The translations under genes and the position numbers were made by a program. From the NCBI GenBank assembly GCA_964036045.1, contig OZ038379.1, positions 70,400,719-70,464,718 on the forward strand: 64,000 bases of DNA, given 5' to 3'. Origin of the DNA: Eutreptiella sp. 'Long Island Sound 2002'. Taxonomy: Eukaryota; Euglenozoa; Euglenophyceae; Eutreptiales; Eutreptiaceae. Within the stretch, counting starts at the first letter, position 1. Every line of letters starts with the position of its first letter. Shown piece by piece: positions 1 through 64,000 of this stretch. The notes beneath the pieces are model-generated. The model searched no databases. It saw nothing but the letters and a program-made list of their open reading frames with translations, and was not told where the DNA came from.

Positions 1-516
1 GTTGACCTGGTGCACATTGAGGTCACTGGAAACGTTTGTCAAAATCCCGTTTGTCCCCTACAAAGTTCGCAAGATCCCCTGAAATTTTTGGAGGCTCTGG
101 ATACCGACATGATCAATCTGGATGCAAATCTGGCGTGCCGTGCAGATCCTGTGAGTCCTGTTGTGATGATCCAGTTGATTGACAACTTTGAAACTGTGCG
201 TGTCATCTACGGCGAGGTGGAGGCTGTTTGCAACGCCCTGCAAACAGTTTTGGAGCTGCCTGGAATTGCCGAGAACGATTACTGCTTTGATAAAGTGCAA
301 TTGTGTTACTGGCTACCTGGCGCAGGCAAGACAGGAAAAGGTGGAATTCAAGTTAAAGCACTTGTTCTGCTGGCCGGTGTAAAGATCAGGAAAACAGTAT
401 GTACAATTCTTGCGGATTGCGAGGCCTCGCAATGCCTTTGCCATCTTGCTACTCCTCACTACAGATCTCACCTTACATCGGTTTGGGTCGCCGCGAACGT
501 GATGAACCAGGGTTAA
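1..516 (+). CDS. Uncharacterised ORF fragment, open at left edge
   Basis: One reading frame is open from the first base to a TAA at 514-516, about 171 codons, so the true start lies outside the window. The first 120 residues read like an ordinary mixed protein (AELPGIAEND-type helices, Cys and Trp present) with no domain I recognise. The last third runs through a perfect 18-bp palindrome at 416-433, so the coding stretch may really stop before it, for instance at an exon edge. No neighbour helps assign a role. It may be an exon, a transposon remnant or chance. Confidence 0.3.
   Translation, partial: VDLVHIEVTGNVCQNPVCPLQSSQDPLKFLEALDTDMINLDANLACRADPVSPVVMIQLIDNFETVRVIYGEVEAVCNALQTVLELPGIAENDYCFDKVQLCYWLPGAGKTGKGGIQVKALVLLAGVKIRKTVCTILADCEASQCLCHLATPHYRSHLTSVWVAANVMNQG
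416..433. repeat. Perfect 18-bp palindrome, GCGAGGCCTCGC family
   Basis: ATTGCGAGGCCTCGCAAT is identical to its reverse complement. It is the first of about ten copies of a palindrome family in the lower-GC parts of the window; see also 1,292, 1,427, 5,004, 27,424, 27,529, 27,716 and 28,530. Confidence 0.75.
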
Positions 517-657
517 TGCCTATTGTGTCTTATACGTGGATGGCAAGGCTGATGCGGACCAAAGACCGCACAGAGAACGTCATGATTTTCGATTGCGATG
601 TGTGCACATGGCGGCGGAAGTGGCGGCGTTGGATGATCCTCCGCAATCCATCACGAG

Positions 658-1074
658 GTGACGCCGCGCGTGCAGGGAGGAATTGACCAGACCGGGTTGG
701 CGCAGTGCAAGCTCCGGGTCCAGTTCGGCATGCCAATGTGGGTTGAGGACGAGCACGTGGGGTATACGTGTCTCGAGGTGTCCGCGGCAGCAGAGGAACC
801 AAGTCAGCATGCCCATGCAGAAGGTGGAGACCAAGACGTAGATGAGCCTGGGGACGATGACGATGAACCGCTGCTGACAGGATCTAATCGTCGATCTCCT
901 CGGAAATCCACGCAGGTTCGGGCGTTCCAGGCTGGCGAGGCAGATAAGGACGAGCCGAGGGCAAGCCAGGCGCCGAAGCCGAAAAAGCCAAAGACCCAGA
1001 CGGCAGCTGAGCCGAAGCAGATGACACTGACGCAGCCCCAGGGAGTGAAAACGCTGAGCCTTACGGATCCGTAA
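658..1074 (+). CDS. Charged, low-complexity ORF fragment
   Basis: This 138-codon ORF changes character along its length. It starts with a mixed segment, continues with an acidic run (GDDDDEP), then a Lys/Pro-rich tail (PKPKKPKTQ) and ends at a TAA near 1,072. Such an acid-then-basic layout is typical of intrinsically disordered nuclear proteins, but no family is recognised. It shares its frame with the ORF at 1-516, separated by stops, so the two could be exons of one gene or parts of one decayed gene. Start codon and intron edges cannot be fixed from sequence alone. Confidence 0.28.
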   Translation: MTPRVQGGIDQTGLAQCKLRVQFGMPMWVEDEHVGYTCLEVSAAAEEPSQHAHAEGGDQDVDEPGDDDDEPLLTGSNRRSPRKSTQVRAFQAGEADKDEPRASQAPKPKKPKTQTAAEPKQMTLTQPQGVKTLSLTDP

Positions 1075-2263
1075 GCAGCAGCGGTCTCGGCAGCGCAGAG
1101 CAAGATGTTGGCAGCGGAATTGAAGAAGAAGAAGAAGCCTTGAAGGGCGTTGCAGTCCTATTTTGCGTGATATGTTGTCTCACATTGCGAGGCCGCGCAT
1201 TCCAGTTTACGCGATTTGCCATTTCAGCTCAGTTTACAGAGGTGTAATCTGGAGATGACGATTATACTGACCCTAAGGCAACAGTCAGTATTGCGAGGCC
1301 TCGCATTCCGAAAGCCTCACGTCTCGACGCACAGAATGTACTGATACTCTGCATTCTGTTTTCTGCTTGTTTGTGAGTGCTCTGAAGCTGTGTGTAATTG
1401 CAGTGAATTGCGTTGTTGCATGTCTCGTATTCAAGGCCTCGCAATACGAATAGGAAAATGGTGTCATTTTGCAGCATTTTGGAAACGAGAGGCGTAAAAA
1501 GCGAATTTTTAAGGCAGGAGACAAAAGCATGCAGAGAAGAACAACAGAAAACAAAGTTTTCTATTTCGAGAACCCCCAAAATGTGGTGCATTTTGGAGAA
1601 AAGTGGGTAAAATGGGAAAGATTGTGACAGCTTTTTTGGAGGAAAATCATGCATTTTTGTGCGTAATCGGGCCAAACAACTGATTAGTCAAATTTTGTGG
1701 TAGAAAAAAGTAGGTATATAGGGAAATTACCCCTACCAAATTTGCACAGACCCCGGTACAAATGCGTACCGGCTTCGGTCGCCTAAGTTGCATGGCACTC
1801 AGCCATGCCTGGACAGTCTTTTGCTGAGGAGTTCCGTGAAAGTCTGCTTTCCAGCCTTGTAACAAAGAAAGGGCAGAACAGGGGTGCAGCGACTATTGAC
1901 GACGTTGACGGTCTTTACCTTCTAATCTCTTTCCGGAAAGGAGGTCAGAGCTGATTTGCCAACGTACTGTGTTGGAGGTACAGAGAGAGGGTGACACGAT
2001 CTGAAACGTTCGGAGAAGATTGGAGACCATGCAGTGATGCGCAAGGCCTCCACACAGCGTGCAACAGCAGGTTTTTACACTCCCTCTTTGTTAGTCCAAA
2101 AACAGTTGCGGTAGCTCTCAGTTTTGCATTCCGAACACTACTGTACCCGTTTCCGCTAAGAACGCGTCCTTTGTTGATTCTTCTTTGCCGTTTTCACCTC
2201 TTTTACTGCTTCGTTCCTTGCGAAACCGGCCTTCTTCTTATTGCAGCATCGCGAGGCCCGCCA
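1075..2263. other. Non-coding stretch, no gene recognised
   Basis: Only short ORFs occur here. The stretch holds the palindromes at about 1,185, 1,292 and 1,427. Base composition is AT-leaning between 1,480 and 1,740. I see no transposon domain, RNA gene or clear promoter. Confidence 0.4.
1292..1305. repeat. 14-bp palindrome, GCGAGGCCTCGC family
   Basis: TGCGAGGCCTCGCA is a perfect palindrome. A decayed relative lies at 1,185-1,200 and another at 1,427-1,447. In the latter the two arms still pair over GTATT/AATAC, but the left CG dinucleotide has been lost. Confidence 0.65.
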
Positions 2264-2672
2264 ATGAAACAGGTGAGGAAGAGGGTGATACCAGCTGTGA
2301 CCCTGAAGAAGATGAATCGGAGACTCGAACACCGAAGAAGGGGCAGAAGAAGCAGAGTCTGGCCTGACGGTGGGTGCAGACATCGAGGACTTCCTTAAGG
2401 CAGATGCGAAGCAAGTAGAGATTGACCTGAGCAAGGTGAGGATCAACCAGGAGAGGACAGAAAGACATATTCGACGAAAAGATCCCAAGTTACTGCTCGA
2501 AGCAGCACCACCAACAAGCTTCATACACGACGTTCTCTGGCAAGACAATACTATGTTTCCGACCAACTATTCGTCGTTCTCGTTGCGTGAGCCCTCGTGC
2601 ATGGACCTCTCATCCATTCACAGATGGATTATTGGTGTGTATCTGGACGGCACAGCGTTGAATCAGTTCTGA
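2264..2672 (+). CDS. Broken or spliced charged ORF, function unknown
   Basis: Two plus-strand frames in succession look coding. The first (to about 2,367) encodes an acidic run followed by a basic KKGQKKQ stretch. The second (about 2,364-2,672) encodes roughly 100 residues rich in Asp, Glu, Lys and Arg, ending QF-stop. Joining them needs a frameshift or an intron. CAG-GTGAGG at about 2,268 and AAG-GTGAGG at about 2,428 match splice-donor consensus, but no acceptor can be proved. The acidic/basic pattern resembles the ORF at 658-1,074, so these may be pieces of one host gene. Confidence 0.25.
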
Positions 2673-3544
2673 CGATTTTGGACAATCGAGGGACAGCATA
2701 TCTGGATCACCTATGATTTTATGCGCCACAAAAAGAGACGAAATAAAATAAAATAAAAAAAACTTAATTTTTTTCCAAAAAACCAGTTTTTTGAAAAATA
2801 ATTTTGACCTAAAAGCCAAAAAAACTCGAGATGTGTCATTGTTGCAAACCTAAATCACATGAAATGAAATTCTTCTGCTCTATCTCCGCATATCAAGAAA
2901 TACGAACGTTTTTCAAAACGTCATCAGAAACGTTCGACATTGTTTGGTGCAAAGATTGACCCGCAATACTTTGAAAATCAACGTAGCCATATCCTCCTCA
3001 TCCCAGATCAATGCTACAGACTACTACTACTTGGTGGGCGACACAAAAAAATTGCTTGGGCAGCCACCTGAGAACCCCTAAATTTTGTCAATTTGGCTCA
3101 GAACTCAGAGCTGGTTGTACAATGACACAACAACTGGCACCGGTAGCGCATGTGACATGTGAGATGACCCTCTACCAGTGTACTTTAGAGCACATTTCAC
3201 AAACATTGCTGTCCATAAAAGACCAATAAAACAGGCGTTTCTGAATTGGCATTTTTGCACTGTGTGCGCACGGCGCATTAATCAGATAGGTTTTCAGAGA
3301 TCACCTTGAAAACCACCGACCACTGAAGAATGGAGAAGCACACTTCTGCAGGGCAAAAATAACAAAATGCGACACACATAGCAGTTATTGCGACCTACAC
3401 AAGAAAATATCCGATTTTTGACACAGCGGACATGCAGCGCGGGCACAGCACACGGAACTAAGGTTCAATGCTGTCGAGTGCTACGATGATCCCACAGTGG
3501 TTGTGGTAGTGGGTCTGACACATGAGGATTGATTGAGTCTGAAA
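2673..3544. other. AT-rich non-coding stretch
   Basis: It contains an A/T-rich tract at about 2,735-2,800 with several overlapping AATAAA-like hexamers. These could be polyadenylation signals for the ORF ending at 2,672, or simple low-complexity DNA. No convincing ORF is present. Confidence 0.35.
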
Positions 3545-3580
3545 CCAGGTACTGCAGTGGGGCCAGGTACTGCAGTGGGA
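3545..3580. repeat. 18-bp direct tandem duplication
   Basis: CCAGGTACTGCAGTGGGG is followed at once by a near-identical second copy with one base different at the end. Confidence 0.7.
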
Positions 3581-3736
3581 GACTGTCAAGCTTGTAGGCC
3601 TCTCAGTGTACATCAGGCTCAAAAAAAACAGCGGTGTGAAGATCGAAGGCTCACATGAATCAGTGGGTTGCCCATCATACACCCTGGATTGTCACTGCTT
3701 TGCACCATTGCACCATTCCGCAGTTGGTCCTCAATC

Positions 3737-4472
3737 TCACACACCTGGGCCTTTTTGGTGTGAAGAAATAGAAAACGTGCCTTTGTTTGCTTCAGAGTTG
3801 CAAGTGGAACAACTGTTTGAGACCTGGGAGCCTCAGCACGTTTTTAAGGTGGCTCCGTATAATCAAAGACTGTCCATTTTTTTAACTCTGAGTCTACCAG
3901 GTGCCCACAAGCCAGGAAAGTCACACGCCTGGACCTCTTTGGTGTGAATACGCAGAAAAGGTGCCTTTCTTTGCTTCAGAGTTGCAAGTGCAACAACCTT
4001 ATGAGACCTGGGAGCCTTAGCACTTTTGTAAGGTGGCTCCGTACAATAAAAGACTGTGCATTTTTGGAACTCTGAGTCTCCCAGGTGCGCACAACCCAGC
4101 AAAGTCACACACCCGGAACTTTTTTGGTGTAAAAAAGTAGAAAAAGTGCCTTTTCCTACTCCATAGCTGAAAGTGCACCCCGTTCTTGTGCCCTGGGAGC
4201 CTCAGACCTTTTGTAAAACAACTCAGTGCAGCAAATTACAGTGCATTCTAACAGCCTCGAGCCTCCCAGGAGGTCACAACCCTCGACATCACACAGGATG
4301 ACCTTTTCGGCGTGGGTTTTGCCCCAACCTGCACCTATTCATACCCAGGAGGTGCAGACCTCCACATGTAGTGGGTTGCAGCCTGAGGGAGGCCAGATTT
4401 CAAAGCAAACGAAAGTGCTTTAGTGCACCGATGGAGGACCAAAAGAGTCTGAGGCTCCCAGGTAGCTGGGAA
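3737..4472. repeat. 184-bp tandem repeat, four units
   Basis: Each unit begins with TCACAC(A/G)CC followed by TTTGGTGT. Unit starts at 3,737, 3,921, 4,105 and 4,289 are exactly 184 bp apart. Units 1 and 2 are very similar throughout (for example GAGACCTGGGAGCC and AAGGTGGCTCCGTA recur). Unit 3 is more diverged and unit 4 strongly so. The spacing is in the range of nucleosome-length satellites. Short ORFs crossing it are by-products of the repeat. Confidence 0.75.
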
Positions 4473-5003
4473 GCATCCGGGGCCAGAAGTGACGTGGGGG
4501 TAGCTTATAAAATTTCACATCTGGATATCCGAACAAAAATTTTACGACAGAGGGACGTTCTACGGAATAAAACAAGGTGATGTGGCTGATCGCATCCGCT
4601 AGAATCGGGACATAGTTGGCAAAATCCTTAATAACTAGTCGGAAATTTGTGCGCGGCGCAACATTTTGCGTGGCGCGTAAAATCATAGGTGTTTGATTAA
4701 GTGGCATACCACATGCATGGCAGATATTCTGAGGCCAGATAAACCGTGGGGCTTATGTGCGAAACTGGCGGGACAAGCCCAAGGAAACGCACAAGACATT
4801 TAGCCGATACCACTGTGGGAGGCAGTAGATAAAGTCCCTGGCTGTGTCGAAAATTAGCAGCGGCGGCATATACCCGAGACATATAACAATCTCAAGATCG
4901 CCATGGTGGATGCTGTGCAGACGAATGCCCCTGTTGCAACCGCTGAACTGAAGCAGCTGCGTCATTCCGTATGTTCATTTAACATCGTTTCGACTCTGGC
5001 TGT

Positions 5004-5021
5004 TGCGCGAGGGCTCGCGCA
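5004..5021. repeat. Palindrome, GCGAGGCCTCGC family, one mismatch
   Basis: The 18-bp site has arms TGCGCGAG and CTCGCGCA around a GG centre. It lies inside a short ORF whose reading through it is probably fortuitous. Confidence 0.6.
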
Positions 5022-5140
5022 TGACTTTATGTTTCTCAGGACAAAACGTATAAATTGCCGAAGTTTTCAATGCGTTTGCGTATTGCACTGGTCCGGATGC
5101 TGTGAAACGTATGCAACGGTTGCATGAGAAAGGTGTAAAA

Positions 5141-5174
5141 GCAAAACTCAGACCAGGTGGTCCGTGCTTTGCTC
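5141..5174 (+). repeat. Dispersed 34-bp repeat, copy 1
   Basis: This segment recurs at 6,322-6,355 with about four differences (shared parts GCAAAACTCAGAC and GTCCGTGCTTTGCT). Both copies can be read as AKLR-x-G-x-PCFA in the plus strand. They could mark an old dispersed element or a conserved protein fragment; the flanks do not align. Confidence 0.5.
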
Positions 5175-6321
5175 TCATAACAACTCCTTGTCTTGATATC
5201 CGTGTGCTTGTTGATGTTGAGACGGAAGTTGGTGTACTGCAAAGCTTCAAAAATGAAATCAACAACAACATTAAAAGCAAATCCAAGGAATATGCACAAA
5301 TCCCAAACAACCAATATGAACAAGAGACAACACAAACAAATAATGTAATTGTCCTCAAATCTCAGTAAATGTTGCAAGGAATGGCATCATACTGAGATCT
5401 TAACGATCCCTTTGCACACTAACAAAATGAGAAATATGTATAAAGCACAAGTTGCGAAGCATGCTAACAGGCAAAACCCCTCGAATTGTTTCGGCGCCAG
5501 AGGGAGCCATCAAGCAACGATTCACACAAACGATAGTGCAGGTGCCACACTCTTGTCATCGGCTACACATCGAATCAAACTGCCTGAAAGAGGCATCCAG
5601 TGGCACAAAGATATGACAATAACATGCGCACAAGCAGTTGCCCTAAAATTAAGTGTAGAACGAGCACGAACCGTCAAATACTTGAAAAAAGGGTATCAAT
5701 GCACTTGGATGATCAGCCGGCACCAAGAACAACTCGCCGATGACAGTCGACGACTCTCAAACCCTTGGATTAGAAAAACTCGATTTTTCTGACCACCAAA
5801 AGTTCAGTACTAATAATCAAGTTCTGAAACTTGTTTCTACTGCACTGGCACAGTCAAGATGAACCTCACCAAAAGCGTCTGAAACACTATTCCAAACATC
5901 GCAATATGTCGCCTGTGATAGGGACAGCGATCGGGGGCGACCGGCAGCTCATGCCGAGGCAATTTACCCTCAGTTTCCCGAGTCCCTGCAGTCCTGTCAA
6001 GAAGAAAAACAAATTTGGCAACTTTCTAAAGTCATGAACTGAAATTCTGAAGCACTGTGCACTCTGGATCCCAGTGCAGCCTGAAATGCATACCTATGCA
6101 CAACCCTGCCCTCTTCTATGCTCTTACACCGCCCCCTCTGACTCAGAGCTACCCCAGCAAACACCAGGTAGCCCTGACAATGCCAGAAGGACAAAAGCAT
6201 TAGGACAGCGGCTCACGTCCAACTGGAATCTGCGGAACTCAGAGCTCCTAAGCGAGACAGAAGCACATATGACAGGGAAAACCACACAGACACAGCAGAC
6301 ACAACAGGGTGGGTGGGCGAG
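5175..6321. other. Non-coding stretch, nothing recognised
   Basis: A 147-codon plus-strand ORF at 5,349-5,792 is the longest, but it has no recognisable domain and unremarkable composition. No RNA gene or transposon feature is visible. Confidence 0.3.
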
Positions 6322-6355
6322 GCAAAACTCAGACTAGGTCGTCCGTGCTTTGCTT
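6322..6355 (+). repeat. Dispersed 34-bp repeat, copy 2
   Basis: This is the partner of the segment at 5,141-5,174. It sits at the start of a 118-codon ORF (6,313-6,669) that I do not recognise and do not consider established. Confidence 0.5.
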
Positions 6356-6815
6356 TTACACCCCCCTCCCTAGCTCAAACAGCCCTGCCTGATACTTCTG
6401 AAGGGGTAAGTTGGCGAGAAATAGCCAAAGAGCAAAGCCCACGTCTGCTGAGCACCCCCCTCCCTAGCCTGGAGCACTGGTCTGAATTACAGGCCTCCTG
6501 CCGAGAAACCAGACCTACGGTAGACATGTGGGCGACAATACACATCAAACAGCAGCAAGAACAACACAAGGAGAGAGGGGGCAATGAGCGGAGACTACGC
6601 TGCACTGCTCGGGCCCAGTGGAGTGGCCTCCCACGCCATGGGGAAAGAAAAGAGACCCACAAACCATAACGCGGCCAACCTGCCATCAGCTGGTAAAAAA
6701 AAAGATGTGAAACCCTACAAGCAGTACAACATAAAAAATCAGGATATGGACAGTACCCAAGTCCCTGACGTCAATCAAGAAAAGGATGAGGGGGTTCCCC
6801 ACCACCAAGAGGGGG

Positions 6816-7993
6816 TTGGGTTGGGTTGGGCTGGCGGCCCCATGCAGGAGCAGGCCCTCGGATGTGGGCTTCCTTCCCTGCCCCACCACGAGGCTGAACG
6901 ACCTGACTGTCCGGTTCCAAGGCTGAGCGGACTATCGACAGCCACCAGACCCAACCGAAGCGCAGGTGGGCGGAAGATACCGTCGTCCTGTGTGTAGGCG
7001 CAGGCGGGGGCAGGGGTGTGGGCGGGGGCTGGGCCCACCGGGGAGTAGTGGGCCAGGGCATCACATCCTCCTGGTCACAGAGACACACTGCCCGCCCGTC
7101 CCACGACTGCCACGCACGGGGACGGGCGTGCGCCGGGCACGACTGGGGGGAACCCGCGCTCCTTGACTGCCTGTTGGCACAGGTGCCGCTGCTGTACTAG
7201 CTGGGTTTCGCACTCCCACGGCCTGGGGCGCTGGTGGCGGGTGGAGGGGTCCCAGGGCGCGTTGAGCGCTTTCCTTCCTTGGGACCTGCCCGGGAAGATT
7301 CCCGGGTGCGGCGCTGCTGCCCCGTTAGTCCTAGGGGCCCGTAGGGCACACCACCGGACTGGCCCCTCCAAGAGAAGGGGGGGGTGGGGGGCAGGGGTCG
7401 GCAGGTGGCTGTCTGGCCTCCAGGGGTCGCCCACAACTGCACTGCAGTGCACGGGGCTGTGCTGGCCTAGGCGTCTGTGATGAGGTTGGAGGGGCGCGTG
7501 CACACCTGGAGGTTTCTGGGCAGGCCGCCCCAGGGATGCCCACAGCGGTCAAGCTGTGAGCCCTTCACTGCCTCCACTTTTCAGGCCCTGAGGGCGCCGA
7601 CTTCGTGCAACCCCCCCCGTTGAGGGCGCAGGCTTGGGGGTTTGAGTGGTGGTTGGGTCTACCTGTCCGTTCATTGGCCCGTGGTGTTCACTTGTTTGGG
7701 AGAGGTGGACCACCTGCTCGGTTACCATGCGGGTCCCAGATCCCGACAAACTCGTCATTCAGCGTCCGCTCCTTTTCCGCGAGGGGTGGGACCTCGTTCA
7801 CCATGTGCCGGCCTGCAGTGAGGGTGGGAGGGCATGCTGGGGGGGGGGGTCTGCTTTTGGTCCCGCCCCATTTCTGTTGGGGGGGGGGTTAGGGGCAGCA
7901 GAAAGTCTGCTCACTAGTTTCCTGGTACCCAAGTGGAACCAGCCCACGGCCTGCACCCTCGCTTTGTGGTGGCTGAAATTTGGGCCGACAGAG
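6816..7993 (-). mobile_element. G-rich insertion bounded by a 14-bp direct repeat
   Basis: CCACCAAGAGGGGG occurs at 6,802-6,815 and again at 7,994-8,007, one copy at each edge of a sharply G-rich block. Immediately inside the left edge is a (TTGGG)3 run. Read on the minus strand this is a (CCCAA)n tail followed by the direct repeat, the arrangement expected of a retroposed sequence with a target-site duplication. No catalytic domain is visible in any frame; the ORFs here are by-products of G-richness. It lies just downstream of the Gypsy-1 chromodomain, so it probably inserted in that element's 3' region. Confidence 0.45.
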
Positions 7994-8021
7994 CCACCAA
8001 GAGGGGGGGAGGGGGGGCTCA

Positions 8022-8944
8022 GTTCAGATCCGACAGTTTCAGATCCAGGCTGTGACACGTGTTGTATATCAGCCACTCCTCCTGGATATCATGGAGGAAG
8101 GAAGTGGCCGGGTGCCATTCGGGTCCCGGGTAGCCAAGGTATTTCACCCGCCACCAGAGCTTATGATTAGCCCCCTACCTCCGCATCTCATGCTTGAGGA
8201 CCCTGTCAACAATATATTCCTCAGTTGCCATCAGGCCCTCCCGCTCAGAGAAATTATGCAGCGGCGCCTTGGCACCATCCCTATATGGACATAGGGCTTA
8301 AGCCTGTCAACAGGCAACACCTGTTGCAGTCCATTGTAATTCACCCTGTAAGTGAAGTCAGACAGATGCTGCAACACCTCAGCAGGACCTTGCCAGAGAC
8401 GATCCAACTTTGGATACAAGGGGGGCGACTCAACACGATTAGGCACCCAGACATTGTCTCCAGGACGAGACACCTGTGGTGGATGCGCCTTTAAAAAATT
8501 TTGATACTCACGCTCGTGAATGGACTGCAATTTATCCCTCACGGCGTCCCTGTCCTGCACCAGGCGCCTGAGAAAAGCGTCAGCATCCTCGCACCCCTCC
8601 TCGTCAAAATAGGGGGGGCAGGCGCCCAAGCAAATCGGCTCCCTCCCAAAAACTAACCAGTGTGGCAAGTACGGGTGTACAGCGCCCGGCAAGTCATTCA
8701 ACCTTCATAGAGCAAGAGGCAAACTAGTAACCCAGTTATTATGCTTCCCCTTACCCCTTTGCTCCAAAATTTGACGCAACGAGCAAATCAATGACTGGAC
8801 AGCCCGCTCTGCCCATCCTTTGGACTGCGGGCGGTAAGGAACGGTCTTATGATACTCTGCTCCCGCTAGCTCACACAACGTTGATATAAAATCATTGCTA
8901 ATGATACTCTGGTTATCAGAGTATATGGACTGAAGCATGCCCAT
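8022..8944 (-). pseudogene. Gypsy-1 integrase C-terminal half and chromodomain
   Basis: Two reading frames cover the end of the polyprotein. 8,705-8,944 carries the second half of the integrase core, with the Asp in YSDNQS and the Glu in GWAERAVQ. 8,231-8,701 carries the C-terminal DNA-binding region, including GDNVWVPNR. A third frame at about 8,025-8,170 gives KYLGYPGPEWHPA followed by a helix with EEWL, which matches a chromodomain. In chromoviruses this reads histone marks and steers insertion. The TGA at 8,705-8,707 lies in frame between the first two pieces and is explained by a CGA-to-TGA change; a frameshift separates the chromodomain. Confidence 0.8.
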
Positions 8945-10150
8945 GAAAAATGAACAGCGATCCAGAAAGAATTGGGCCTCCTTGCGGGTATCCAGACCCT
9001 TCTGCTAACAGGACATCACAAGAATATACCCCGTCGGGCGACATACAATGACATACACGTAATCGAAAATTTCGCCTGTGGCTTCATGCACGCAACAGGT
9101 GAGAGAGAAATAATCCACACTCACGGAAGAAAAAGGATAATGAGGGATGTGCGCAGAATAACAAGTACTAGGATGACAACAACGTCGAGCCTTCGTGGCG
9201 CTACATATATGACACGAAGCAACCAAACCCTTAATATGAGAGTCCAAGGCTGCAGCACAAGAAAATCTTTGATCCAGGCACACAAACCTTCTGTTGAAAA
9301 CCTCCATGGTGATGCGGAACCCGGGGTGAAAGTAACTATGTACCGCCACAATCATCTGGTCCAAGGTTTTCAGCGGCACAACAATGCGCTGATCTTTCTT
9401 GAGCTTCCCCATAGACCAAACAAGCCCATGGGCCACCGTGCTGGCGATGGCGTTTTCAAACACTCCAGAATCTGAAAATCGACTGTCAGCCCTATAATGG
9501 GACTCGCAGTCTTCATACAATATTTTCACTGCAGGGGGTATTCTGACCTTAGTCAGTCTAGCAATCAGAGCGTGGGCTCCTCTGGAGTAATCCTGCCTAA
9601 ACAACTGTTTCCTGTGCTGTTGCCTGGCCTGAATTCTGCACACCAACCTGAGCCTGACTAAAGATGTGTATACCTCCTGACCCTGATCATTGAACTGCAG
9701 CCCGTCATCGACACCCAGCGTGAGAAGATACTCGATATCCTCATCAGAGAGACCGACGGAGCCCTCATCCTCACTAACTCCACTGAAGTCTGAGAAGGGA
9801 GGCGAAGAGGAGGCGGCCACACGACATACACCAGGTTCAGGGGAGCTAGGAACACATTCAGGGGGGGGTGAGCGCAAAAACATGGATGAAGCAGCAACAG
9901 TAGCCAGTAGGATGGCGGAAAAGGAGAGAAATGCATACATCGAGGCCCAAGAGGCACGCATGTACAGAAAATTCAGGTACAGAAGCCTATCAGTCCTGAA
10001 CTGGCGTACAACCTGAGCAACTCTGGCTCTAGGCTCAGTATCAGACTGATGCGCCAAAAATTGTTCTTCCCTCTCAAGCAATTCCCCCTCTTGACGCTGG
10101 ACCCCCTCCAGATAGGACTCCGACCCATGGAAGTTGGAATCCTCAGCCAA
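8945..10150 (-). pseudogene. Gypsy-1 integrase zinc-binding domain and start of catalytic core
   Basis: The 381-codon frame 9,005-10,150 ends with an HHCC zinc finger (HSYFH, then CHIC) followed by SVDYFSL, which supplies the first catalytic Asp of the integrase DDE triad. The N-terminal two thirds is a charged spacer between RNase H and integrase. A TAG near 9,005 breaks the frame before the next core segment at 8,944. The three DDE residues of the whole integrase are all still encoded, so loss of activity would come from the stops, not from the active site. Confidence 0.8.
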
Positions 10151-11560
10151 CCCTGCTGGATAAGCTCAGCGGCTCAGACCATCAGCGACCTGATTGTCTG
10201 GCCCGGGCTTATAAACTACCACAATGTTGTGGAGGCTTCAAAATTGGTGCCACCATCCTCGGCGACCAAGTGGCCCGGTCAAAGTACAAAGATCTTCTCT
10301 GTACCATGATTCTAGGGACTTATGGTCACTGAAAATAGTGACTTTCCTGCCCGAAACCCAGCTTTTAAATTTCAGGAGACAAGAGACAATTGCATAAGTC
10401 TCTTGCTCCTGAACAGACCAGCCCCGTTGTCCTTGGCCGGGCTTACCGTCAAGCTTCCGGCTGAGAAAAGCACACGGCACCCACTTCCCATTCGGGGTCT
10501 TCTGCTCTAAAACTGCCCCGATGCCGTAAGTACAGGCATCCACATGAAATGCGTACCCCCCTTCAGGACTAGAAATATACAACTCATATGTGGTGCAGAT
10601 CGCCTGTTTCATTGTCTCAAAATTGGCCCTCATTTCAGGAGTACAATTGATGAAATTGTCCTCCTTGGTGATCTTGCACCGGTCCTTCTGACCCTGAACC
10701 TTCGTAGCATGTTTATATTTCTTCTGGAGGCTCTCCATCAGTGGGGCTGCAAGATCGGCATAGTTTTTGATATTGATGCTATACCAATTCACCAGCCCCA
10801 AGAACTCCTTCATTTGCTTTGGGATCTGCATCATCGTTACCTTCCAATTTTGGATAGCATTGACTTTGGACGGGGCTGGCGAACGTTTACCATCATGTAA
10901 AATGTGGCCACAGTACTTGACCTTGGTGACGAACATGTGGCATTTTTCGAAACGTACCTTGACATGACATTTCTCAAGAGTTTCAAACAGTGCAATAACC
11001 TGATCTAAGTGGGCCTGTAACATGGCTTTGTAGTCCAGCTCAAGGCCATCAGACTTATAAACAGCTCTACTGCCAAAGAGCAAATCATCAATATAGGGCA
11101 TAGGGCCAGGCTGCAGGTGTTTAGTGCAGTCTGACACCATTCTTTTGAAGGCCTTTCAGCCAATCTTGATGCCCTTGCGGAGTACCTTCCACTCGAACAC
11201 CCCCCAGGGAGTGCAGAGAGCAGTATACTGCCGACCGTCCTCACTGATTAACATCTGGTGGAAGCCATCCTTAAGGTCAAGCAGGGTCCACAGTCAGTTA
11301 CCCTGTTGCCTGAGGAGCATATCCTCGATCACCGGCAGTGGAAAATCATGCCCATTGAGCTGAGTATTCACATACAGGTAATCAATGACAATCCTCCACT
11401 TGCCATTGGGCTCGGGCACGAGGAAGCCTCGGCTAATTCAGGGCGAATGGCGGGGGTGAGTTCAGCCCTTCTTCAAAAAATCGTCGACTTTTGCCCTGAG
11501 TGCCTCCTCGCGTTCCCCAACAGCTCTGATAGCTTTAGACGCCCTGGGGACTGCCCCCAA
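10151..11560 (-). pseudogene. Gypsy-1 reverse transcriptase and RNase H
   Basis: The frame 10,238-11,140 begins with the RT active-site motif PYIDDLLFGS and runs into RNase H, with FHVDAC (Asp), EQETYAIV (Glu) and FSDHKSLE (Asp) all present. Upstream, the same frame continues through RT motifs LWTLLDLKDGFHQ and TPWGVFEWKV, broken by TGA at 11,294-11,296 and 11,156-11,158. Downstream, KPGPDNQVADGLSR marks the end of RNase H, followed by a TGA where related elements have Trp. At least three of these stops fit CGA-to-TGA. The catalytic residues seem intact. Confidence 0.88.
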
Positions 11561-13663
11561 TATTGGCTGTAAAGTACAAACGCCCTCAGGACCACGTGCA
11601 GAAATATTTTTCATAATTTCATCCCACATGTTCCCGTCCTCTCTAAAGACTGTGTCCTTGAAACCCACTGCCTATACCTTTCACTGCCGGGCATGACAGA
11701 ATCGGCCTCAATCAGGGCGCGCACGCATCTGTCGCGTGCAGGAAACACTTCTTGCGTGGCCTCAGCAAAAGTTTGGGAGAAATGCAGGAACTTGGAAAAC
11801 TGCTGATCATTGAGCTCACAATGTAACGTGATCGTGTTGACCTCGGCATCCCAGTGGCATATTCGCTGGGACATCTTTCCAGCAGTGAATGACCTCTGGT
11901 TGACACTGTCAAGCCAAATTTTCTTCAACTCATGTTCTGAAGGAGGAGGAGAGAGTTATGCCTGATGATCTGGTGTCTGGACTTCATGCAGATGCTAATG
12001 GACCGCCACAAACATTGAATCACCATCTGAAGGGATGGGAGTTGAATGCAGAATGGATGCAGGATCCAACACAGGATCAGGAAAAGGGAAATTCATCGCA
12101 AAAACACGCAGAGAATTCTCCAACAATTCAGAATCAGGAGGTCCAGGAGAAAGAGGTAAGAATCCATCCTTGGCCTGTTGGAGCACAGTGGCGCGCCGTT
12201 TTTTTCTGGACATACCCACGGTTCTCTTGGTCTGGTGCTGATGCCACTGCCTGAGAATCTATTTTTTCTTGTCTGCATGGGCGGAAGTCCAGCCCGTCTT
12301 AAGAAGGCCATACTGGTGTTCTCCAACGGAGTCAAATATAACAACCCTGAATTTCAGTGGATGTTTGATTGGCTTTTCCCCATTCACCCACCAAAATTTT
12401 GCTGACTGGCAGGAAAATCCCAGCAGTCAATGGCAACTTCCCCCAGGGACGAGAACCATGGCTGTCCCTTTAACACAAGCACCACTGCGATGCCCCCACT
12501 CCTTTCCTAGCAAACGTTCTCCACTTTCTAATGGCAATCACCAATTGGTGGCATCAAAAACAAAGATTCATCACCCCATGGGATGGCAAACCCACCGTTC
12601 ATGTCCGCAGCCCCTTTCGGCTGGTTAAACCATTTGCCGTTGTGTCTATAACACGACTCAGGTGCTGCAAAGGGAAATACACTGGGCTGAAATTGAGGGC
12701 CTGCCCACTGGAGCAGGTGACCGTACCAATCAGCATGGATTGCATAACGACCGTTTCTAATCATGGAAGGGGATGACTCCTGGTTAGCTACGCCAGAAGC
12801 TTTATGCAAACCCCTGATTTGCCACCATTTCCTCCTTTTGGGACGAAAAGTGGTCTTCACACGACCTATGGCGCCCACGCAAGTCACTCCAACCGACGCA
12901 GATTTCGCTGGATTACCGACACGGGCTGTTGTTTCCGCGGCAGCAATACCTGAGGCCGTTTCCAAGGCGTCAAAAGCCACGTTCGAGCAGTGTTGTTCGT
13001 CTGAATGACCTGCACTTTCCTGACCGGACCTATCCCTTGGAGACCCAAAACGCCCCATGAACTCGTCAGGGGGTTGGGTATAACCCAGTGAACCCTCATC
13101 TTCACTGTAGGACTCACTGTGAGCATCACTGTCCTGTATATTATGTACAGGGCTGAAGTATTCCCTTTCTGCAGAAATCATCTGCGAAATCGGAGATCGG
13201 GGCGTATCATTGTCCAGCTGAGTTGCTGAGGGGCCCGCTTCAGTACCTGAAATTCCTGCAGATGGGGGTGACTGCAAACCAGGATCGGTTCTGAATCCCG
13301 AAATTGCCATCAGAGGAAGATATTCCCCACCAGGGCGAAGGGTGTCATAAAAAATGAGCTCATGTCGCTCAAACAACGGCAAAAGCAATCCGATGGCTGC
13401 GCTCTAAGGCGTGGGGGAATACATCAATATTGCTGCACTTATGCAAAAGATCGAATAAACCTTACGCGGTTCGAACAGTGGCCAGTCAACATGGAAAATG
13501 ACCCGCATATTTGAAACATCCTTCGTTGAATGTGACAGAACGGCGATGGATCTCGGGGTTCTGTGATCGGAATGTTTTCTTGATTGATCTGCCAAATGCA
13601 ATGCTGCACTGGAGGTACACAATGCTAACATACAAGACAACACAGGAAACACATGAGCAGGAG
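11561..13663 (-). pseudogene. Gypsy-1 linker between protease and reverse transcriptase
   Basis: Broken minus-strand frames (11,611-11,928; 11,995-12,219; 12,528-13,388; 13,404-13,652) connect the protease side to RT. The 286-codon piece is Ser/Glu/Asp-rich in the middle (SESYSEDEGS) and basic near the end (RPKRRKWW), with no domain I recognise. The part right of 13,388 recurs at 24,531-24,810. Linkers this long between protease and RT are unusual for gypsy elements. LINE-1 entered at 13,663/13,664. Confidence 0.6.
13647..13663. repeat. Target-site duplication, left copy (LINE-1)
   Basis: AAACACATGAGCAGGAG is repeated exactly at 21,644-21,660. The uninterrupted counterpart near 24,790-24,806 has only one related copy, which shows the pre-insertion state. 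Confidence 0.9.
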
Positions 13664-15344
13664 GACATCATCGCCCAATTCCACAAACAACCTCATGAAA
13701 TACATTTTGGGGGCACCGACTACCAACACTATTTCAACGAGAAGTACGAGTATTCCGCCCCGTACCCAACGGAAGATCATGCACGAGCCATCAAAAATGC
13801 AAAATTGGTCACTCCCCAAGATATCACGACCCTCAACATCATGGCCAACCTCTACGAGTCCCAAACAAGAACTTTCATCTTCACTCCGACTACAAATTAC
13901 AACTTCAACAAGGACGCCTCGCACAACACATCCGCACATGTGTCCATGTTGCTCAATGCTCTAGCGTCGCTCGCGCGTGCTAAAATACATGTAAGGGGTA
14001 CGCTAATTCTTTTGGTGTCAGACCCGAGAGTGTGTGAAGCCACGACCGGGATTTGGGATTACTCTCAAGCCTATGCCAAAGCAAGAAGGTTTATGGTTGA
14101 CCAAATAATCTCCCAAAACTTTGTTCCGTTGAATATGGTCCTCAAGAATGATCAAAAACTTTTTGACACTTGCTCCGCCCCACACCCTGAGGGATATATT
14201 ATGATTACTTTGGACAACACTTCCGAATTCCAATACACACCGCCCAAATTCTCCCCTATTTCGCCGGGCCATGACCTAGCACAAGCCGAGGCTTTCATCT
14301 CCCCACAACAAGAAGCCCGTCACACACCACCAATCACCGATTATGTCAGAATTGACATTTCGCGAGACCTCGAAGTCCTCACCGAGGAAGATGCTTTCCA
14401 ATTTTTCAACAAATTAATCAAACCCGACCTCCAAGATGCCTCATCCATTACCTCCACCTATTGCGCACACTACCGCGGTGAGATAAAAAAAAAGGGGCTC
14501 GCCCATTGGCAGCACCCACGCTCGTTTCAACATCGAAACCAACTCAGCCCTCTCCTCCCAAATTGCCAAAACCGTTCAATCCCATTACCCAATAGACAGG
14601 AATCCACTCATTATGGCTTTCCCCTACAACCTCTCCGCCCATGAAAATACTTTCATGATCTCCGCCTCAAAAAGCACCGCGAAAAACGGAGTCAAGCTTG
14701 AACCCACGGAGCTTCTAAATCGAGTGGCCTCTCTTGAAAAAATGAATTCGATTCTGCAATTCGCAATTCTACGCACCAAATACTCGGTATTGGTGCATCT
14801 GGATGTCGACTCTATTCCAAGCAACACCGAAACACGAGTTTCAAAACTCAAATGGATGAACAAAGAATGCAAGAAAGCCGGCCTCACTTTTTTCAAGAAC
14901 GGTAACACATATACAGTTTTGTCCGACGCGCCACTAAGCTATCGTGCTAAACCCTCCTACACACCAACCGACGCCAAATCGGTGGTCATTTGTGCTCCAC
15001 GCTCCATAAGTTTTAGAGACATCAACAAAGCAACTTCACTTTTTGGTACCTTCACCTCCATCCAACCGCTGGAATCCAACCCAAGTGCCAAATCACACCG
15101 ATATTTTGAAGCGCTCCTCCAAAAGTTGGGATCCAGTATCCTAGCACACCAGAAAAAAGTTCAAGGCATCACTTTTACATCTGGTTCGCCCAACCTCTTG
15201 AAAAAACAAAACATCATTGATTCAATTGCGAAAGACCATGACACTTCTAAATGGGAAGCCACACTCTTGGCCGCCAAAGAATTTGGCTCCGAGAAACAAT
15301 TGCGCTCCATCAATGAGCGATTGATCGTGGCCAAGCCCCAATGA
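13664..15344 (+). pseudogene. LINE-1 ORF1-like protein, one frameshift
   Basis: Open frame from the element's first base (DIIAQFHKQP) to about 14,495, then continuing in another frame (GSTHARFNIETNS onward) to a TAA at 15,342-15,344. The switch coincides with a run of nine A residues at about 14,488. Together they give about 560 residues with no zinc knuckle or RRM that I can see; the protein is recognised as ORF1 only by position. LINE ORF1 proteins usually bind element RNA, but that role is inferred here. It may lack its N-terminus. Confidence 0.6.
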
Positions 15345-15464
15345 CTCCCCACCCACCCACACTCTTTCTCTCATTCAGTTCTCTATGTCTTCACTAAGTC
15401 ATTACTCAGAGATGCGGATCCCCTCCGTCCTCACTTTCAATACCAACGGTATGATCTGTTTATC

Positions 15465-15896
15465 ATGCTGCCAATTCTCGAAGCGATAACATCTAGCCAT
15501 CCGCGATGCATCACCTCGCAAGACATTGTGCCACGCATCGATAACAATGCGAACACACTGGAACGTACACTTTCCTCACAATGCATCCTGCATGCCGTGT
15601 GGATTTCGCTCACTCATCTACGGGACGTCAAGATTTTGATTCATCCAAGCCACGATCGGGTACTCGTTTGCAGGCCTAGTGTCACTCTGCCCTATCAGTC
15701 GCCAGCAAGTGGCCTGACTGATTTCTGTCATTACCGGATGAAGAGTTTATCTTTTTGCAAGTGCTTCCTTCTTGACCCAGTCGGCTTACGATTGCCAAAA
15801 CGGCCTCACGTTAGACTCGAGGACTCGTCAAGATCAAGGAATGTCTCGGAAGTGGTCAGTGTTAGACACGTGGTCCCATCTCTCTCATCATCATGA
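15465..15896 (+). CDS. Small ORF between LINE-1 ORF1 and ORF2
   Basis: A 143-codon ORF whose stop overlaps the ORF2 start in an ATGA arrangement at 15,893-15,896. No domain is recognised and its Cys/Arg/Ser-rich sequence could be chance. The overlap is worth noting because LINE-2 has the same ATGA arrangement between two of its ORFs, which would suit termination-reinitiation. Confidence 0.3.
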   Translation: MLPILEAITSSHPRCITSQDIVPRIDNNANTLERTLSSQCILHAVWISLTHLRDVKILIHPSHDRVLVCRPSVTLPYQSPASGLTDFCHYRMKSLSFCKCFLLDPVGLRLPKRPHVRLEDSSRSRNVSEVVSVRHVVPSLSSS

Positions 15897-16912
15897 CGCC
15901 GTCAATTGATATCCCCCTCCCACCGGGAGTCCCCCAGCCACCGAGTTACGATACCAACATTCACAAAGCACCTAAACCTACCACACCAACAGACAACTTA
16001 ATCCACTCTAAAACACGTTTAACACTCACTACTCACAACACTGCCAAAAAAATTGACAACCTAGACGCCCTCATACTACGACACCAACAACAAGGAACCG
16101 ACATACTTTGTTTACAGGAAATACCTACCGCCCCCTCCTTACATTCACTCCTAAACCTACACACTTTCACAAATATATCTTCTGACAAATCCAACGGCAC
16201 AGCGATTATCATTCACTCCTCCCTATCTCCTTTCGTCACGCAAATCAAACACGACAAGGTCAATGGATGCCTTACTGCCATCGACCTTACTATACCAGGC
16301 TACATCACACTCCGTATCATTAACGTGTACAAATCACATCACGCTCATCTCTGACACAGGTTAGAGACAACAATCTCCGCCCTCCAACAAGACCATCCGT
16401 GCCACATCATGCTCGGCAACTTCAACACATATCTCCAACCTTCTCTAGACACGGCTAATATCAAGCACAATAAATACTGGCCTTGGCTCCACGACAAGGT
16501 ACACCCCACCAATCCTACCACCACACCAACCCTCATTGACCTGTATCGTAAAGACCACCCGGAGACAAAACAGTGGACGCGCCCTGCAAACAAAAGGCTC
16601 CCGTCTCACACACGCATCGACTTGATTCTCTCCTCTCCTCTTTCCAACACCATTTTCAAACCTTTCAACACCTTCATTGATGTTCACAACGACATCTCCG
16701 ACCACCGACCCGTATCCACTTCCATAGCAATCCCTACCAATCCGATTAACATATACAACATCCCACACAATTCCATTCACTACCGCCCCCTGAGCAAAGA
16801 AGAAAAGTCACACTTTACGTCCCTCAGTAAACCTCTTAACGACTGGCTCTCCAAACATCACGACACTCTCTTTTTTAATGTTCTTAACCGCATCAACTTG
16901 TTCAGGGGCTGA
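15893..16912 (+). pseudogene. LINE-1 ORF2: APE-type endonuclease domain
   Basis: The frame starts MTPSIDIPLP and reaches the endonuclease motifs: ILCLQEIPT (catalytic Glu), LGNFN (normally GDFN), RIDLIL and SDHRPV (catalytic Asp and His). This domain nicks target DNA to prime reverse transcription. An in-frame TGA at 16,352-16,354 interrupts it and fits CGA-to-TGA. The GDFN motif has become GNFN (GGCGAC to GGCAAC at a CpG), which would also weaken catalysis. A 119-bp insertion follows at 16,873. Confidence 0.85.
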
Positions 16913-16991
16913 CGTCCCCCTAAGGAAGATGTCCAGAAATTTACAGACGATAGTTGTAGCTGTGAGATGGGCACAAGTCAGAGAAGTATAG
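16873..16991 (-). mobile_element. 119-bp retroposed fragment in LINE-1, 28-bp direct repeat
   Basis: The 28-bp sequence at 16,845-16,872 recurs exactly at 16,992-17,019, enclosing 119 bp that do not fit the LINE. On the minus strand the insert ends in a run of A residues right at the repeat. It also has an open frame there with ordinary protein character (CKFLDIFLRGTSAPEQ). This is the structure of a short processed cDNA copy with a target-site duplication. The total added length, 147 bp, is a multiple of three. The source gene is not recognised. Confidence 0.65.
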
Positions 16992-17019
16992 GGCTCTCCA
17001 AACATCACGACACTCTCTT

Positions 17020-18850
17020 CCAACAACCTGTTGAACAACTTATTCCTCTGACCGACTTCCTGTTCACCCAACTGGTCACCACCTACAAAAAAGTCACTCA
17101 TCAAGCACACGAACACAAATCAACCAGCGTGGAGAAACAATTCCTTGACGCTGTAAATAATCTACCTTCTACTACCTCCAGTGCACACAAAACAAAAAAA
17201 CTTCAAACACTACTCAATGACTGGACCTCAAAAAAACAAGCACAAGCGCACAAGAAACTCCACCACTCCCTCATTTCTCACAAGCGCATAAAAAAAACAA
17301 TCAACAACATTCTCAACCCCAGAAACACCACTCCATCTCTCTCTTTGACCAAACTGGTCAACTCACCACCGACCCTTACGAAATGTGCAAGTCTATGGGA
17401 CACGCTCTCTCTTCCCTGGGAGGCCCCCCAGATTTCGACACAGACCCAGCCTTCATCGACACACTCATGACTAACTCCCCAAAAATACCCAACGACGCTC
17501 CACTACCACACTTTACAGGAGACTTCTTCAACCTTCTTTTGTCGAACGCTAAACCACACACCGCACCTGGTTTCGACAACACATCTCTGTACCTTTTCTC
17601 CGTCTGCCCCCCTGATATACAAACCTACATTTACAGCCTGTGTTCCCTCCTTATGGCCGACCACATACCTTTTCACTGGCTTAAAGCAAAAGTTTTTCTA
17701 CTTTACAAAAAAGGCGAGCCCCATAATCCTACAAACTACAGACCAATAGCACTACTTAACACACTCTACAAGATCATAGCTTCTTACAGTGCACACACCC
17801 TCACTTACTACGCCACAACATACCACCTCACCAAAAACACACAGTATGGCGGACTTCCTAAACACAGAACCACAGACCACATATACACTATGATTGCCAA
17901 CCTATCATTGCACCCAGACATGTACCACTTGTATTGTGATTTAAGTAAAGCATTTAAGTCCGTTCCTCACCGAGCCCTATGGCGAATACTCTCCAACTGC
18001 AACATACCTCACACCATCATCAACCTCATCCAAAACCTCTACGCCTGCCCCCACGACTTCCCCGTCGTCCACGGCTTCGCCCTCTGTGCAGCCCACTGCA
18101 TAAGGGGACTTAGACAAGGATGCCCCATGTCCCCCATACTCTTTAACGTGTTTGTCGACCCAATCATTAACCACATATAATCTCTCCTACCTAAACACGA
18201 ATTCAACGACCTCTTCTCCTTCATCGACGACATCGCCCTCCAAACAACCTCCCATGCCACTCTACACAAAGTGCTTCACTTCCTCTTTGTCCAAGGGCCT
18301 CGATACGGCCTTTCTTCTAACACGACTAAATCCGAACTCCACGCCCTCAACAACGCCACCCACATCACCATACGTATTAGTCCTACCCAACATTTCAGTA
18401 CCTTTACCGATGACGGCGACCCCAGGGCTTTTTATAAATATCTGGGCACCTACTTTTTCAACAAACAACAAAACCCCAGCATGCTCCAACTTCTACTTAA
18501 CACCATTCACGCCTTTTTCGCCAACATGTCCACCCTCCGTCTCACACACAACGAAGTCATAAAACTATCCAACATACAACTGATACCTACCCTCACCTAT
18601 CGTTTAATCTACAACTCACTCCCGCAACAGGACCTCGACAAACTGGACACCACAAATTCGAGTCATATCTCCAAGTTAGGCAAACCATCCTTTCGTACCC
18701 CCAAAAAAACCAAATACCCCCCCCCAAAATACACTAGGTTTAAACATCACGAAAATTTCGATCGTAACCCACATCCAAGCCATCAACCATATACTGCGCT
18801 ACACACACGACGACGGACCTTCCCACACCAACGAAAGAGTCAAGTACACC
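17020..18850 (+). pseudogene. LINE-1 ORF2: reverse transcriptase domain
   Basis: RT motifs appear in order: HTAPGFD, KVFLLYKKG with NYRPIALLN, QYGGLPKHR, CDLSKAFKSVPH, GLRQGCPMSPILFN, then FSFIDDIAL, which holds the catalytic Asp pair. A frameshift at about 17,340 lies in a CTCTCTCT run. An in-frame TAA at 18,178-18,180 stands between the QGCPMSP and FIDD motifs, in the same frame on both sides. A second frameshift at a C run near 18,720 leads into the RNase H frame. The catalytic residues remain encoded. Confidence 0.88.
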
Positions 18851-20614
18851 TTGCGCTACAAGGCCACTGACCCCAACACCATGCAACGCATGACTGCCCA
18901 CCCTGCTAGCTTTTTAGGTTTCCACACGCACAACATACCCACAGTCAACCCATGTCTCCCTTCTCAAATCCCTACACACACAACAATCGAAGTCGCCTTT
19001 CTCTACTACCAATCCAACAGCCACCCACCAACATATTCCATTACGAAAAATGCCACCCATACCACAAAAACGACCCAGTGGTTCCGAGGCACAGTCGACC
19101 ACCCCACGCCTCAGAAAACCACAGTTACTTTCCCTGACATGTCCACAATCCTCACCCCCAACCACCAGTTTCGCTTCCTTACTCTCCCCACATCCCAGGA
19201 TATTTCCAAGCCTACCAAGTCTCTCTCGGTACCCGACACGGCCAACTTCCCTTTTCCTTTCACTAGCACCACAACCACTCAAAATTTCATTCAATTTACC
19301 CTGGAAAACAGTTCTCCTCCCCCAAACCCTCAACACCTGCACTACTGGGGGTGCCACGATCTTTTAGACGCACTCGACGCCTACCCTAACGCTACGATTG
19401 CCTACACCGACGGGTCGGATGACCCCACAGCTAACACGCCATCGGGTGCCGCCATCACCTTCAACACTACACCGCCAACAACCATCTGCAAAACACCACC
19501 GGTAAAAGGATCTTACCCAGCAGAAATTTCTGCCATTATACTGTTTACCTACCTCCAACACCTCGACACTCTCTCTCAACCAATCATTTTTGCCATTGAC
19601 AACATGTCGGTTTGCTCCACACTCCACCAAATACAACAATTCAAAACTAAACCCTTCGCTTCTAACGCTAATTGCTTCGCTCTTTGGTACAACTATATTT
19701 GGGAATTTCTTCACAACACCCACCTTCACATAATTTTCACCTGGATCAAAGGACACGCTGACTTCGCTGGCAACGAGCACTCTGACAAAATTTCTAAATG
19801 GATATCACTCAACCTCCACCAACACCCAGAACACCACAACCCCGACACTTTTCACTTCATATACCACAATCATACACCACTGCCAGGACGCATTACACGC
19901 AAAACTGTCAAACACCTACTTCCAAGCTATAAACACAACAACATACACCTACCTTCTAGCACCGACTTCTACGCCCACACATCGTGGTTTTCCAGATTAC
20001 CTTTTAAATGGACTAACGGACTGTCCTGCTGCACTGGTTTTCTTCCCCATTACAAGCTCAACACATATCAATGCCCCAAATGCCACACTCATCATCCCCT
20101 CGACCCCATAACAACTGTGACCGAATGCGACACAGCGAAACCTGTTCGTGACCTCTTTTTTGAGGTCTGGCAACAACCCTTCAAACAAACAGTCATCGAC
20201 TGGTGGCTACATGCATCCAAAGGAGAAAGAAGAAACTACATCCGCACGCTCATTCCCAACTCACTCAGTAATTCACTAAGAGCAATCCCAGCCAACACTC
20301 CCTACTTCCAACACCTACAAAACCTGAAAACAGCCTTTAAACACAGAAGAAAACGACTCAAAACAGCACTGCAAGAGACACAAACCTGGCTCAGACAAAA
20401 GCCAATTAACGATCTGCACTTACTCCAACCAGATTCCGAAGACAACCCATGGAACAACCAATACTCAATCTACAGCACTTCGTCTCACAACCCCACCTTG
20501 TTGACCTACCCAAAAAGGACAAACACAACAGTCACCAATAGACACCCACACAAACACAGACACGTTCACAGCAAAAACAAAAAAGCCAAATCCCAACTAC
20601 TTAATTTACAGTAA
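18851..20614 (+). CDS. LINE-1 ORF2: RNase H domain and C-terminal zinc motif
   Basis: A long open frame of 587 codons is the 3' part of ORF2; it has no start of its own. RNase HI residues are all present: YTDGSDD (Asp), YPAEISAI (Glu), FAIDNMS (Asp) and WIKGHADFAGNEHSDK (His, then Asp). RNase H removes the RNA strand after reverse transcription and occurs in only some LINE clades, such as I and R1-like groups. Near the C-terminus YQCPKCHTHH with a later Cys resembles the CCHC motif found at the end of many LINE ORF2 proteins. It ends at a TAA near 20,612. Confidence 0.87.
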   Translation: MRYKATDPNTMQRMTAHPASFLGFHTHNIPTVNPCLPSQIPTHTTIEVAFLYYQSNSHPPTYSITKNATHTTKTTQWFRGTVDHPTPQKTTVTFPDMSTILTPNHQFRFLTLPTSQDISKPTKSLSVPDTANFPFPFTSTTTTQNFIQFTLENSSPPPNPQHLHYWGCHDLLDALDAYPNATIAYTDGSDDPTANTPSGAAITFNTTPPTTICKTPPVKGSYPAEISAIILFTYLQHLDTLSQPIIFAIDNMSVCSTLHQIQQFKTKPFASNANCFALWYNYIWEFLHNTHLHIIFTWIKGHADFAGNEHSDKISKWISLNLHQHPEHHNPDTFHFIYHNHTPLPGRITRKTVKHLLPSYKHNNIHLPSSTDFYAHTSWFSRLPFKWTNGLSCCTGFLPHYKLNTYQCPKCHTHHPLDPITTVTECDTAKPVRDLFFEVWQQPFKQTVIDWWLHASKGERRNYIRTLIPNSLSNSLRAIPANTPYFQHLQNLKTAFKHRRKRLKTALQETQTWLRQKPINDLHLLQPDSEDNPWNNQYSIYSTSSHNPTLLTYPKRTNTTVTNRHPHKHRHVHSKNKKAKSQLLNLQ

Positions 20615-21643
20615 CTACCCACTTAGGAACACGTTACCCTAAAAAAACCATCGCGAAAAGAAACTAAGCTCCGCAAGCGACTGGGGGGTTTCTCCCCCGC
20701 TTTGGTCTCCGGGTGACGAGTTTCTCCCCCCCTCTTTTTCTTTTTTCTTTTTGTCTTTCTTTCCATCCTCCTCATCTTCACCACCTGCGATCTGCACCCC
20801 CCCCCCCCTGACACCAGTTGGCAGATCGATGAGATGGGACCACGTCAGCACTTTTTTGATGCTATCTTCCAGCTCCGTCTCGCACACCTTCCAATCAACA
20901 ATCCCCTTACAGCCTTTTTCCCCAGCCACTGCTGTCATGTGGTACCTCAGCATTCACTGGTGGTATGAACCAGAAGGTTTTGGATACTATCATTGCTGGT
21001 TCTGGATACCGGAACCTCGCGAGCCGTCCCCGGAAGTCCTGTGGTACCTGGTATAAAAGAACACAGCATTCCAGTGCTCCGAGCCCGCTCACATACGGCG
21101 TTTGTCCTTACGCTGCATGCCAACAGATTGATAAAGTACCCTGAGATCCTCGTTCCCGTCTCCTTGAACATTGAAGTTGGCCTGTGAGTCCCTTAGCCTG
21201 TGAGGTCAATTTGAAACCGGCAACAGCTCAATTACTACGGTAAGAACACCTCAGCCATCACTCGGTTCACAGAGCTTTCCGAACGCTTCTGAAGTCAGTG
21301 GTTTCCACTTAACTGGAGGTCTTTTTTGATACCCCTGATGTTCTAAGGCCGGGATTATTTGTTTGTTTCTGACTTCTATATATATATATATATAAATATA
21401 TATAGAGTCTCTTTTATTTTCGATTCGTCTTGCGTCATAACACCAACCACAGGGCTAATGGCGAAGCCACAGCCCACAGTAACCAGGCCTTTGGTGCATT
21501 TTGGAGCAGGGTCACACCCCCTGAGTTACTGTACATATGGCTGCTGTCCTTCGATGAACTTCGGCTCGCCATGAACGCTCACTTGCCCGTGGTTAGGCCG
21601 CTTTTGTGTTATGCTCGCCGGGGGGCAACCCCCATGCACCAAA
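20615..21643 (+). other. LINE-1 3' untranslated region
   Basis: No coding signal. It contains a hairpin-like GGGGGGTTTCTCCCCC near 20,684, a long pyrimidine tract at 20,725-20,770, a run of 13 C near 20,797, a (TA)n microsatellite at 21,377-21,400 and a terminal hairpin at 21,620-21,633. The last structure may be the feature recognised by the reverse transcriptase. Confidence 0.6.
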
Positions 21644-21660
21644 AAACACATGAGCAGGAG
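21644..21660. repeat. Target-site duplication, right copy (LINE-1)
   Basis: Exact copy of 13,647-13,663. Confidence 0.9.
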
Positions 21661-22341
21661 AGGAAGGAGATGGACAAACCTGATGCGGAGGAATCTTCAG
21701 CACCATAGGCGGCTCTGAGGGCACATCTGCATCTGGGCTGTGCAATGCAACCTGAGAAACACAGTGAACGGCATCAGCAGTGGCACCCAAAAGGCATTCT
21801 TGGTGTCCAACCGAATCCGAACCAGAAATCTGCATCGTGCGGTGCTAAATCATTACCTGACGCTTCTATCGAAGGTTTAGTAATCTCACGCGACTGCACC
21901 CATAGATGTGGTGCGAGTGCACTGACGCCAGCAGGCAAACCAGTAGATATGTCTGCCTTACCCACGTCCTCTTCAAACATAAAACATGGGGTTCTGTTCA
22001 AATATGGATGCCGTAGCGAGCAGAAATTGGAACCCCCAGGATACAGCGGGGGCCCACGTTGGCGATGTATATGGTAGCATCACGACAACTCGCCATGACG
22101 ACCCCATCACGGCTCAGAGGCACAATGATGTCGCCTCTTACATCCTGCTTGCCCCCTTCAAGGTGAGCCTGTCCACTCCCATCAAATTGAATGGTACTGT
22201 GGCCGCTTCCCTCAGGGAGAGGGGTACGAATTCTTGACCTATCACCACCATACACTCACATCCTGTATCCGGTAACATGGAGCAACAGAAAGGCGCTGAG
22301 TGCGGAACCTTATAGGGCAATATTGAACCTGGTACAATGAC
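21661..22341 (-). pseudogene. Gypsy-1 retropepsin-like protease and start of linker
   Basis: On the minus strand CCSMLPDTGCECMVV holds the aspartic-protease DTG triad, and ILGVPISARYGIHI about 80 residues later matches the conserved ILG strand after the flap. The enzyme would cut the element's polyprotein. A frameshift near 22,215 separates the two halves. Compared with usual retropepsins the part between DTG and ILG is slightly long. The upstream neighbour should be gag, but the sequence is cut at 22,341 by block A. Confidence 0.75.
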
Positions 22342-24530
22342 CGAAGCACGACACGGCGCAACACGGCACCACAAAGCAGGGCGCACCGCACCACGACGCA
22401 GCATGGCGAAACACGGCACAACACGGCACGGTACACAACAGCAAACCACAGCACCAAAGCAAGGGACCCTAACCGAGGGTCTGACCCAACTAAGCCGCCG
22501 CACACCCCAGAGAGCGCCGCACCAGCCCGCCACAAACCGGCAAGGGGTCGACCGCGCGCCCGGCAACGACGGTTGCGGTCTGCCCACACAAATCCCCGCC
22601 ATAAAGCGGAGGGACACGGAAAATCCCAGCCCCCCTAACCCAAGGCCACACGAAACGGCCTGGCGCAACCGCCAAGCCGGCAGAGCCAGAACCTAACCCG
22701 GCAAGAAGGGCCACCGAGCCAAGCGTGTACATAACCAACCCGACCCATGGGGCCTTGGCAAGACCTAGCAAAACGCAAGCACCAACAGCAACCCGGTTAA
22801 CCACACCGCATGCCGACCAGTGCGTGCACCAGCCCAGGGAAGGCAGAGGGAGGAACAGGCAGACCCCCCGGCAAAAAAAAAACAGGGTGGGGGGCACGAG
22901 AAAGGCCCCAGTCAGACAGCACCGAAGACGGGACCCCCAAATGAACACCGGAGGACCAATCAGCCAAAACCGGCGACATCCAACCGAGAGCAGCGGCCCA
23001 CCAGATGAAAGGACACCCCGAACACGCCGACACACAACTCGCTGGGGCGGAGACGGGCAAGGAGAAACATACAAACAACATGGAAACATACAAACATAGA
23101 AACATACAGCCTGAACGAGAGCGGAAGGGTGGACGGAGACCACCAGACCCAGAACCGGGACAGCCAGCGACGGACACCACAAAGCCACAACACGACACGA
23201 CACGACCCCCTCCCCCCGCAACCCAAAAAAAAAAGAAAAGGGGACGGGGGGGAAGAAACCCCAACCATGGCAACACCCGCACACCCCCACGCCACAGGCA
23301 GCCCCCAGAAGGTGACGGGAAACAGACGCGGCGCACTCAAGAGGCCCCGCGCCCCAGTACCCAAGCCAGAAAAAAACCAGAGAGCAGACGAAACCCAAAC
23401 CCACACAGACGCGCCCCACCCCGCTAGAAATGGTCGGGTGCAAGCGGGGCACACGCACGAACACAAACACACCCCAACACCCCAACCAAGAGAGGCGGGG
23501 CACGGCCGAAGCCTTAGCCCAACACACACGCCCACACCGCACACCTCAATCAGGAATGGCGGGGTACAAGCGGGGCGCGCACACAAACCCCTACACGCCC
23601 CAACACCCGAGCCAGGAGTGGCAGAGCGCGGCTGCAACCCAGGCCCAAGCACACACCCCCGCACCGCACCCCCAGCCATGAGGGGCAGGGGACCGGGCAG
23701 GACGCGCACACAAACACACACACACCCAAACACCTCACCCAGGAGTGGCGGGGCGCAGCCGAAACCCGAGCCCAAGCAAACACACCCACACCGCACACCC
23801 GAGACGAGACCGGCGGGGTACAGGCGGAGCGCGCACAATACCACGCATGCCCCAACCAAGAATGGTGGGGTGCAGGCCGAAATTCAAGCCCGACCGCAAA
23901 TACCGCGAACCCCAGCCGGGAGTGGAGGGGCGAAACCACAACCCGTACCCAAACACACCCGGTAAAGACCCGAGCCAGGGCTGGCAGAGTTACCGCGACC
24001 CGAACCCAAGCACAACCCGGACCCAAACACAAACGCCACACAACAAAAGAAAACCCAGCGTCCATAGCCCGGGCACTGAGGCAGCCTGTGCCATGCAGGT
24101 GACCCGGCCAAACGAGATCCGGAGCCCGGGGGTAAGGCTGCATCCTAAGGCCAGCGCTGCTTTGGGACTCGAGGCGGAGCGTGCGACACCCAAGCGCCTC
24201 GGAACCCCAGTACCAAGAACATGCACGCATGCCTTGGGAACGGGATACGCCAGGAAGTCAGGTGAACCTCTAGGGTTCCGTCCAAAGGAGGGGACGTGCG
24301 AAAGCACGGGGGCACACCCTCCCGGCGAGACGGGCACGTCACGCTGGTGGCAAACAGCCCTCCCGGTGCAGCCCGGGGCCGCTTTGTTGGGGGCCACCAG
24401 TCAGGTCTAGCGGGATGTAAGTCGCTTCCCCTCTTCAAGCGCGGAGCCTCCTCCTGTTCGTCACAGCGGCAACGCCAGCGGGAGAAAGGAGCGCCTCTCC
24501 ACGACCGAGAGCCCCTACCTACCCACCTGC
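22342..24530 (+). mobile_element. GC-rich minisatellite block A inside Gypsy-1
   Basis: Sequence of entirely different composition lies between two copies of a Gypsy-1 segment: 13,388-22,341 (minus LINE-1) on the left and 24,531-25,507 on the right. It holds an irregular 5' part with A-rich and G-rich runs (22,870-22,905 and 23,222-23,262), a minisatellite (23,415-24,020), a 3' part that resembles 56,240-56,400, and a terminal CCTACCTACC run. No protein domain is visible; long minus-strand ORFs here only reflect GC-richness. See findings for the comparison with block B. Confidence 0.55.
23415..24020. repeat. Minisatellite A, about 62-bp units
   Basis: Some ten degenerate units carry a core like GCCAGGAGTGGCGGGG followed by CGCAGCC-type and ACACCGCACAC segments. 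GGAGTGG-like cores at 23,553, 23,615, about 23,679 and 23,742 are 62-64 bp apart. The core is an inverted repeat, GCCA/TGGC. Confidence 0.7.
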
Positions 24531-25565
24531 ATCCGATGGCTGTGCTCTAAGGCGTGGGGGAATACATCAATATTGCTGCACTTATGCAAAAGATTGAATA
24601 AACCTCAAGTGGTTCGAACAGTGGCCAATCAACATCGGAAATGACCCGCATATTTGAAACATCCTTCGTTGAATGTGACAGAACGGCGATGGATCTGGGG
24701 GTTCTTTGATCGGAATGTTTTCTTGATTGATCTGCCAAATGCAATGCTGCACTGGAGGTACACAATACTAACATACAAGACAACACGGGAAAGACATTAG
24801 CAGGAGAGGAAGGAGATGGAGAAACCTGATGCGGAGGAATCTCCAGCACCATAGGCGGCCCTGAGGGCACATCAGCATCTGGGCTGTGCAATGCAACCTG
24901 AGAAACACAGTGAACGGCATCAGCAGTGGCACCAAAAAGGCATTCTTGGTGTCCAACCGAATCCGAACCACGATTCTCCCCTTCAAAAAATGCCTGTTGT
25001 GTTGCTAAAAAATAATTAGCTGACGCTTCTTTCGATGGTTTAGTAATCTCACGCGACTGCACCCATGGATGTGGTGCGAGTTCACTGACGCCAGCAGGCA
25101 AATCAGTAGATATGTCGGCCTTACCCACGTCCTCTTCAAACATAAAACATGGGGGTTCTATTTTAATATGGATGCCGTAGCGAGCAAAAATTGGAAATCC
25201 CAGAATACAGCGGGGGCCCGACGTTGGCGATGTATATGGTAGCATCACGACATCTCGCCATTACGACCCCATCACAGCTCACAGGCACAATGATGTCGCC
25301 TCTTACATCCTGCTTGCCCCCTTCAAGGTGAGCCTGTCCCACTCCCATCAAATTGAATGGTACTGTGGCCGCTTCCCTCAGGAGGAGGGGTACCAATTCT
25401 TGACCTATCACCACCATACACTCACATCCTGTATCCCCTAACATGGAGCAACAGATAGGTGCTGGGTGCGGATCCTTATAGGGCGATATTGAACCTGGTA
25501 CGATGACTCCAGTGGATGTTCTTTTGAGATTGGTATAACCTCCATCTTAGTTTGGTATTTCCGAA
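24531..25565 (-). pseudogene. Second copy of Gypsy-1 protease and linker segment
   Basis: This matches 13,388-13,663 plus 21,661-22,341, with LINE-1 absent. Reading minus, it starts with a GGYTNLKRTSTGVIVPG lead-in, then LGDTGCECMVV (protease DTG), ILGFPIFARYGIHI, and a 233-codon frame (24,547-25,248) through the linker. It retains about 60 bp upstream of the DTG that the left copy lacks, so it represents the 5' side of the interrupted element. It also shows the LINE-1 target site unoccupied. Differences from the left copy are scattered, so the duplication is not recent. Confidence 0.8.
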
Positions 25566-27052
25566 ATCGCAGAGTTTTGGGCTAACGACTCCGGATCCCA
25601 CGTAATACACAATCAGCAATGGCACATACAAGATTGAGTCCAAATCATCATTAAAAATGCAAGACCCTGCAGTGTAGTACAGAAAGTCCACGACAACACG
25701 CACAGTTAGTTGTGTCGTACTTGGCAGCGTGTTTTGCAAGTCACAGAGCGTTCAATCTTATAACTGAAGCATGATCTGAGCTTAATTATAAACAATCAAC
25801 AACGTGCAAATGATCATCCATAATGTGCGCACGATCTCTGCTGGGCGCGCACTCTCCGACTCACGCTTGGGTGTGTATCACTGTTTCATGACACTCCCCT
25901 CACAAGACATCTGTACACCTGCGAAACAAGCAACAGACGTTCGACAGAAGCAAATAAAAATTGAAAACATCACTGTGGACATGCATATATAAACCACTGA
26001 CCAACCATAATCATCCCTGTACGCTGGACCCTGATGCTGATGATCTCTGGCCTGTGAATTCTGGTTAATCTTGGTCTCTGGATTTCGATCAGCTCTGTTT
26101 TCTGGACTCCGATTAACTCTGTTCTCTGGATCACTCCACGTCTGCAAAAGAAAGAAAGCAAGGACAAACATGTCGCCGCACCACTGTGACTACAAAGTTG
26201 GACACAGCATAATGTATGCCTGACTCAATGCCCTTAGTTGGGGGGGGGCATAAATCGAACCCTTGATCGTTCAACACCGATGATTGCTTTATCTCAAAAT
26301 CACAAACAAAAAAATAAACGACGTCCGTAAGAAACAACCAAAGCATCAGCGAAGGGGAATGTAATCCTATTACTTGTCACGGGGCCACTCAGGCTAGTAC
26401 CTCTTATGCCTAGGGCAAAGGGGGCTTGATGTCTGGTAAACAGATGCTGCATCCTCAGAGGGCGCACTGTCTGCAACGGTTGGGCCGGGGACCAGGGGGT
26501 TGCGTTGCGCTCTCTGACCAAAAATAACTGGCGCCTGGTGCTGGAAGAAGGGAAACAGCTACAAACCAGCTTCAGTGCCAGGGGAAGCCAAATCTCACAG
26601 GGGGCGTCGGCTACGTACTATACGGTGTAGGCGAATTCACCGATGACCTGCAGAGTGAACCTGAAAACTGGCTGATACTGCTATATACAAGGTCAACATG
26701 ATTCGTGTCAACACACAGAAGACATGCAATACATTCAATGAAATTTGGTACTCCTGAATTCCCACTTCCCAAGGAAGGGCCCACGTGCCAACGGTGGGAT
26801 AAAAAGTAGAAACAACTGATTAACAGTTCATACACAATAATACATGAGAGGGGAAGGAAAAGACTGTTGTCCTGTGACAGAACCTCAGAAACAAGAGGGG
26901 GGAGGCTGACGACGTCGCAAGGGCCATGGCGTAGACACCTGTGAGACAGCGTGCCATTTGCCAAGCCAATGCAAAACTGTCATCACCACGCCCTGCAGTC
27001 GGACATACCAGTCTGAAGTATTGAAATAAAAGTATGTGTAACCCACTTCTGA
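25566..27052. other. Non-coding stretch with a short coding-like repeat
   Basis: Gag of Gypsy-1 would be expected here but no zinc knuckle or capsid-like frame is seen. The only structured feature is the 24-bp repeat at 26,057-26,128. Short ORFs are unconvincing. Confidence 0.35.
26057..26128 (-). repeat. Three 24-bp tandem units
   Basis: Three consecutive 24-mers end in CTCTG or TTCTG. On the minus strand they encode an eight-residue repeat, roughly PENRxNRx, within a 97-codon ORF (25,878-26,171). The unit length keeps the frame, so a small repeat protein is possible, but there is no other coding support. Confidence 0.55.
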
Positions 27053-27423
27053 ATTACTTAGGCAGCTCAAGTTGCATGGTCAAAATCACAGCAAATGCAC
27101 CCCATTTGGACAACGCAAAAAAATAGTTTTTCACAGGCTCTGTTTTTTCAAAACAGAATATTAGTCCAAAGAAAGTATCCTTCTTACCATTTGTGCCATT
27201 TTGTGCCTTTTTTCGGACAGCCTAAAACAAAAAAAAAACTATAAAAAAAAAAAGAAATCTTATGATTTCAGTGGAAAATGATGTGCTTTTAGCGGAAATT
27301 GGAAATTTGCGTTCCTCTTGTTTTTTGGATGAACATGGTCTGCAGAAAACATGATTGCAACATCATTTTCTGTTCTGCATGTTCATTGCATACCTGGAAA
27401 AATGAATTGTTGATCAAATTCTA

Positions 27424-27441
27424 TGCGGGAGGCCTCGCGCA
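27424..27441. repeat. Palindrome, GCGAGGCCTCGC family
   Basis: TGCGGGAGGCCTCGCGCA, one mismatch from a perfect palindrome. Confidence 0.65.
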
Positions 27442-27528
27442 ATCAGGAACAAGGATCATTAAAACAGAAGCATGGCGGATTAAATATCATTGCAAAGCAT
27501 ATGCAACATGTGGTTCAAGGGCTGCCCC

Positions 27529-27548
27529 ATGCGCGAGGCCTCGCACAT
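27529..27548. repeat. Palindrome, GCGAGGCCTCGC family
   Basis: ATGCGCGAGGCCTCGCACAT, with one mismatched pair compatible with a CG-to-CA change. Confidence 0.65.
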
Positions 27549-27715
27549 AACTTACTAAACCAAAAACCTCACCCGATTCATTTTCCTTTGGGAAGACGGC
27601 TTCAGGGTCGAGTGGTCTTACTACCCACCCCACGGTTTGATTTTTGATTTGCACTGCGTGAAAAAAGAGGTATAGGTTGTGATTTTCAAGTTCTGGGACT
27701 GCATTGCAGTCCTCA

Positions 27716-27735
27716 TTGCGCGAGGCCTCGCGCAA
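27716..27735. repeat. Perfect 20-bp palindrome, GCGAGGCCTCGC family
   Basis: TTGCGCGAGGCCTCGCGCAA is identical to its reverse complement and may be closest to the ancestral form. Confidence 0.8.
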
Positions 27736-28529
27736 AAAAAGGCCCAGAGAATATATTCTTTGTACCATTGTGATGGGGTCTCATCTGATAGGGCTTGTGC
27801 ACAACCTTCACTGAAGCAACGAGTACCTAAATTGTCGCTGAGTCATTGAAATTTACCAGAAGCTTGCCCCCCCCCTGAGGCGGAAAATCGCTTTTTGGGC
27901 TTGGTCAGCACCTGCGCTTGGCAGACTGCTTCCACCAGGGCACTTTCTTTCTCCAAGTATCGAACATCATCTGGATAATTGGTGTCGCTTGCACTACATT
28001 GCATTTTAATCTCCAAAAAATCAGTTTTTTTGGCCCAAACAAGCGATCAAAAAAGTGCCACGCATGACAAATTAATATTTTCTTTGCACATTTTACTTTC
28101 ATCTATAGTCAACAACGGAAGGATCAGGTTTTTCTTCAGTGAAAGCTACAAGGGGGATCCCTGTCCAGCTCAGCATCATCTGTTGAGTGGACATGCTTCA
28201 TGTGTTACCAGTGATACTCTTTTTTTTGCTTGACACTCCCCATAACTTGTGGCAGGTGTGCATCATTAGCAATGCTGAAGGATGCACCCTGTGCAACACC
28301 TCCAACGTATGTGCTCCTTTTGTTAGGAATGCAACAACATTAGAAATGATTTTTTGAGTCATCAATTAGATTTGCAAGGCTTGTTTAGAGCGCTGAATGT
28401 CCGCCAACGTAAACATATTGTACAATGTGATCAGGTCAAGGGTGCCTGTAATGTCACTCCAGTGTAGGCGCCTGCTTGATTCCTCAATTCTACCATCATT
28501 ACCTGACTTTGGAGGGGCAATGCACTGCT

Positions 28530-28553
28530 CCTTGCGCGACGCCTCGCGCAAGG
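28530..28553. repeat. 24-bp palindrome, one mismatch
   Basis: Arms CCTTGCGCGA and TCGCGCAAGG surround the centre, where one base breaks the AGGCCT core. It is the longest arm pair of the family in this window. Confidence 0.75.
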
Positions 28554-28899
28554 GAACAGTCCATTGCCCCCAAAAAAGCATTTTGTGGACCCATGAGGAC
28601 CACGAAAAGGCCAAAATTCCTTACATAAGAGTTCCTTTGGTGTTTCAAAAACGGCTTGATTTTTTACACGCCAAAAAATGGTTCTTTTGATGTTTTTCGA
28701 GGCCCTGTATTTTGGGCACTTTCTGTCGTTTTATACCATGCAACTTGAGCCGCCTAAGAAATATGTAAGGACTTCCTGAACTCCGTGAGACCTATACAGA
28801 AAGAGGAGAGCAATCAGAGCATCAAAGGCGGTAATATACACGACATAAAGAGGAAACACATCGGTGATCACGCACATGCACCTGACCCCAAAATCTGTG

Positions 28900-29560
28900 C
28901 GCCATTGTAAACATTTTGGATGTACTTTTCGTGCGTCCTTTAACCTCACATCAATCTTGTGTTTGATGTTGTAGCACAGCCATTCCTCATTTATGTCATG
29001 CATCAATTCAGATGCCTTCCTCCACTGAGGTTTGTCTTACCCCTTGTATTTTTCAAACCATTTAACAATGTTGGGACGGCGTGCCCTGTCCTGACCTCTG
29101 TTCTTGTGAACTGTATGTTTTAAAAAATTTTTGAGGACGAATTTCTCATCATCAACCAACGTCTCCTTGTCGGTGTAAAAATGTAGGGGTGGAGCTCCGT
29201 GTGTCAAGGGGCGGTTGTATGGTTTGAGCGGCAATGACTCAACCTGTTGTTCACCATACGGACCAGCAATTCTATACCTACCTGCACATAGCCTCTCCAA
29301 AATTCAAGCAGGACCAACCCAAAGACGGTCCAATTTACTCTCCCCCGGTTTACGAATGATTTCCAACCAAACACGATCACCAGGTTCAAAATTGAGAGGC
29401 GGGTGTTCCGTCAGGTATTTGGCACTGAATTCATCATGTATTTTTGTGAGCTTGGCACTCACATATTCCCTTCCCCTACGCACACGTTAAAAGAATTGGT
29501 ACGCATCCTCTGATCCGTAATCAGGTGCCCTTTGGGGGGTGATCCCCAAACCCAATGGGA
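28900..29560 (-). pseudogene. Gypsy-2 integrase tail and chromodomain
   Basis: The frame 29,037-29,300 carries KNFLKHTVHK and NIVKWFEKYKG, and after an in-frame TAA at 29,037-29,039 continues DKPQWRKASELMHD and INEEWLCYN. Together these align with the chromodomain at the end of Gypsy-1 (GPEWHPATSFLHD, IQEEWLIYN). 29,204-29,389 holds part of the integrase C-terminal region in another frame. The stop lies in the middle of the chromodomain fold. Confidence 0.68.
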
Positions 29561-29601
29561 TCCCTACCGAAAGAAAGTCTATGTGGCGTATCGTTAGCAC
29601 A

Positions 29602-30820
29602 TTAAAGTGCCAGAGGCAATAAATCAGTCCACTTACAATTTCTGCCTGCCTGCTGTAACAACTTGCGTAAGCTGTCGACAACTACCTGTACTGCCCGCTC
29701 AGCCCTACCATTACTCTTCTTACGATACACAGGGGATCTATACTTCTCCATTCCTGAGAGCTGACAGAATGTGGAAAAAAAATCTGCATGCAAAATTTTA
29801 TCCACGTCGCTAAAAATTTCCTTCGGCAGCCCAAAGAAAGTAACAAAACGCGTCTGAAACAGAGAAGCCAGCTCAGATGAGGTAATGGTGGTGCTGCATG
29901 GCAGTGCCATTACATATCCTGTTAAACGACAGACAATTACAAAAACTGAGTCATACACAACAGCTCCCTGTTTTACTTAATCCAATTTACAAAAAGTCTG
30001 CTGAGATAGAACTAAACCGATACTCAGGTATTGGATATGAATGCATAGTATCAGGCTGCAGACCCTTGAGACCCTTGACAGCCTGACAGACCTGACAATG
30101 TCCTAACTGCAGCGCAATGCGTTCTTTCATCTTGGTGTATGAAAACTTTCGTGGCTGTCCTTTATCAAGCTTCTGAAAATTGTATTTTCTGTCAATGAGC
30201 TGGTGTGTTTTCTGAATGCCTGGATGGGCATATGTATGTGTCGCCACTATGACTTTGTCCAACAGAGACAAAGTGACACAAATACGCCCTGCCAATCGAA
30301 CACGACCCTTATGTAATCTGTACTGACCACTGATACCATCTGCCTGTAATGTTGTCCAATGTGGACCCATCACTGGGTCAGCAGCATATTCTGGATCCCA
30401 ATCACTATACAACACAGCGGTATCAGGGGGGGCTTTGATTGTATTTAGTGTGTGTATGTGTAAATCTTCCACTGTATCAATGAGCAGCTCGTGCCCGTCA
30501 TCCACTAAGACACATGAAACTGTAGAAATTTTTGTGTGACGTAACTTGCGCTTGACTACTCGAGAAGGTCTGCTCTGTTGAAAAACTGCAGGGTTGCAGT
30601 ATAAGTGAAATCCGCGAATATCAGCAAAAGCTGATGCATGCACAAGGGAGGGATGATCAGAAATGTGACGAATTTCTGCAACCGCACGGGCCCCAAGAAG
30701 AAGCTCACGTGCCTCCGTTTGATGAGGTATGTGGACTGCAACACACTCAGTGCGGTCAGGAGCCATACAGGCACGTACACTAAGATACTCTCGAAAATCA
30801 TTTGGTTGCTGTTCACGCAA
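29602..30820 (-). pseudogene. Gypsy-2 integrase zinc finger and catalytic core
   Basis: 29,987-30,820 contains the zinc finger (HTYAHPG, later CQVCQAV) and the first catalytic Asp in SISADFL. After a frameshift near 29,980, 29,602-29,958 carries the second Asp in EIFSDVDK and the Glu in SNGRAERAVQ. All three DDE residues are therefore still encoded. The start of the 277-codon frame is a charged spacer between RNase H and integrase. Confidence 0.82.
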
Positions 30821-30979
30821 CTTACGTTGCGTGTATTCACGTTCACGCTGTTCACACTGGTTCGAACTCTCAAGGTCGTTTTCACTGCCGTGAAAAGATA
30901 CATCCTGAGCTTACCCTGCTGGGTATGCCCAGCATGATAACACATCAGGGGCTTCATTTTCAGCCCCCTTATGATACAG

Positions 30980-31871
30980 TATTACAAAATTGAAACGACT
31001 TCAAAACTCGTGCGGTCGGCCACGACAACCCAAAGGCCCAGACACAGTACACAAATCCTCCTTATACCACTGTACAATACTACTATGATCTGTACGTACC
31101 AATACTTCCTGATGTCCTATCCATGACTGAAACTTTAACAAACTACATACAACAGCATACATCTCTCTTTCCCTCACTGTCCATCCGTCCTGTCCTATAC
31201 CTTTATCTTTATGCTTACCTGCTGTCTTACTGCCCTGAGGTTTTCTAGAAAAAAAACGACAGATGCCAATTCCCGTCGTCCTGTTCCTGTTCTAACAGTC
31301 CCCCTACAGCGAAATCTGATGCATCAGTGGACAACCGCCACCGTGCACCAGGACGCGGTAGATACAACTCAACTTTCTCAATCAGAGAATCTTTGATTTG
31401 CTGAAATCCCGACTCCATTTCAGGAGTCCACTTGATCTCTGATTGTTTGGGGGTAAGCTTACCCATTACCATCTACTGCCGGCCCCCCTTGTACATCCTC
31501 AAACTAATACATACCTTTTAGGGCTTCCATCAAGGGGGCAGCATACTTGGCATAGTTACGTATATACATACTATACCAATTTGCCAAACCAAGGAAATTC
31601 TTTCAGAGCCTTGGCATTGGTAATGTGTTTGATTTCCCAATCTCGAAGGGCCTGTGTTTTACTCGGATTAGGGAAGCGTTTGCCGTTACAAAGTACATGC
31701 CCTACATACTGTACTTGACGGCGCAGCAAAAAACACTTTTCAGGCTTGACCGTGAGGTCAGCAGATGCAAATGCATGAAACAGCTCACGCATACAAAGAT
31801 AATGATAATACAACTTATCCTGATCTGAAGGGTGGGAAGGAATGATAAATGAAAAGGGGGTGACCATATCA
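30980..31871 (-). pseudogene. Gypsy-2 end of reverse transcriptase and RNase H
   Basis: 31,571-31,871 reads PSDQDKLYYHYL, KPEKCFLLRRQVQYVGHVL and NGKRFPNPSK, the palm-to-thumb region after the YxDD motif. After a frameshift, 31,245-31,472 starts RNase H with WRLSTDASDFAVGG (Asp). Past a run of eight T (minus strand) near 31,250 the frame shifts and continues with REREMYAVVCSLLKF (Glu) and VRTDHSS (Asp), down to about 30,980. The N-terminal two thirds of RT is missing, cut by the junction with C-rich DNA. Confidence 0.8.
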
Positions 31872-33812
31872 GAAAATGCTGTGCCACGACGCGGCAAAGA
31901 GAAACAGGGGGGAGGGCACGCAAAGGGGGCGGCGGGGGGACACACCACCACCAACAGACCCGCGCCAGGGGTGGGGGGGAACCACACCCGGGCCCCAAAG
32001 CCAGGGCGGGAGAGAGGCCACGACACACAGCCCCCGCACCCACACAGAGGCGCCAAACCAAGCCCAGAGAGGCGAGGACAGGCACCCAAACGCACCACCA
32101 ACACACCGCACACACGCCCGCGCGCGCACACAACACACAGCGCCACTGCCGCCACCAACACCAGCCCTACAGACGCACACGACACACCAAAGCGCGAGCA
32201 CCGCCCGCACCAGAAACGCACACAACACAGGAAAACCAGAAGAACAAGAACCCAGCAACCCTCCGCCAGGGGAGCTGCAGGGCCGCCAGAAACACCACTA
32301 GGACACCAGGGTAGACCAACCAGCACCACCCACCAAGCCCTCAGCCAGGAGTGGCGAGCGCCCACACCCAGCAAGACCCAACGACCAACCACGCCCAAAC
32401 CCACACCCAGCACCAGTAACTGCGACACCCACACCAGCACCACAACAAACAACCAAACCAAAACCACCCAAACCGTACGCCACAACACCCTCACCAGCGG
32501 AAACATCCGGAGCCAACGGAGACACCGGCGGCAAGGACACCCAGTACATCAACAACAGCACCCTCACTGTCGACAACACCAGCAGCCCCAGCACCCAGCA
32601 CAACACCTAAGACACCCTCGTCAACATCAACGCAACACAAGAAGCCACCCAACACCGGCCAACGACCACACCCGCGCCACCCACCGACCCGCACCCACAG
32701 CCGCCACCGCGCCAGCATCCACACCATCGGTAACACCAACACCACCAACAATCATGCCGGCACAACACCCTCACGATCACCATCATCGGCAGCGCCGTCG
32801 TCCTCACCAACGCCTATGACACCTACGCACGCCAACACCAGGAACAACACCTACATCACCCAAGCCAACGGCATCAAAAAAACCATAGCCAGCACCACCC
32901 CACCATCAGCGTCGCCACCGGCAACCTCCGGCACCGGAGGCAACCAACGCCACCACAACCGGTAAACCAACAAACCACCAAGCCTCTGCCAGAGGAGGCA
33001 AGGGCACATGCCAAGAACCATCAACAAGAACACCCTCGCCACCAAAGCATCGCACAAGACGCCATCCACCACACCATCACAAGCGGCACTCACATTACGG
33101 GCGCAAGCAACACCAACCTCACCCACGACATCACCCGGGGCATCGCCTGCAACACCCTCACCAACGGCATCACCAGCCGCCCACACCACCTACTGCACAC
33201 CCTCCCTGTCACAGCACAGGGAACTAGCCCGCGCCCAGCCCCGAACACAAGCCACTGACCGCCCACACACGGACCCACACCAACCACCAGCAGCATCAGC
33301 ACCATCAGGGACGCCGTAAACCATAGCAACGCCTTCAACGGCCTCGCCACCGGCATCACCAACAGCACCACCGACAGCGCGATCTCAGCAACAACAACCC
33401 GGAGCGTCAACGACAGCCACCATGGCGACACCACCCGGTACGACGCCTGCAACACCATCGGCATCAACGACACCGAGGGGCCCCCGCAGGCACGGCGAAC
33501 ACCGCCAGGGCCAACACACCGGCCAGCAACGCCCTCGGGAACCTCCGCCAGGAGTGGCGAGGTTCCACCCCCAAGGCACCGTCAGAACACCACCATCCAC
33601 CCGCATCACCTACAAGGCCCTCGCCATCGGCATCACCGGCAACGCCAACACCCGAAGCTCCGCCGGCGGCGCCCTCACCAACAACGTCACCAGCACCACC
33701 GACAGCGGCACCACAGCATCCACCCACAGCATCGACACCCTCGACCACAACCGCTGCAACACCTACAACTACAGACCCAAAGCCAGCCAAAGGAACTACC
33801 CGAACACCAGAA
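31872..33812 (+). repeat. C-rich degenerate Asn/Thr repeat region, left part of LINE-2
   Basis: Very C- and A-rich DNA dominated by ACC, AAC and ATC triplets. Where frames stay open they give recurring phrases such as CNTLTNGITSR, GITNSTTDS and NTSSPS, resembling a degenerate repeat protein rich in Asn and Thr, but frames change every 50-150 bp. The left edge at about 31,872 abuts Gypsy-2 RT. The first 60 bp resemble an A-rich/G-rich motif in block A (22,870). The right edge is the Gypsy-3 LTR; similar sequence resumes at 45,152. CGCCAGGAGTGGCG-type hairpins lie at 32,343 and 33,545. Confidence 0.5.
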
Positions 33813-34598
33813 GAAAAGTTCATAGTGATTTCAACACTGTGTTTGTGCCTTCCCTGCTGCTTGCTGCTGGTGTAGGGTTCCCTGCTGCTTGTTTTTGAAG
33901 ATGAAAAGCTTTTGTTTGCTGAAATACAATCAATCCAGGATAGCCCAAGCCAGAGATATGCAAGTACAAGAGAATCAGGATCAAAGCATGAAGGGCTGCA
34001 GTGTAAACAGTGAAAGATGATTGAATATTCACAGAAACTGCAACTCAGGGCAAATCTGATTGCATATTCACAAAGATAGCTAAAATGTTTTGGAAAAGAG
34101 TTGGAAAACTGCCCCAAGGTCACTCAATCTCCATAGTGCCATCTCAGGAGATGTGCACTCTTTGTTTTGGGTCCCATATGTGCTGAGGTGGCATGGCATG
34201 TGGCGATGAGGTCACTGCCATGTCACATGGGATCTTCCTACTTAGCTAGGCTGACCGGGAATTGAACCCAGGACCTCTCAAAAAGAGGTGCCCAGCCCCC
34301 TAGGGTGCATACCATTAGGACAGCTAGGAATTCATGAGAAAACATAGATAAATTCATAGGCTCTGCCCTGGATATGTCAGTTCTCAGTCGACTCAGGAAA
34401 AGATGATTTGCCTCACATTGAAAGGGGTTTAAGGGGTCCACTCCATATCCTGATTGGGTGTTTGGTTCCATAGGTCAAAATGTGTTTTCACCCATTTTGG
34501 TTAGGCCAATACTAAGATAGAAATGCCTGGATGCTCAGTGCATCTCTAATACAACTAGAGTATGCCTCAAAGCATTGGAAAAGCACTTTTTCTTACTC
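33813..34598 (-). repeat. Gypsy-3 3' LTR
   Basis: 786 bp, the same length as its partner at 44,366-45,151. On the element's strand it starts GAGTAAG and ends ACTTTTC, so it lacks the usual TG...CA ends. It contains a tRNA-like segment at 34,249-34,325. Confidence 0.92.
34249..34325 (-). other. tRNA-like 77-nt segment in LTR (left copy)
   Basis: On the minus strand the segment has a T-arm-like GGGTTCAATTCCCGG, an anticodon-arm-like stem ACCTC/GAGGT around a seven-base loop TTTTTGA, a D-arm-like TGGTATGC, and partly complementary ends (AGCTGTC and GTCAGCC). The length fits a tRNA. The variable region would be too short and the acceptor stem is imperfect, so it is at best tRNA-derived. The GGTTCAATTCC block resembles a pol III B box. 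Confidence 0.45.
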
Positions 34599-34605
34599 CC
34601 CCCTT
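34599..34605 (-). other. Polypurine tract next to Gypsy-3 3' LTR
   Basis: On the minus strand AAGGGGG directly precedes the 3' LTR. This is where plus-strand DNA synthesis is primed in LTR elements. The tract is short, so the call rests on position. Confidence 0.5.
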
Positions 34606-36882
34606 GTGCTGTGGTGGCCACCACTGTCGCATTTTCAGGAAAAAGGGATTTTTTCTTGGCCTTTCCTTGGTTTCCACATCTACTTTAAAATACCCATAGT
34701 TTCCCTCACACAGAAAAATCAGCGCCCACCATGGCTGGCGCTCTTTTGCTGCTCTGTTTGTAACATTTCCTACAGGAAGCTCAGCGCTCATGGCGCTGCC
34801 GGGGTTCCTGTGGCTTTGCTGGGTTAGTTAGGGTGCATGCCATAAACATGTGCATGTGCATCCCTCCCTCCAAGACGCAGCGCGACATAAACCCAACGCA
34901 AAACACAATATACACACTCGCATGGGTTCTCGTAAACCTGCTGGCGACCTGTGACCTGTCTTAGGGCGAAGGGAGTTGTCAAAAAAAAATTGAACTGCCC
35001 CTTGGTGGGGTCTTGGGTTCTGCTCAGTCTCCTGGCTGCTGCTTTTCGGCCCGAACACGGCCTACTCAGCGACGCTTTCGCGAGGATATCTGCAGGGGCA
35101 GGAATTAGAGAATTATGGACGAATCCACGCAAACGCGAAGCGACAACACCCAAATCCGTCAAATGACGGCCTAGAATTTTTCTAAGACAACACACCTGAG
35201 CAGAATCCAATTGTGCATCAGAAGAACATTTTTATAAAAACTATAGTCATCTCTAGATTTTTTAAATCAAGAAATTCCTACACATAAAAAGGCGGCGCGC
35301 AGGAGCGGCTCCTAGCGAAGCGCCGGAAAATGCAGAAATAATGGAATTATGAACGTATGTCTCACGTAGACTGGAAAATGACGAGACAAACATTAATAAA
35401 TAAACATACAGATTCCACTCCAAACTGACAGTAAGGGTCAAAATTCAAGAATTCGAAATCAATGAAAAGACTTCAATGAATCAGGTATAAACTACAGGTG
35501 TGCTCGTCTCGTATGCAGCATGCACATTGCTCGTCTCGTGTCTCCGTGAACGAGTCTTGTAGCTGCGCTAACAAACGATAGAGGGCTAGATTAGAAAGAT
35601 TGCAGATGATTAGAGGTGAGATTAGGGAAAAAACAGATGGCCTTCGGCCGGGGAGTGGTTGTCACGGGGGGCTACCGGTTCTGCCCTGCGGTGCAATGCC
35701 GGACAACTGTGACAACTGCTCTTACAGCACCAACCTCCCTTTTTGTTGCACTGATTAGAACATACACACCGATGCATAGCGACAATTTTGCTTGCGCTTT
35801 CCGCCTCACCTTGCTTCACTCTCCAGCGGTAGGTAAGGTAGGTACGCCCAGGAGGGGCCACCCCCTGGTGGAGTCCGTGATTGTGGTTCAGATGGGCAGG
35901 TTTGCCCAAGACACTCGTGCATGCTCGTGCATTCACACACGCATTAAAGGGTAGGCCTCCCGAAATGCGCACGGTAAACCTTGTTTAGGTTACCCAGGGG
36001 CTTCTCAGTACGTTCTTTAAGAGAACCAGAGGAGTCTCTTAACGCTTGCTTGCTTGACAGGGCGTGTTTGCGGACAGTGTATTATAGGTCACACTGAGAA
36101 GCGTATAATACGTGGGGTGTGGCTTTGTTTCTTCCGTCGCAAACACCCCTTCATTTGCCTTTGCTTTACAGGTGGGCAGGTAGGGTGATTGGTGCAGCAG
36201 CATACCATTTTTGGTTGCCCTGCTAAACAAGGGCGCAGATCACACAAACAATTGACTGCACCTCCGCCAGGAGTGGCGAGGCAAGTTAGTCTCCATCGAC
36301 ATCCACGCAGTGCACGCAAAAAGAGCACCTCTTCCCTCCAAGCCCTAGCAGGGAAAACGCGTTGTGGCGTCCCCTGTTAGGCCACAGTTGCTTAGCAGCG
36401 CTGTGTTCTCTTGTCTTCTTCACCGGAGGGTCATTAAGACCCATGACGTGTTCTTCAACCACACCCAGTAGAGTGTGTGTGTAGGAGTGGTAGTCCTGAG
36501 TGGGGGCTTGAGCCAGTTGCAGAAGTGCTCGCCCACCAGGATGGTGCCACTGTAGGTAGGGTGTGTAGTGTAGTGGTGTCTCCTGTCCCGCGTGCTTTTC
36601 CTCGCGGGCAGGGGAGTGCGTTAGCTTTTGGCCATCAGCAAAAATGGGCGTTTTGTATGCCCTTAGCACACTTGGCCACCCCTCCCCTGTAGTAGGTAGG
36701 GCTTTTGCTGTCTTCCCCAAGGATAGGCGCCAGCACAGAAATTGGGCGCCATAGGTGTGGTAACAGTACCTGACTAGAACGTTCGGTCCGACATCAGCGA
36801 AGCCCGGTCTCCGGGAGCCACGCCCGGGAGGGAAGTGAGACACACTCAGACATACGTAGCACACTTAGGGGTAAGGTAAGGT
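34606..36882 (-). other. Gypsy-3 region between pol and 3' LTR, mostly non-coding
   Basis: About 2.3 kb separates the pol stop from the 3' LTR, long for this class. Two minus-strand ORFs occur: 128 codons at 34,824-35,210 and 192 codons at 36,286-36,864, the latter directly after pol. Neither has a recognised domain. A 20-bp match to the LINE-2 region, CTCCGCCAGGAGTGGCGAGG, lies at 36,262-36,281. An extra gene or a further insertion here cannot be excluded. Confidence 0.4.
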
Positions 36883-38456
36883 TCAGTCCCTAGCTTTAGT
36901 CTTGGAGGCAAGCGTCTCAGCGAGCCTCAGCAACTCACCAAGGGTGTTCTGGGACAAGTAGTCAACCGGAACTGATTTTAGGCGTCCCTCAGGTAGAACA
37001 AACGCGGAGAAGGGCTCCCAGGTGGCCTCTTCGACTCCAACCCCTTCCCAGAGGGTGCGGAAGCGCCAACCCTGGCGAGAGCGGTGGCGTAGGACAGACT
37101 TCACCAGGTAGAAGCCCTCCTTAGCCATCTCCTCCGCGTTCATGTCGGGGAGTTCACCTTCAACTTCCATAGCGCTGGCAGCCCCTTGTAGGTCCAGAGC
37201 GGCGATTTCCTCGTCGTTCAGCTCCCACTCTTCCCCACAGAGGTCTTCAGGATCATAGTAGCGCTTAAGGTGTTGAGCAGCGCACACCAGGGTCCCCCCT
37301 AGACGGGGAGAACACTGCACGGTGATACGGTGTCCATCCACTTCTAGAATCTTGTACGGCCCGAAGTATGGGTCATCGCTGGTAGAGCGTGGCCAGGCGG
37401 GTAGTCGACTGTTGTGCACCAGCACCCAGTCCCCGTCTTGGTAGGTGGCCGGTACTCGGAGCTTGTTCTTCTTGTTCCACTGACGCTCCCTCACTCTCTG
37501 GAGCATAGCCTTGGCCTTGTCCACCTTCGCTTGTTGCTCTTGGACCCATTCACCCACAGAAGAATGGGTGTCCTCTGGATAGGGGGCATGTAGGAACCAT
37601 GCCGGGCGCCCTAGGAATAGCTCATGGGGCGAGTAGCCAGTAGCTGAACTCTCTTGGGAGTTCATCATCAAGGATATGACGGGGAGTAGTCTCACCCAGT
37701 CTCTGGTGCGTTCAGTTTTGCACCAAATCCTTACATTCTCCTTGAGGACACGGATCTGTTGCTCACATAGGGGGTTGCTCGTGTGAGAGTAGGGAATCCC
37801 GGTAGACACCTGGAGATTGAGGGACCTCAGGACCCTCTTGTACCAGCCAGTATCTGAGCGTACTCGTACGTCCTCATCGGAGTTGATCTTTTTTTCTTGA
37901 TAGTCTCCACTCCGGTAATGTGCTTGGTACATCGGAACACCCTGGTAAACCTGGTCAACCCACAGGTTACCACGAGGGCGAAGTCATAGCCCCCGAACTT
38001 CGGCATCTCCGTGTAGTCCGCGTATAGAACACTGTTAGCACAGTGAGGGATGGGCAGGGTCGAGTAGAGACCTCTGTCCCTGATATCCCCTGGTTTGCAG
38101 GACCTGCACGGGCACTTGTCCACGATAGGCTGGAGGGTTTTCCGCAGTTGGTCGTCAGTCCACATAGTGTGGAACCACTGCTTGAACAGCCTCAGGGTAC
38201 GGTCAGCACCCACATGACCGCTGGACTCATGGGTCCACTTCAGCAGCGCTGGGACTCTGTCACTAGGCACCACGATGCGGTTCTCGTGCCAGAGGTAGCT
38301 CTTGTCCCTCTTCCACTGATCTTGGTTGACCAGGAGGGGTTCAAGGCGTTTCTCCAGGCGCTTGTAGATATCCCCAAACTCCTTCAGGTACTCCGAATGT
38401 TGGAGTCCATCCAGGGGGCGTATCATCGTCATGTTGAGGTCCAAGCGGACGTCCAT
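36883..38456 (-). pseudogene. Gypsy-3 integrase with C-terminal chromodomain
   Basis: 37,827-38,456 encodes the zinc finger (HESSGHVGADR and CPCRSCK) and the first catalytic Asp (YADYTEM). After a frameshift at a T run (37,889-37,895), 36,883-37,932 continues with RSDTGWYKR (Asp), NPLCEQQIRVLKE (Glu), the DGDWVLVHN region, and near its C-terminus FYLVKSVLRH, then TLWEGV and ATWEPFSAFVL, a chromodomain. All DDE residues are present. The chromodomain would direct insertion to marked chromatin. It ends in a stop at 36,883. Confidence 0.9.
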
Positions 38457-38596
38457 ACGGCTGAACGCCTACATAGCCAGCGCTTCAGACCGGGCACCAA
38501 TCAGGGCGTCGAAGTTGTTGCGGCTGAGGGAGTCTGCACACTCGTTCTTCACTCCCTGGATATGGTGTACTGTCAGCCGTAGTTGACTGAGGTAGG

Positions 38597-40204
38597 TCAC
38601 CAGCGCCGTAGCTTGGCCTTCTCAGGTGGGGGGCCCTTCTGGAAACTGCGGACCGATTCTTGGTCGCACAGCCAGACAACAGGGTTACTCCCCAACACTC
38701 GTGCTTGTGAGGGTAGCACCAGCATACCCGTGAGCAATTCCTGCTCATAGGTGGAGTAGTTCCCCCTCGCCTGGTTCCACTTCCAGTTCCAGTGGCCCAG
38801 AGGTACTAGGACCCAGCCGTCGTCAGGGTAGCTGTGCTTGAGGCTTCCATCTCGGTTGAGACCTTTCGTCCCCCATTGGGAAATGGCCGAGTCGAACTCC
38901 TCATTCTCTAGTGCTTGCCATTGGAACAACGTTCCACCACCGCCCACATTGCTGGCGTTGGTCACCAGGAAAATCTCCCCTTGTGCCCTAGGCAGGCCCA
39001 AGCACTTAGCGTTGGCCACCTTGTCTTTGAGCTCGTCAAACGCTATTTGCTCTTGTGGGCCCCAGCGCCAAGTAGTACTCTGCTTGATCAAGTCCGTCAG
39101 AACGGCGCTGGTGTAGGTGAAGTTTTTGATGTGGCGGCGATAGAAGTTGCACGCCCCAATGAAACTGGGTACATCATGAAGTCCTTTCTTGCGGTCTTCG
39201 TGTCGTACCTTGGCGTCGATCAGGGGTTTAGCCTTAGAGACCGCTGGGGTCCACCACCCATAGCCAACATCAAACCCCAAGTACTGCATGGTCTCCTGCA
39301 TGAACTCACACTTCTCCAGCTTGAGTCGTGTGTGGTTCTCCTGGCAGACCGCAAAGAACTCACCCATTGGGATTAGGTGGTCCTCCTGGGTATTGGTCCC
39401 GAGGCATACATTGTCGATGTGAGCTTCCATCTGGGCCCCACGGGATATGAGCTCCTGCACCTTAGGTCTCCTTCATAGGATGGACAAGATCTTGTTCATC
39501 AGCTCTTGGAATAGTGCGGGTGCCTTAGCCACGCCAAACGGCATGACCTTCCACTTGAACACCCTCCCCTGGGGGGTGATGAAGGCCAGTAGCTCCTGAG
39601 CGTTGGGCGTCAGGTCCACTTGCCAGAATCCGCTCCTCTTGTCCATTTTGGTCTTGTAGCGACAGGAGGCTATCTTCTCCAGGGTAGACTCCATATTGGG
39701 AATGGACCCTGAGTGGTTCAGCGTTTTCTTGTTCAGCTCTCCGTAGTCCACTACCAGCCGTTTGGCTGTAGACCCAGGTTTACCCACCAGGAAACAGGGG
39801 CTGCAGTGTAGGGGGTATTCCCCCTCCTTGTACTCCAGGACTAGGCCAGCGTCGATACATTCTTGTATCTGTCGCTCAATCTCATCGGCCTGCTCTTTAG
39901 GAGCTGGATAGGGTCTCCTCCGGATCTTGTGACCCACGAACTCGGGTTTCAGCTTGCGGTCCATCTGTACCAGCTTGTCGCATGAGGCTGGAGGGGGTAG
40001 TTCTCCGAACACCACCAAATAAATCCTAATAAGCTTCTGCACCCGCGGGTCCAATAGATTGATCTTGTCCTCCATGTCCTCGTCAGAGTGTAAGTTGCTT
40101 GCCCCCTGCGTAAGAGACGTCGGGAGGTGATCCTCCACCAACTCTTCGCCCTTGGTGGTGTCCCTCAACCCTTGATAGGCATATAGAAGGTCTTGTTCAA
40201 CCAT
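38597..40204 (-). pseudogene. Gypsy-3 reverse transcriptase and RNase H, active sites altered
   Basis: 39,473-40,204 carries RT motifs CSPCFLVGKPG, VVDYGELNKKT, KMDKRSGFWQVDLT and VMPFGVAKAPALFQ. A TGA at 39,473-39,475 breaks the frame, which continues through HIDNVCLGTN, where related elements have YIDD. RNase H follows with VTNASNVGGGG, where TDAS is expected, then EQELLTGML. Both Asp-to-Asn changes and the TGA are single transitions at CpG sites. The enzyme would be inactive even without the stop. Confidence 0.9.
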
Positions 40205-40222
40205 CTCCGGTGGATGATGGCA

Positions 40223-41420
40223 TCATAGGCACGCTCGAGGGGATTCACATACACATTCCTCCGAGTGGTCGTCCTCCTCTGGGCTCCTCACATGGGCGCC
40301 CCACACGCTCTTCATGAGCTTAAGATCTACCTCCCTTTGCCAGGTGGTGATCTTCTGTTCGAGGTCCTCCTTCAATTCGGATAGGTCTCCCATACGTCCT
40401 TGCTTCAGTGGCCATGAGCTGCGAGTAGGCTTCGCGTAGCATAGCTTTTTCGCCACCAACTTCCTCTTGGAATCCACATACTCCCTTAACCTGGATCGAG
40501 GGTCCAGCTCTTCGTCCACGGGGTCTTCCACCCTCATGGAGAGTAGGGGTTTCAGTGGGGCGACGTACTCAGCGTTCTCCACTTCCTCCAGACAGGTCTG
40601 CACGAAGAAGGCGTCGTGCTCAGTTTCGTCATCTGAGTGGATAGAGCTAGGTAGCTCAGATAGTTCACACTCAAAGACTCCATCAGGAACAGGTACATGG
40701 CAGGGAGAGTTGGGGGCGTTGGTGTCAGTCACGACGTACTCATTCCCTCCGGGTGTAGTCTCAACAGCATCTTGAGGTCGTAGGCGATCCTTCAAGTCAC
40801 CCAAGGCGAGTCTGTCGCTTTCTCATTGTATGGCCTCAACCAGAGTCGGGTCCAGATCCTCCCAGGGGATGGAGGTAAGACCCTTCGTCCACCACGCTGA
40901 GCATACTCCCCCATCCGGGCTTCCCAATAGGCGTCTTGCGTCCCAGAGGCAGGTAGATGGCCTCATCAGGCAAACGAACAGAGCTGATAAGCAGCCTGTC
41001 AAGGAGGTTTCGCCAGTACTCGTTGCCCCCATGGGCTCCCCAATCGGGGGAACACAGGACCATACGGGAACATTCCAAGGCCACCTTGGTCAGGACCTTC
41101 CCCAGTTCACTGAACCTTGGGTCCCCGTAGGCCATCCCGAAAGAGGGCCAGTAAAATTTGTAGCTGCAGTTCTTCCCCTTGCTGCAGTAAAGGTCCAGTA
41201 CATGCTGCTTGTCGCTGGCGAACACCTCCACACTCAGGTCTTCTCTAGAGTAACCGAACTCCTTCAGACCTTGGTCTAGGACTTCCCCCAATAGTTGATA
41301 GTCCTCAGTTTTGGAGGCCGCCATCATGTTCGAGGGCTCCTCCTTCGATAGCCTCAGGTAACTCGAGGTATGTTCCGACTGCTCCAGTGGCACAGACTCC
41401 CTGCCACTGCCGTGGTCCAC
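40223..41420 (-). pseudogene. Gypsy-3 spacer between protease and reverse transcriptase
   Basis: About 400 codons without a recognised domain, acidic in places (DDETEHDAFF, EEDDHSEE). 40,836-41,420 and 40,223-40,804 are joined through a frameshift near 40,890 and an in-frame TGA at 40,823-40,825. A further TGA at 40,223-40,225 separates it from RT in the same frame. Both stops fit CGA-to-TGA. Gypsy-1 also has a long segment at this place, so an extended spacer may be typical of this lineage. Confidence 0.6.
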
Positions 41421-41429
41421 GTAGATGAG

Positions 41430-41815
41430 GTAGGGCGCTTGCAGCGTCAGGGATTATATCTGGGAGTGCTGTACGAAGAAGTCAGTCCCCAGTAAAAAGT
41501 GGAACGCATCAGTGTCCGATGGGCGATAGTCCGGGAGCCCATAGGTACCTCCACTTCACAGTCCCCGCAGCTGTGCACCACATGTCCATCCCCCATGCGT
41601 ATAGCCGCGGTGGTCATGGTGTTCCTCAGGCTCCCACAAGGTAAAATTTTCTTGGCCACTGTAGATACTGTGGCGCCAGTATCCAATACCCCCAGGTGTT
41701 CGCGTCCCCCTAGTCGGATACGTACCCAGAACACCAGGTCTTGGGTGCGACCGGAGCGTCCCCGTCAGAACTCCGCGGGACAGGTCACCTTGAACCCCTT
41801 GTTGCGCAGTTTGCG
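41430..41815 (-). pseudogene. Gypsy-3 retropepsin-like protease
   Basis: The minus strand reads VLDTGATVSTVAKK (DTG catalytic triad), then a middle part with MGDGHVV. In a second frame FLLGTDFFVQHSQI follows, matching the conserved ILG element. A one-base shift near 41,510 separates the halves. TGA at 41,765-41,767, just upstream, fits CGA-to-TGA; a TAA near 41,454 lies after the domain. The protease releases gag and pol proteins. Confidence 0.85.
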
Positions 41816-41823
41816 GGCCATCC

Positions 41824-44264
41824 TCATGAAACGGCTTCTCGTCTTAGCGTTGCCGTCATCACCACCTTCATGCTCACGCTTGGCTCCTTGTTCTCGCTGG
41901 GCCTGCGTTTGTGAGCGTGTGGTAGGACCAGACTGCCCTCCAGAGGGCTCGGAGTTCCCCCCTGGATTAGGGTTGGGGTTGCCTCTGTTCTTGTCCTAGT
42001 TCTTGTTGTCCTTATCTGGCTGGCGGTTAGCGCCTCCTCCTCGTCCACCTTGACTCTTGTCCTGCCCTTGTCCCCGTCCTTTCGACTTGCCCTTGCCGGA
42101 GTCGTTGCCTTTGCCTTTGCCTCCACTTTTGCCTGAGCATTTGCCAGGATTTTCACCCTTAAGCTTTGCCGATAGGCGTTGCTTATGGTAGCACTCATCC
42201 TCGTAGTGCTTCCGCTTCCTGCAGAAGGCACACGTGATGGTGCACCTGTAATGATCCGGCAGCTTCGCTTTGGCGCCGGTTTTCTTCTCCTGCTGCTTCC
42301 CCTGGACTACGAGGCAGTCTCGCTGCTCGCAGTCAGGGGCATGCTGCAGGTGGCCCTGATCGTCTCTGGCGTCACACCAGAGGAGCTCCTTGACGTTCTC
42401 CATGATACGGGCGTGGGCGTGTTTGGGGGTAGTACCCTGCCCAGGTCTGGACCCTTGGTATTCTTTGCCATGACCTCCAGAACCTCCTCCTCCAGGACGG
42501 TAGTTGTTCAGGTGCTGGTCGCTCTCCTTCTCCAGCGCCAGCTCCAGGAGTAGCACGCATAGATCCTCGTAGCGGACGGATCTAGCCTTGCGCTCCGCCG
42601 TCGAACGGCACTCGTCCCACAGCTCTCGAGGGAGCTTGGCCACCAACCAGAACAGCAGGTCGTCGCTGCTGTAAGAACCGGGCGTCAATTGTCCAGCCCA
42701 GTGATCCAGGTCAGCCAACAGCTCAGAGACCCTGCCAGGTTTTGGGGTTGTTGGGCAGCACGGGCAGGTTCTGGATCTGGGCTCTGATGGAGAGGTCGGT
42801 TTCGTAGGTCGGGGACTGCCTCTCCAAGGCAACCAACACATCGGCAAAGGTGGCGGAGTTAGTCACGATCTGCCTGACCTGCTTCTCCAGGTACTTGGTC
42901 TTGCAGCACTGCAGGAGCAGATCGCAATTGACTCGTCCACTAGCGTGTGTTTGGCCGGTCAATCGGAGAAACCGGCCAAGATTCTCAGCGAACTCGCTGA
43001 GGTCCTTGCCTGTGAACTCAGGCAGGTTCACCACGATCTTGGAGGTGGCAATAGCCTTGGCCGCCTGAGACCTGCGTCCCTCGGGGCGTCGGGTCTTCTT
43101 CTTCTTTTTCTTCTTCTTTCCCCTTGGGTTCTCGGGGTGCTCCGGGTCATCGTCCTCCGAGGGCGAAGCAGAAGTCATAGACGGCGGCTCATCTTCTCCG
43201 CCTAGATCACTAGAGCCATAAGGCTCCACGTCCACCATTGCCCTCAAGGCTGTCAGCCCCAGCCGGTCCAGCTCGGCCCTCGTAGAGTTTGTCACGTGGC
43301 TGTAGGGCGGCTGGGCTGTTCTCGGTACGAAAGGACTTCTCGGTATAGCTGCAGTTGTCGGCATCGGTCGGCTCCTCAGGCTCCCCAGGGTGTTTGTCAG
43401 CCCTGCCGCCAGGTGGTTGGCCTGTACTCGATGGGGTGACACTCCCACCGTGGTAGGTGACGCTTGGGACGGTATCATCAGGGGCTCCAGTTTCTCTCGG
43501 ATCTCCTGAGTGAGGTCGCCCACGATTTTAGAAGTGGCTCCCCGGAGCACCTCGTCGATCTCTGACCGCGTCAGGGACCTGTTGGAGGATCTCCCCGATC
43601 CTCTACTCCTGCCTCCAAGAGACCCAGGTCCTCTCCTCAACCCACTCAAGGTTGCATACCCAGGTGCATACCCAGGAACATCCACATAGGTTCCCGTAGC
43701 GGGTAGAGGATGGTGATAGTCAGCCGCATACCATCGCGACGCAGAACTGGAAGCCACCGGCTCACTGGCAGTAGTTGCCTCAGGTAACGCAGTGGTAGGT
43801 GGGCCCAAACCATAGGCAGTGTAGGCAGGCATGTGAGTAAAGCCTGTGCCCTCTGCCATAGGCGGGTTGGTTATGGGAGTGGATGTTGCAGCAGCTGGGT
43901 CTGGAATTCGGAGTGTGGTGGTTATAGGAGAGGGTGATGCGTGGAGGCCAGAAGCGCTTGGTGCGCCTTCGAAGGTAGGGTCATTCGTCAGGTCTTGCCC
44001 TTGGTCCTCTCCTTCGTCTGCTTCGTCTCCAGCATCCTTCTCGCTCTCTCGCTTCCTCTTCACAGGCTGAGTGACCACCTCCTCGACTGAGAGGGCCCTG
44101 AAGGCTGACTGGAGTCCATCCAACGAGTCCTCAGCAACGTCGACTGGCCCATGTAAGGGCTACGAAGGTACAGCGCTAGGTCCAGGTCCAAGTTCACCAG
44201 GTGCTGGCCTTGCTGGTGCCTCAGGCGCTGACTTCACGTCGGTGTCCTTTTTCTTTGTGTCCAT
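41824..44264 (-). pseudogene. Gypsy-3 gag with zinc knuckle
   Basis: The best start is the ATG at 44,262-44,264, about 90 bp inside the primer-binding site; a TAG near 44,161 interrupts 35 codons later. 42,723-44,123 encodes a Pro/Ser-rich N-terminal part, a basic KKKKKKTRR stretch and the start of a capsid-like region (KIVVNLPEFTGKDLSEF). After a frameshift near 42,730 the frame 41,996-42,730 continues with SELLADLDHWAGQL and the zinc knuckle CAFCRKRKHYEDEC (CX2CX4HX4C), then a Gly/Lys-rich tail. Gag packages element RNA in particles. Confidence 0.85.
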
Positions 44265-44352
44265 CTTCGTTCGCCCTTCTGCCTATATGTGACTGATCTC
44301 GGCGCACTGGTTGTACGGCACGGGGTTGCTGCCGGTACGCAGAGACAGTCTG

Positions 44353-44365
44353 CCTCTTGCTACCA
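44353..44365 (-). other. Primer-binding site of Gypsy-3
   Basis: Directly after the 5' LTR, the minus strand reads TGGTAGCAAGAGG. It resembles the complement of an initiator-tRNA-Met 3' end (TGGTAGCAGAGG in several eukaryotes) with one extra A. There is no spacer between LTR and site. Confidence 0.65.
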
Positions 44366-45151
44366 GAAAAGTTTATAGTGATTTCAACACTGTGTTTGTG
44401 CCTCTCCTGCTGCTTGCTGCTGGTGTAGGGTTCCCTGCTGCTTGTTTTTGAAGATGAAAAGCTTTTGTTTGCTGAAATACAATCAATCCAGGATGGCCCA
44501 AGCCAGAGATATGCAAGTACAAGAGAATCAGGATCGAAGCATGAAGGGCTGCAGTGTAAACAGTGAAAGATGGAAGGATATTCGCAGAAACTGCAATTCA
44601 AGGCACATCTGATTGCATATTCACAAAGATAGCTAAAATGTTTTGAAAAAGAGTTTGAAAACTGCCCCAAGGTCACCCAATCTCCATAGTGCCATCTCCG
44701 GAGTTGTGCACTCCTTGTTTTGGGTCCCATATGTGCTGAGGTGGCAGGGCATGTGGCGATGAGGTCACTGCCATGTCACATGGGATCTTCCTACTTAGCT
44801 AGGCAGACCGGGAATTGAACCCAGGACCTCTCAAAAAGAGGTGCCCAGCCCCCTAGGGTGCATACCACTAGGACAGCTAAGAATTCAGGAGAAAACATGG
44901 ATAATTTCATAGGCTCTGCCCTGGATATGTCAGTTCTCAGTCGACTCAGGAAAAGATGATTTGCCTCACATTGAAAGGGGATTAAGGGGTCCACTCAATA
45001 TCCTGATTGGGTGTTTGGTTCCATAGGTCAAAATGTGTTATCACCACTTTTGGTGGGGCCAATACTAAGATAGAAATGCCTGGATGCTCAGTGCATTTCT
45101 AATACAACTAGAGTATGCCTCAGAGCATTGAAAAAGCACTTTTTCCTACTC
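44366..45151 (-). repeat. Gypsy-3 5' LTR
   Basis: 786 bp, partner of 33,813-34,598. It should contain the element's promoter, but no TATA box or start site can be assigned with confidence. Confidence 0.92.
44802..44878 (-). other. tRNA-like 77-nt segment in LTR (right copy)
   Basis: The same structure as at 34,249-34,325 with about three differences. Here the D-arm side reads CCTAGTGGTATGC, closer to a normal tRNA A box, while the acceptor 3' side is GTCTGCC. Confidence 0.45.
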
Positions 45152-47400
45152 AGAGACAACCATCACCACCAGGACCGCAAGCCAACCAACCACCAGCCAA
45201 GAGTGGCACGCCCAAAACCGCCGACCACCCATACGCAGGCCGCGCCCAGCACCAACACCAACAACACCCACACCATGAGACCATTACGAGACACACCAAC
45301 GAACAAATATCACCTGTGACACCCTCACTGTCGGCAACACCAGCGTCGCCAATAGCCACGGCACTATCCACACCACCGCCAACCCCACCAACAACGTGCC
45401 AGGGTACGTCACCTACAACAACCCTATCATCACCACCACGACCCCGGCACAGAGTAACAACTACGGCGCCCCCACCAACGGCGTCACCACAGACGCCAGC
45501 AGGGCTGGCGAACAAACGCCACCAAAGCCACCCACCGGGCCCCCCGCCAGCAGTAGCAACAGCACACACTAAACCCACCAACATCAACGCCAGTGGCACC
45601 GCAGGGTAACACACCGCCTACCTACAACACCCTATCCATTCGCTTCACCGCCCGCAGCATCAACATCACCCGGAGCATGGTCAACAACCACCCCGGGCAG
45701 CACAAATAACCACAACAATACCATCACATCCACCACCCTCACCAGCAGCGACACCAGCGGCACCCTCCGCCAGCAGTGGCCAGGAGACAGCCCTACAACG
45801 CGGGGCCGCAACCAGCGACCCCAGCTCCCTCACCATCGGAGCACCACCACTGGCACCAACCCCAAAACACCACCATCAGCGTCACCACCCCACCGATGCC
45901 TGACACGACAACCACACAGCCCGCACAAACGGCATCAGCCGAACCGTCACCGACACCACCTGCACCAATCTCACCGGCGGCATAGCCCGGTTAACCACCT
46001 GCGACCGCGAACCGCAGCCACTAACAACCAGGACATCGCCGACAACACTCCCGGCCAACGACCGCACCGCCCTCAACAACACCACCGAAAGCAGCACCGT
46101 CGACCGATGGCCACATCACCCTCACAAACCACCTGGATACGGGTCCCCCGCCCCATCCTCCCTCCCACGAACAACAGCGGCTCACCTACAGCCCCCATCA
46201 TCTGCACAACCAGCGACACTATCACCAGCACCAACCGAAACACCGGCGACGTCAGCCTCACCAACAACCGGCACCCCCACTACCACTGCCACCAGCGCCA
46301 CCACCACCAGTCACGCCACCCACCGTCGGTGCCAGCCACCAACGACGCCAACGCCGCACCCTAAACCACACCTACAACCAAAACCTGCAGCAACACCCGC
46401 GGTAACCACACCAGCAACATCACCCTCCACCAGGAACGGCCACCCAACACCGACACGGCCAGAAGACGATGATCAACACCAGCAGGAAGGCCAGCCCTTA
46501 GCGCCCACAACAGCCCAAAGACCTCCCGCACCCGGACCCACACCCAGAAACAGCACCTACGCCGACGCACCATCAGTGTCACCGACACCCGGGAAGACAC
46601 CAACAGCGCCCTCGCCGTCACCGCCACGGACCTCGATGAACTAACGTCCACATCACTGCCGCCACCGCACCCATGCCATCGGCATCACTACCAGCACACC
46701 TGGCCGGGCCTTCATTGGCACCGCCGCCCATGGCATCACCTGCACTCACCAGCGCCACGACCACCCCGCGCAAACCCAGGAGCCTGGCATCGCCAACGGC
46801 CTCAACGAATGTCGACACCACCAACACCACCACCACCGGACCGGGTCTAGAGAAAACAGACCAAGAACAGCTCCACCACCATCAACCAGTACACCACCTG
46901 CGACACCCCAACGTCGCCAACACCACCCTCACCACCACAGCGCCTAACACACCTCCACCGCCGGCGGCGACATCAGCGACACCAACCGTCATCTACAGCA
47001 CCCTCGCCACCACCGCCACATCTGGCCCACATACGTTACGCCCCCAATGGCCAGAGACAACACCCTCACCATTGACGCCACCGGCAACACCACACCTCCC
47101 CATTCGTCACCCTCGGCATCACCAACCGAACCACCGACCTAACCATCAGTGTCCACGACACCACCAGAGGCACCAATACCACCCGCAAAGGCAACAGCGA
47201 CAACAGTAACTGGCTGATCCACCAACGTCACCATCAACTAACGCAGTCCCTGCACCAGCCTCTCCTGCACTAACGCCTATACAGCCCTCACCAACCGCAC
47301 CAAGCGGCACAATCATCGACACCAACATCACCACCACCACCCAAGGGTCAGGGCTCGCGAGGAACGGAACAGCAGAGCGAGCACACCACCACCCGCACGC
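45152..47400 (+). repeat. C-rich degenerate Asn/Thr repeat region, right part
   Basis: It continues the 31,872-33,812 composition after Gypsy-3. Open patches give phrases such as CDTLTVGNTSVANS, NGVTTDA, TNLTGGIARLT and LGITNRTTDLT. No frame stays open for more than about 170 codons, and even those change character. It may be the wreck of one long repeat protein, or a minisatellite that reads as one by composition. Hairpin-type motifs are at 45,195 and 45,768. Confidence 0.45.
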
Positions 47401-47709
47401 GTCGCCCACCCTATTGTACACCGCTCCCAACACCGCGGCCACACCGCCCCCCCGCTTCCCCCGACAGGACGTGCGCTGCAGCCCACTGCTGAGACGACGT
47501 CTACGACGTCCACGCGGCCATCTGACACCTACTGGCAGCCACGGCCCCGCGCCCACAAGCCCACCAGCAACCCATGGAACCGGAACCGCAAGAGGCCCAC
47601 CACCCCATGCCACCACGCTCTATATCCCCCGCGTCCACGGCAGACCAGAACGCGGAACCGCAGGAGCTCGACCACGCCGCCACGCCCCCACCGCCCCCCC
47701 CCTGAAAGG

Positions 47710-48419
47710 ACATCTACGCCACACTGGCCGGCACCCTAGCCCCCATGGACGCCTAGCAGTACTACCAGTCCATCCAACGAGACCTCCCAGCTGACCACGC
47801 GACCCTCCAGGGGTGGAAGCAGGAGAAAAGGAACGACAACAAGTGGGGCACGGATGAAGACCTTCTCTGGGAAGACACCTGGAAAGGCACCATGGACACC
47901 TTCCTGGAAGCGGCAGCCGAAACCTACCCCCGCCCGCCCGGGGACACCAGGAACGGCCTCCACGCCCTCCTAGCATTCCACAGCTGGAAATACCGCCACA
48001 CCATCATCCCCCACCCCCTCGACCACAATCCACACCGACGGACACCTGAAGACGACGCCACCGCCGCCATCACCGTACAGCAAAACCCCGAGAACCCAGA
48101 TGAGTACCACATCACCTGGAACGATCCGGCACCCCACTCCCCCGCCTCCCCCACCCTCCCAGATGTCTTCGCCACCATCAGCGCAGAACTGCAGGAAGCG
48201 AAAGCCCCACAACAACCGGACGAAGAGATGCCCCAGGCACCATCCCCACCAACCACACAGGAAAGCCCCTGCACAGAGCCCCTCAGCCACCCCATCAACA
48301 CAATGGAACTCCCCCGACAGCGACGCGACACCTGCCACGGAAATCAGCGGTCCACAACGGCACACTCTGAAGGGACAAAATCACACCGAGGCTCCAGGCC
48401 ATCCGCCTCCACTCGATGA
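47710..48419 (+). pseudogene. LINE-2 ORF-a, unknown function
   Basis: The coding frame can be followed from DIYATLAGTLAPMDA (about 47,710) through an in-frame TAG at 47,754-47,756, QYYQSIQRDLPADH and TDEDLLWEDTWKG, to the 175-codon ORF starting at 47,892. It has Trp- and Asp/Glu-rich helical stretches and a Pro-rich tail. No zinc knuckle is seen. The stop TGA overlaps the next ATG (ATGA at 48,416-48,419). By position it is part of an ORF1-type protein. Confidence 0.5.
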
Positions 48420-50215
48420 CCGAACCCACCACCACCTGGGCACCACCGACAGGCCGCCACCAACTCCTCCTCACCGTCCAAGGGGATGCCACAATCACAC
48501 CAATGGAGGGAGACCCCATAACAGCAGCCCCCGCCCACGCCGCCCAGATACCCCCGCAAGCATCGTCCGCACCCATGGCGGTACATCCAGGCCCCTCCGA
48601 ATGGCAAGCCATCGTCATCACCTACCCCACCCCCGACAACCACACACACACCTGTCAGCAACGGTGGGAGGACATCCGGGGGGACCTCCTCCAAGAACAC
48701 CTAGGGCTCACGCGCATCCACCACACCCTCCTACCGGTACGGGGAGTAGGCCAAGCACCACACGGCATACACACCCCGGGGTTATGGGCGTACGCCACAC
48801 CCATAACCCGAAAAGCAGCGGAGGACATCAAGACCGCACTATCCATCCAGCAAGCCCGGACCCAGACCCCGCACCGCAACGCCCAACGAGGCTACACCAT
48901 TTGGTGGGCACATCAAGACCACGACACCCTCACCCCCGAACCAAGGGCCCCCCCTCTAGACACCAACCCAACCGCCCTCCTCCAAGCCGCAGCAGCGGCA
49001 GCGACCCAGCTAGGGGCCCCGGAAACCTCGGGCCCGCAATACCTGGTCGAAACCAAAGTGGCACCCCACGCAAAGGCCCAAGAAAAGCCCCCATCGCCGA
49101 AGCCACTCCATCCCCAACCCAAGCTGGACACGAAGGAGCACGGTCCCCACGACGAATGGGCGACCCACTACATCATCCCCCACACCACCAACTGCAAGAA
49201 CGACACCGCCAAGATCACCGTCCCCCGCCACCTCCCCCACACCACACAGGTGTACGAGCTGATGGCCCCCAACGTCCTCGTCACCCGTCGCCGACACGAC
49301 GAGCGATACACCATACAGGCGGAGGGGGCCGCCGCGACCATCCCGTACACATGGGCAACACGGGGGGACCTCCCACACCCCACCCTCCACCACGCCCCCT
49401 CCTGGCCCACAGTCTTCCACACAGCAGACCGCCCCAACAAGAAACCCAAACACACAGGCGTACACAGCCCCGCCCAGGATGCCCAGCACCAACATGATGC
49501 AGGGTGCAAGGCCCGCACCCTCCACGACGACCACACCATCCCCCGCATCAGCGCCCCCCCCGCCAGAGTGTCTGATGCCACCCACAACCGCACGATCACA
49601 GGCATTATCACGGACTTCCTGAACCCAGCGGCGTCACGGGCAGATGCCGTGTGGATCAGCGAAGGGCGATCCCACGCACGGGCGGTGAAGCGCCTCAACG
49701 ACATCCAACCCCGCCAACTCCAGCGCGCTGCCGGACCCTTCGCCGTACACATCACCCCGTACGGCATCAACCACCCCCGGTGTGAGCACCATGACCAGCC
49801 CTGCTACACTCCATGCACCTCGCCTCTGACCCAACCGCTCCCGGCCCCCACCATCACGGGCAACATGTACCTGGGCACCGTACCGGCGAACCCAGGCATA
49901 TACATCCTGCCCAACAGGTCCAGGGAACACGCCATCCCCCTCCACGGAGTCGAGTCCCTCGCCCAGGGACCGCCTCCACCAAAACACCAACACCAGCACA
50001 TCCTGGGGGACAAACGGACGCAGGCGCCAGACGGGGGAAAAATAGCCCACCAACGCGCCGTAGCCCACATCACCGTCCACCCCACAGCCCACCTACAAAA
50101 AGACTTCGGCACGGAGCGCAACATCGTCCTGCAGGGGCAAGCCCACCACATCATCACCGCTGCCCTATACAACCTCGCCACCCACGAACACCACTGGGCC
50201 CCCACAGCAAACTGA
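48416..50215 (+). CDS. LINE-2 ORF-b, 599 codons, unknown function
   Basis: One uninterrupted frame of 599 codons, remarkable in an element that is otherwise broken. The ATG overlaps the ORF-a stop; the next ORF starts three bases after its own stop (TGA GCG ATG). The N-terminal half has a Trp-containing globular pattern (TPGLWAYATPITRKAAEDI). The C-terminal third has a His/Cys cluster (NHPRCEHHDQPCYTPC) and then YLGTVPANPGIYILP. The His/Cys cluster might bind zinc. I recognise no family. Confidence 0.55.
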   Translation: MTEPTTTWAPPTGRHQLLLTVQGDATITPMEGDPITAAPAHAAQIPPQASSAPMAVHPGPSEWQAIVITYPTPDNHTHTCQQRWEDIRGDLLQEHLGLTRIHHTLLPVRGVGQAPHGIHTPGLWAYATPITRKAAEDIKTALSIQQARTQTPHRNAQRGYTIWWAHQDHDTLTPEPRAPPLDTNPTALLQAAAAAATQLGAPETSGPQYLVETKVAPHAKAQEKPPSPKPLHPQPKLDTKEHGPHDEWATHYIIPHTTNCKNDTAKITVPRHLPHTTQVYELMAPNVLVTRRRHDERYTIQAEGAAATIPYTWATRGDLPHPTLHHAPSWPTVFHTADRPNKKPKHTGVHSPAQDAQHQHDAGCKARTLHDDHTIPRISAPPARVSDATHNRTITGIITDFLNPAASRADAVWISEGRSHARAVKRLNDIQPRQLQRAAGPFAVHITPYGINHPRCEHHDQPCYTPCTSPLTQPLPAPTITGNMYLGTVPANPGIYILPNRSREHAIPLHGVESLAQGPPPPKHQHQHILGDKRTQAPDGGKIAHQRAVAHITVHPTAHLQKDFGTERNIVLQGQAHHIITAALYNLATHEHHWAPTAN

Positions 50216-50218
50216 GCG

Positions 50219-51458
50219 ATGCCCCCACCACCGCAAGGCCCCAAAGATCCCGTCACCCCCTTCCACACCGATCAACTCCTAGGCCGCAGGGCCACCCCAC
50301 ACCTCCACCCCTCCAGGATAGAACTAGCCATCGCATCGTGGGACACCCTGGACATGCCCCCCCAACAACCCGCCATCGGCATCCTCAAAGCGGACGCCAA
50401 ATGGTGGGCCCTCAACTGGGCACAGGGAGTCCTCATGGCGGCCCAGGCCTACACCCCGGAAATAGACCCGAAAGACCCCCCGCGAGGCCGGCAGCGACTC
50501 CCCCAGGCCACCACCCTCACAGGCCGCGAATGCGCCCTGTGGGAAGCCCTCCACACAGCACTCTACTGGGCTCAAGGGTCCCCCAGCGGCCCAGACACAC
50601 CGGAACCCACGGAGGCCTGGGTCATGCAGGCCAAGGCCATGAGGAACTACCACCTCCACCACCCTTTCGACGACAGCCCGGCCGCACTGCCATGGCCAAC
50701 CGATCCCCCGGAGACCGTGCGCAAGCTCGCTGACCCCACACACAGCCACGCGAAAGCGACCATGCAAACGCCGGCAGAACCCCCGCTAAGGGATCCGGGC
50801 CAGCAGGCAACGCATCCCTTCTTCAAACCCCACGCTCCCCCAGCCCCACCACCCCCAGTCCCACCAAAGCGAGCGAGACAAAAAAGGGGCGCACCCGCCC
50901 CCAAAGAAGCCGGAAAAGCAGCAACCTCCCAACCCCCCGCACCCCCCCCGACCCACCCGGCAAACCCGGACCAAGCATCCTCGTCATCTTCCCTCCGATC
51001 ATTACCACCGCCCCGACCGGACCAGGCATCCTCATCATCCTCCCTCCCGCCACCAGCACCGCCCCAACCCGAGGCGTACCCAGGATTCGAAAAAGGCGCG
51101 AAGGTCCAGCAGCCCTTCTGCAACGACCACACAGGCGACTGGATCTGGTGTGAGGGCACAATCCAGTACCGCCTCCGCGACCTGGGGGACAACAGGGGGG
51201 CCACAGATCCGGGTGGTCTGGCACCGCCAAAAGGAGCTAGACCAAGGCAGCAGCGCCCCGGACAAGCCAGAAGGCCGAACCCTGGATCTCAACAGCGCCT
51301 ACCCCATCCGGCTCCGCACCGACGAGAACAAGGCCCACAGAGGCACCAAATACACTCGGGAAACCCCCCCGGAGTGGAGCCAAGGGCTCCCCCCGACGCG
51401 CCTACCCAAGCGCCCACCACCAGGCAAAAAGTCCCCGGGCCCCAGTCCCCCTCCCTGA
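50219..51458 (+). pseudogene. LINE-2 ORF-c with possible Tudor/chromo-like fold
   Basis: The frame from 50,219 encodes a globular start (IELAIASWDTLDMPPQQ, ALNWAQGVLMAAQAYTPE), then a long Pro/Ser-rich linker. A compact segment follows: GAKVQQPF, DWIWCEGTIQYRLRDLGD, and after a frameshift near 51,190 IRVVWHRQKELDQ. A Trp-rich strand pattern with 'x-W-x-x-G-x-I' and 'V-V-W' resembles Tudor or related barrel domains, but this is only a shape-level similarity. It ends just before the endonuclease. Confidence 0.45.
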
Positions 51459-51499
51459 CGGGCCCAGGGCTGAGGGCACAAGCCTCCACAGCCCCGGCC

Positions 51500-52308
51500 C
51501 ACCCCACCGAGGCCACCGTCAACCTCCTTGCCCTCAACCACCCAGCCGTCACATACTCCAAGGACGCCACAACCGCCCTCCAGGAGCTCGATGGCACAGG
51601 GGCCGGAGTGGGTTCCCCAACCTCCTCGCCTTCCAGGAACAAGGCCTACAACACGACTACCCCCCAGAAACCACCCCCATATATACCCCGGACCAGAAAG
51701 CGTAGAAATGCTACTGGCACAAGGGGACCCCCCTGTACGCCCAAACCGGCATCCACGTCCACCTCGTCCACCACCTCAGCATCCCTGGGAGGCTAGGCGT
51801 CTACGAGGTCGTCGGGGACTTATGGCAACTCAACGTCATCAACGCCCACGTCGCCTTCGGCGACGCGACGGAACCCTTCCTCCAAGCCCTAGCCGAGGCA
51901 TACCGCCAGATGGCCATGCTCGCCCCCACAATCATCATCAGCGACCTGAACCCCGCCTCAACCCCGGCCGACCGAGGGGGACAGGCCACACCCCAGGACC
52001 ATGCAGTCCGCGACACCATCAAAATGCTGGGGCTCGTCAACCTGACCGCAGACCTCGAAGGCCAATCATCCCACTTCCCCAACCAAGCGGATGCCGCCCC
52101 CTCCCGCATCGACGTATGCTATGGCGACCCCACCACCATCATCCGGGCAGAGGCTCGATATGGACCCCTCCCGCTGGGACCAACAGGCCATAGCCCCCTG
52201 TACACCCGCTTCACCATCCCCAACCTTCCCCCGAGCCCCTCAGAGGATGCGGACCAAGGCCTACCACCCCCCCTGAGGATGCCGGGACTGCACGACAAAC
52301 AGGCCTAG
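51500..52308 (+). pseudogene. LINE-2 APE-type endonuclease
   Basis: Motifs in order: TVNLLALNHP, NLLAFQEQGL (catalytic Glu), TIIISDLNPAS (usually GDFN), PSRIDVCYGD, and TGHSPLYTRF (usually SDHxPL). Two frames are needed: the shift near 51,600 lies between the first strand and the Glu, and a TAG near 51,705 breaks the second frame. The frame ends at a TAG (52,306-52,308) and then continues in frame into the RT region. Some catalytic positions differ from the family, which may be decay or lineage-specific. Confidence 0.72.
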
Positions 52309-53277
52309 TCCCAATATCACAGGGCCAAAGACCGCGCCCGCCGCACCGGACCGGACCCCACCGACCTACTCACAGCCATGCGCACGGCCGCTGTCGCCTG
52401 CGGCTTCCAGCAACACCCCCACACTGACAACGACCGACCACCCACGGCCCTAGGGGACATGCTCAAAGACCTCTGGCATGCGGAGCAACAACTGGCGACC
52501 CTCCTCCACACCGACAGCCCCCGAACCCGCCCCCAGATACACCACTTCAGGAAGCAGATAGCCCACACCAGGGCAGACCCGCAGCGGTGGCACATCCACA
52601 GGCAACAGCGCATCACCCAGGAACACGAATGGTACGCGCAACATGAACTCCCCTACAAGGCCATCCGCCACCTCAACGACGCGATGACCGATCACGGTCA
52701 GACAAGAGGACGGCTACCTCAACAACAACCCAGCAACCGTGCTCCAAGCCACCCAAGACTGCTTCCTCCAACAACACACCCCCACCCAAGACACACTGGA
52801 CACGGACACCCAGGCCAAAATCAACCGCCTCCCTCAGGTCTTCAACCACGCCGAGAGGAGGCAACTGGAAAAGCGCCCCTTCACCATCCACGAAATCCGG
52901 AGGGCCACCCACAGGCTCCGGCAACACAAAACCCCAGGCTACGACGGCCTCCCTGCGGAGGCATACTACCACCTCCCCGCCCACCTCCTCCGCATCCCCG
53001 CCCACCGCTTCTGCGACATCGTCAGGGGCCAATCCCCCTACCACCAGACTGGGCAAACTTTGTCCGCCCCCTCTACAAAAAGGGGGACTGGGCCGAACCA
53101 GGACAACTGGTGCCCCATAGTCTGTGCAGTCACGGAGGTCAAAATCATCTGGACCGTCCTCCTACGCCGCATCCGCCCCCACCTGCACCCCCACATACCC
53201 GCCAGCCTCTGGGGGGCCATCCCAGGCCGGTCTGCACACGAGGCCATCGTCCTCCAGGATACCATCGCCGACATGGA
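52309..53277 (+). pseudogene. LINE-2 reverse transcriptase, N-terminal half
   Basis: After a helical linker (DMLKDLWHAEQQLATLL) and a frameshift near 52,690, RT motifs appear: FTIHEIRRATHRLRQ, KTPGYDGLPAEAYYHLP, FVRPLYKKGDW, DNWCPIVCAVTEVK, LLRRIRPHLHPHIPA and WGAIPGRSAHEA. They alternate between frames. The segment 52,967-53,277 recurs at 56,486-56,801 on the far side of block B. The left copy seems the more original: it keeps WANFVRPLY where the right copy has an expanded CCCCTACCA-type run. Confidence 0.8.
52967..53277 (+). repeat. Left copy of the 311-bp duplication flanking block B
   Basis: It starts at TACCACCTCCCCGCCCA and ends GCCGACATGGA. The partner is 56,486-56,801. About a tenth of positions differ, mostly in one stretch near position 100. 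Confidence 0.85.
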
Positions 53278-53580
53278 TACACACATGGACACAATAAGCC
53301 CGGTTCTCGGCCGGCCTCCACGTGCGCCACGCAGCCGCCCAATAAAGCCGGGGGCCCAAGCACCCGGGCTGGGGAAAGGCACCACGGCGTCGGGAAGGCC
53401 GACCAGAGCACCGAGAGCGACCGGACCGGACGAGGCGCGGCGCACCACGCAGGGGGCACGAGGCACGCCAGAGAGGCACGCTGCCGGCCACAACGGGAGC
53501 CGGGTGCCGCAAACCCGGAGAGCGCGCACAACATACACCGAACCATGGCACAGGAACAGGTGCCAAGCAACACCAGCTGC

Positions 53581-53720
53581 CGTCCAGATGGACGAGTGCG
53601 CGCCCGGAGGGTACCCAGCCCCTACCGGCTACAAACAGCCGCCGTCCGGATGGACGGGTGCACGCCCCGAGGGTACCCAGCCCCTACCGGCTACGAACAG
53701 CCGCCGTCCTGATGGACGAG
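53581..53720. repeat. 62-bp tandem repeat, about 2.3 units
   Basis: CGTCC(A/G/T)GATGGACG recurs at 53,581, 53,643 and 53,705, exactly 62 bp apart, with GAGGGTACCCAGCCCC in each full unit. Confidence 0.85.
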
Positions 53721-53769
53721 TGAACCCCCCGCAGCTACGCCCCGCCCACGCAACACCACACGCGCAACC

Positions 53770-55915
53770 CAAAGCACAGCACACAGAGCGAGCACACCGG
53801 TGTACAAGAGCCAAGCGGCCCAGGACACTGTACACGCAACACAACCCACCGAGCGGACGCACCGGTGAAGAGGAGCCAAGTGGCCCAGGACACCGCACAC
53901 GCAACACAACACACCGAGCGGGCACACCGGTGAACAGGAGCCAGGTGGCCCAGGACACCGCACACGCAAAACAACACACCGAGCGGGCACACCGGTGAAC
54001 AGGAGCCAAGTGGCCCGGGACACCGCACAAGCAAAGCAAAGGACGGAGCAGGCGCACCAGTGAACTGGAGCTAAGTGGCCCAGGACACTGTACACACAAC
54101 ACAACACACCGAGCGGGCACATCGGTGAACAGGAGCCAGGTGGCCCAGGACACCGCACACGCAAATCAACACACCGAGCGGGCACACCGGTGAACAGGAG
54201 CCAAGTGGCCCAGGACACCGCACGAACAAAGCACAGGACGGAGCGGGCGCACCGGTAAACGGGAGCCAAGTGGCCCAGGACACCGCACACGCAACACAAC
54301 ACACGGAGCTGCACACCGGTGAACAGGAGCCACGAGGCTGAGGACACCGCACACGCAAAACAACACACGGAGTGGGGACACCGATGACCAGGAGCCAAGG
54401 GGCCCAGGACGCCGCACACCCGCAGCAGCACACCGAGTGGGCGCACAGGTGAACAGGAGCCAAGTGGCCCAGGACATCGCACACACAACACAACGCACCG
54501 AGCGGGCGCACCGGTGAACAGGAGCCAGGTGGCCCAGGACACCGCATGCACAACACAACACACCGAGCGGGCTCACCGTTGAACAGGAGCCAAGTGGCCC
54601 AGGACACCGCACACGCAAAGCAACACACGAAGCGGGCACACCGTTGAACAGGAGCCAAGCGGCCCAGGACACCGCACAAGCAAAGCAACGGACGGAGCGG
54701 GCGCACCGGTGAACGAGCGCCAAGTGGCCCAGGACACCGTACACGCAACACAACACACCAAGTGGGCACACCGGTGAACAGGAGCCAGGGGGCCGAGGAC
54801 ACCGCACACGCAAAACAACACATCGAGCGGGCACACCGGTGAACAGGAGCCAAGTGGCCCAGGACACCGCACGAACAAAGCAAGAGACGGAGCGGGCACA
54901 CCGGTGAACGGCAGCCAAGTGGCCCAGGACACTGCACACGCAACAGAACACACTGAGCGGCACACCGGTGAATGAGGGCGCCGAGGCCCAGGACACCGCA
55001 CACGCAAAACAACACACCGAGCGGGCGCACAGGTGAACAGGAGCCAAGTGGCCCAGGACACCGCACACACAACACAACGCACCGAGCAGGCGCACCGGTG
55101 AACAGAAGCCAGGTGGCCCAGGACACCGCATGCACAACACAACACACCGAGCAGGCTCACCGGTGAACAGGAGCCAAGTGGCCCGGGACACCGCACAAGC
55201 AGCACAACCCATGGAGCGGGCACACCGGTGAACAGGAAGCCAAGTGGCCCAGGACTCCGCACACACTACAACACACCCAGCGGGTGCACCGCTGAACAGG
55301 AGCCAAGTGGCCCAGGACACCGCACACGTAACACAACACACGAGGCCGGCACACCGTTGAACAGGAGCCAAGTGGCCCAGGACTCCGCACACACTACAAC
55401 ACACCAAGCAGGCGCAACGAGGAACAGGAGCAAAGTGGCCCAGGACACCGCACACGAAACACAACACACCAAGCGGGCATACCGGTGAACAGGAGCCAAG
55501 TGGCCCAGGACACCGCACACGCAAAACAACACACCGAGCGGGCACACCGGTGAACAGGAGCCAAGTGGCCCAGGACACCGCACACGCAACACAACACACG
55601 GAGCGGGGACACTGGTGAACAGGAGCCAAGTGGCCCAGGACACCGCACACGCAAAGCAACACACCAAGCGGGCGCACCGGTGAACAAGAGCCAAGTGGCC
55701 CGGGACACCGCACACGCAACACAACACACCCAGCGGGCGCACCGGTGAACGGGAGCCAAGTGGCCCAGGACACGGCACACGCAACACAACACACCGAGCG
55801 AGGACGCCGGTGAACAGGAGCCAAGTAGCCCAGGACACCGCAGATGCAACACAGCAAACCGCGCGGGGACACCAGTGAACAGGAGCCAAGTGGCCCAGGA
55901 CACCGCACACACGTA
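53770..55915. repeat. 65-bp minisatellite, about 33 units
   Basis: Each unit has GAACAGGAGCCAAGTGGCCC, GGACACCGCACACGCAA and ACACACCGAGCGGGC. Positions of the TGGCCC core, 53,881, 53,946, 54,011, 54,076 and 54,141, are exactly 65 bp apart. Units vary by a few bases. GCCA-AG-TGGC in each unit is an inverted repeat and corresponds to the GCCAGGAGTGGC core of minisatellite A. Because 65 is not a multiple of three, a long frame passes through three successive translations of the unit. Confidence 0.92.
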
Positions 55916-56485
55916 GGGCGGCCGAGGGACAGGAAAGAACCAACACCGCATTGGTCGGACGCACTGGGGCGACCCAGCCGACCCACCGGGCCAGTGGCAG
56001 GAACGGTACTCCAAGGCCACTGGTCCGAGCCCGGCCAGGCTGCATCGGGGACCATGGCAAACGTCACCCAGAGCCATGGAAGCAACCGGTGACAGGCGAG
56101 CCGGTACACAGTCACGGAGGGGGTCGCCTGCCAAGCAGAGTGGCCCCGCAACTCAAGCCATAAGGCTGAGGCGGTCGTACCGTAGACTAGCGGGAGCAAT
56201 ACCCCTTCGGGTGAGAGATACTCCACACGGCTGGGCAGCCCCCAAAGCTGCCGCCCAAAGGAGGGGGCATGTGGCCCTACCCATGGACACATGTGGGAAC
56301 ACCCTCCCACCTGGGACACATGGACCGGGTGGCCGCGACAATGCCTTCCCAAGCACATGCGGGAGCAGCTCAAGAGGCACCTGACATAGGGCAGTGGGAG
56401 GGACAGGACGTCCCCTTGGTAAGACTTTCTTCCTGCGATGTCAAAGGAGGCATCCCGAGCTCCCGAAGATACCTACCTACCTACC

Positions 56486-56801
56486 TACCACCTCCCCGCC
56501 CACTTCCTCCGCATCCTCGCCCACCGCCTCTGGGACATCGTCATGGGGCAAACCCCCCTACCACCGAACCCCTACCACCCCCCTACCACCGCCCCCTCTA
56601 CAAAAAGGGGGACTGGGCCAACCCAGACAACTGGCGCCCCATAGTCTGTGCAGTCACGGAGGTCAAAATCATCTGGACCGTCCTCCTACGCCGCATCCGC
56701 CCCCACCTGCACCCCCACATACCCGCTAGCCTCTGGGGGGCCATCCCAGGCCGGTCCCCACACGACGCCATCGTCCTCCAGGACACCATCGCCGACATGG
56801 A
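56486..56801 (+). repeat. Right copy of the 311-bp duplication flanking block B
   Basis: Partner of 52,967-53,277. It is entered directly from a CTAC repeat and continues without a break into the rest of RT. Confidence 0.85.
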
Positions 56802-57960
56802 CCCGGTAGACCTCAATCATCGCCTCCCTCGACGTCAAGAGAGCCTTCCTGAACACCCCCTGGCTTCCTCCTGGAGGCGGTGTGGAAAGGCCTGGGCCTC
56901 CCCTTCTACAACTTCGCCTCTGGCTACATCCGCACCCGCAACTACACGGTCCGCACTGGAGCAGGCCTCAGCCCCTTCCTGGAGCCAGGCAGCGGGGTCC
57001 CCGAAAGGGGAGCAGAGGGCCCGTTCCTGTACCTCCTCGTGACGCTCCCCCTGGCCCTCACAATCGAGCATGATTACCCTGCCTACGCACCCTACCCCTC
57101 CTCTCCCCTCACAGTCGCACACACCCCACACCCCAGACCCCGTACCAACGGTCACCCAACAGGCCAACGACTTACTGGACCTGACCATCTCCTACCTCTC
57201 CCACAACAACCTCATCGTCCACCCGACAAAGTAAGTGGCCATGATCAAGGGGTCTGCCACACCCCCCATCCTAGGGCCACAAGGACCCCCCATGCAAGTC
57301 GTGACGACCACCGACGACCTGGGGGTAATCCAGGCCTCAGACCCTGAAGACGCCACCCTCCCTCCCAAGTTGCAGTCACACCTCGCCCATCTCCCCACAT
57401 ATGCGTCCCCGACCACCAAGGCCCTCTCCCCGTCCCACCAGAGCCTGGCGTACTACCTCACCAGCGTCTTGAACGCCTCCATAGGCCTCCAGGCACTCCA
57501 CCTGACACACCCCCCCAACGCCCTCCAACCAGCCACACGCGCCGTGACCAAGGCATGGGCCGCACACGGGGGCTGGCCCACCGCCATACCCAACCGCGCC
57601 TTAGGAGGGGCATGGTCCCACTATGGGGACGCCATAGGGGACAAGGTGAAAGTGGCCTACACCAGACACACCGCCCTCCTCCTTCACCGCATGACCCACA
57701 ACCACTCGCCGGAAGTCCGCGAGGTCGCCACAATCCGCCTCAAAGCCGCAAAACGGGCCCGCAACACATGCCCACGCTGGATACTCCACCAGACGGACAT
57801 GCCCACCGACATGGACACGCGCCTGTGGAGCCCCCTGCAGCTTTTCATCCCATCCCCACACCGAGCCATACTCACCAACCACACGTGCCCGGAGGTAGGC
57901 CTTTGGCAGTCCTCTGCGGCGACCTCCACCATCACCCCAAGGGCATCATCCACACCATAG
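56802..57960 (+). pseudogene. LINE-2 reverse transcriptase, C-terminal half and thumb
   Basis: Motifs ASLDVKRAFLNTPW, GLPFYNFASGYIR and GVPERGAEGPFLYLLVT continue the RT. The expected YADD segment should follow, but the sequence reads PAYAPYPSSPLTV, so the catalytic Asp pair seems lost. ANDLLDLTISYLSHNN and HPTK, then a TAA, then VAMIKGS mark the next motif. 57,235-57,960 is a 241-codon frame of the thumb/connection region, with helices such as SLAYYLTSVLNASIG. Frameshifts separate the pieces. Confidence 0.72.
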
Positions 57961-60244
57961 ATCTAGTCGGGGCCGTCATCACCGTAGTATACGACACCCT
58001 CTCACAAATGCGGGTCCTTCACCACAGCAGAGCAAACCACACCCCCTTCCTACAAGTTCCCGAATGGCCGAAATACCGCCTCTTCCGCCAGTACCTCACG
58101 CAGAAGGCACGAGCAGCGGGCAACACTCTGCCAGGAAGCACAGACATGCGAGCAGCCTACGGAGACTTCCAAAAGCAACACCCCCGACCGATCCCAGCGA
58201 CACCACCCTACGCACCCAACGGCTCGACACACAAACCCGTCCCCCCGGTGACGGGCCCAGTCCCACCATCAACCCTACTACTGTCCCTGAAGCAAAACCC
58301 ACGCAGACCACCGTCATCCACCAGGGGGCAAAATGGCGCTTACCGAAGCACCACATCACGGCCCGAGACCTATTAAAGGTCCCTCATGACTCCCAGAGCA
58401 TGCCACGCACATGTTGGGCCTGTGACCCTAAGGCACCAACCACGCCATGGCCCGTATTGCACCTCATAGCACACCACCACACCCACCCAACAACCCGCCT
58501 ACCACCAGAGGCCTACGCATGGGTAGCCCCCTGGTTCCACCGCATCGACGCGAACCCCACGGTAGCGTGGAACCCCGACCACACACCCCAATGGCTCTTC
58601 ACCACTACGCCCACCTGGCCCCGCCCCGACACGGCAGGGGTCGCCATCCGTTACAGCATATACGAACCAGGCAGAACGGGCAAGCACGATCCGCTCCACC
58701 ACTCCTGCCACACACCAGAGCACCAAACACAAACCCTCATATGCCATGACCTAAATGCAGACACAGCCTACATCCTCCACTACATCTACTCCTACCTCAC
58801 ACAAGGCCAGCCGGAACAGGGACTCATAGCCATGTCCCCCCAAGCTAAGCACGTCATCTTCAAAGGAATAGGGGTGTACGCCACCCCGGTCCTGCAGCCC
58901 AAAACCCCGGTGACCCACCTCACCACCAGATACGCCTACCTGCCCATGAACCCATGCCGCCTCCCACAACCATCACCGGCGGACCGGCTCTTCTTCACCG
59001 ACGCCTCGGGCGAATCCGCCCTCACACCCATCACCGGGGGGGCCACCCTGCAGCTAATTCACACCGGGGGACACTACCACATGGACCACCACACGAGCCA
59101 AACCACCTACGGGGCCTCCTCCCACGGAGAGCTGGGGGCCATGGCCGACGCCATCGCCGAAATTGCGGCCCACCTACCCGCCCACCTCCCGCACATTGTC
59201 CGCGTCTGGTTCGTGGTAGATGCCACTGTCAACACACACCTGCTCCTCCGCATAGCAAGGCAATCACTCCACAAAGCCACCGCGACGAGCCTCGGCACCC
59301 AGGCACTACTGCTCTGGAAAGCCCTTCGCAGCCTTCCCCCCTATGTCCAATTCCACATCGCGAAACAAGAGTCCCACACGCAACAATACGGAAATGGTAA
59401 GGTCGACAACCAGGCAGTACGGCAGCGCACAACGCACCCGCCAACCCTCCAGATCTCTGACCTCAGCCGAAACCACACACATCTCCAACGCATACCTCCC
59501 AAACCGGAGCCCCATCAGACCCCGGACTGGGTACCAGAGGACGCCCCCTTTTCCTCCCACAACCGAGTATACCACTACCCCAACCCCATCGGACATCTCG
59601 CCCGCGTGCTCGGCAACACGGACAGCCGGGCACAGATCCAGGAGCTCCAGGAGAAACTACAAATCCCCCTCTACCACTCAGCACTGCACCCAGCAAACGT
59701 CCCAGCCCACCTCCAAAAACGATGCATCCAGCTCCTCAGGCAGCAACTACCATTCCTCACCAGGGTCTCCAGATGGCTCGACTGCAAGCCCATCCACATC
59801 CCGGAAGAACACACCTGTTGCCCGTGCGACCACACCACCCCGGAGGACTGGGAACACTCCAAGAAATGCCCCCTCCATACAGGCGTGGACACGCTAGTGG
59901 GCTGGTCCCCGGCAGAAACCCCACGACAACACGAAGGCGGGCCAACCCACAGCCACGCACACCAGGCCACCGAACACCTCTTCAGGGATCCCCTAGTCAA
60001 GGAAGCCACCATGTGAGGGGCGGTGACACAGGCCCTACACCGACACCTCGCCAAACACACGGAAAGCCCCATAGAGGCAGCAGCGCACCTCCAGCTAGAA
60101 GCAGTCCGCAGAGCAGCGGCCCAAATGGTACACCGCAAACACCTCCTGTCAACACATGCGGAACAACTCACCGACCCCACCACCAAGGAACACATGCAGC
60201 GTCTCATCCATTACCATGCCCTGCATGACCCAGACGTCCACTAA
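57961..60244 (+). CDS. LINE-2 RNase H domain and C-terminal zinc motif
   Basis: Coding continues from 57,961 (GAVITVVYDTLSQMR) and after a frameshift near 58,250 enters a 650-codon frame from 58,064 to 60,016. RNase H residues: LFFTDASGES (Asp, about residue 310), SSHGELGAMADA (Glu), FVVDATVN (Asp) and KQESHTQQYGNGKVDNQA (His and Asp). Near the C-terminus HTCCPCDHTTPEDWEHSKKC forms a CCHC-like motif, as in LINE-1. A TGA at 60,014 (CGA-to-TGA compatible) is followed in frame by 75 more codons, to 60,244. Confidence 0.83.
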
Positions 60245-60439
60245 CCCACTCTGCGCCCCGCACAAGCTCCCCATCTCCATCCGCAGGCCTCCAAGACACC
60301 ACCAAAGCGCCCCAGAGCCCACCTCTCACCGAAGAAGCCACCCGGCACCGCATAGCCCGGCCGAGCCCAACCAGGGCCAACCATACGTTGACGTGGACGC
60401 GCAGGACCCCGGCAACCCACACAGCCCACCCCCCCCCGG

Positions 60440-61313
60440 ACCCGGGGCACCCCCCCCCTCACACCGACCACCATCCGCGACCCCGACCTCCTCCGAGCAA
60501 CCCTCCAAGGCAGGGCCCTGACGACTCCCCTTGGCTGGTACCGCCTACAAGAGGACTGGACCAAGCTCACCGTCAAAGCCCTCCGGGACCTGAGCACCTC
60601 AGGTAACCGCTTCACGAGGCCATCGTAGACCTCGTACTCTGGCGAGCCCGCCAACACACCCAGGGCCAGCACGTCTGGATCCCCCCCATCGAGTGGGGCC
60701 ACGCCCTGACTCACGACACCGAGACCAACGTCACACGTCGAGGGACCATACGCCTACGACAGGCCCCAGCGAAGAAGGACCACCCTGCAGACCCGAACCA
60801 CCCAGAGCAATGGGAACAGGCCACCGCACCAATCCGCACCACTGCCCTCCGCTCTGCGGGCCTCCGCACCCCAGACAACGACCTCCCTCCCCCACCTACA
60901 GACAATGACCACCCCCCGCCGGAGGTCTGGTGCGCAGTCCTCAAGCGCGGGCACTACTACGTGGTGGCCGCTACAGCTACGTCCCCCGGCCCGCAATGGC
61001 TCGTCAAAGGAACAGACACCATGCTCGCCCCAAGGGCCGCCCCAGCAGGGGCAGTAGGGGACCCCACCACCCCGCACAGGGTCCTCAGGGGCGTCCTCCA
61101 GCCGGGGGACAAGCCCCAAGCCCGCGCCCTGGCCAAAATCACCTCACGGAAAGCAGGCTACCACCTGGGACTGGCCATGCTCTGCCTGGACCACTGGATC
61201 CAGCGCTGCTGGCCATCCACGAGGACCGTGCCCTGGATTTGGGCCATCCCCACCGCCCACACACAAATCAGAGGGGGCCCGGACACGCGGCCACCCCCTT
61301 CCCTCGGACCATA
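60440..61313 (+). pseudogene. Possible peptidase-like domain after LINE-2 ORF2
   Basis: After a frameshift near 60,620, coding-like sequence includes LGWYRLQEDWTKLT, EAIVDLVLWRARQHT, HVWIPPIEWGHAL, then EVWCAVLKRGHYYVVAA and AGYHLGLAMLCLDHW. A pattern of 'helix, W-x-P-P-I, later x-GH-Y-x-V-V, later G-Y-x-x-G-x-x-x-L-C' is reminiscent of Ulp1/C48 cysteine peptidases, which occur in some transposable elements. The expected Asp-Cys-Gly is not intact (HLG here), so the match is only suggestive. It could instead be a host or transposon domain I do not know. Confidence 0.3.
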
Positions 61314-62819
61314 GCACCCCCTCACCTGCGGGTACCACGCCATCGACAGGGTCCTCAGCCGCGTGGGTCTTAGCCTAGAGCTAGCATACCCCCTTCCCAC
61401 CACTGACCAAGCGGTCCACCAGATACACAAGCTCGTCTGCGAAGTCCTAGCCGCGGCAGCAGAAGACAGCAAGCATCTCCTCCGAACCGCCCGGCCTACA
61501 ACTGACCTAGCAAGCGCGCCGCTGCGAGCGGACACATACACCGACACAGCACACCGCACCGCGCAATCCCCACCCATGCCCCTCCTCTCTCCCTGCTCAC
61601 CCGGAGACCCACACACGCCCACCATCGCGCGCAGCCCCGGGCCCTGCGACACGGGCGGCCCCCACCCGCCGTAACAACAGCACAACCCCGCCACGGACCC
61701 ACCTGCCGGACACCCCTCGCCACCCTCCACACTAGATAACCCGCACACACCCACCGAGGGGAGCCCCTGCCCTGCGGCACGCTAACCCCGCCCAGTGGCC
61801 CGCACATGCCCCCCGCGCACACCCCAGAAGACCCAGGCTCACCCCCCCCCCGGCCCCTGAATGCAGCCCACGCGAAGTGTTCACCCCCGCAGATGCCAAC
61901 CCACACAACCTCACACATTGCAGGACCCCGGCCCAGCCAAGCCCGGAAGGAGAAGACCGCAGCCCCGCACCTCCCTTCCGGACCACTGCCAACCAGATCG
62001 GCCCGCCGGGCTGCCAGGTCACGGCCGGGCCCCCTCGACCGCCCACTCCCAACCTACAGCCCGAGGACATGCCCTCCATCCTCCCCGCCGTGGCCGCAGC
62101 AGAAGCCGCCGCCCACAAACCTGAGACTGCCTGCATCACACCGCAACCCGCGTCGCCAAAAACCAGCACTTCCTCCTTGTCCTCATCCTCATCGACGTCC
62201 TCCACCTCATCCTCCGACCCCCCCCTCCCTGCCGACCTCATCCACAAGGCCACGCCTAAAACCAAAGGTGCGGCCACACGCCAGGCTTCCGGGGACCCCC
62301 TGACCCCCGCACAGGCGACTCAGGCGGCCGGGCAACACACTGGGAAGACCCCCAACCCGGCACCGGCGCCCTCACCCCTCCAGACCGGGGTACTCCTCAA
62401 CCTGGAACCGAACCCCAACCCCAAAGCCGACCCCAAACCCAAGCCGGCGCCCAAACGAACGCACACAACACCACAAACGCACTGACGCAAACCCAAGAGA
62501 CACCGCCCTAACCCAGACGCTAACCCAAACCAGGACCCCCCACCTGCCACAACCCACGCCCCGCTCCCACCAGCGGCCGCCAAACACGACCCCGTCCGAA
62601 ACCTCGTTAACATCCCCATCTCCAAGGGCCCGTCATCCTCTCCCCCACAAACAATCACCGCCGCTGGCCAGACCGACCCAGGGACGTGGGACCCCTCGAC
62701 CACAATCACCGTTAAGCCCGGCCCCCAACCCGCCCCCGCTGCCGACCAAACATTACAGCCCTAGGGACTGCGCACGATGCCCGACCCCCACCCCCACTAG
62801 GGCGACCTGAATATTAACA
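61314..62819 (+). other. C-rich 3' segment, no gene recognised
   Basis: The ORFs here are Pro/Ala/Thr-rich and reflect composition; the longest on the plus strand (61,877-62,485) has a Ser run and a KPKAD-type tail but no domain. It may be a 3' untranslated part of LINE-2. Confidence 0.3.
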
Positions 62820-63130
62820 AGGGGTCATAGGGCCACACCCGCAGCACCACCCCAACCACTACCAGCGCCACCACCACCAGCGGCCCCACCACCACCACCA
62901 CCAACACCACCCCAACCACTACTACTGCCCAACACCCTACCCCACCGGGCCACAACCCCCCCGTGCACGAGCAGCACCAGCGTATGAGATGGCGGCCACC
63001 GAGTGCTCCATCCCCATACCCCGGCTACCACCATGGGCCGCCTCCCCGTACCAGCCACCGTATCCCCCCGGCCACCACGTCCACCCCGAGGGGGCCCCCC
63101 GGGCCCAACCCCACCAGGCACAGTCACTCG
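62820..63130. repeat. CCA-rich low-complexity tract at the right end of the C-rich region
   Basis: Runs of ACC, CCA and CACCAC dominate 62,830-62,935. The strong C bias ends at about 63,130, after which composition is AT-rich; this is the likely right edge of LINE-2. Confidence 0.5.
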
Positions 63131-64000
63131 GCCTATACTGAAGAGATTCGGGGGAGGGCAACCTCCAAGCTTCCCTTGGCATGCACCACCCCAATCCCAT
63201 GAAATCCAAGACTTCCTCTTGAAACTCTTACTGATCTTCCATCAGTCTGGGTTTCTCCAAAGAATTCTGTGATCCTTGCCTCAGCCGAGGGACAATCTGG
63301 CGTCCTAGGCAAAGAGATGATGGTATATGTAGACAATACAAACATGTAGACAAGTAATATGTATATGTAACACTTCTATACTATAAAATAGCTTAGAAGA
63401 GAGGACGAAATGTTGGCGGCAGCGTGGCCGCCATCAGAAAAACTGACGGCTACGCGTCGCCGCGATCAGGATCTCCACTGAGATCCTGCCCAAACTGGGA
63501 CAAACAGTGGTTTTTGGGCGAAAAACAGTGAAATATAGTGATTTTTGAGTCAAAAACACTCATTTCGCGTGTCTCCCCCCAACGCATCGCGTAGCCGACA
63601 CGACGTGTTTCTGTCCCAATTCATACTATATATGAAGAGGGCCACTGTTGGGCCACACCCTGGGCGCTGGCTGATTCCTGGGATCGCCTCAAGATTTTTT
63701 AAAAAATCGTGAACGTGACCGATTTCGCAAAAATTGACCTTCGCGGAACGCCGCGAAAAAGGTCACGTTATATTCCTATATTTCTAAAAACGATAAATCA
63801 ATAAGAAAATTGATTAAAATCTTCAGAAATCGAGAAATAAAACTTCGATCTCGGGCTGCGTCGCGCAGGCGACGAAGGTCGGCGCCAGCCCAAAAAGGAC
63901 GAAAAATGACGATTTCTGGGGTATTTTACAGAAATTCCACAGAAATTGGGATGCCATAAGGCTGGGAATCAGCCCAGAAAAATTCCTGATGAGAAGAGCG
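63131..64000. other. AT-rich flank with nested palindromes, no gene recognised
   Basis: No convincing ORF beyond about 70 codons. Inverted repeats: CAGGATCT/AGATCCTG at 63,467-63,488; a 16-bp palindrome of a T run and an A run at 63,693-63,708; AACGTGACC/GGTCACGTT at 63,712-63,769 enclosing TTCGCGG/CCGCGAA at 63,740-63,757. Confidence 0.5.

What the first reader, a model, noticed from the sequence alone, without database searches (positions are those of the whole stretch)
22342..56485. Two related GC-rich minisatellite blocks, each between long direct duplications of the element it interrupts
Block A (22,342-24,530) splits Gypsy-1 and is flanked by about 960 bp of duplicated Gypsy-1 sequence. 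Block B (53,278-56,485) splits LINE-2 RT and is flanked by about 311 bp of duplicated RT sequence. Both contain 62-65-bp tandem units with a GCCA(n)TGGC core and an ACCGCACAC segment. Both share a similar 3' part (CCAAAGGAGGGG and ACACCCTCCC near 24,290/56,255) and both end in CCTACCTACC directly at the right duplication. Two independent events with the same architecture suggest one mechanism: either a mobile minisatellite-bearing element that makes very long target-site duplications, or a repair process that inserts this family while duplicating the break site.
Basis: partly seen in the sequence, partly recalled or inferred. Interest (0 to 1): 0.78.

Follow-up and report, generated by a model that had tools for sequence, protein, structure and literature searches.

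The report
LINE insertions with giant target duplications
The two GC-rich repeat blocks are the tail ends of LINE-type jumping genes that, on landing, duplicated hundreds of letters of the target DNA instead of the usual ten to twenty, which offers a natural case for studying the poorly understood last step of how such elements insert.

Summary
The blocks and their flanking duplications are real. Block A (22,342-24,530) and block B (53,278-56,484) are 5'-truncated 3' ends of two high-copy LINE families. Longer A copies run upstream into sequence matching window LINE-2. The minisatellites lie in the 3' UTRs; (CCTA)n is the tail. A and B align as DNA only in a ~50-nt hairpin module and the tail.

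The flanking repeats are target-site duplications (TSDs). Of 20 insertions whose 5' end could be located, at least roughly (16 A, 4 B, the window's two included), 11 have a direct repeat between tail and 5' end: 83-1468 bp, median 645, 1.6-8.8% diverged. One is ambiguous; 8, all A, show none. Uninterrupted target copies span both junctions for two insertions. Copy divergence, and a LINE in only one TSD copy, argue against misassembly. That LINE has an ordinary 17-bp TSD, hinting that the trait is element-specific (n=1).

Best explanation: target-primed reverse transcription with a distant second-strand cut. Closest parallels seen: L1 in human cells lacking nucleotide-excision repair, and rotifer R9 (126 bp). 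Host species, genome-wide frequency and mechanism remain open.

The parts
13388..13663 (.). Left TSD copy of insertion A, first part (Gypsy-1 sequence)
   Evidence: 94.9% to 24,531-24,806; start context
13664..21643 (+). LINE-1, inserted into the left TSD copy only; RT and RNase H; short A-rich tail; its own TSD is 17 bp (13,647-13,663 and 21,644-21,660)
   Evidence: Pfam RVT_1 and RNase_H; junction letters; L1 ORF2p match
21644..22341 (.). Left TSD copy of insertion A, second part
   Evidence: 91.4% to 24,790-25,507
22342..24530 (+). Block A: 5'-truncated 3' end (3' UTR) of the LINE-2-type family, 2.19 kb
   Evidence: 84-89% to L010 and L023 outside the array, which continue upstream into sequence matching window 60,033-63,130; tail search: itself plus 39 others at 91-93%
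23429..23837 (.). Minisatellite in A (127-bp unit, 3.2 copies)
24274..24329 (+). 3'-UTR hairpin module shared with B
   Evidence: alignment; pair counts
24513..24530 (+). CCTA-type 3' tail of A (limits approximate)
24531..25507 (.). Right TSD copy of insertion A, about 975 bp, 5.7% substitutions to the left copy
31860..33811 (+). Probable 5' part of LINE-2 (inferred from composition; left limit approximate)
45152..52965 (+). LINE-2, central part with endonuclease-like and RT start regions
   Evidence: RT piece 52,688-53,287 matches human L1 ORF2p structures, E 1.4e-5
52966..53277 (.). Left TSD copy of insertion B (LINE-2 RT sequence)
53278..56484 (+). Block B: 5'-truncated 3' end of a second, distantly related LINE family, 3.2 kb
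   Evidence: tail search: itself plus 39 others at 96-97%; longer copies L029, L030, L032, L035, L036
53775..55910 (.). 65-bp minisatellite in B, 32.9 copies (a further 62-bp array at 53,574-53,731)
56247..56314 (+). 3'-UTR hairpin module shared with A
56485..56801 (.). Right TSD copy of insertion B, 7.1% substitutions to the left copy
56802..63138 (+). LINE-2 continued (RT remainder, RNase-H-like and C-terminal ORFs by eye), cut at about 63,138 by another repeat

Best explanation
Blocks A and B are 5'-truncated copies of two LINE (non-LTR retrotransposon) families that insert by target-primed reverse transcription at the (CCTA)n tail. Shown: fixed 3' end, variable 5' truncation, high copy number, and a direct duplication of 83-1468 bp of target between tail and 5' end in 11 of 20 insertions whose 5' end could be located. 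Inferred: one strand is nicked and primes cDNA on the CCTA tail, and the second strand is cut or primed hundreds of bases downstream rather than 10-20, so that the stretch between is duplicated. The hairpin module in both 3' UTRs is proposed as the RT's recognition site (inference).
For: Tails: 40 matches from 40 scored candidates each for A and B, self included, out of first looks of 2,327 and 591 candidates. Element nature: A-type copies L010, L011, L013, L023 run upstream into sequence 86-90% identical to window LINE-2 59,923-62,476. TSDs (left-copy length): A family L014 1013, L017 984, L019 514, L020 976, L021 1468, L028 161, window A about 975 bp; B family L031 83, L033 108, L034 645, window B 312 bp. 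The repeat starts within 10 bp of the tail in 8 of 10 fetched loci that have one. In 4 of 6 such A loci (L017, L019, L020, L021) the left copy ends within 3 bp of where similarity to other LINE copies begins; L014 and L028 could not be judged so, as their upstream parts match the comparison copies poorly. Uninterrupted target copies span both junctions for L021 and L028, the end junction for L017 and the start junction for L014. TSD copies differ by 1.6-8.8%, as expected of old insertions and not of assembly errors. LINE-1 in the same window has a 17-bp TSD.
Against: 8 of the 20, all A, show no duplication: L009, L012, L015 (same locus as L016), L022, L024, L025, L026, L027; about 10 kb downstream was checked for L009 and L012, about 2.4-2.8 kb for the others. 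L018 is ambiguous: 62 bp, starting 910 bp after the tail. In L020 the right copy starts 118 bp after the tail. L029's 600-bp flank, a high-copy repeat, had no second copy beside L029 among its 40 scored matches of 2,662 candidates. No outside empty site was found among the held sequences for 7 of 11 insertions. The 17-bp control is one copy; four more LINE-1 copies gave no usable 5' junction. The loci come from the best tail matches (20 of 39 other A hits, 8 of 39 other B hits), not a random sample.
Confidence: 0.85

Rival explanations
1. The host, not the element, is peculiar: its repair (for example of the nucleotide-excision type) fails to place the second nick nearby, so LINEs in this genome generally leave long TSDs.
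For: In NER-deficient human cells L1 TSDs exceeded 100 bp in 4 of 7, 21 of 23 and 22 of 28 inserts (PMC5223499, passages), a size range like the one here.
Against: LINE-1 in the window left only 17 bp, but that is one copy.
Confidence: 0.2
2. Replication-linked second-strand priming: the second strand starts from a distant 3' end at a fork or gap (such as a lagging-strand fragment), not from a second cut by the LINE enzyme. A sub-form of the main explanation.
For: TSD lengths are widely spread (83-1468 bp) with no fixed spacing, and TSD ends show no common motif by eye; no motif search was run.
Against: Nothing here tests it.
Confidence: 0.25
3. Duplications made by unequal recombination or repair after an ordinary short-TSD insertion.
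For: Several targets are themselves repeats, and 8 insertions have no long TSD.
Against: The right copy starts within 10 bp of the tail in 8 of 10 loci, and the left copy ends at the element's 5' end within 3 bp in 4 of 6 A loci; recombination would not respect both element ends.
Confidence: 0.05
4. Misassembly.
For: No reads were available.
Against: The pattern recurs on several chromosomes; copies differ by 1.6-8.8%; LINE-1 sits in only one TSD copy.
Confidence: 0.02

Closest known systems
Human L1 in NER-deficient (XPA, XPC, XPD) cells, PMC5223499 (passages read)
   Same: LINE insertions with TSDs from over 100 bp to over 1 kb
   Different: There it is a defect of cultured cells; here inherited insertions of two LINE families in a genome where another LINE left 17 bp
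R9, rDNA-specific LINE of bdelloid rotifers (126 bp stagger as cited in PMC6895275, passages; original paper not held)
   Same: A LINE with an exceptionally long TSD
   Different: R9 is named in its title as rDNA-specific and one length is cited; here targets are dispersed and length varies 83-1468 bp
APE-type LINEs with RNase H (I, R1, LOA, Tad and similar clades; names recalled)
   Same: Endonuclease-like, RT and RNase-H-like regions in LINE-2, the first and last by eye
   Different: APE-LINE staggers are generally 10-20 bp (PMC6895275, passage); clade not determined here
SVA and LAVA (VNTR composite retrotransposons of hominoids; abstract start in the listing)
   Same: A VNTR inside a retrotransposed unit
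   Different: Those are non-autonomous composites; here the VNTR lies in the LINE's own 3' UTR

Membership tests
LINE / non-LTR retrotransposon | Reverse transcriptase of LINE type | tested here: met
   LINE-2 RT piece matches human L1 ORF2p structures at E 1.4e-5 and RVT_1 weakly, E 6e-5 to 0.07 in four overlapping pieces, all under the curated cut-off; four of 120 listed relatives carry precomputed PF00078
LINE / non-LTR retrotransposon | Fixed 3' end, simple tail, frequent 5' truncation | tested here: met
   20 of 20 fetched A loci and 8 of 8 B loci end in CCTA-type tails; the TSD-bounded elements are 0.46-5.3 kb long
LINE / non-LTR retrotransposon | Target-site duplication | tested here: met
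   11 of 20 resolvable insertions; 8 none, 1 ambiguous
LINE / non-LTR retrotransposon | Usual TSD length of about 10-20 bp | tested here: not met
   83-1468 bp; a usual trait rather than a strict criterion
APE-type LINE | APE-like endonuclease domain | tested here: inconclusive
   Residues resembling APE motifs by eye in 51,706-52,305, but no Pfam match
LTR retrotransposon (flanking duplications as LTRs) | The same terminal repeat in every copy | tested here: not met
   The flanking repeat starts and ends with different sequence at each of the 11 insertions

The most novel reading that the evidence does not exclude
A lineage of LINEs whose insertion step is built so that second-strand initiation lies 0.1-1.5 kb from the first nick, so that many or most insertions duplicate a stretch of the host genome. 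With copies that may number thousands, this would make the LINE a steady generator of small direct duplications flanking a repeat.
Probability: 0.5. Interest if true: 0.75.

Novelty: new variant of a known kind. Interest (0 to 1): 0.6.

Why it matters
The second half of LINE integration is called very poorly understood (PMC6895275, abstract and passages seen). Families that naturally place second-strand initiation hundreds of bases away, in a genome where another LINE left a 17-bp TSD, would make the question testable by comparison. Each such insertion also duplicates target DNA, so these LINEs would feed small segmental duplications. A scan of the kind used in one recent study, which looked only for perfect repeats of 10-49 bases (PMC13295347, passage), would miss this.

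Tried and rejected
Considered and rejected: LTR identity of the duplications (they differ at each insertion); a separate minisatellite transposon (the blocks continue into LINE sequence in longer copies); misassembly; general DNA-level kinship of A and B (E = 0.19).

Led nowhere: Rfam scan of the window (0 matches); Pfam on the C-terminal LINE ORF (two weak matches under the cut-off and one protein without a match); naming the host (the family search for a mitochondrial protein did not complete; none of the 120 listed protein relatives carries a name). Four further LINE-1 copies as controls gave no usable 5' junctions. A random-point control gave 35 of 312 points with a repeat; by inspection all but three (one each in L012, L015, L016) lie inside the LINE or inside TSD copies found above, so the control is uninformative as designed and the start-position test is used instead. 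The hairpin module has one pair with a change on both sides: weak support. A search for short TSDs in nine loci around approximate boundaries (L018 and eight without a long TSD) found only matches of 5-12 letters, as chance would give; TSDs of that size cannot be excluded.

Full report
WHAT IS THERE. Self-comparison confirms the duplications flanking both blocks. For A, the right copy (24,531-25,507) equals 13,388-13,663 followed by 21,644-22,341. The left copy is therefore split by an 8-kb LINE (LINE-1; RT and RNase H) that has a 17-bp TSD of its own (letters). For B, 52,966-53,277 is repeated at 56,485-56,801. Both blocks end in CCTA-type repeats at the right copy.

WHAT THE BLOCKS ARE. The last 331 bases of A and a 381-base stretch ending 4 bases before the end of B each gave 40 matches from 40 scored candidates, self included; the first looks named 2,327 and 591 candidates, and counts are lower bounds. 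I fetched 20 of the 39 other A places (19 distinct, since L015 and L016 are the same locus on two contigs) and 8 of the 39 other B places. All 28 end in CCTA-type tails. A-type copies L010, L011, L013 and L023 extend to or near the edge of the fetched DNA, and their upstream parts are 86-90% identical to window LINE-2 59,923-62,476, then 82-87% to about 63,130. Block A is thus the 3' UTR end of the LINE-2 family, 5'-truncated. Longer B copies run upstream into proline-rich ORFs; in L029 one of them matches the A-type C-terminal region of L010 weakly (24% identity, E 6e-5), so B is a distinct, distantly related LINE family. LINE-2's RT region matches human L1 ORF2p structures (E 1.4e-5); Pfam support is under the curated cut-off.

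THE LONG TSDs. For each locus the right flank was compared with the DNA upstream of the tail. Lengths of the left copies: A family L014 1013, L017 984, L019 514, L020 976, L021 1468, L028 161, window A about 975 bp; B family L031 83, L033 108, L034 645, window B 312 bp; median 645. Substitution divergence between copies is 1.6-8.8%. In L017, L019, L020 and L021 the left copy ends within 3 bp of where similarity to other LINE copies begins; for L014 and L028 that comparison is not possible, as their upstream parts match the comparison copies only in patches. Exceptions: in L020 the right copy starts 118 bp after the tail, and L018 has only 62 bp starting 910 bp after it. Of the 10 fetched loci with any such repeat, 8 start within 10 bp of the tail (p about 2e-16 under a uniform start). 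In 7 of 10 insertions, by eye and leaving out L020, the first TSD base continues the CCTA tail (p 0.0035 at 25%), a hint of annealing at priming.

MISSES. Eight A insertions whose 5' end lies in the fetched DNA, judged by the composition change and by loss of similarity (L022 and L025 roughly), show no duplication: L009, L012, L015/L016, L022, L024, L025, L026, L027. For L009 and L012 about 10 kb downstream was examined, for the others 2.4-2.8 kb. Short TSDs were looked for only around approximate boundaries; matches of 5-12 letters appeared, as chance would give. Four A loci (L010, L011, L013, L023) and five B loci (L029, L030, L032, L035, L036) run off the fetched DNA and cannot be judged. 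The tally is 11 with, 1 ambiguous and 8 without, of 20; among B it is 4 of 4. For L029 the first 600 bp of flank is a high-copy repeat and none of its 40 scored matches, of 2,662 candidates, lies beside L029, so a young TSD of 600 bp or more is unlikely there; a shorter or more diverged one would not have been seen.

EMPTY SITES. Target repeats without the insertion are present in the window and other loci for 4 of 11 insertions: for L021 and L028 related copies run unbroken across both the start and the end of the duplicated stretch, for L017 across the end, for L014 across the start. For the other 7 none was found among the sequences held. RT relatives in the protein database also run on across the point where B's TSD ends (P0109, by eye).

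WHAT THE TWO FAMILIES SHARE. Apart from the tail, A and B share one module about 200 bases from the 3' end: CCAAAGGAGGGG, a short hairpin, and a CACACCCTCCC-like strand. A two-helix structure of 10 pairs is formed in 97.6% of 210 cells, with one pair changed on both sides; 6 of the 10 pairs never vary. This is suggestive only, since between the families it counts as one event.

HOW IT PROBABLY WORKS. Step 1 (inferred from the fixed tail): the LINE enzyme nicks one strand and primes cDNA on the CCTA tail. Step 2 (inferred from 5' truncation): cDNA synthesis often stops early. Step 3 (inferred from the TSDs): the other strand is opened hundreds of bases downstream, so the stretch between is duplicated. 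Whether the enzyme cuts there, or a chance nick or replication intermediate is used, is open. In NER-deficient human cells L1 leaves TSDs over 100 bp in 57-91% of inserts, against at most 10% in earlier HeLa work and 3 of 9 in complemented cells, and the authors propose use of a distal nick (PMC5223499, passages). The single LINE-1 with 17 bp in the same genome argues for an element-specific cause but is one copy.

PRIOR WORK. The open-access full-text searches (listings and abstract starts, plus passages in PMC5223499, PMC2861651, PMC6895275, PMC3774820, PMC1291365 and PMC13295347) showed me no natural LINE family with TSDs typically of many hundreds of bases. [quoted passage not shown] Most subscription papers are not held, so this is no proof of novelty. 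Human L1 and zebrafish ZfL2-1 gave 15-bp and 5-bp TSDs in chicken DT40 cells (PMC4245944, start of abstract in the listing), so TSD length can depend on the element.

VERDICT. It is a new variant of a known kind: LINEs with very long target-site duplications.

Noticed in passing
window 31,860-63,138: If 31,860-33,811 and 45,152 onward belong to one element, LINE-2 plus the 3.9-kb 3' part seen in L010 would be about 20 kb, unusually long for a LINE. It is interrupted by an LTR element, by block B and, at about 63,138, by another repeat.
   Followed up: partly
window 33,812-45,151: A probable LTR element with 787-bp repeats (33,812-34,598 and 44,365-45,151) that are 95.3% identical, inserted in LINE-2.
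   Followed up: partly
L018 1,569-2,539, minus strand: 909 bp of sequence not found in the left flank lie between the CCTA tail and a 62-bp repeat of the left flank; this could be a transduced stretch, a later insertion or a damaged long TSD.
   Followed up: partly
L009 and L014: Two A insertions lie in the same host repeat, one of them with a clean 1-kb TSD and the other with none found.
   Followed up: partly
window 60,607-61,314 and L029 1,990-2,550: A C-terminal ORF region shared, at low identity, by both LINE families, without any significant Pfam match.
   Followed up: partly
window 3,737-4,247: A 184-bp tandem repeat, 2.3-2.8 copies.
   Followed up: no
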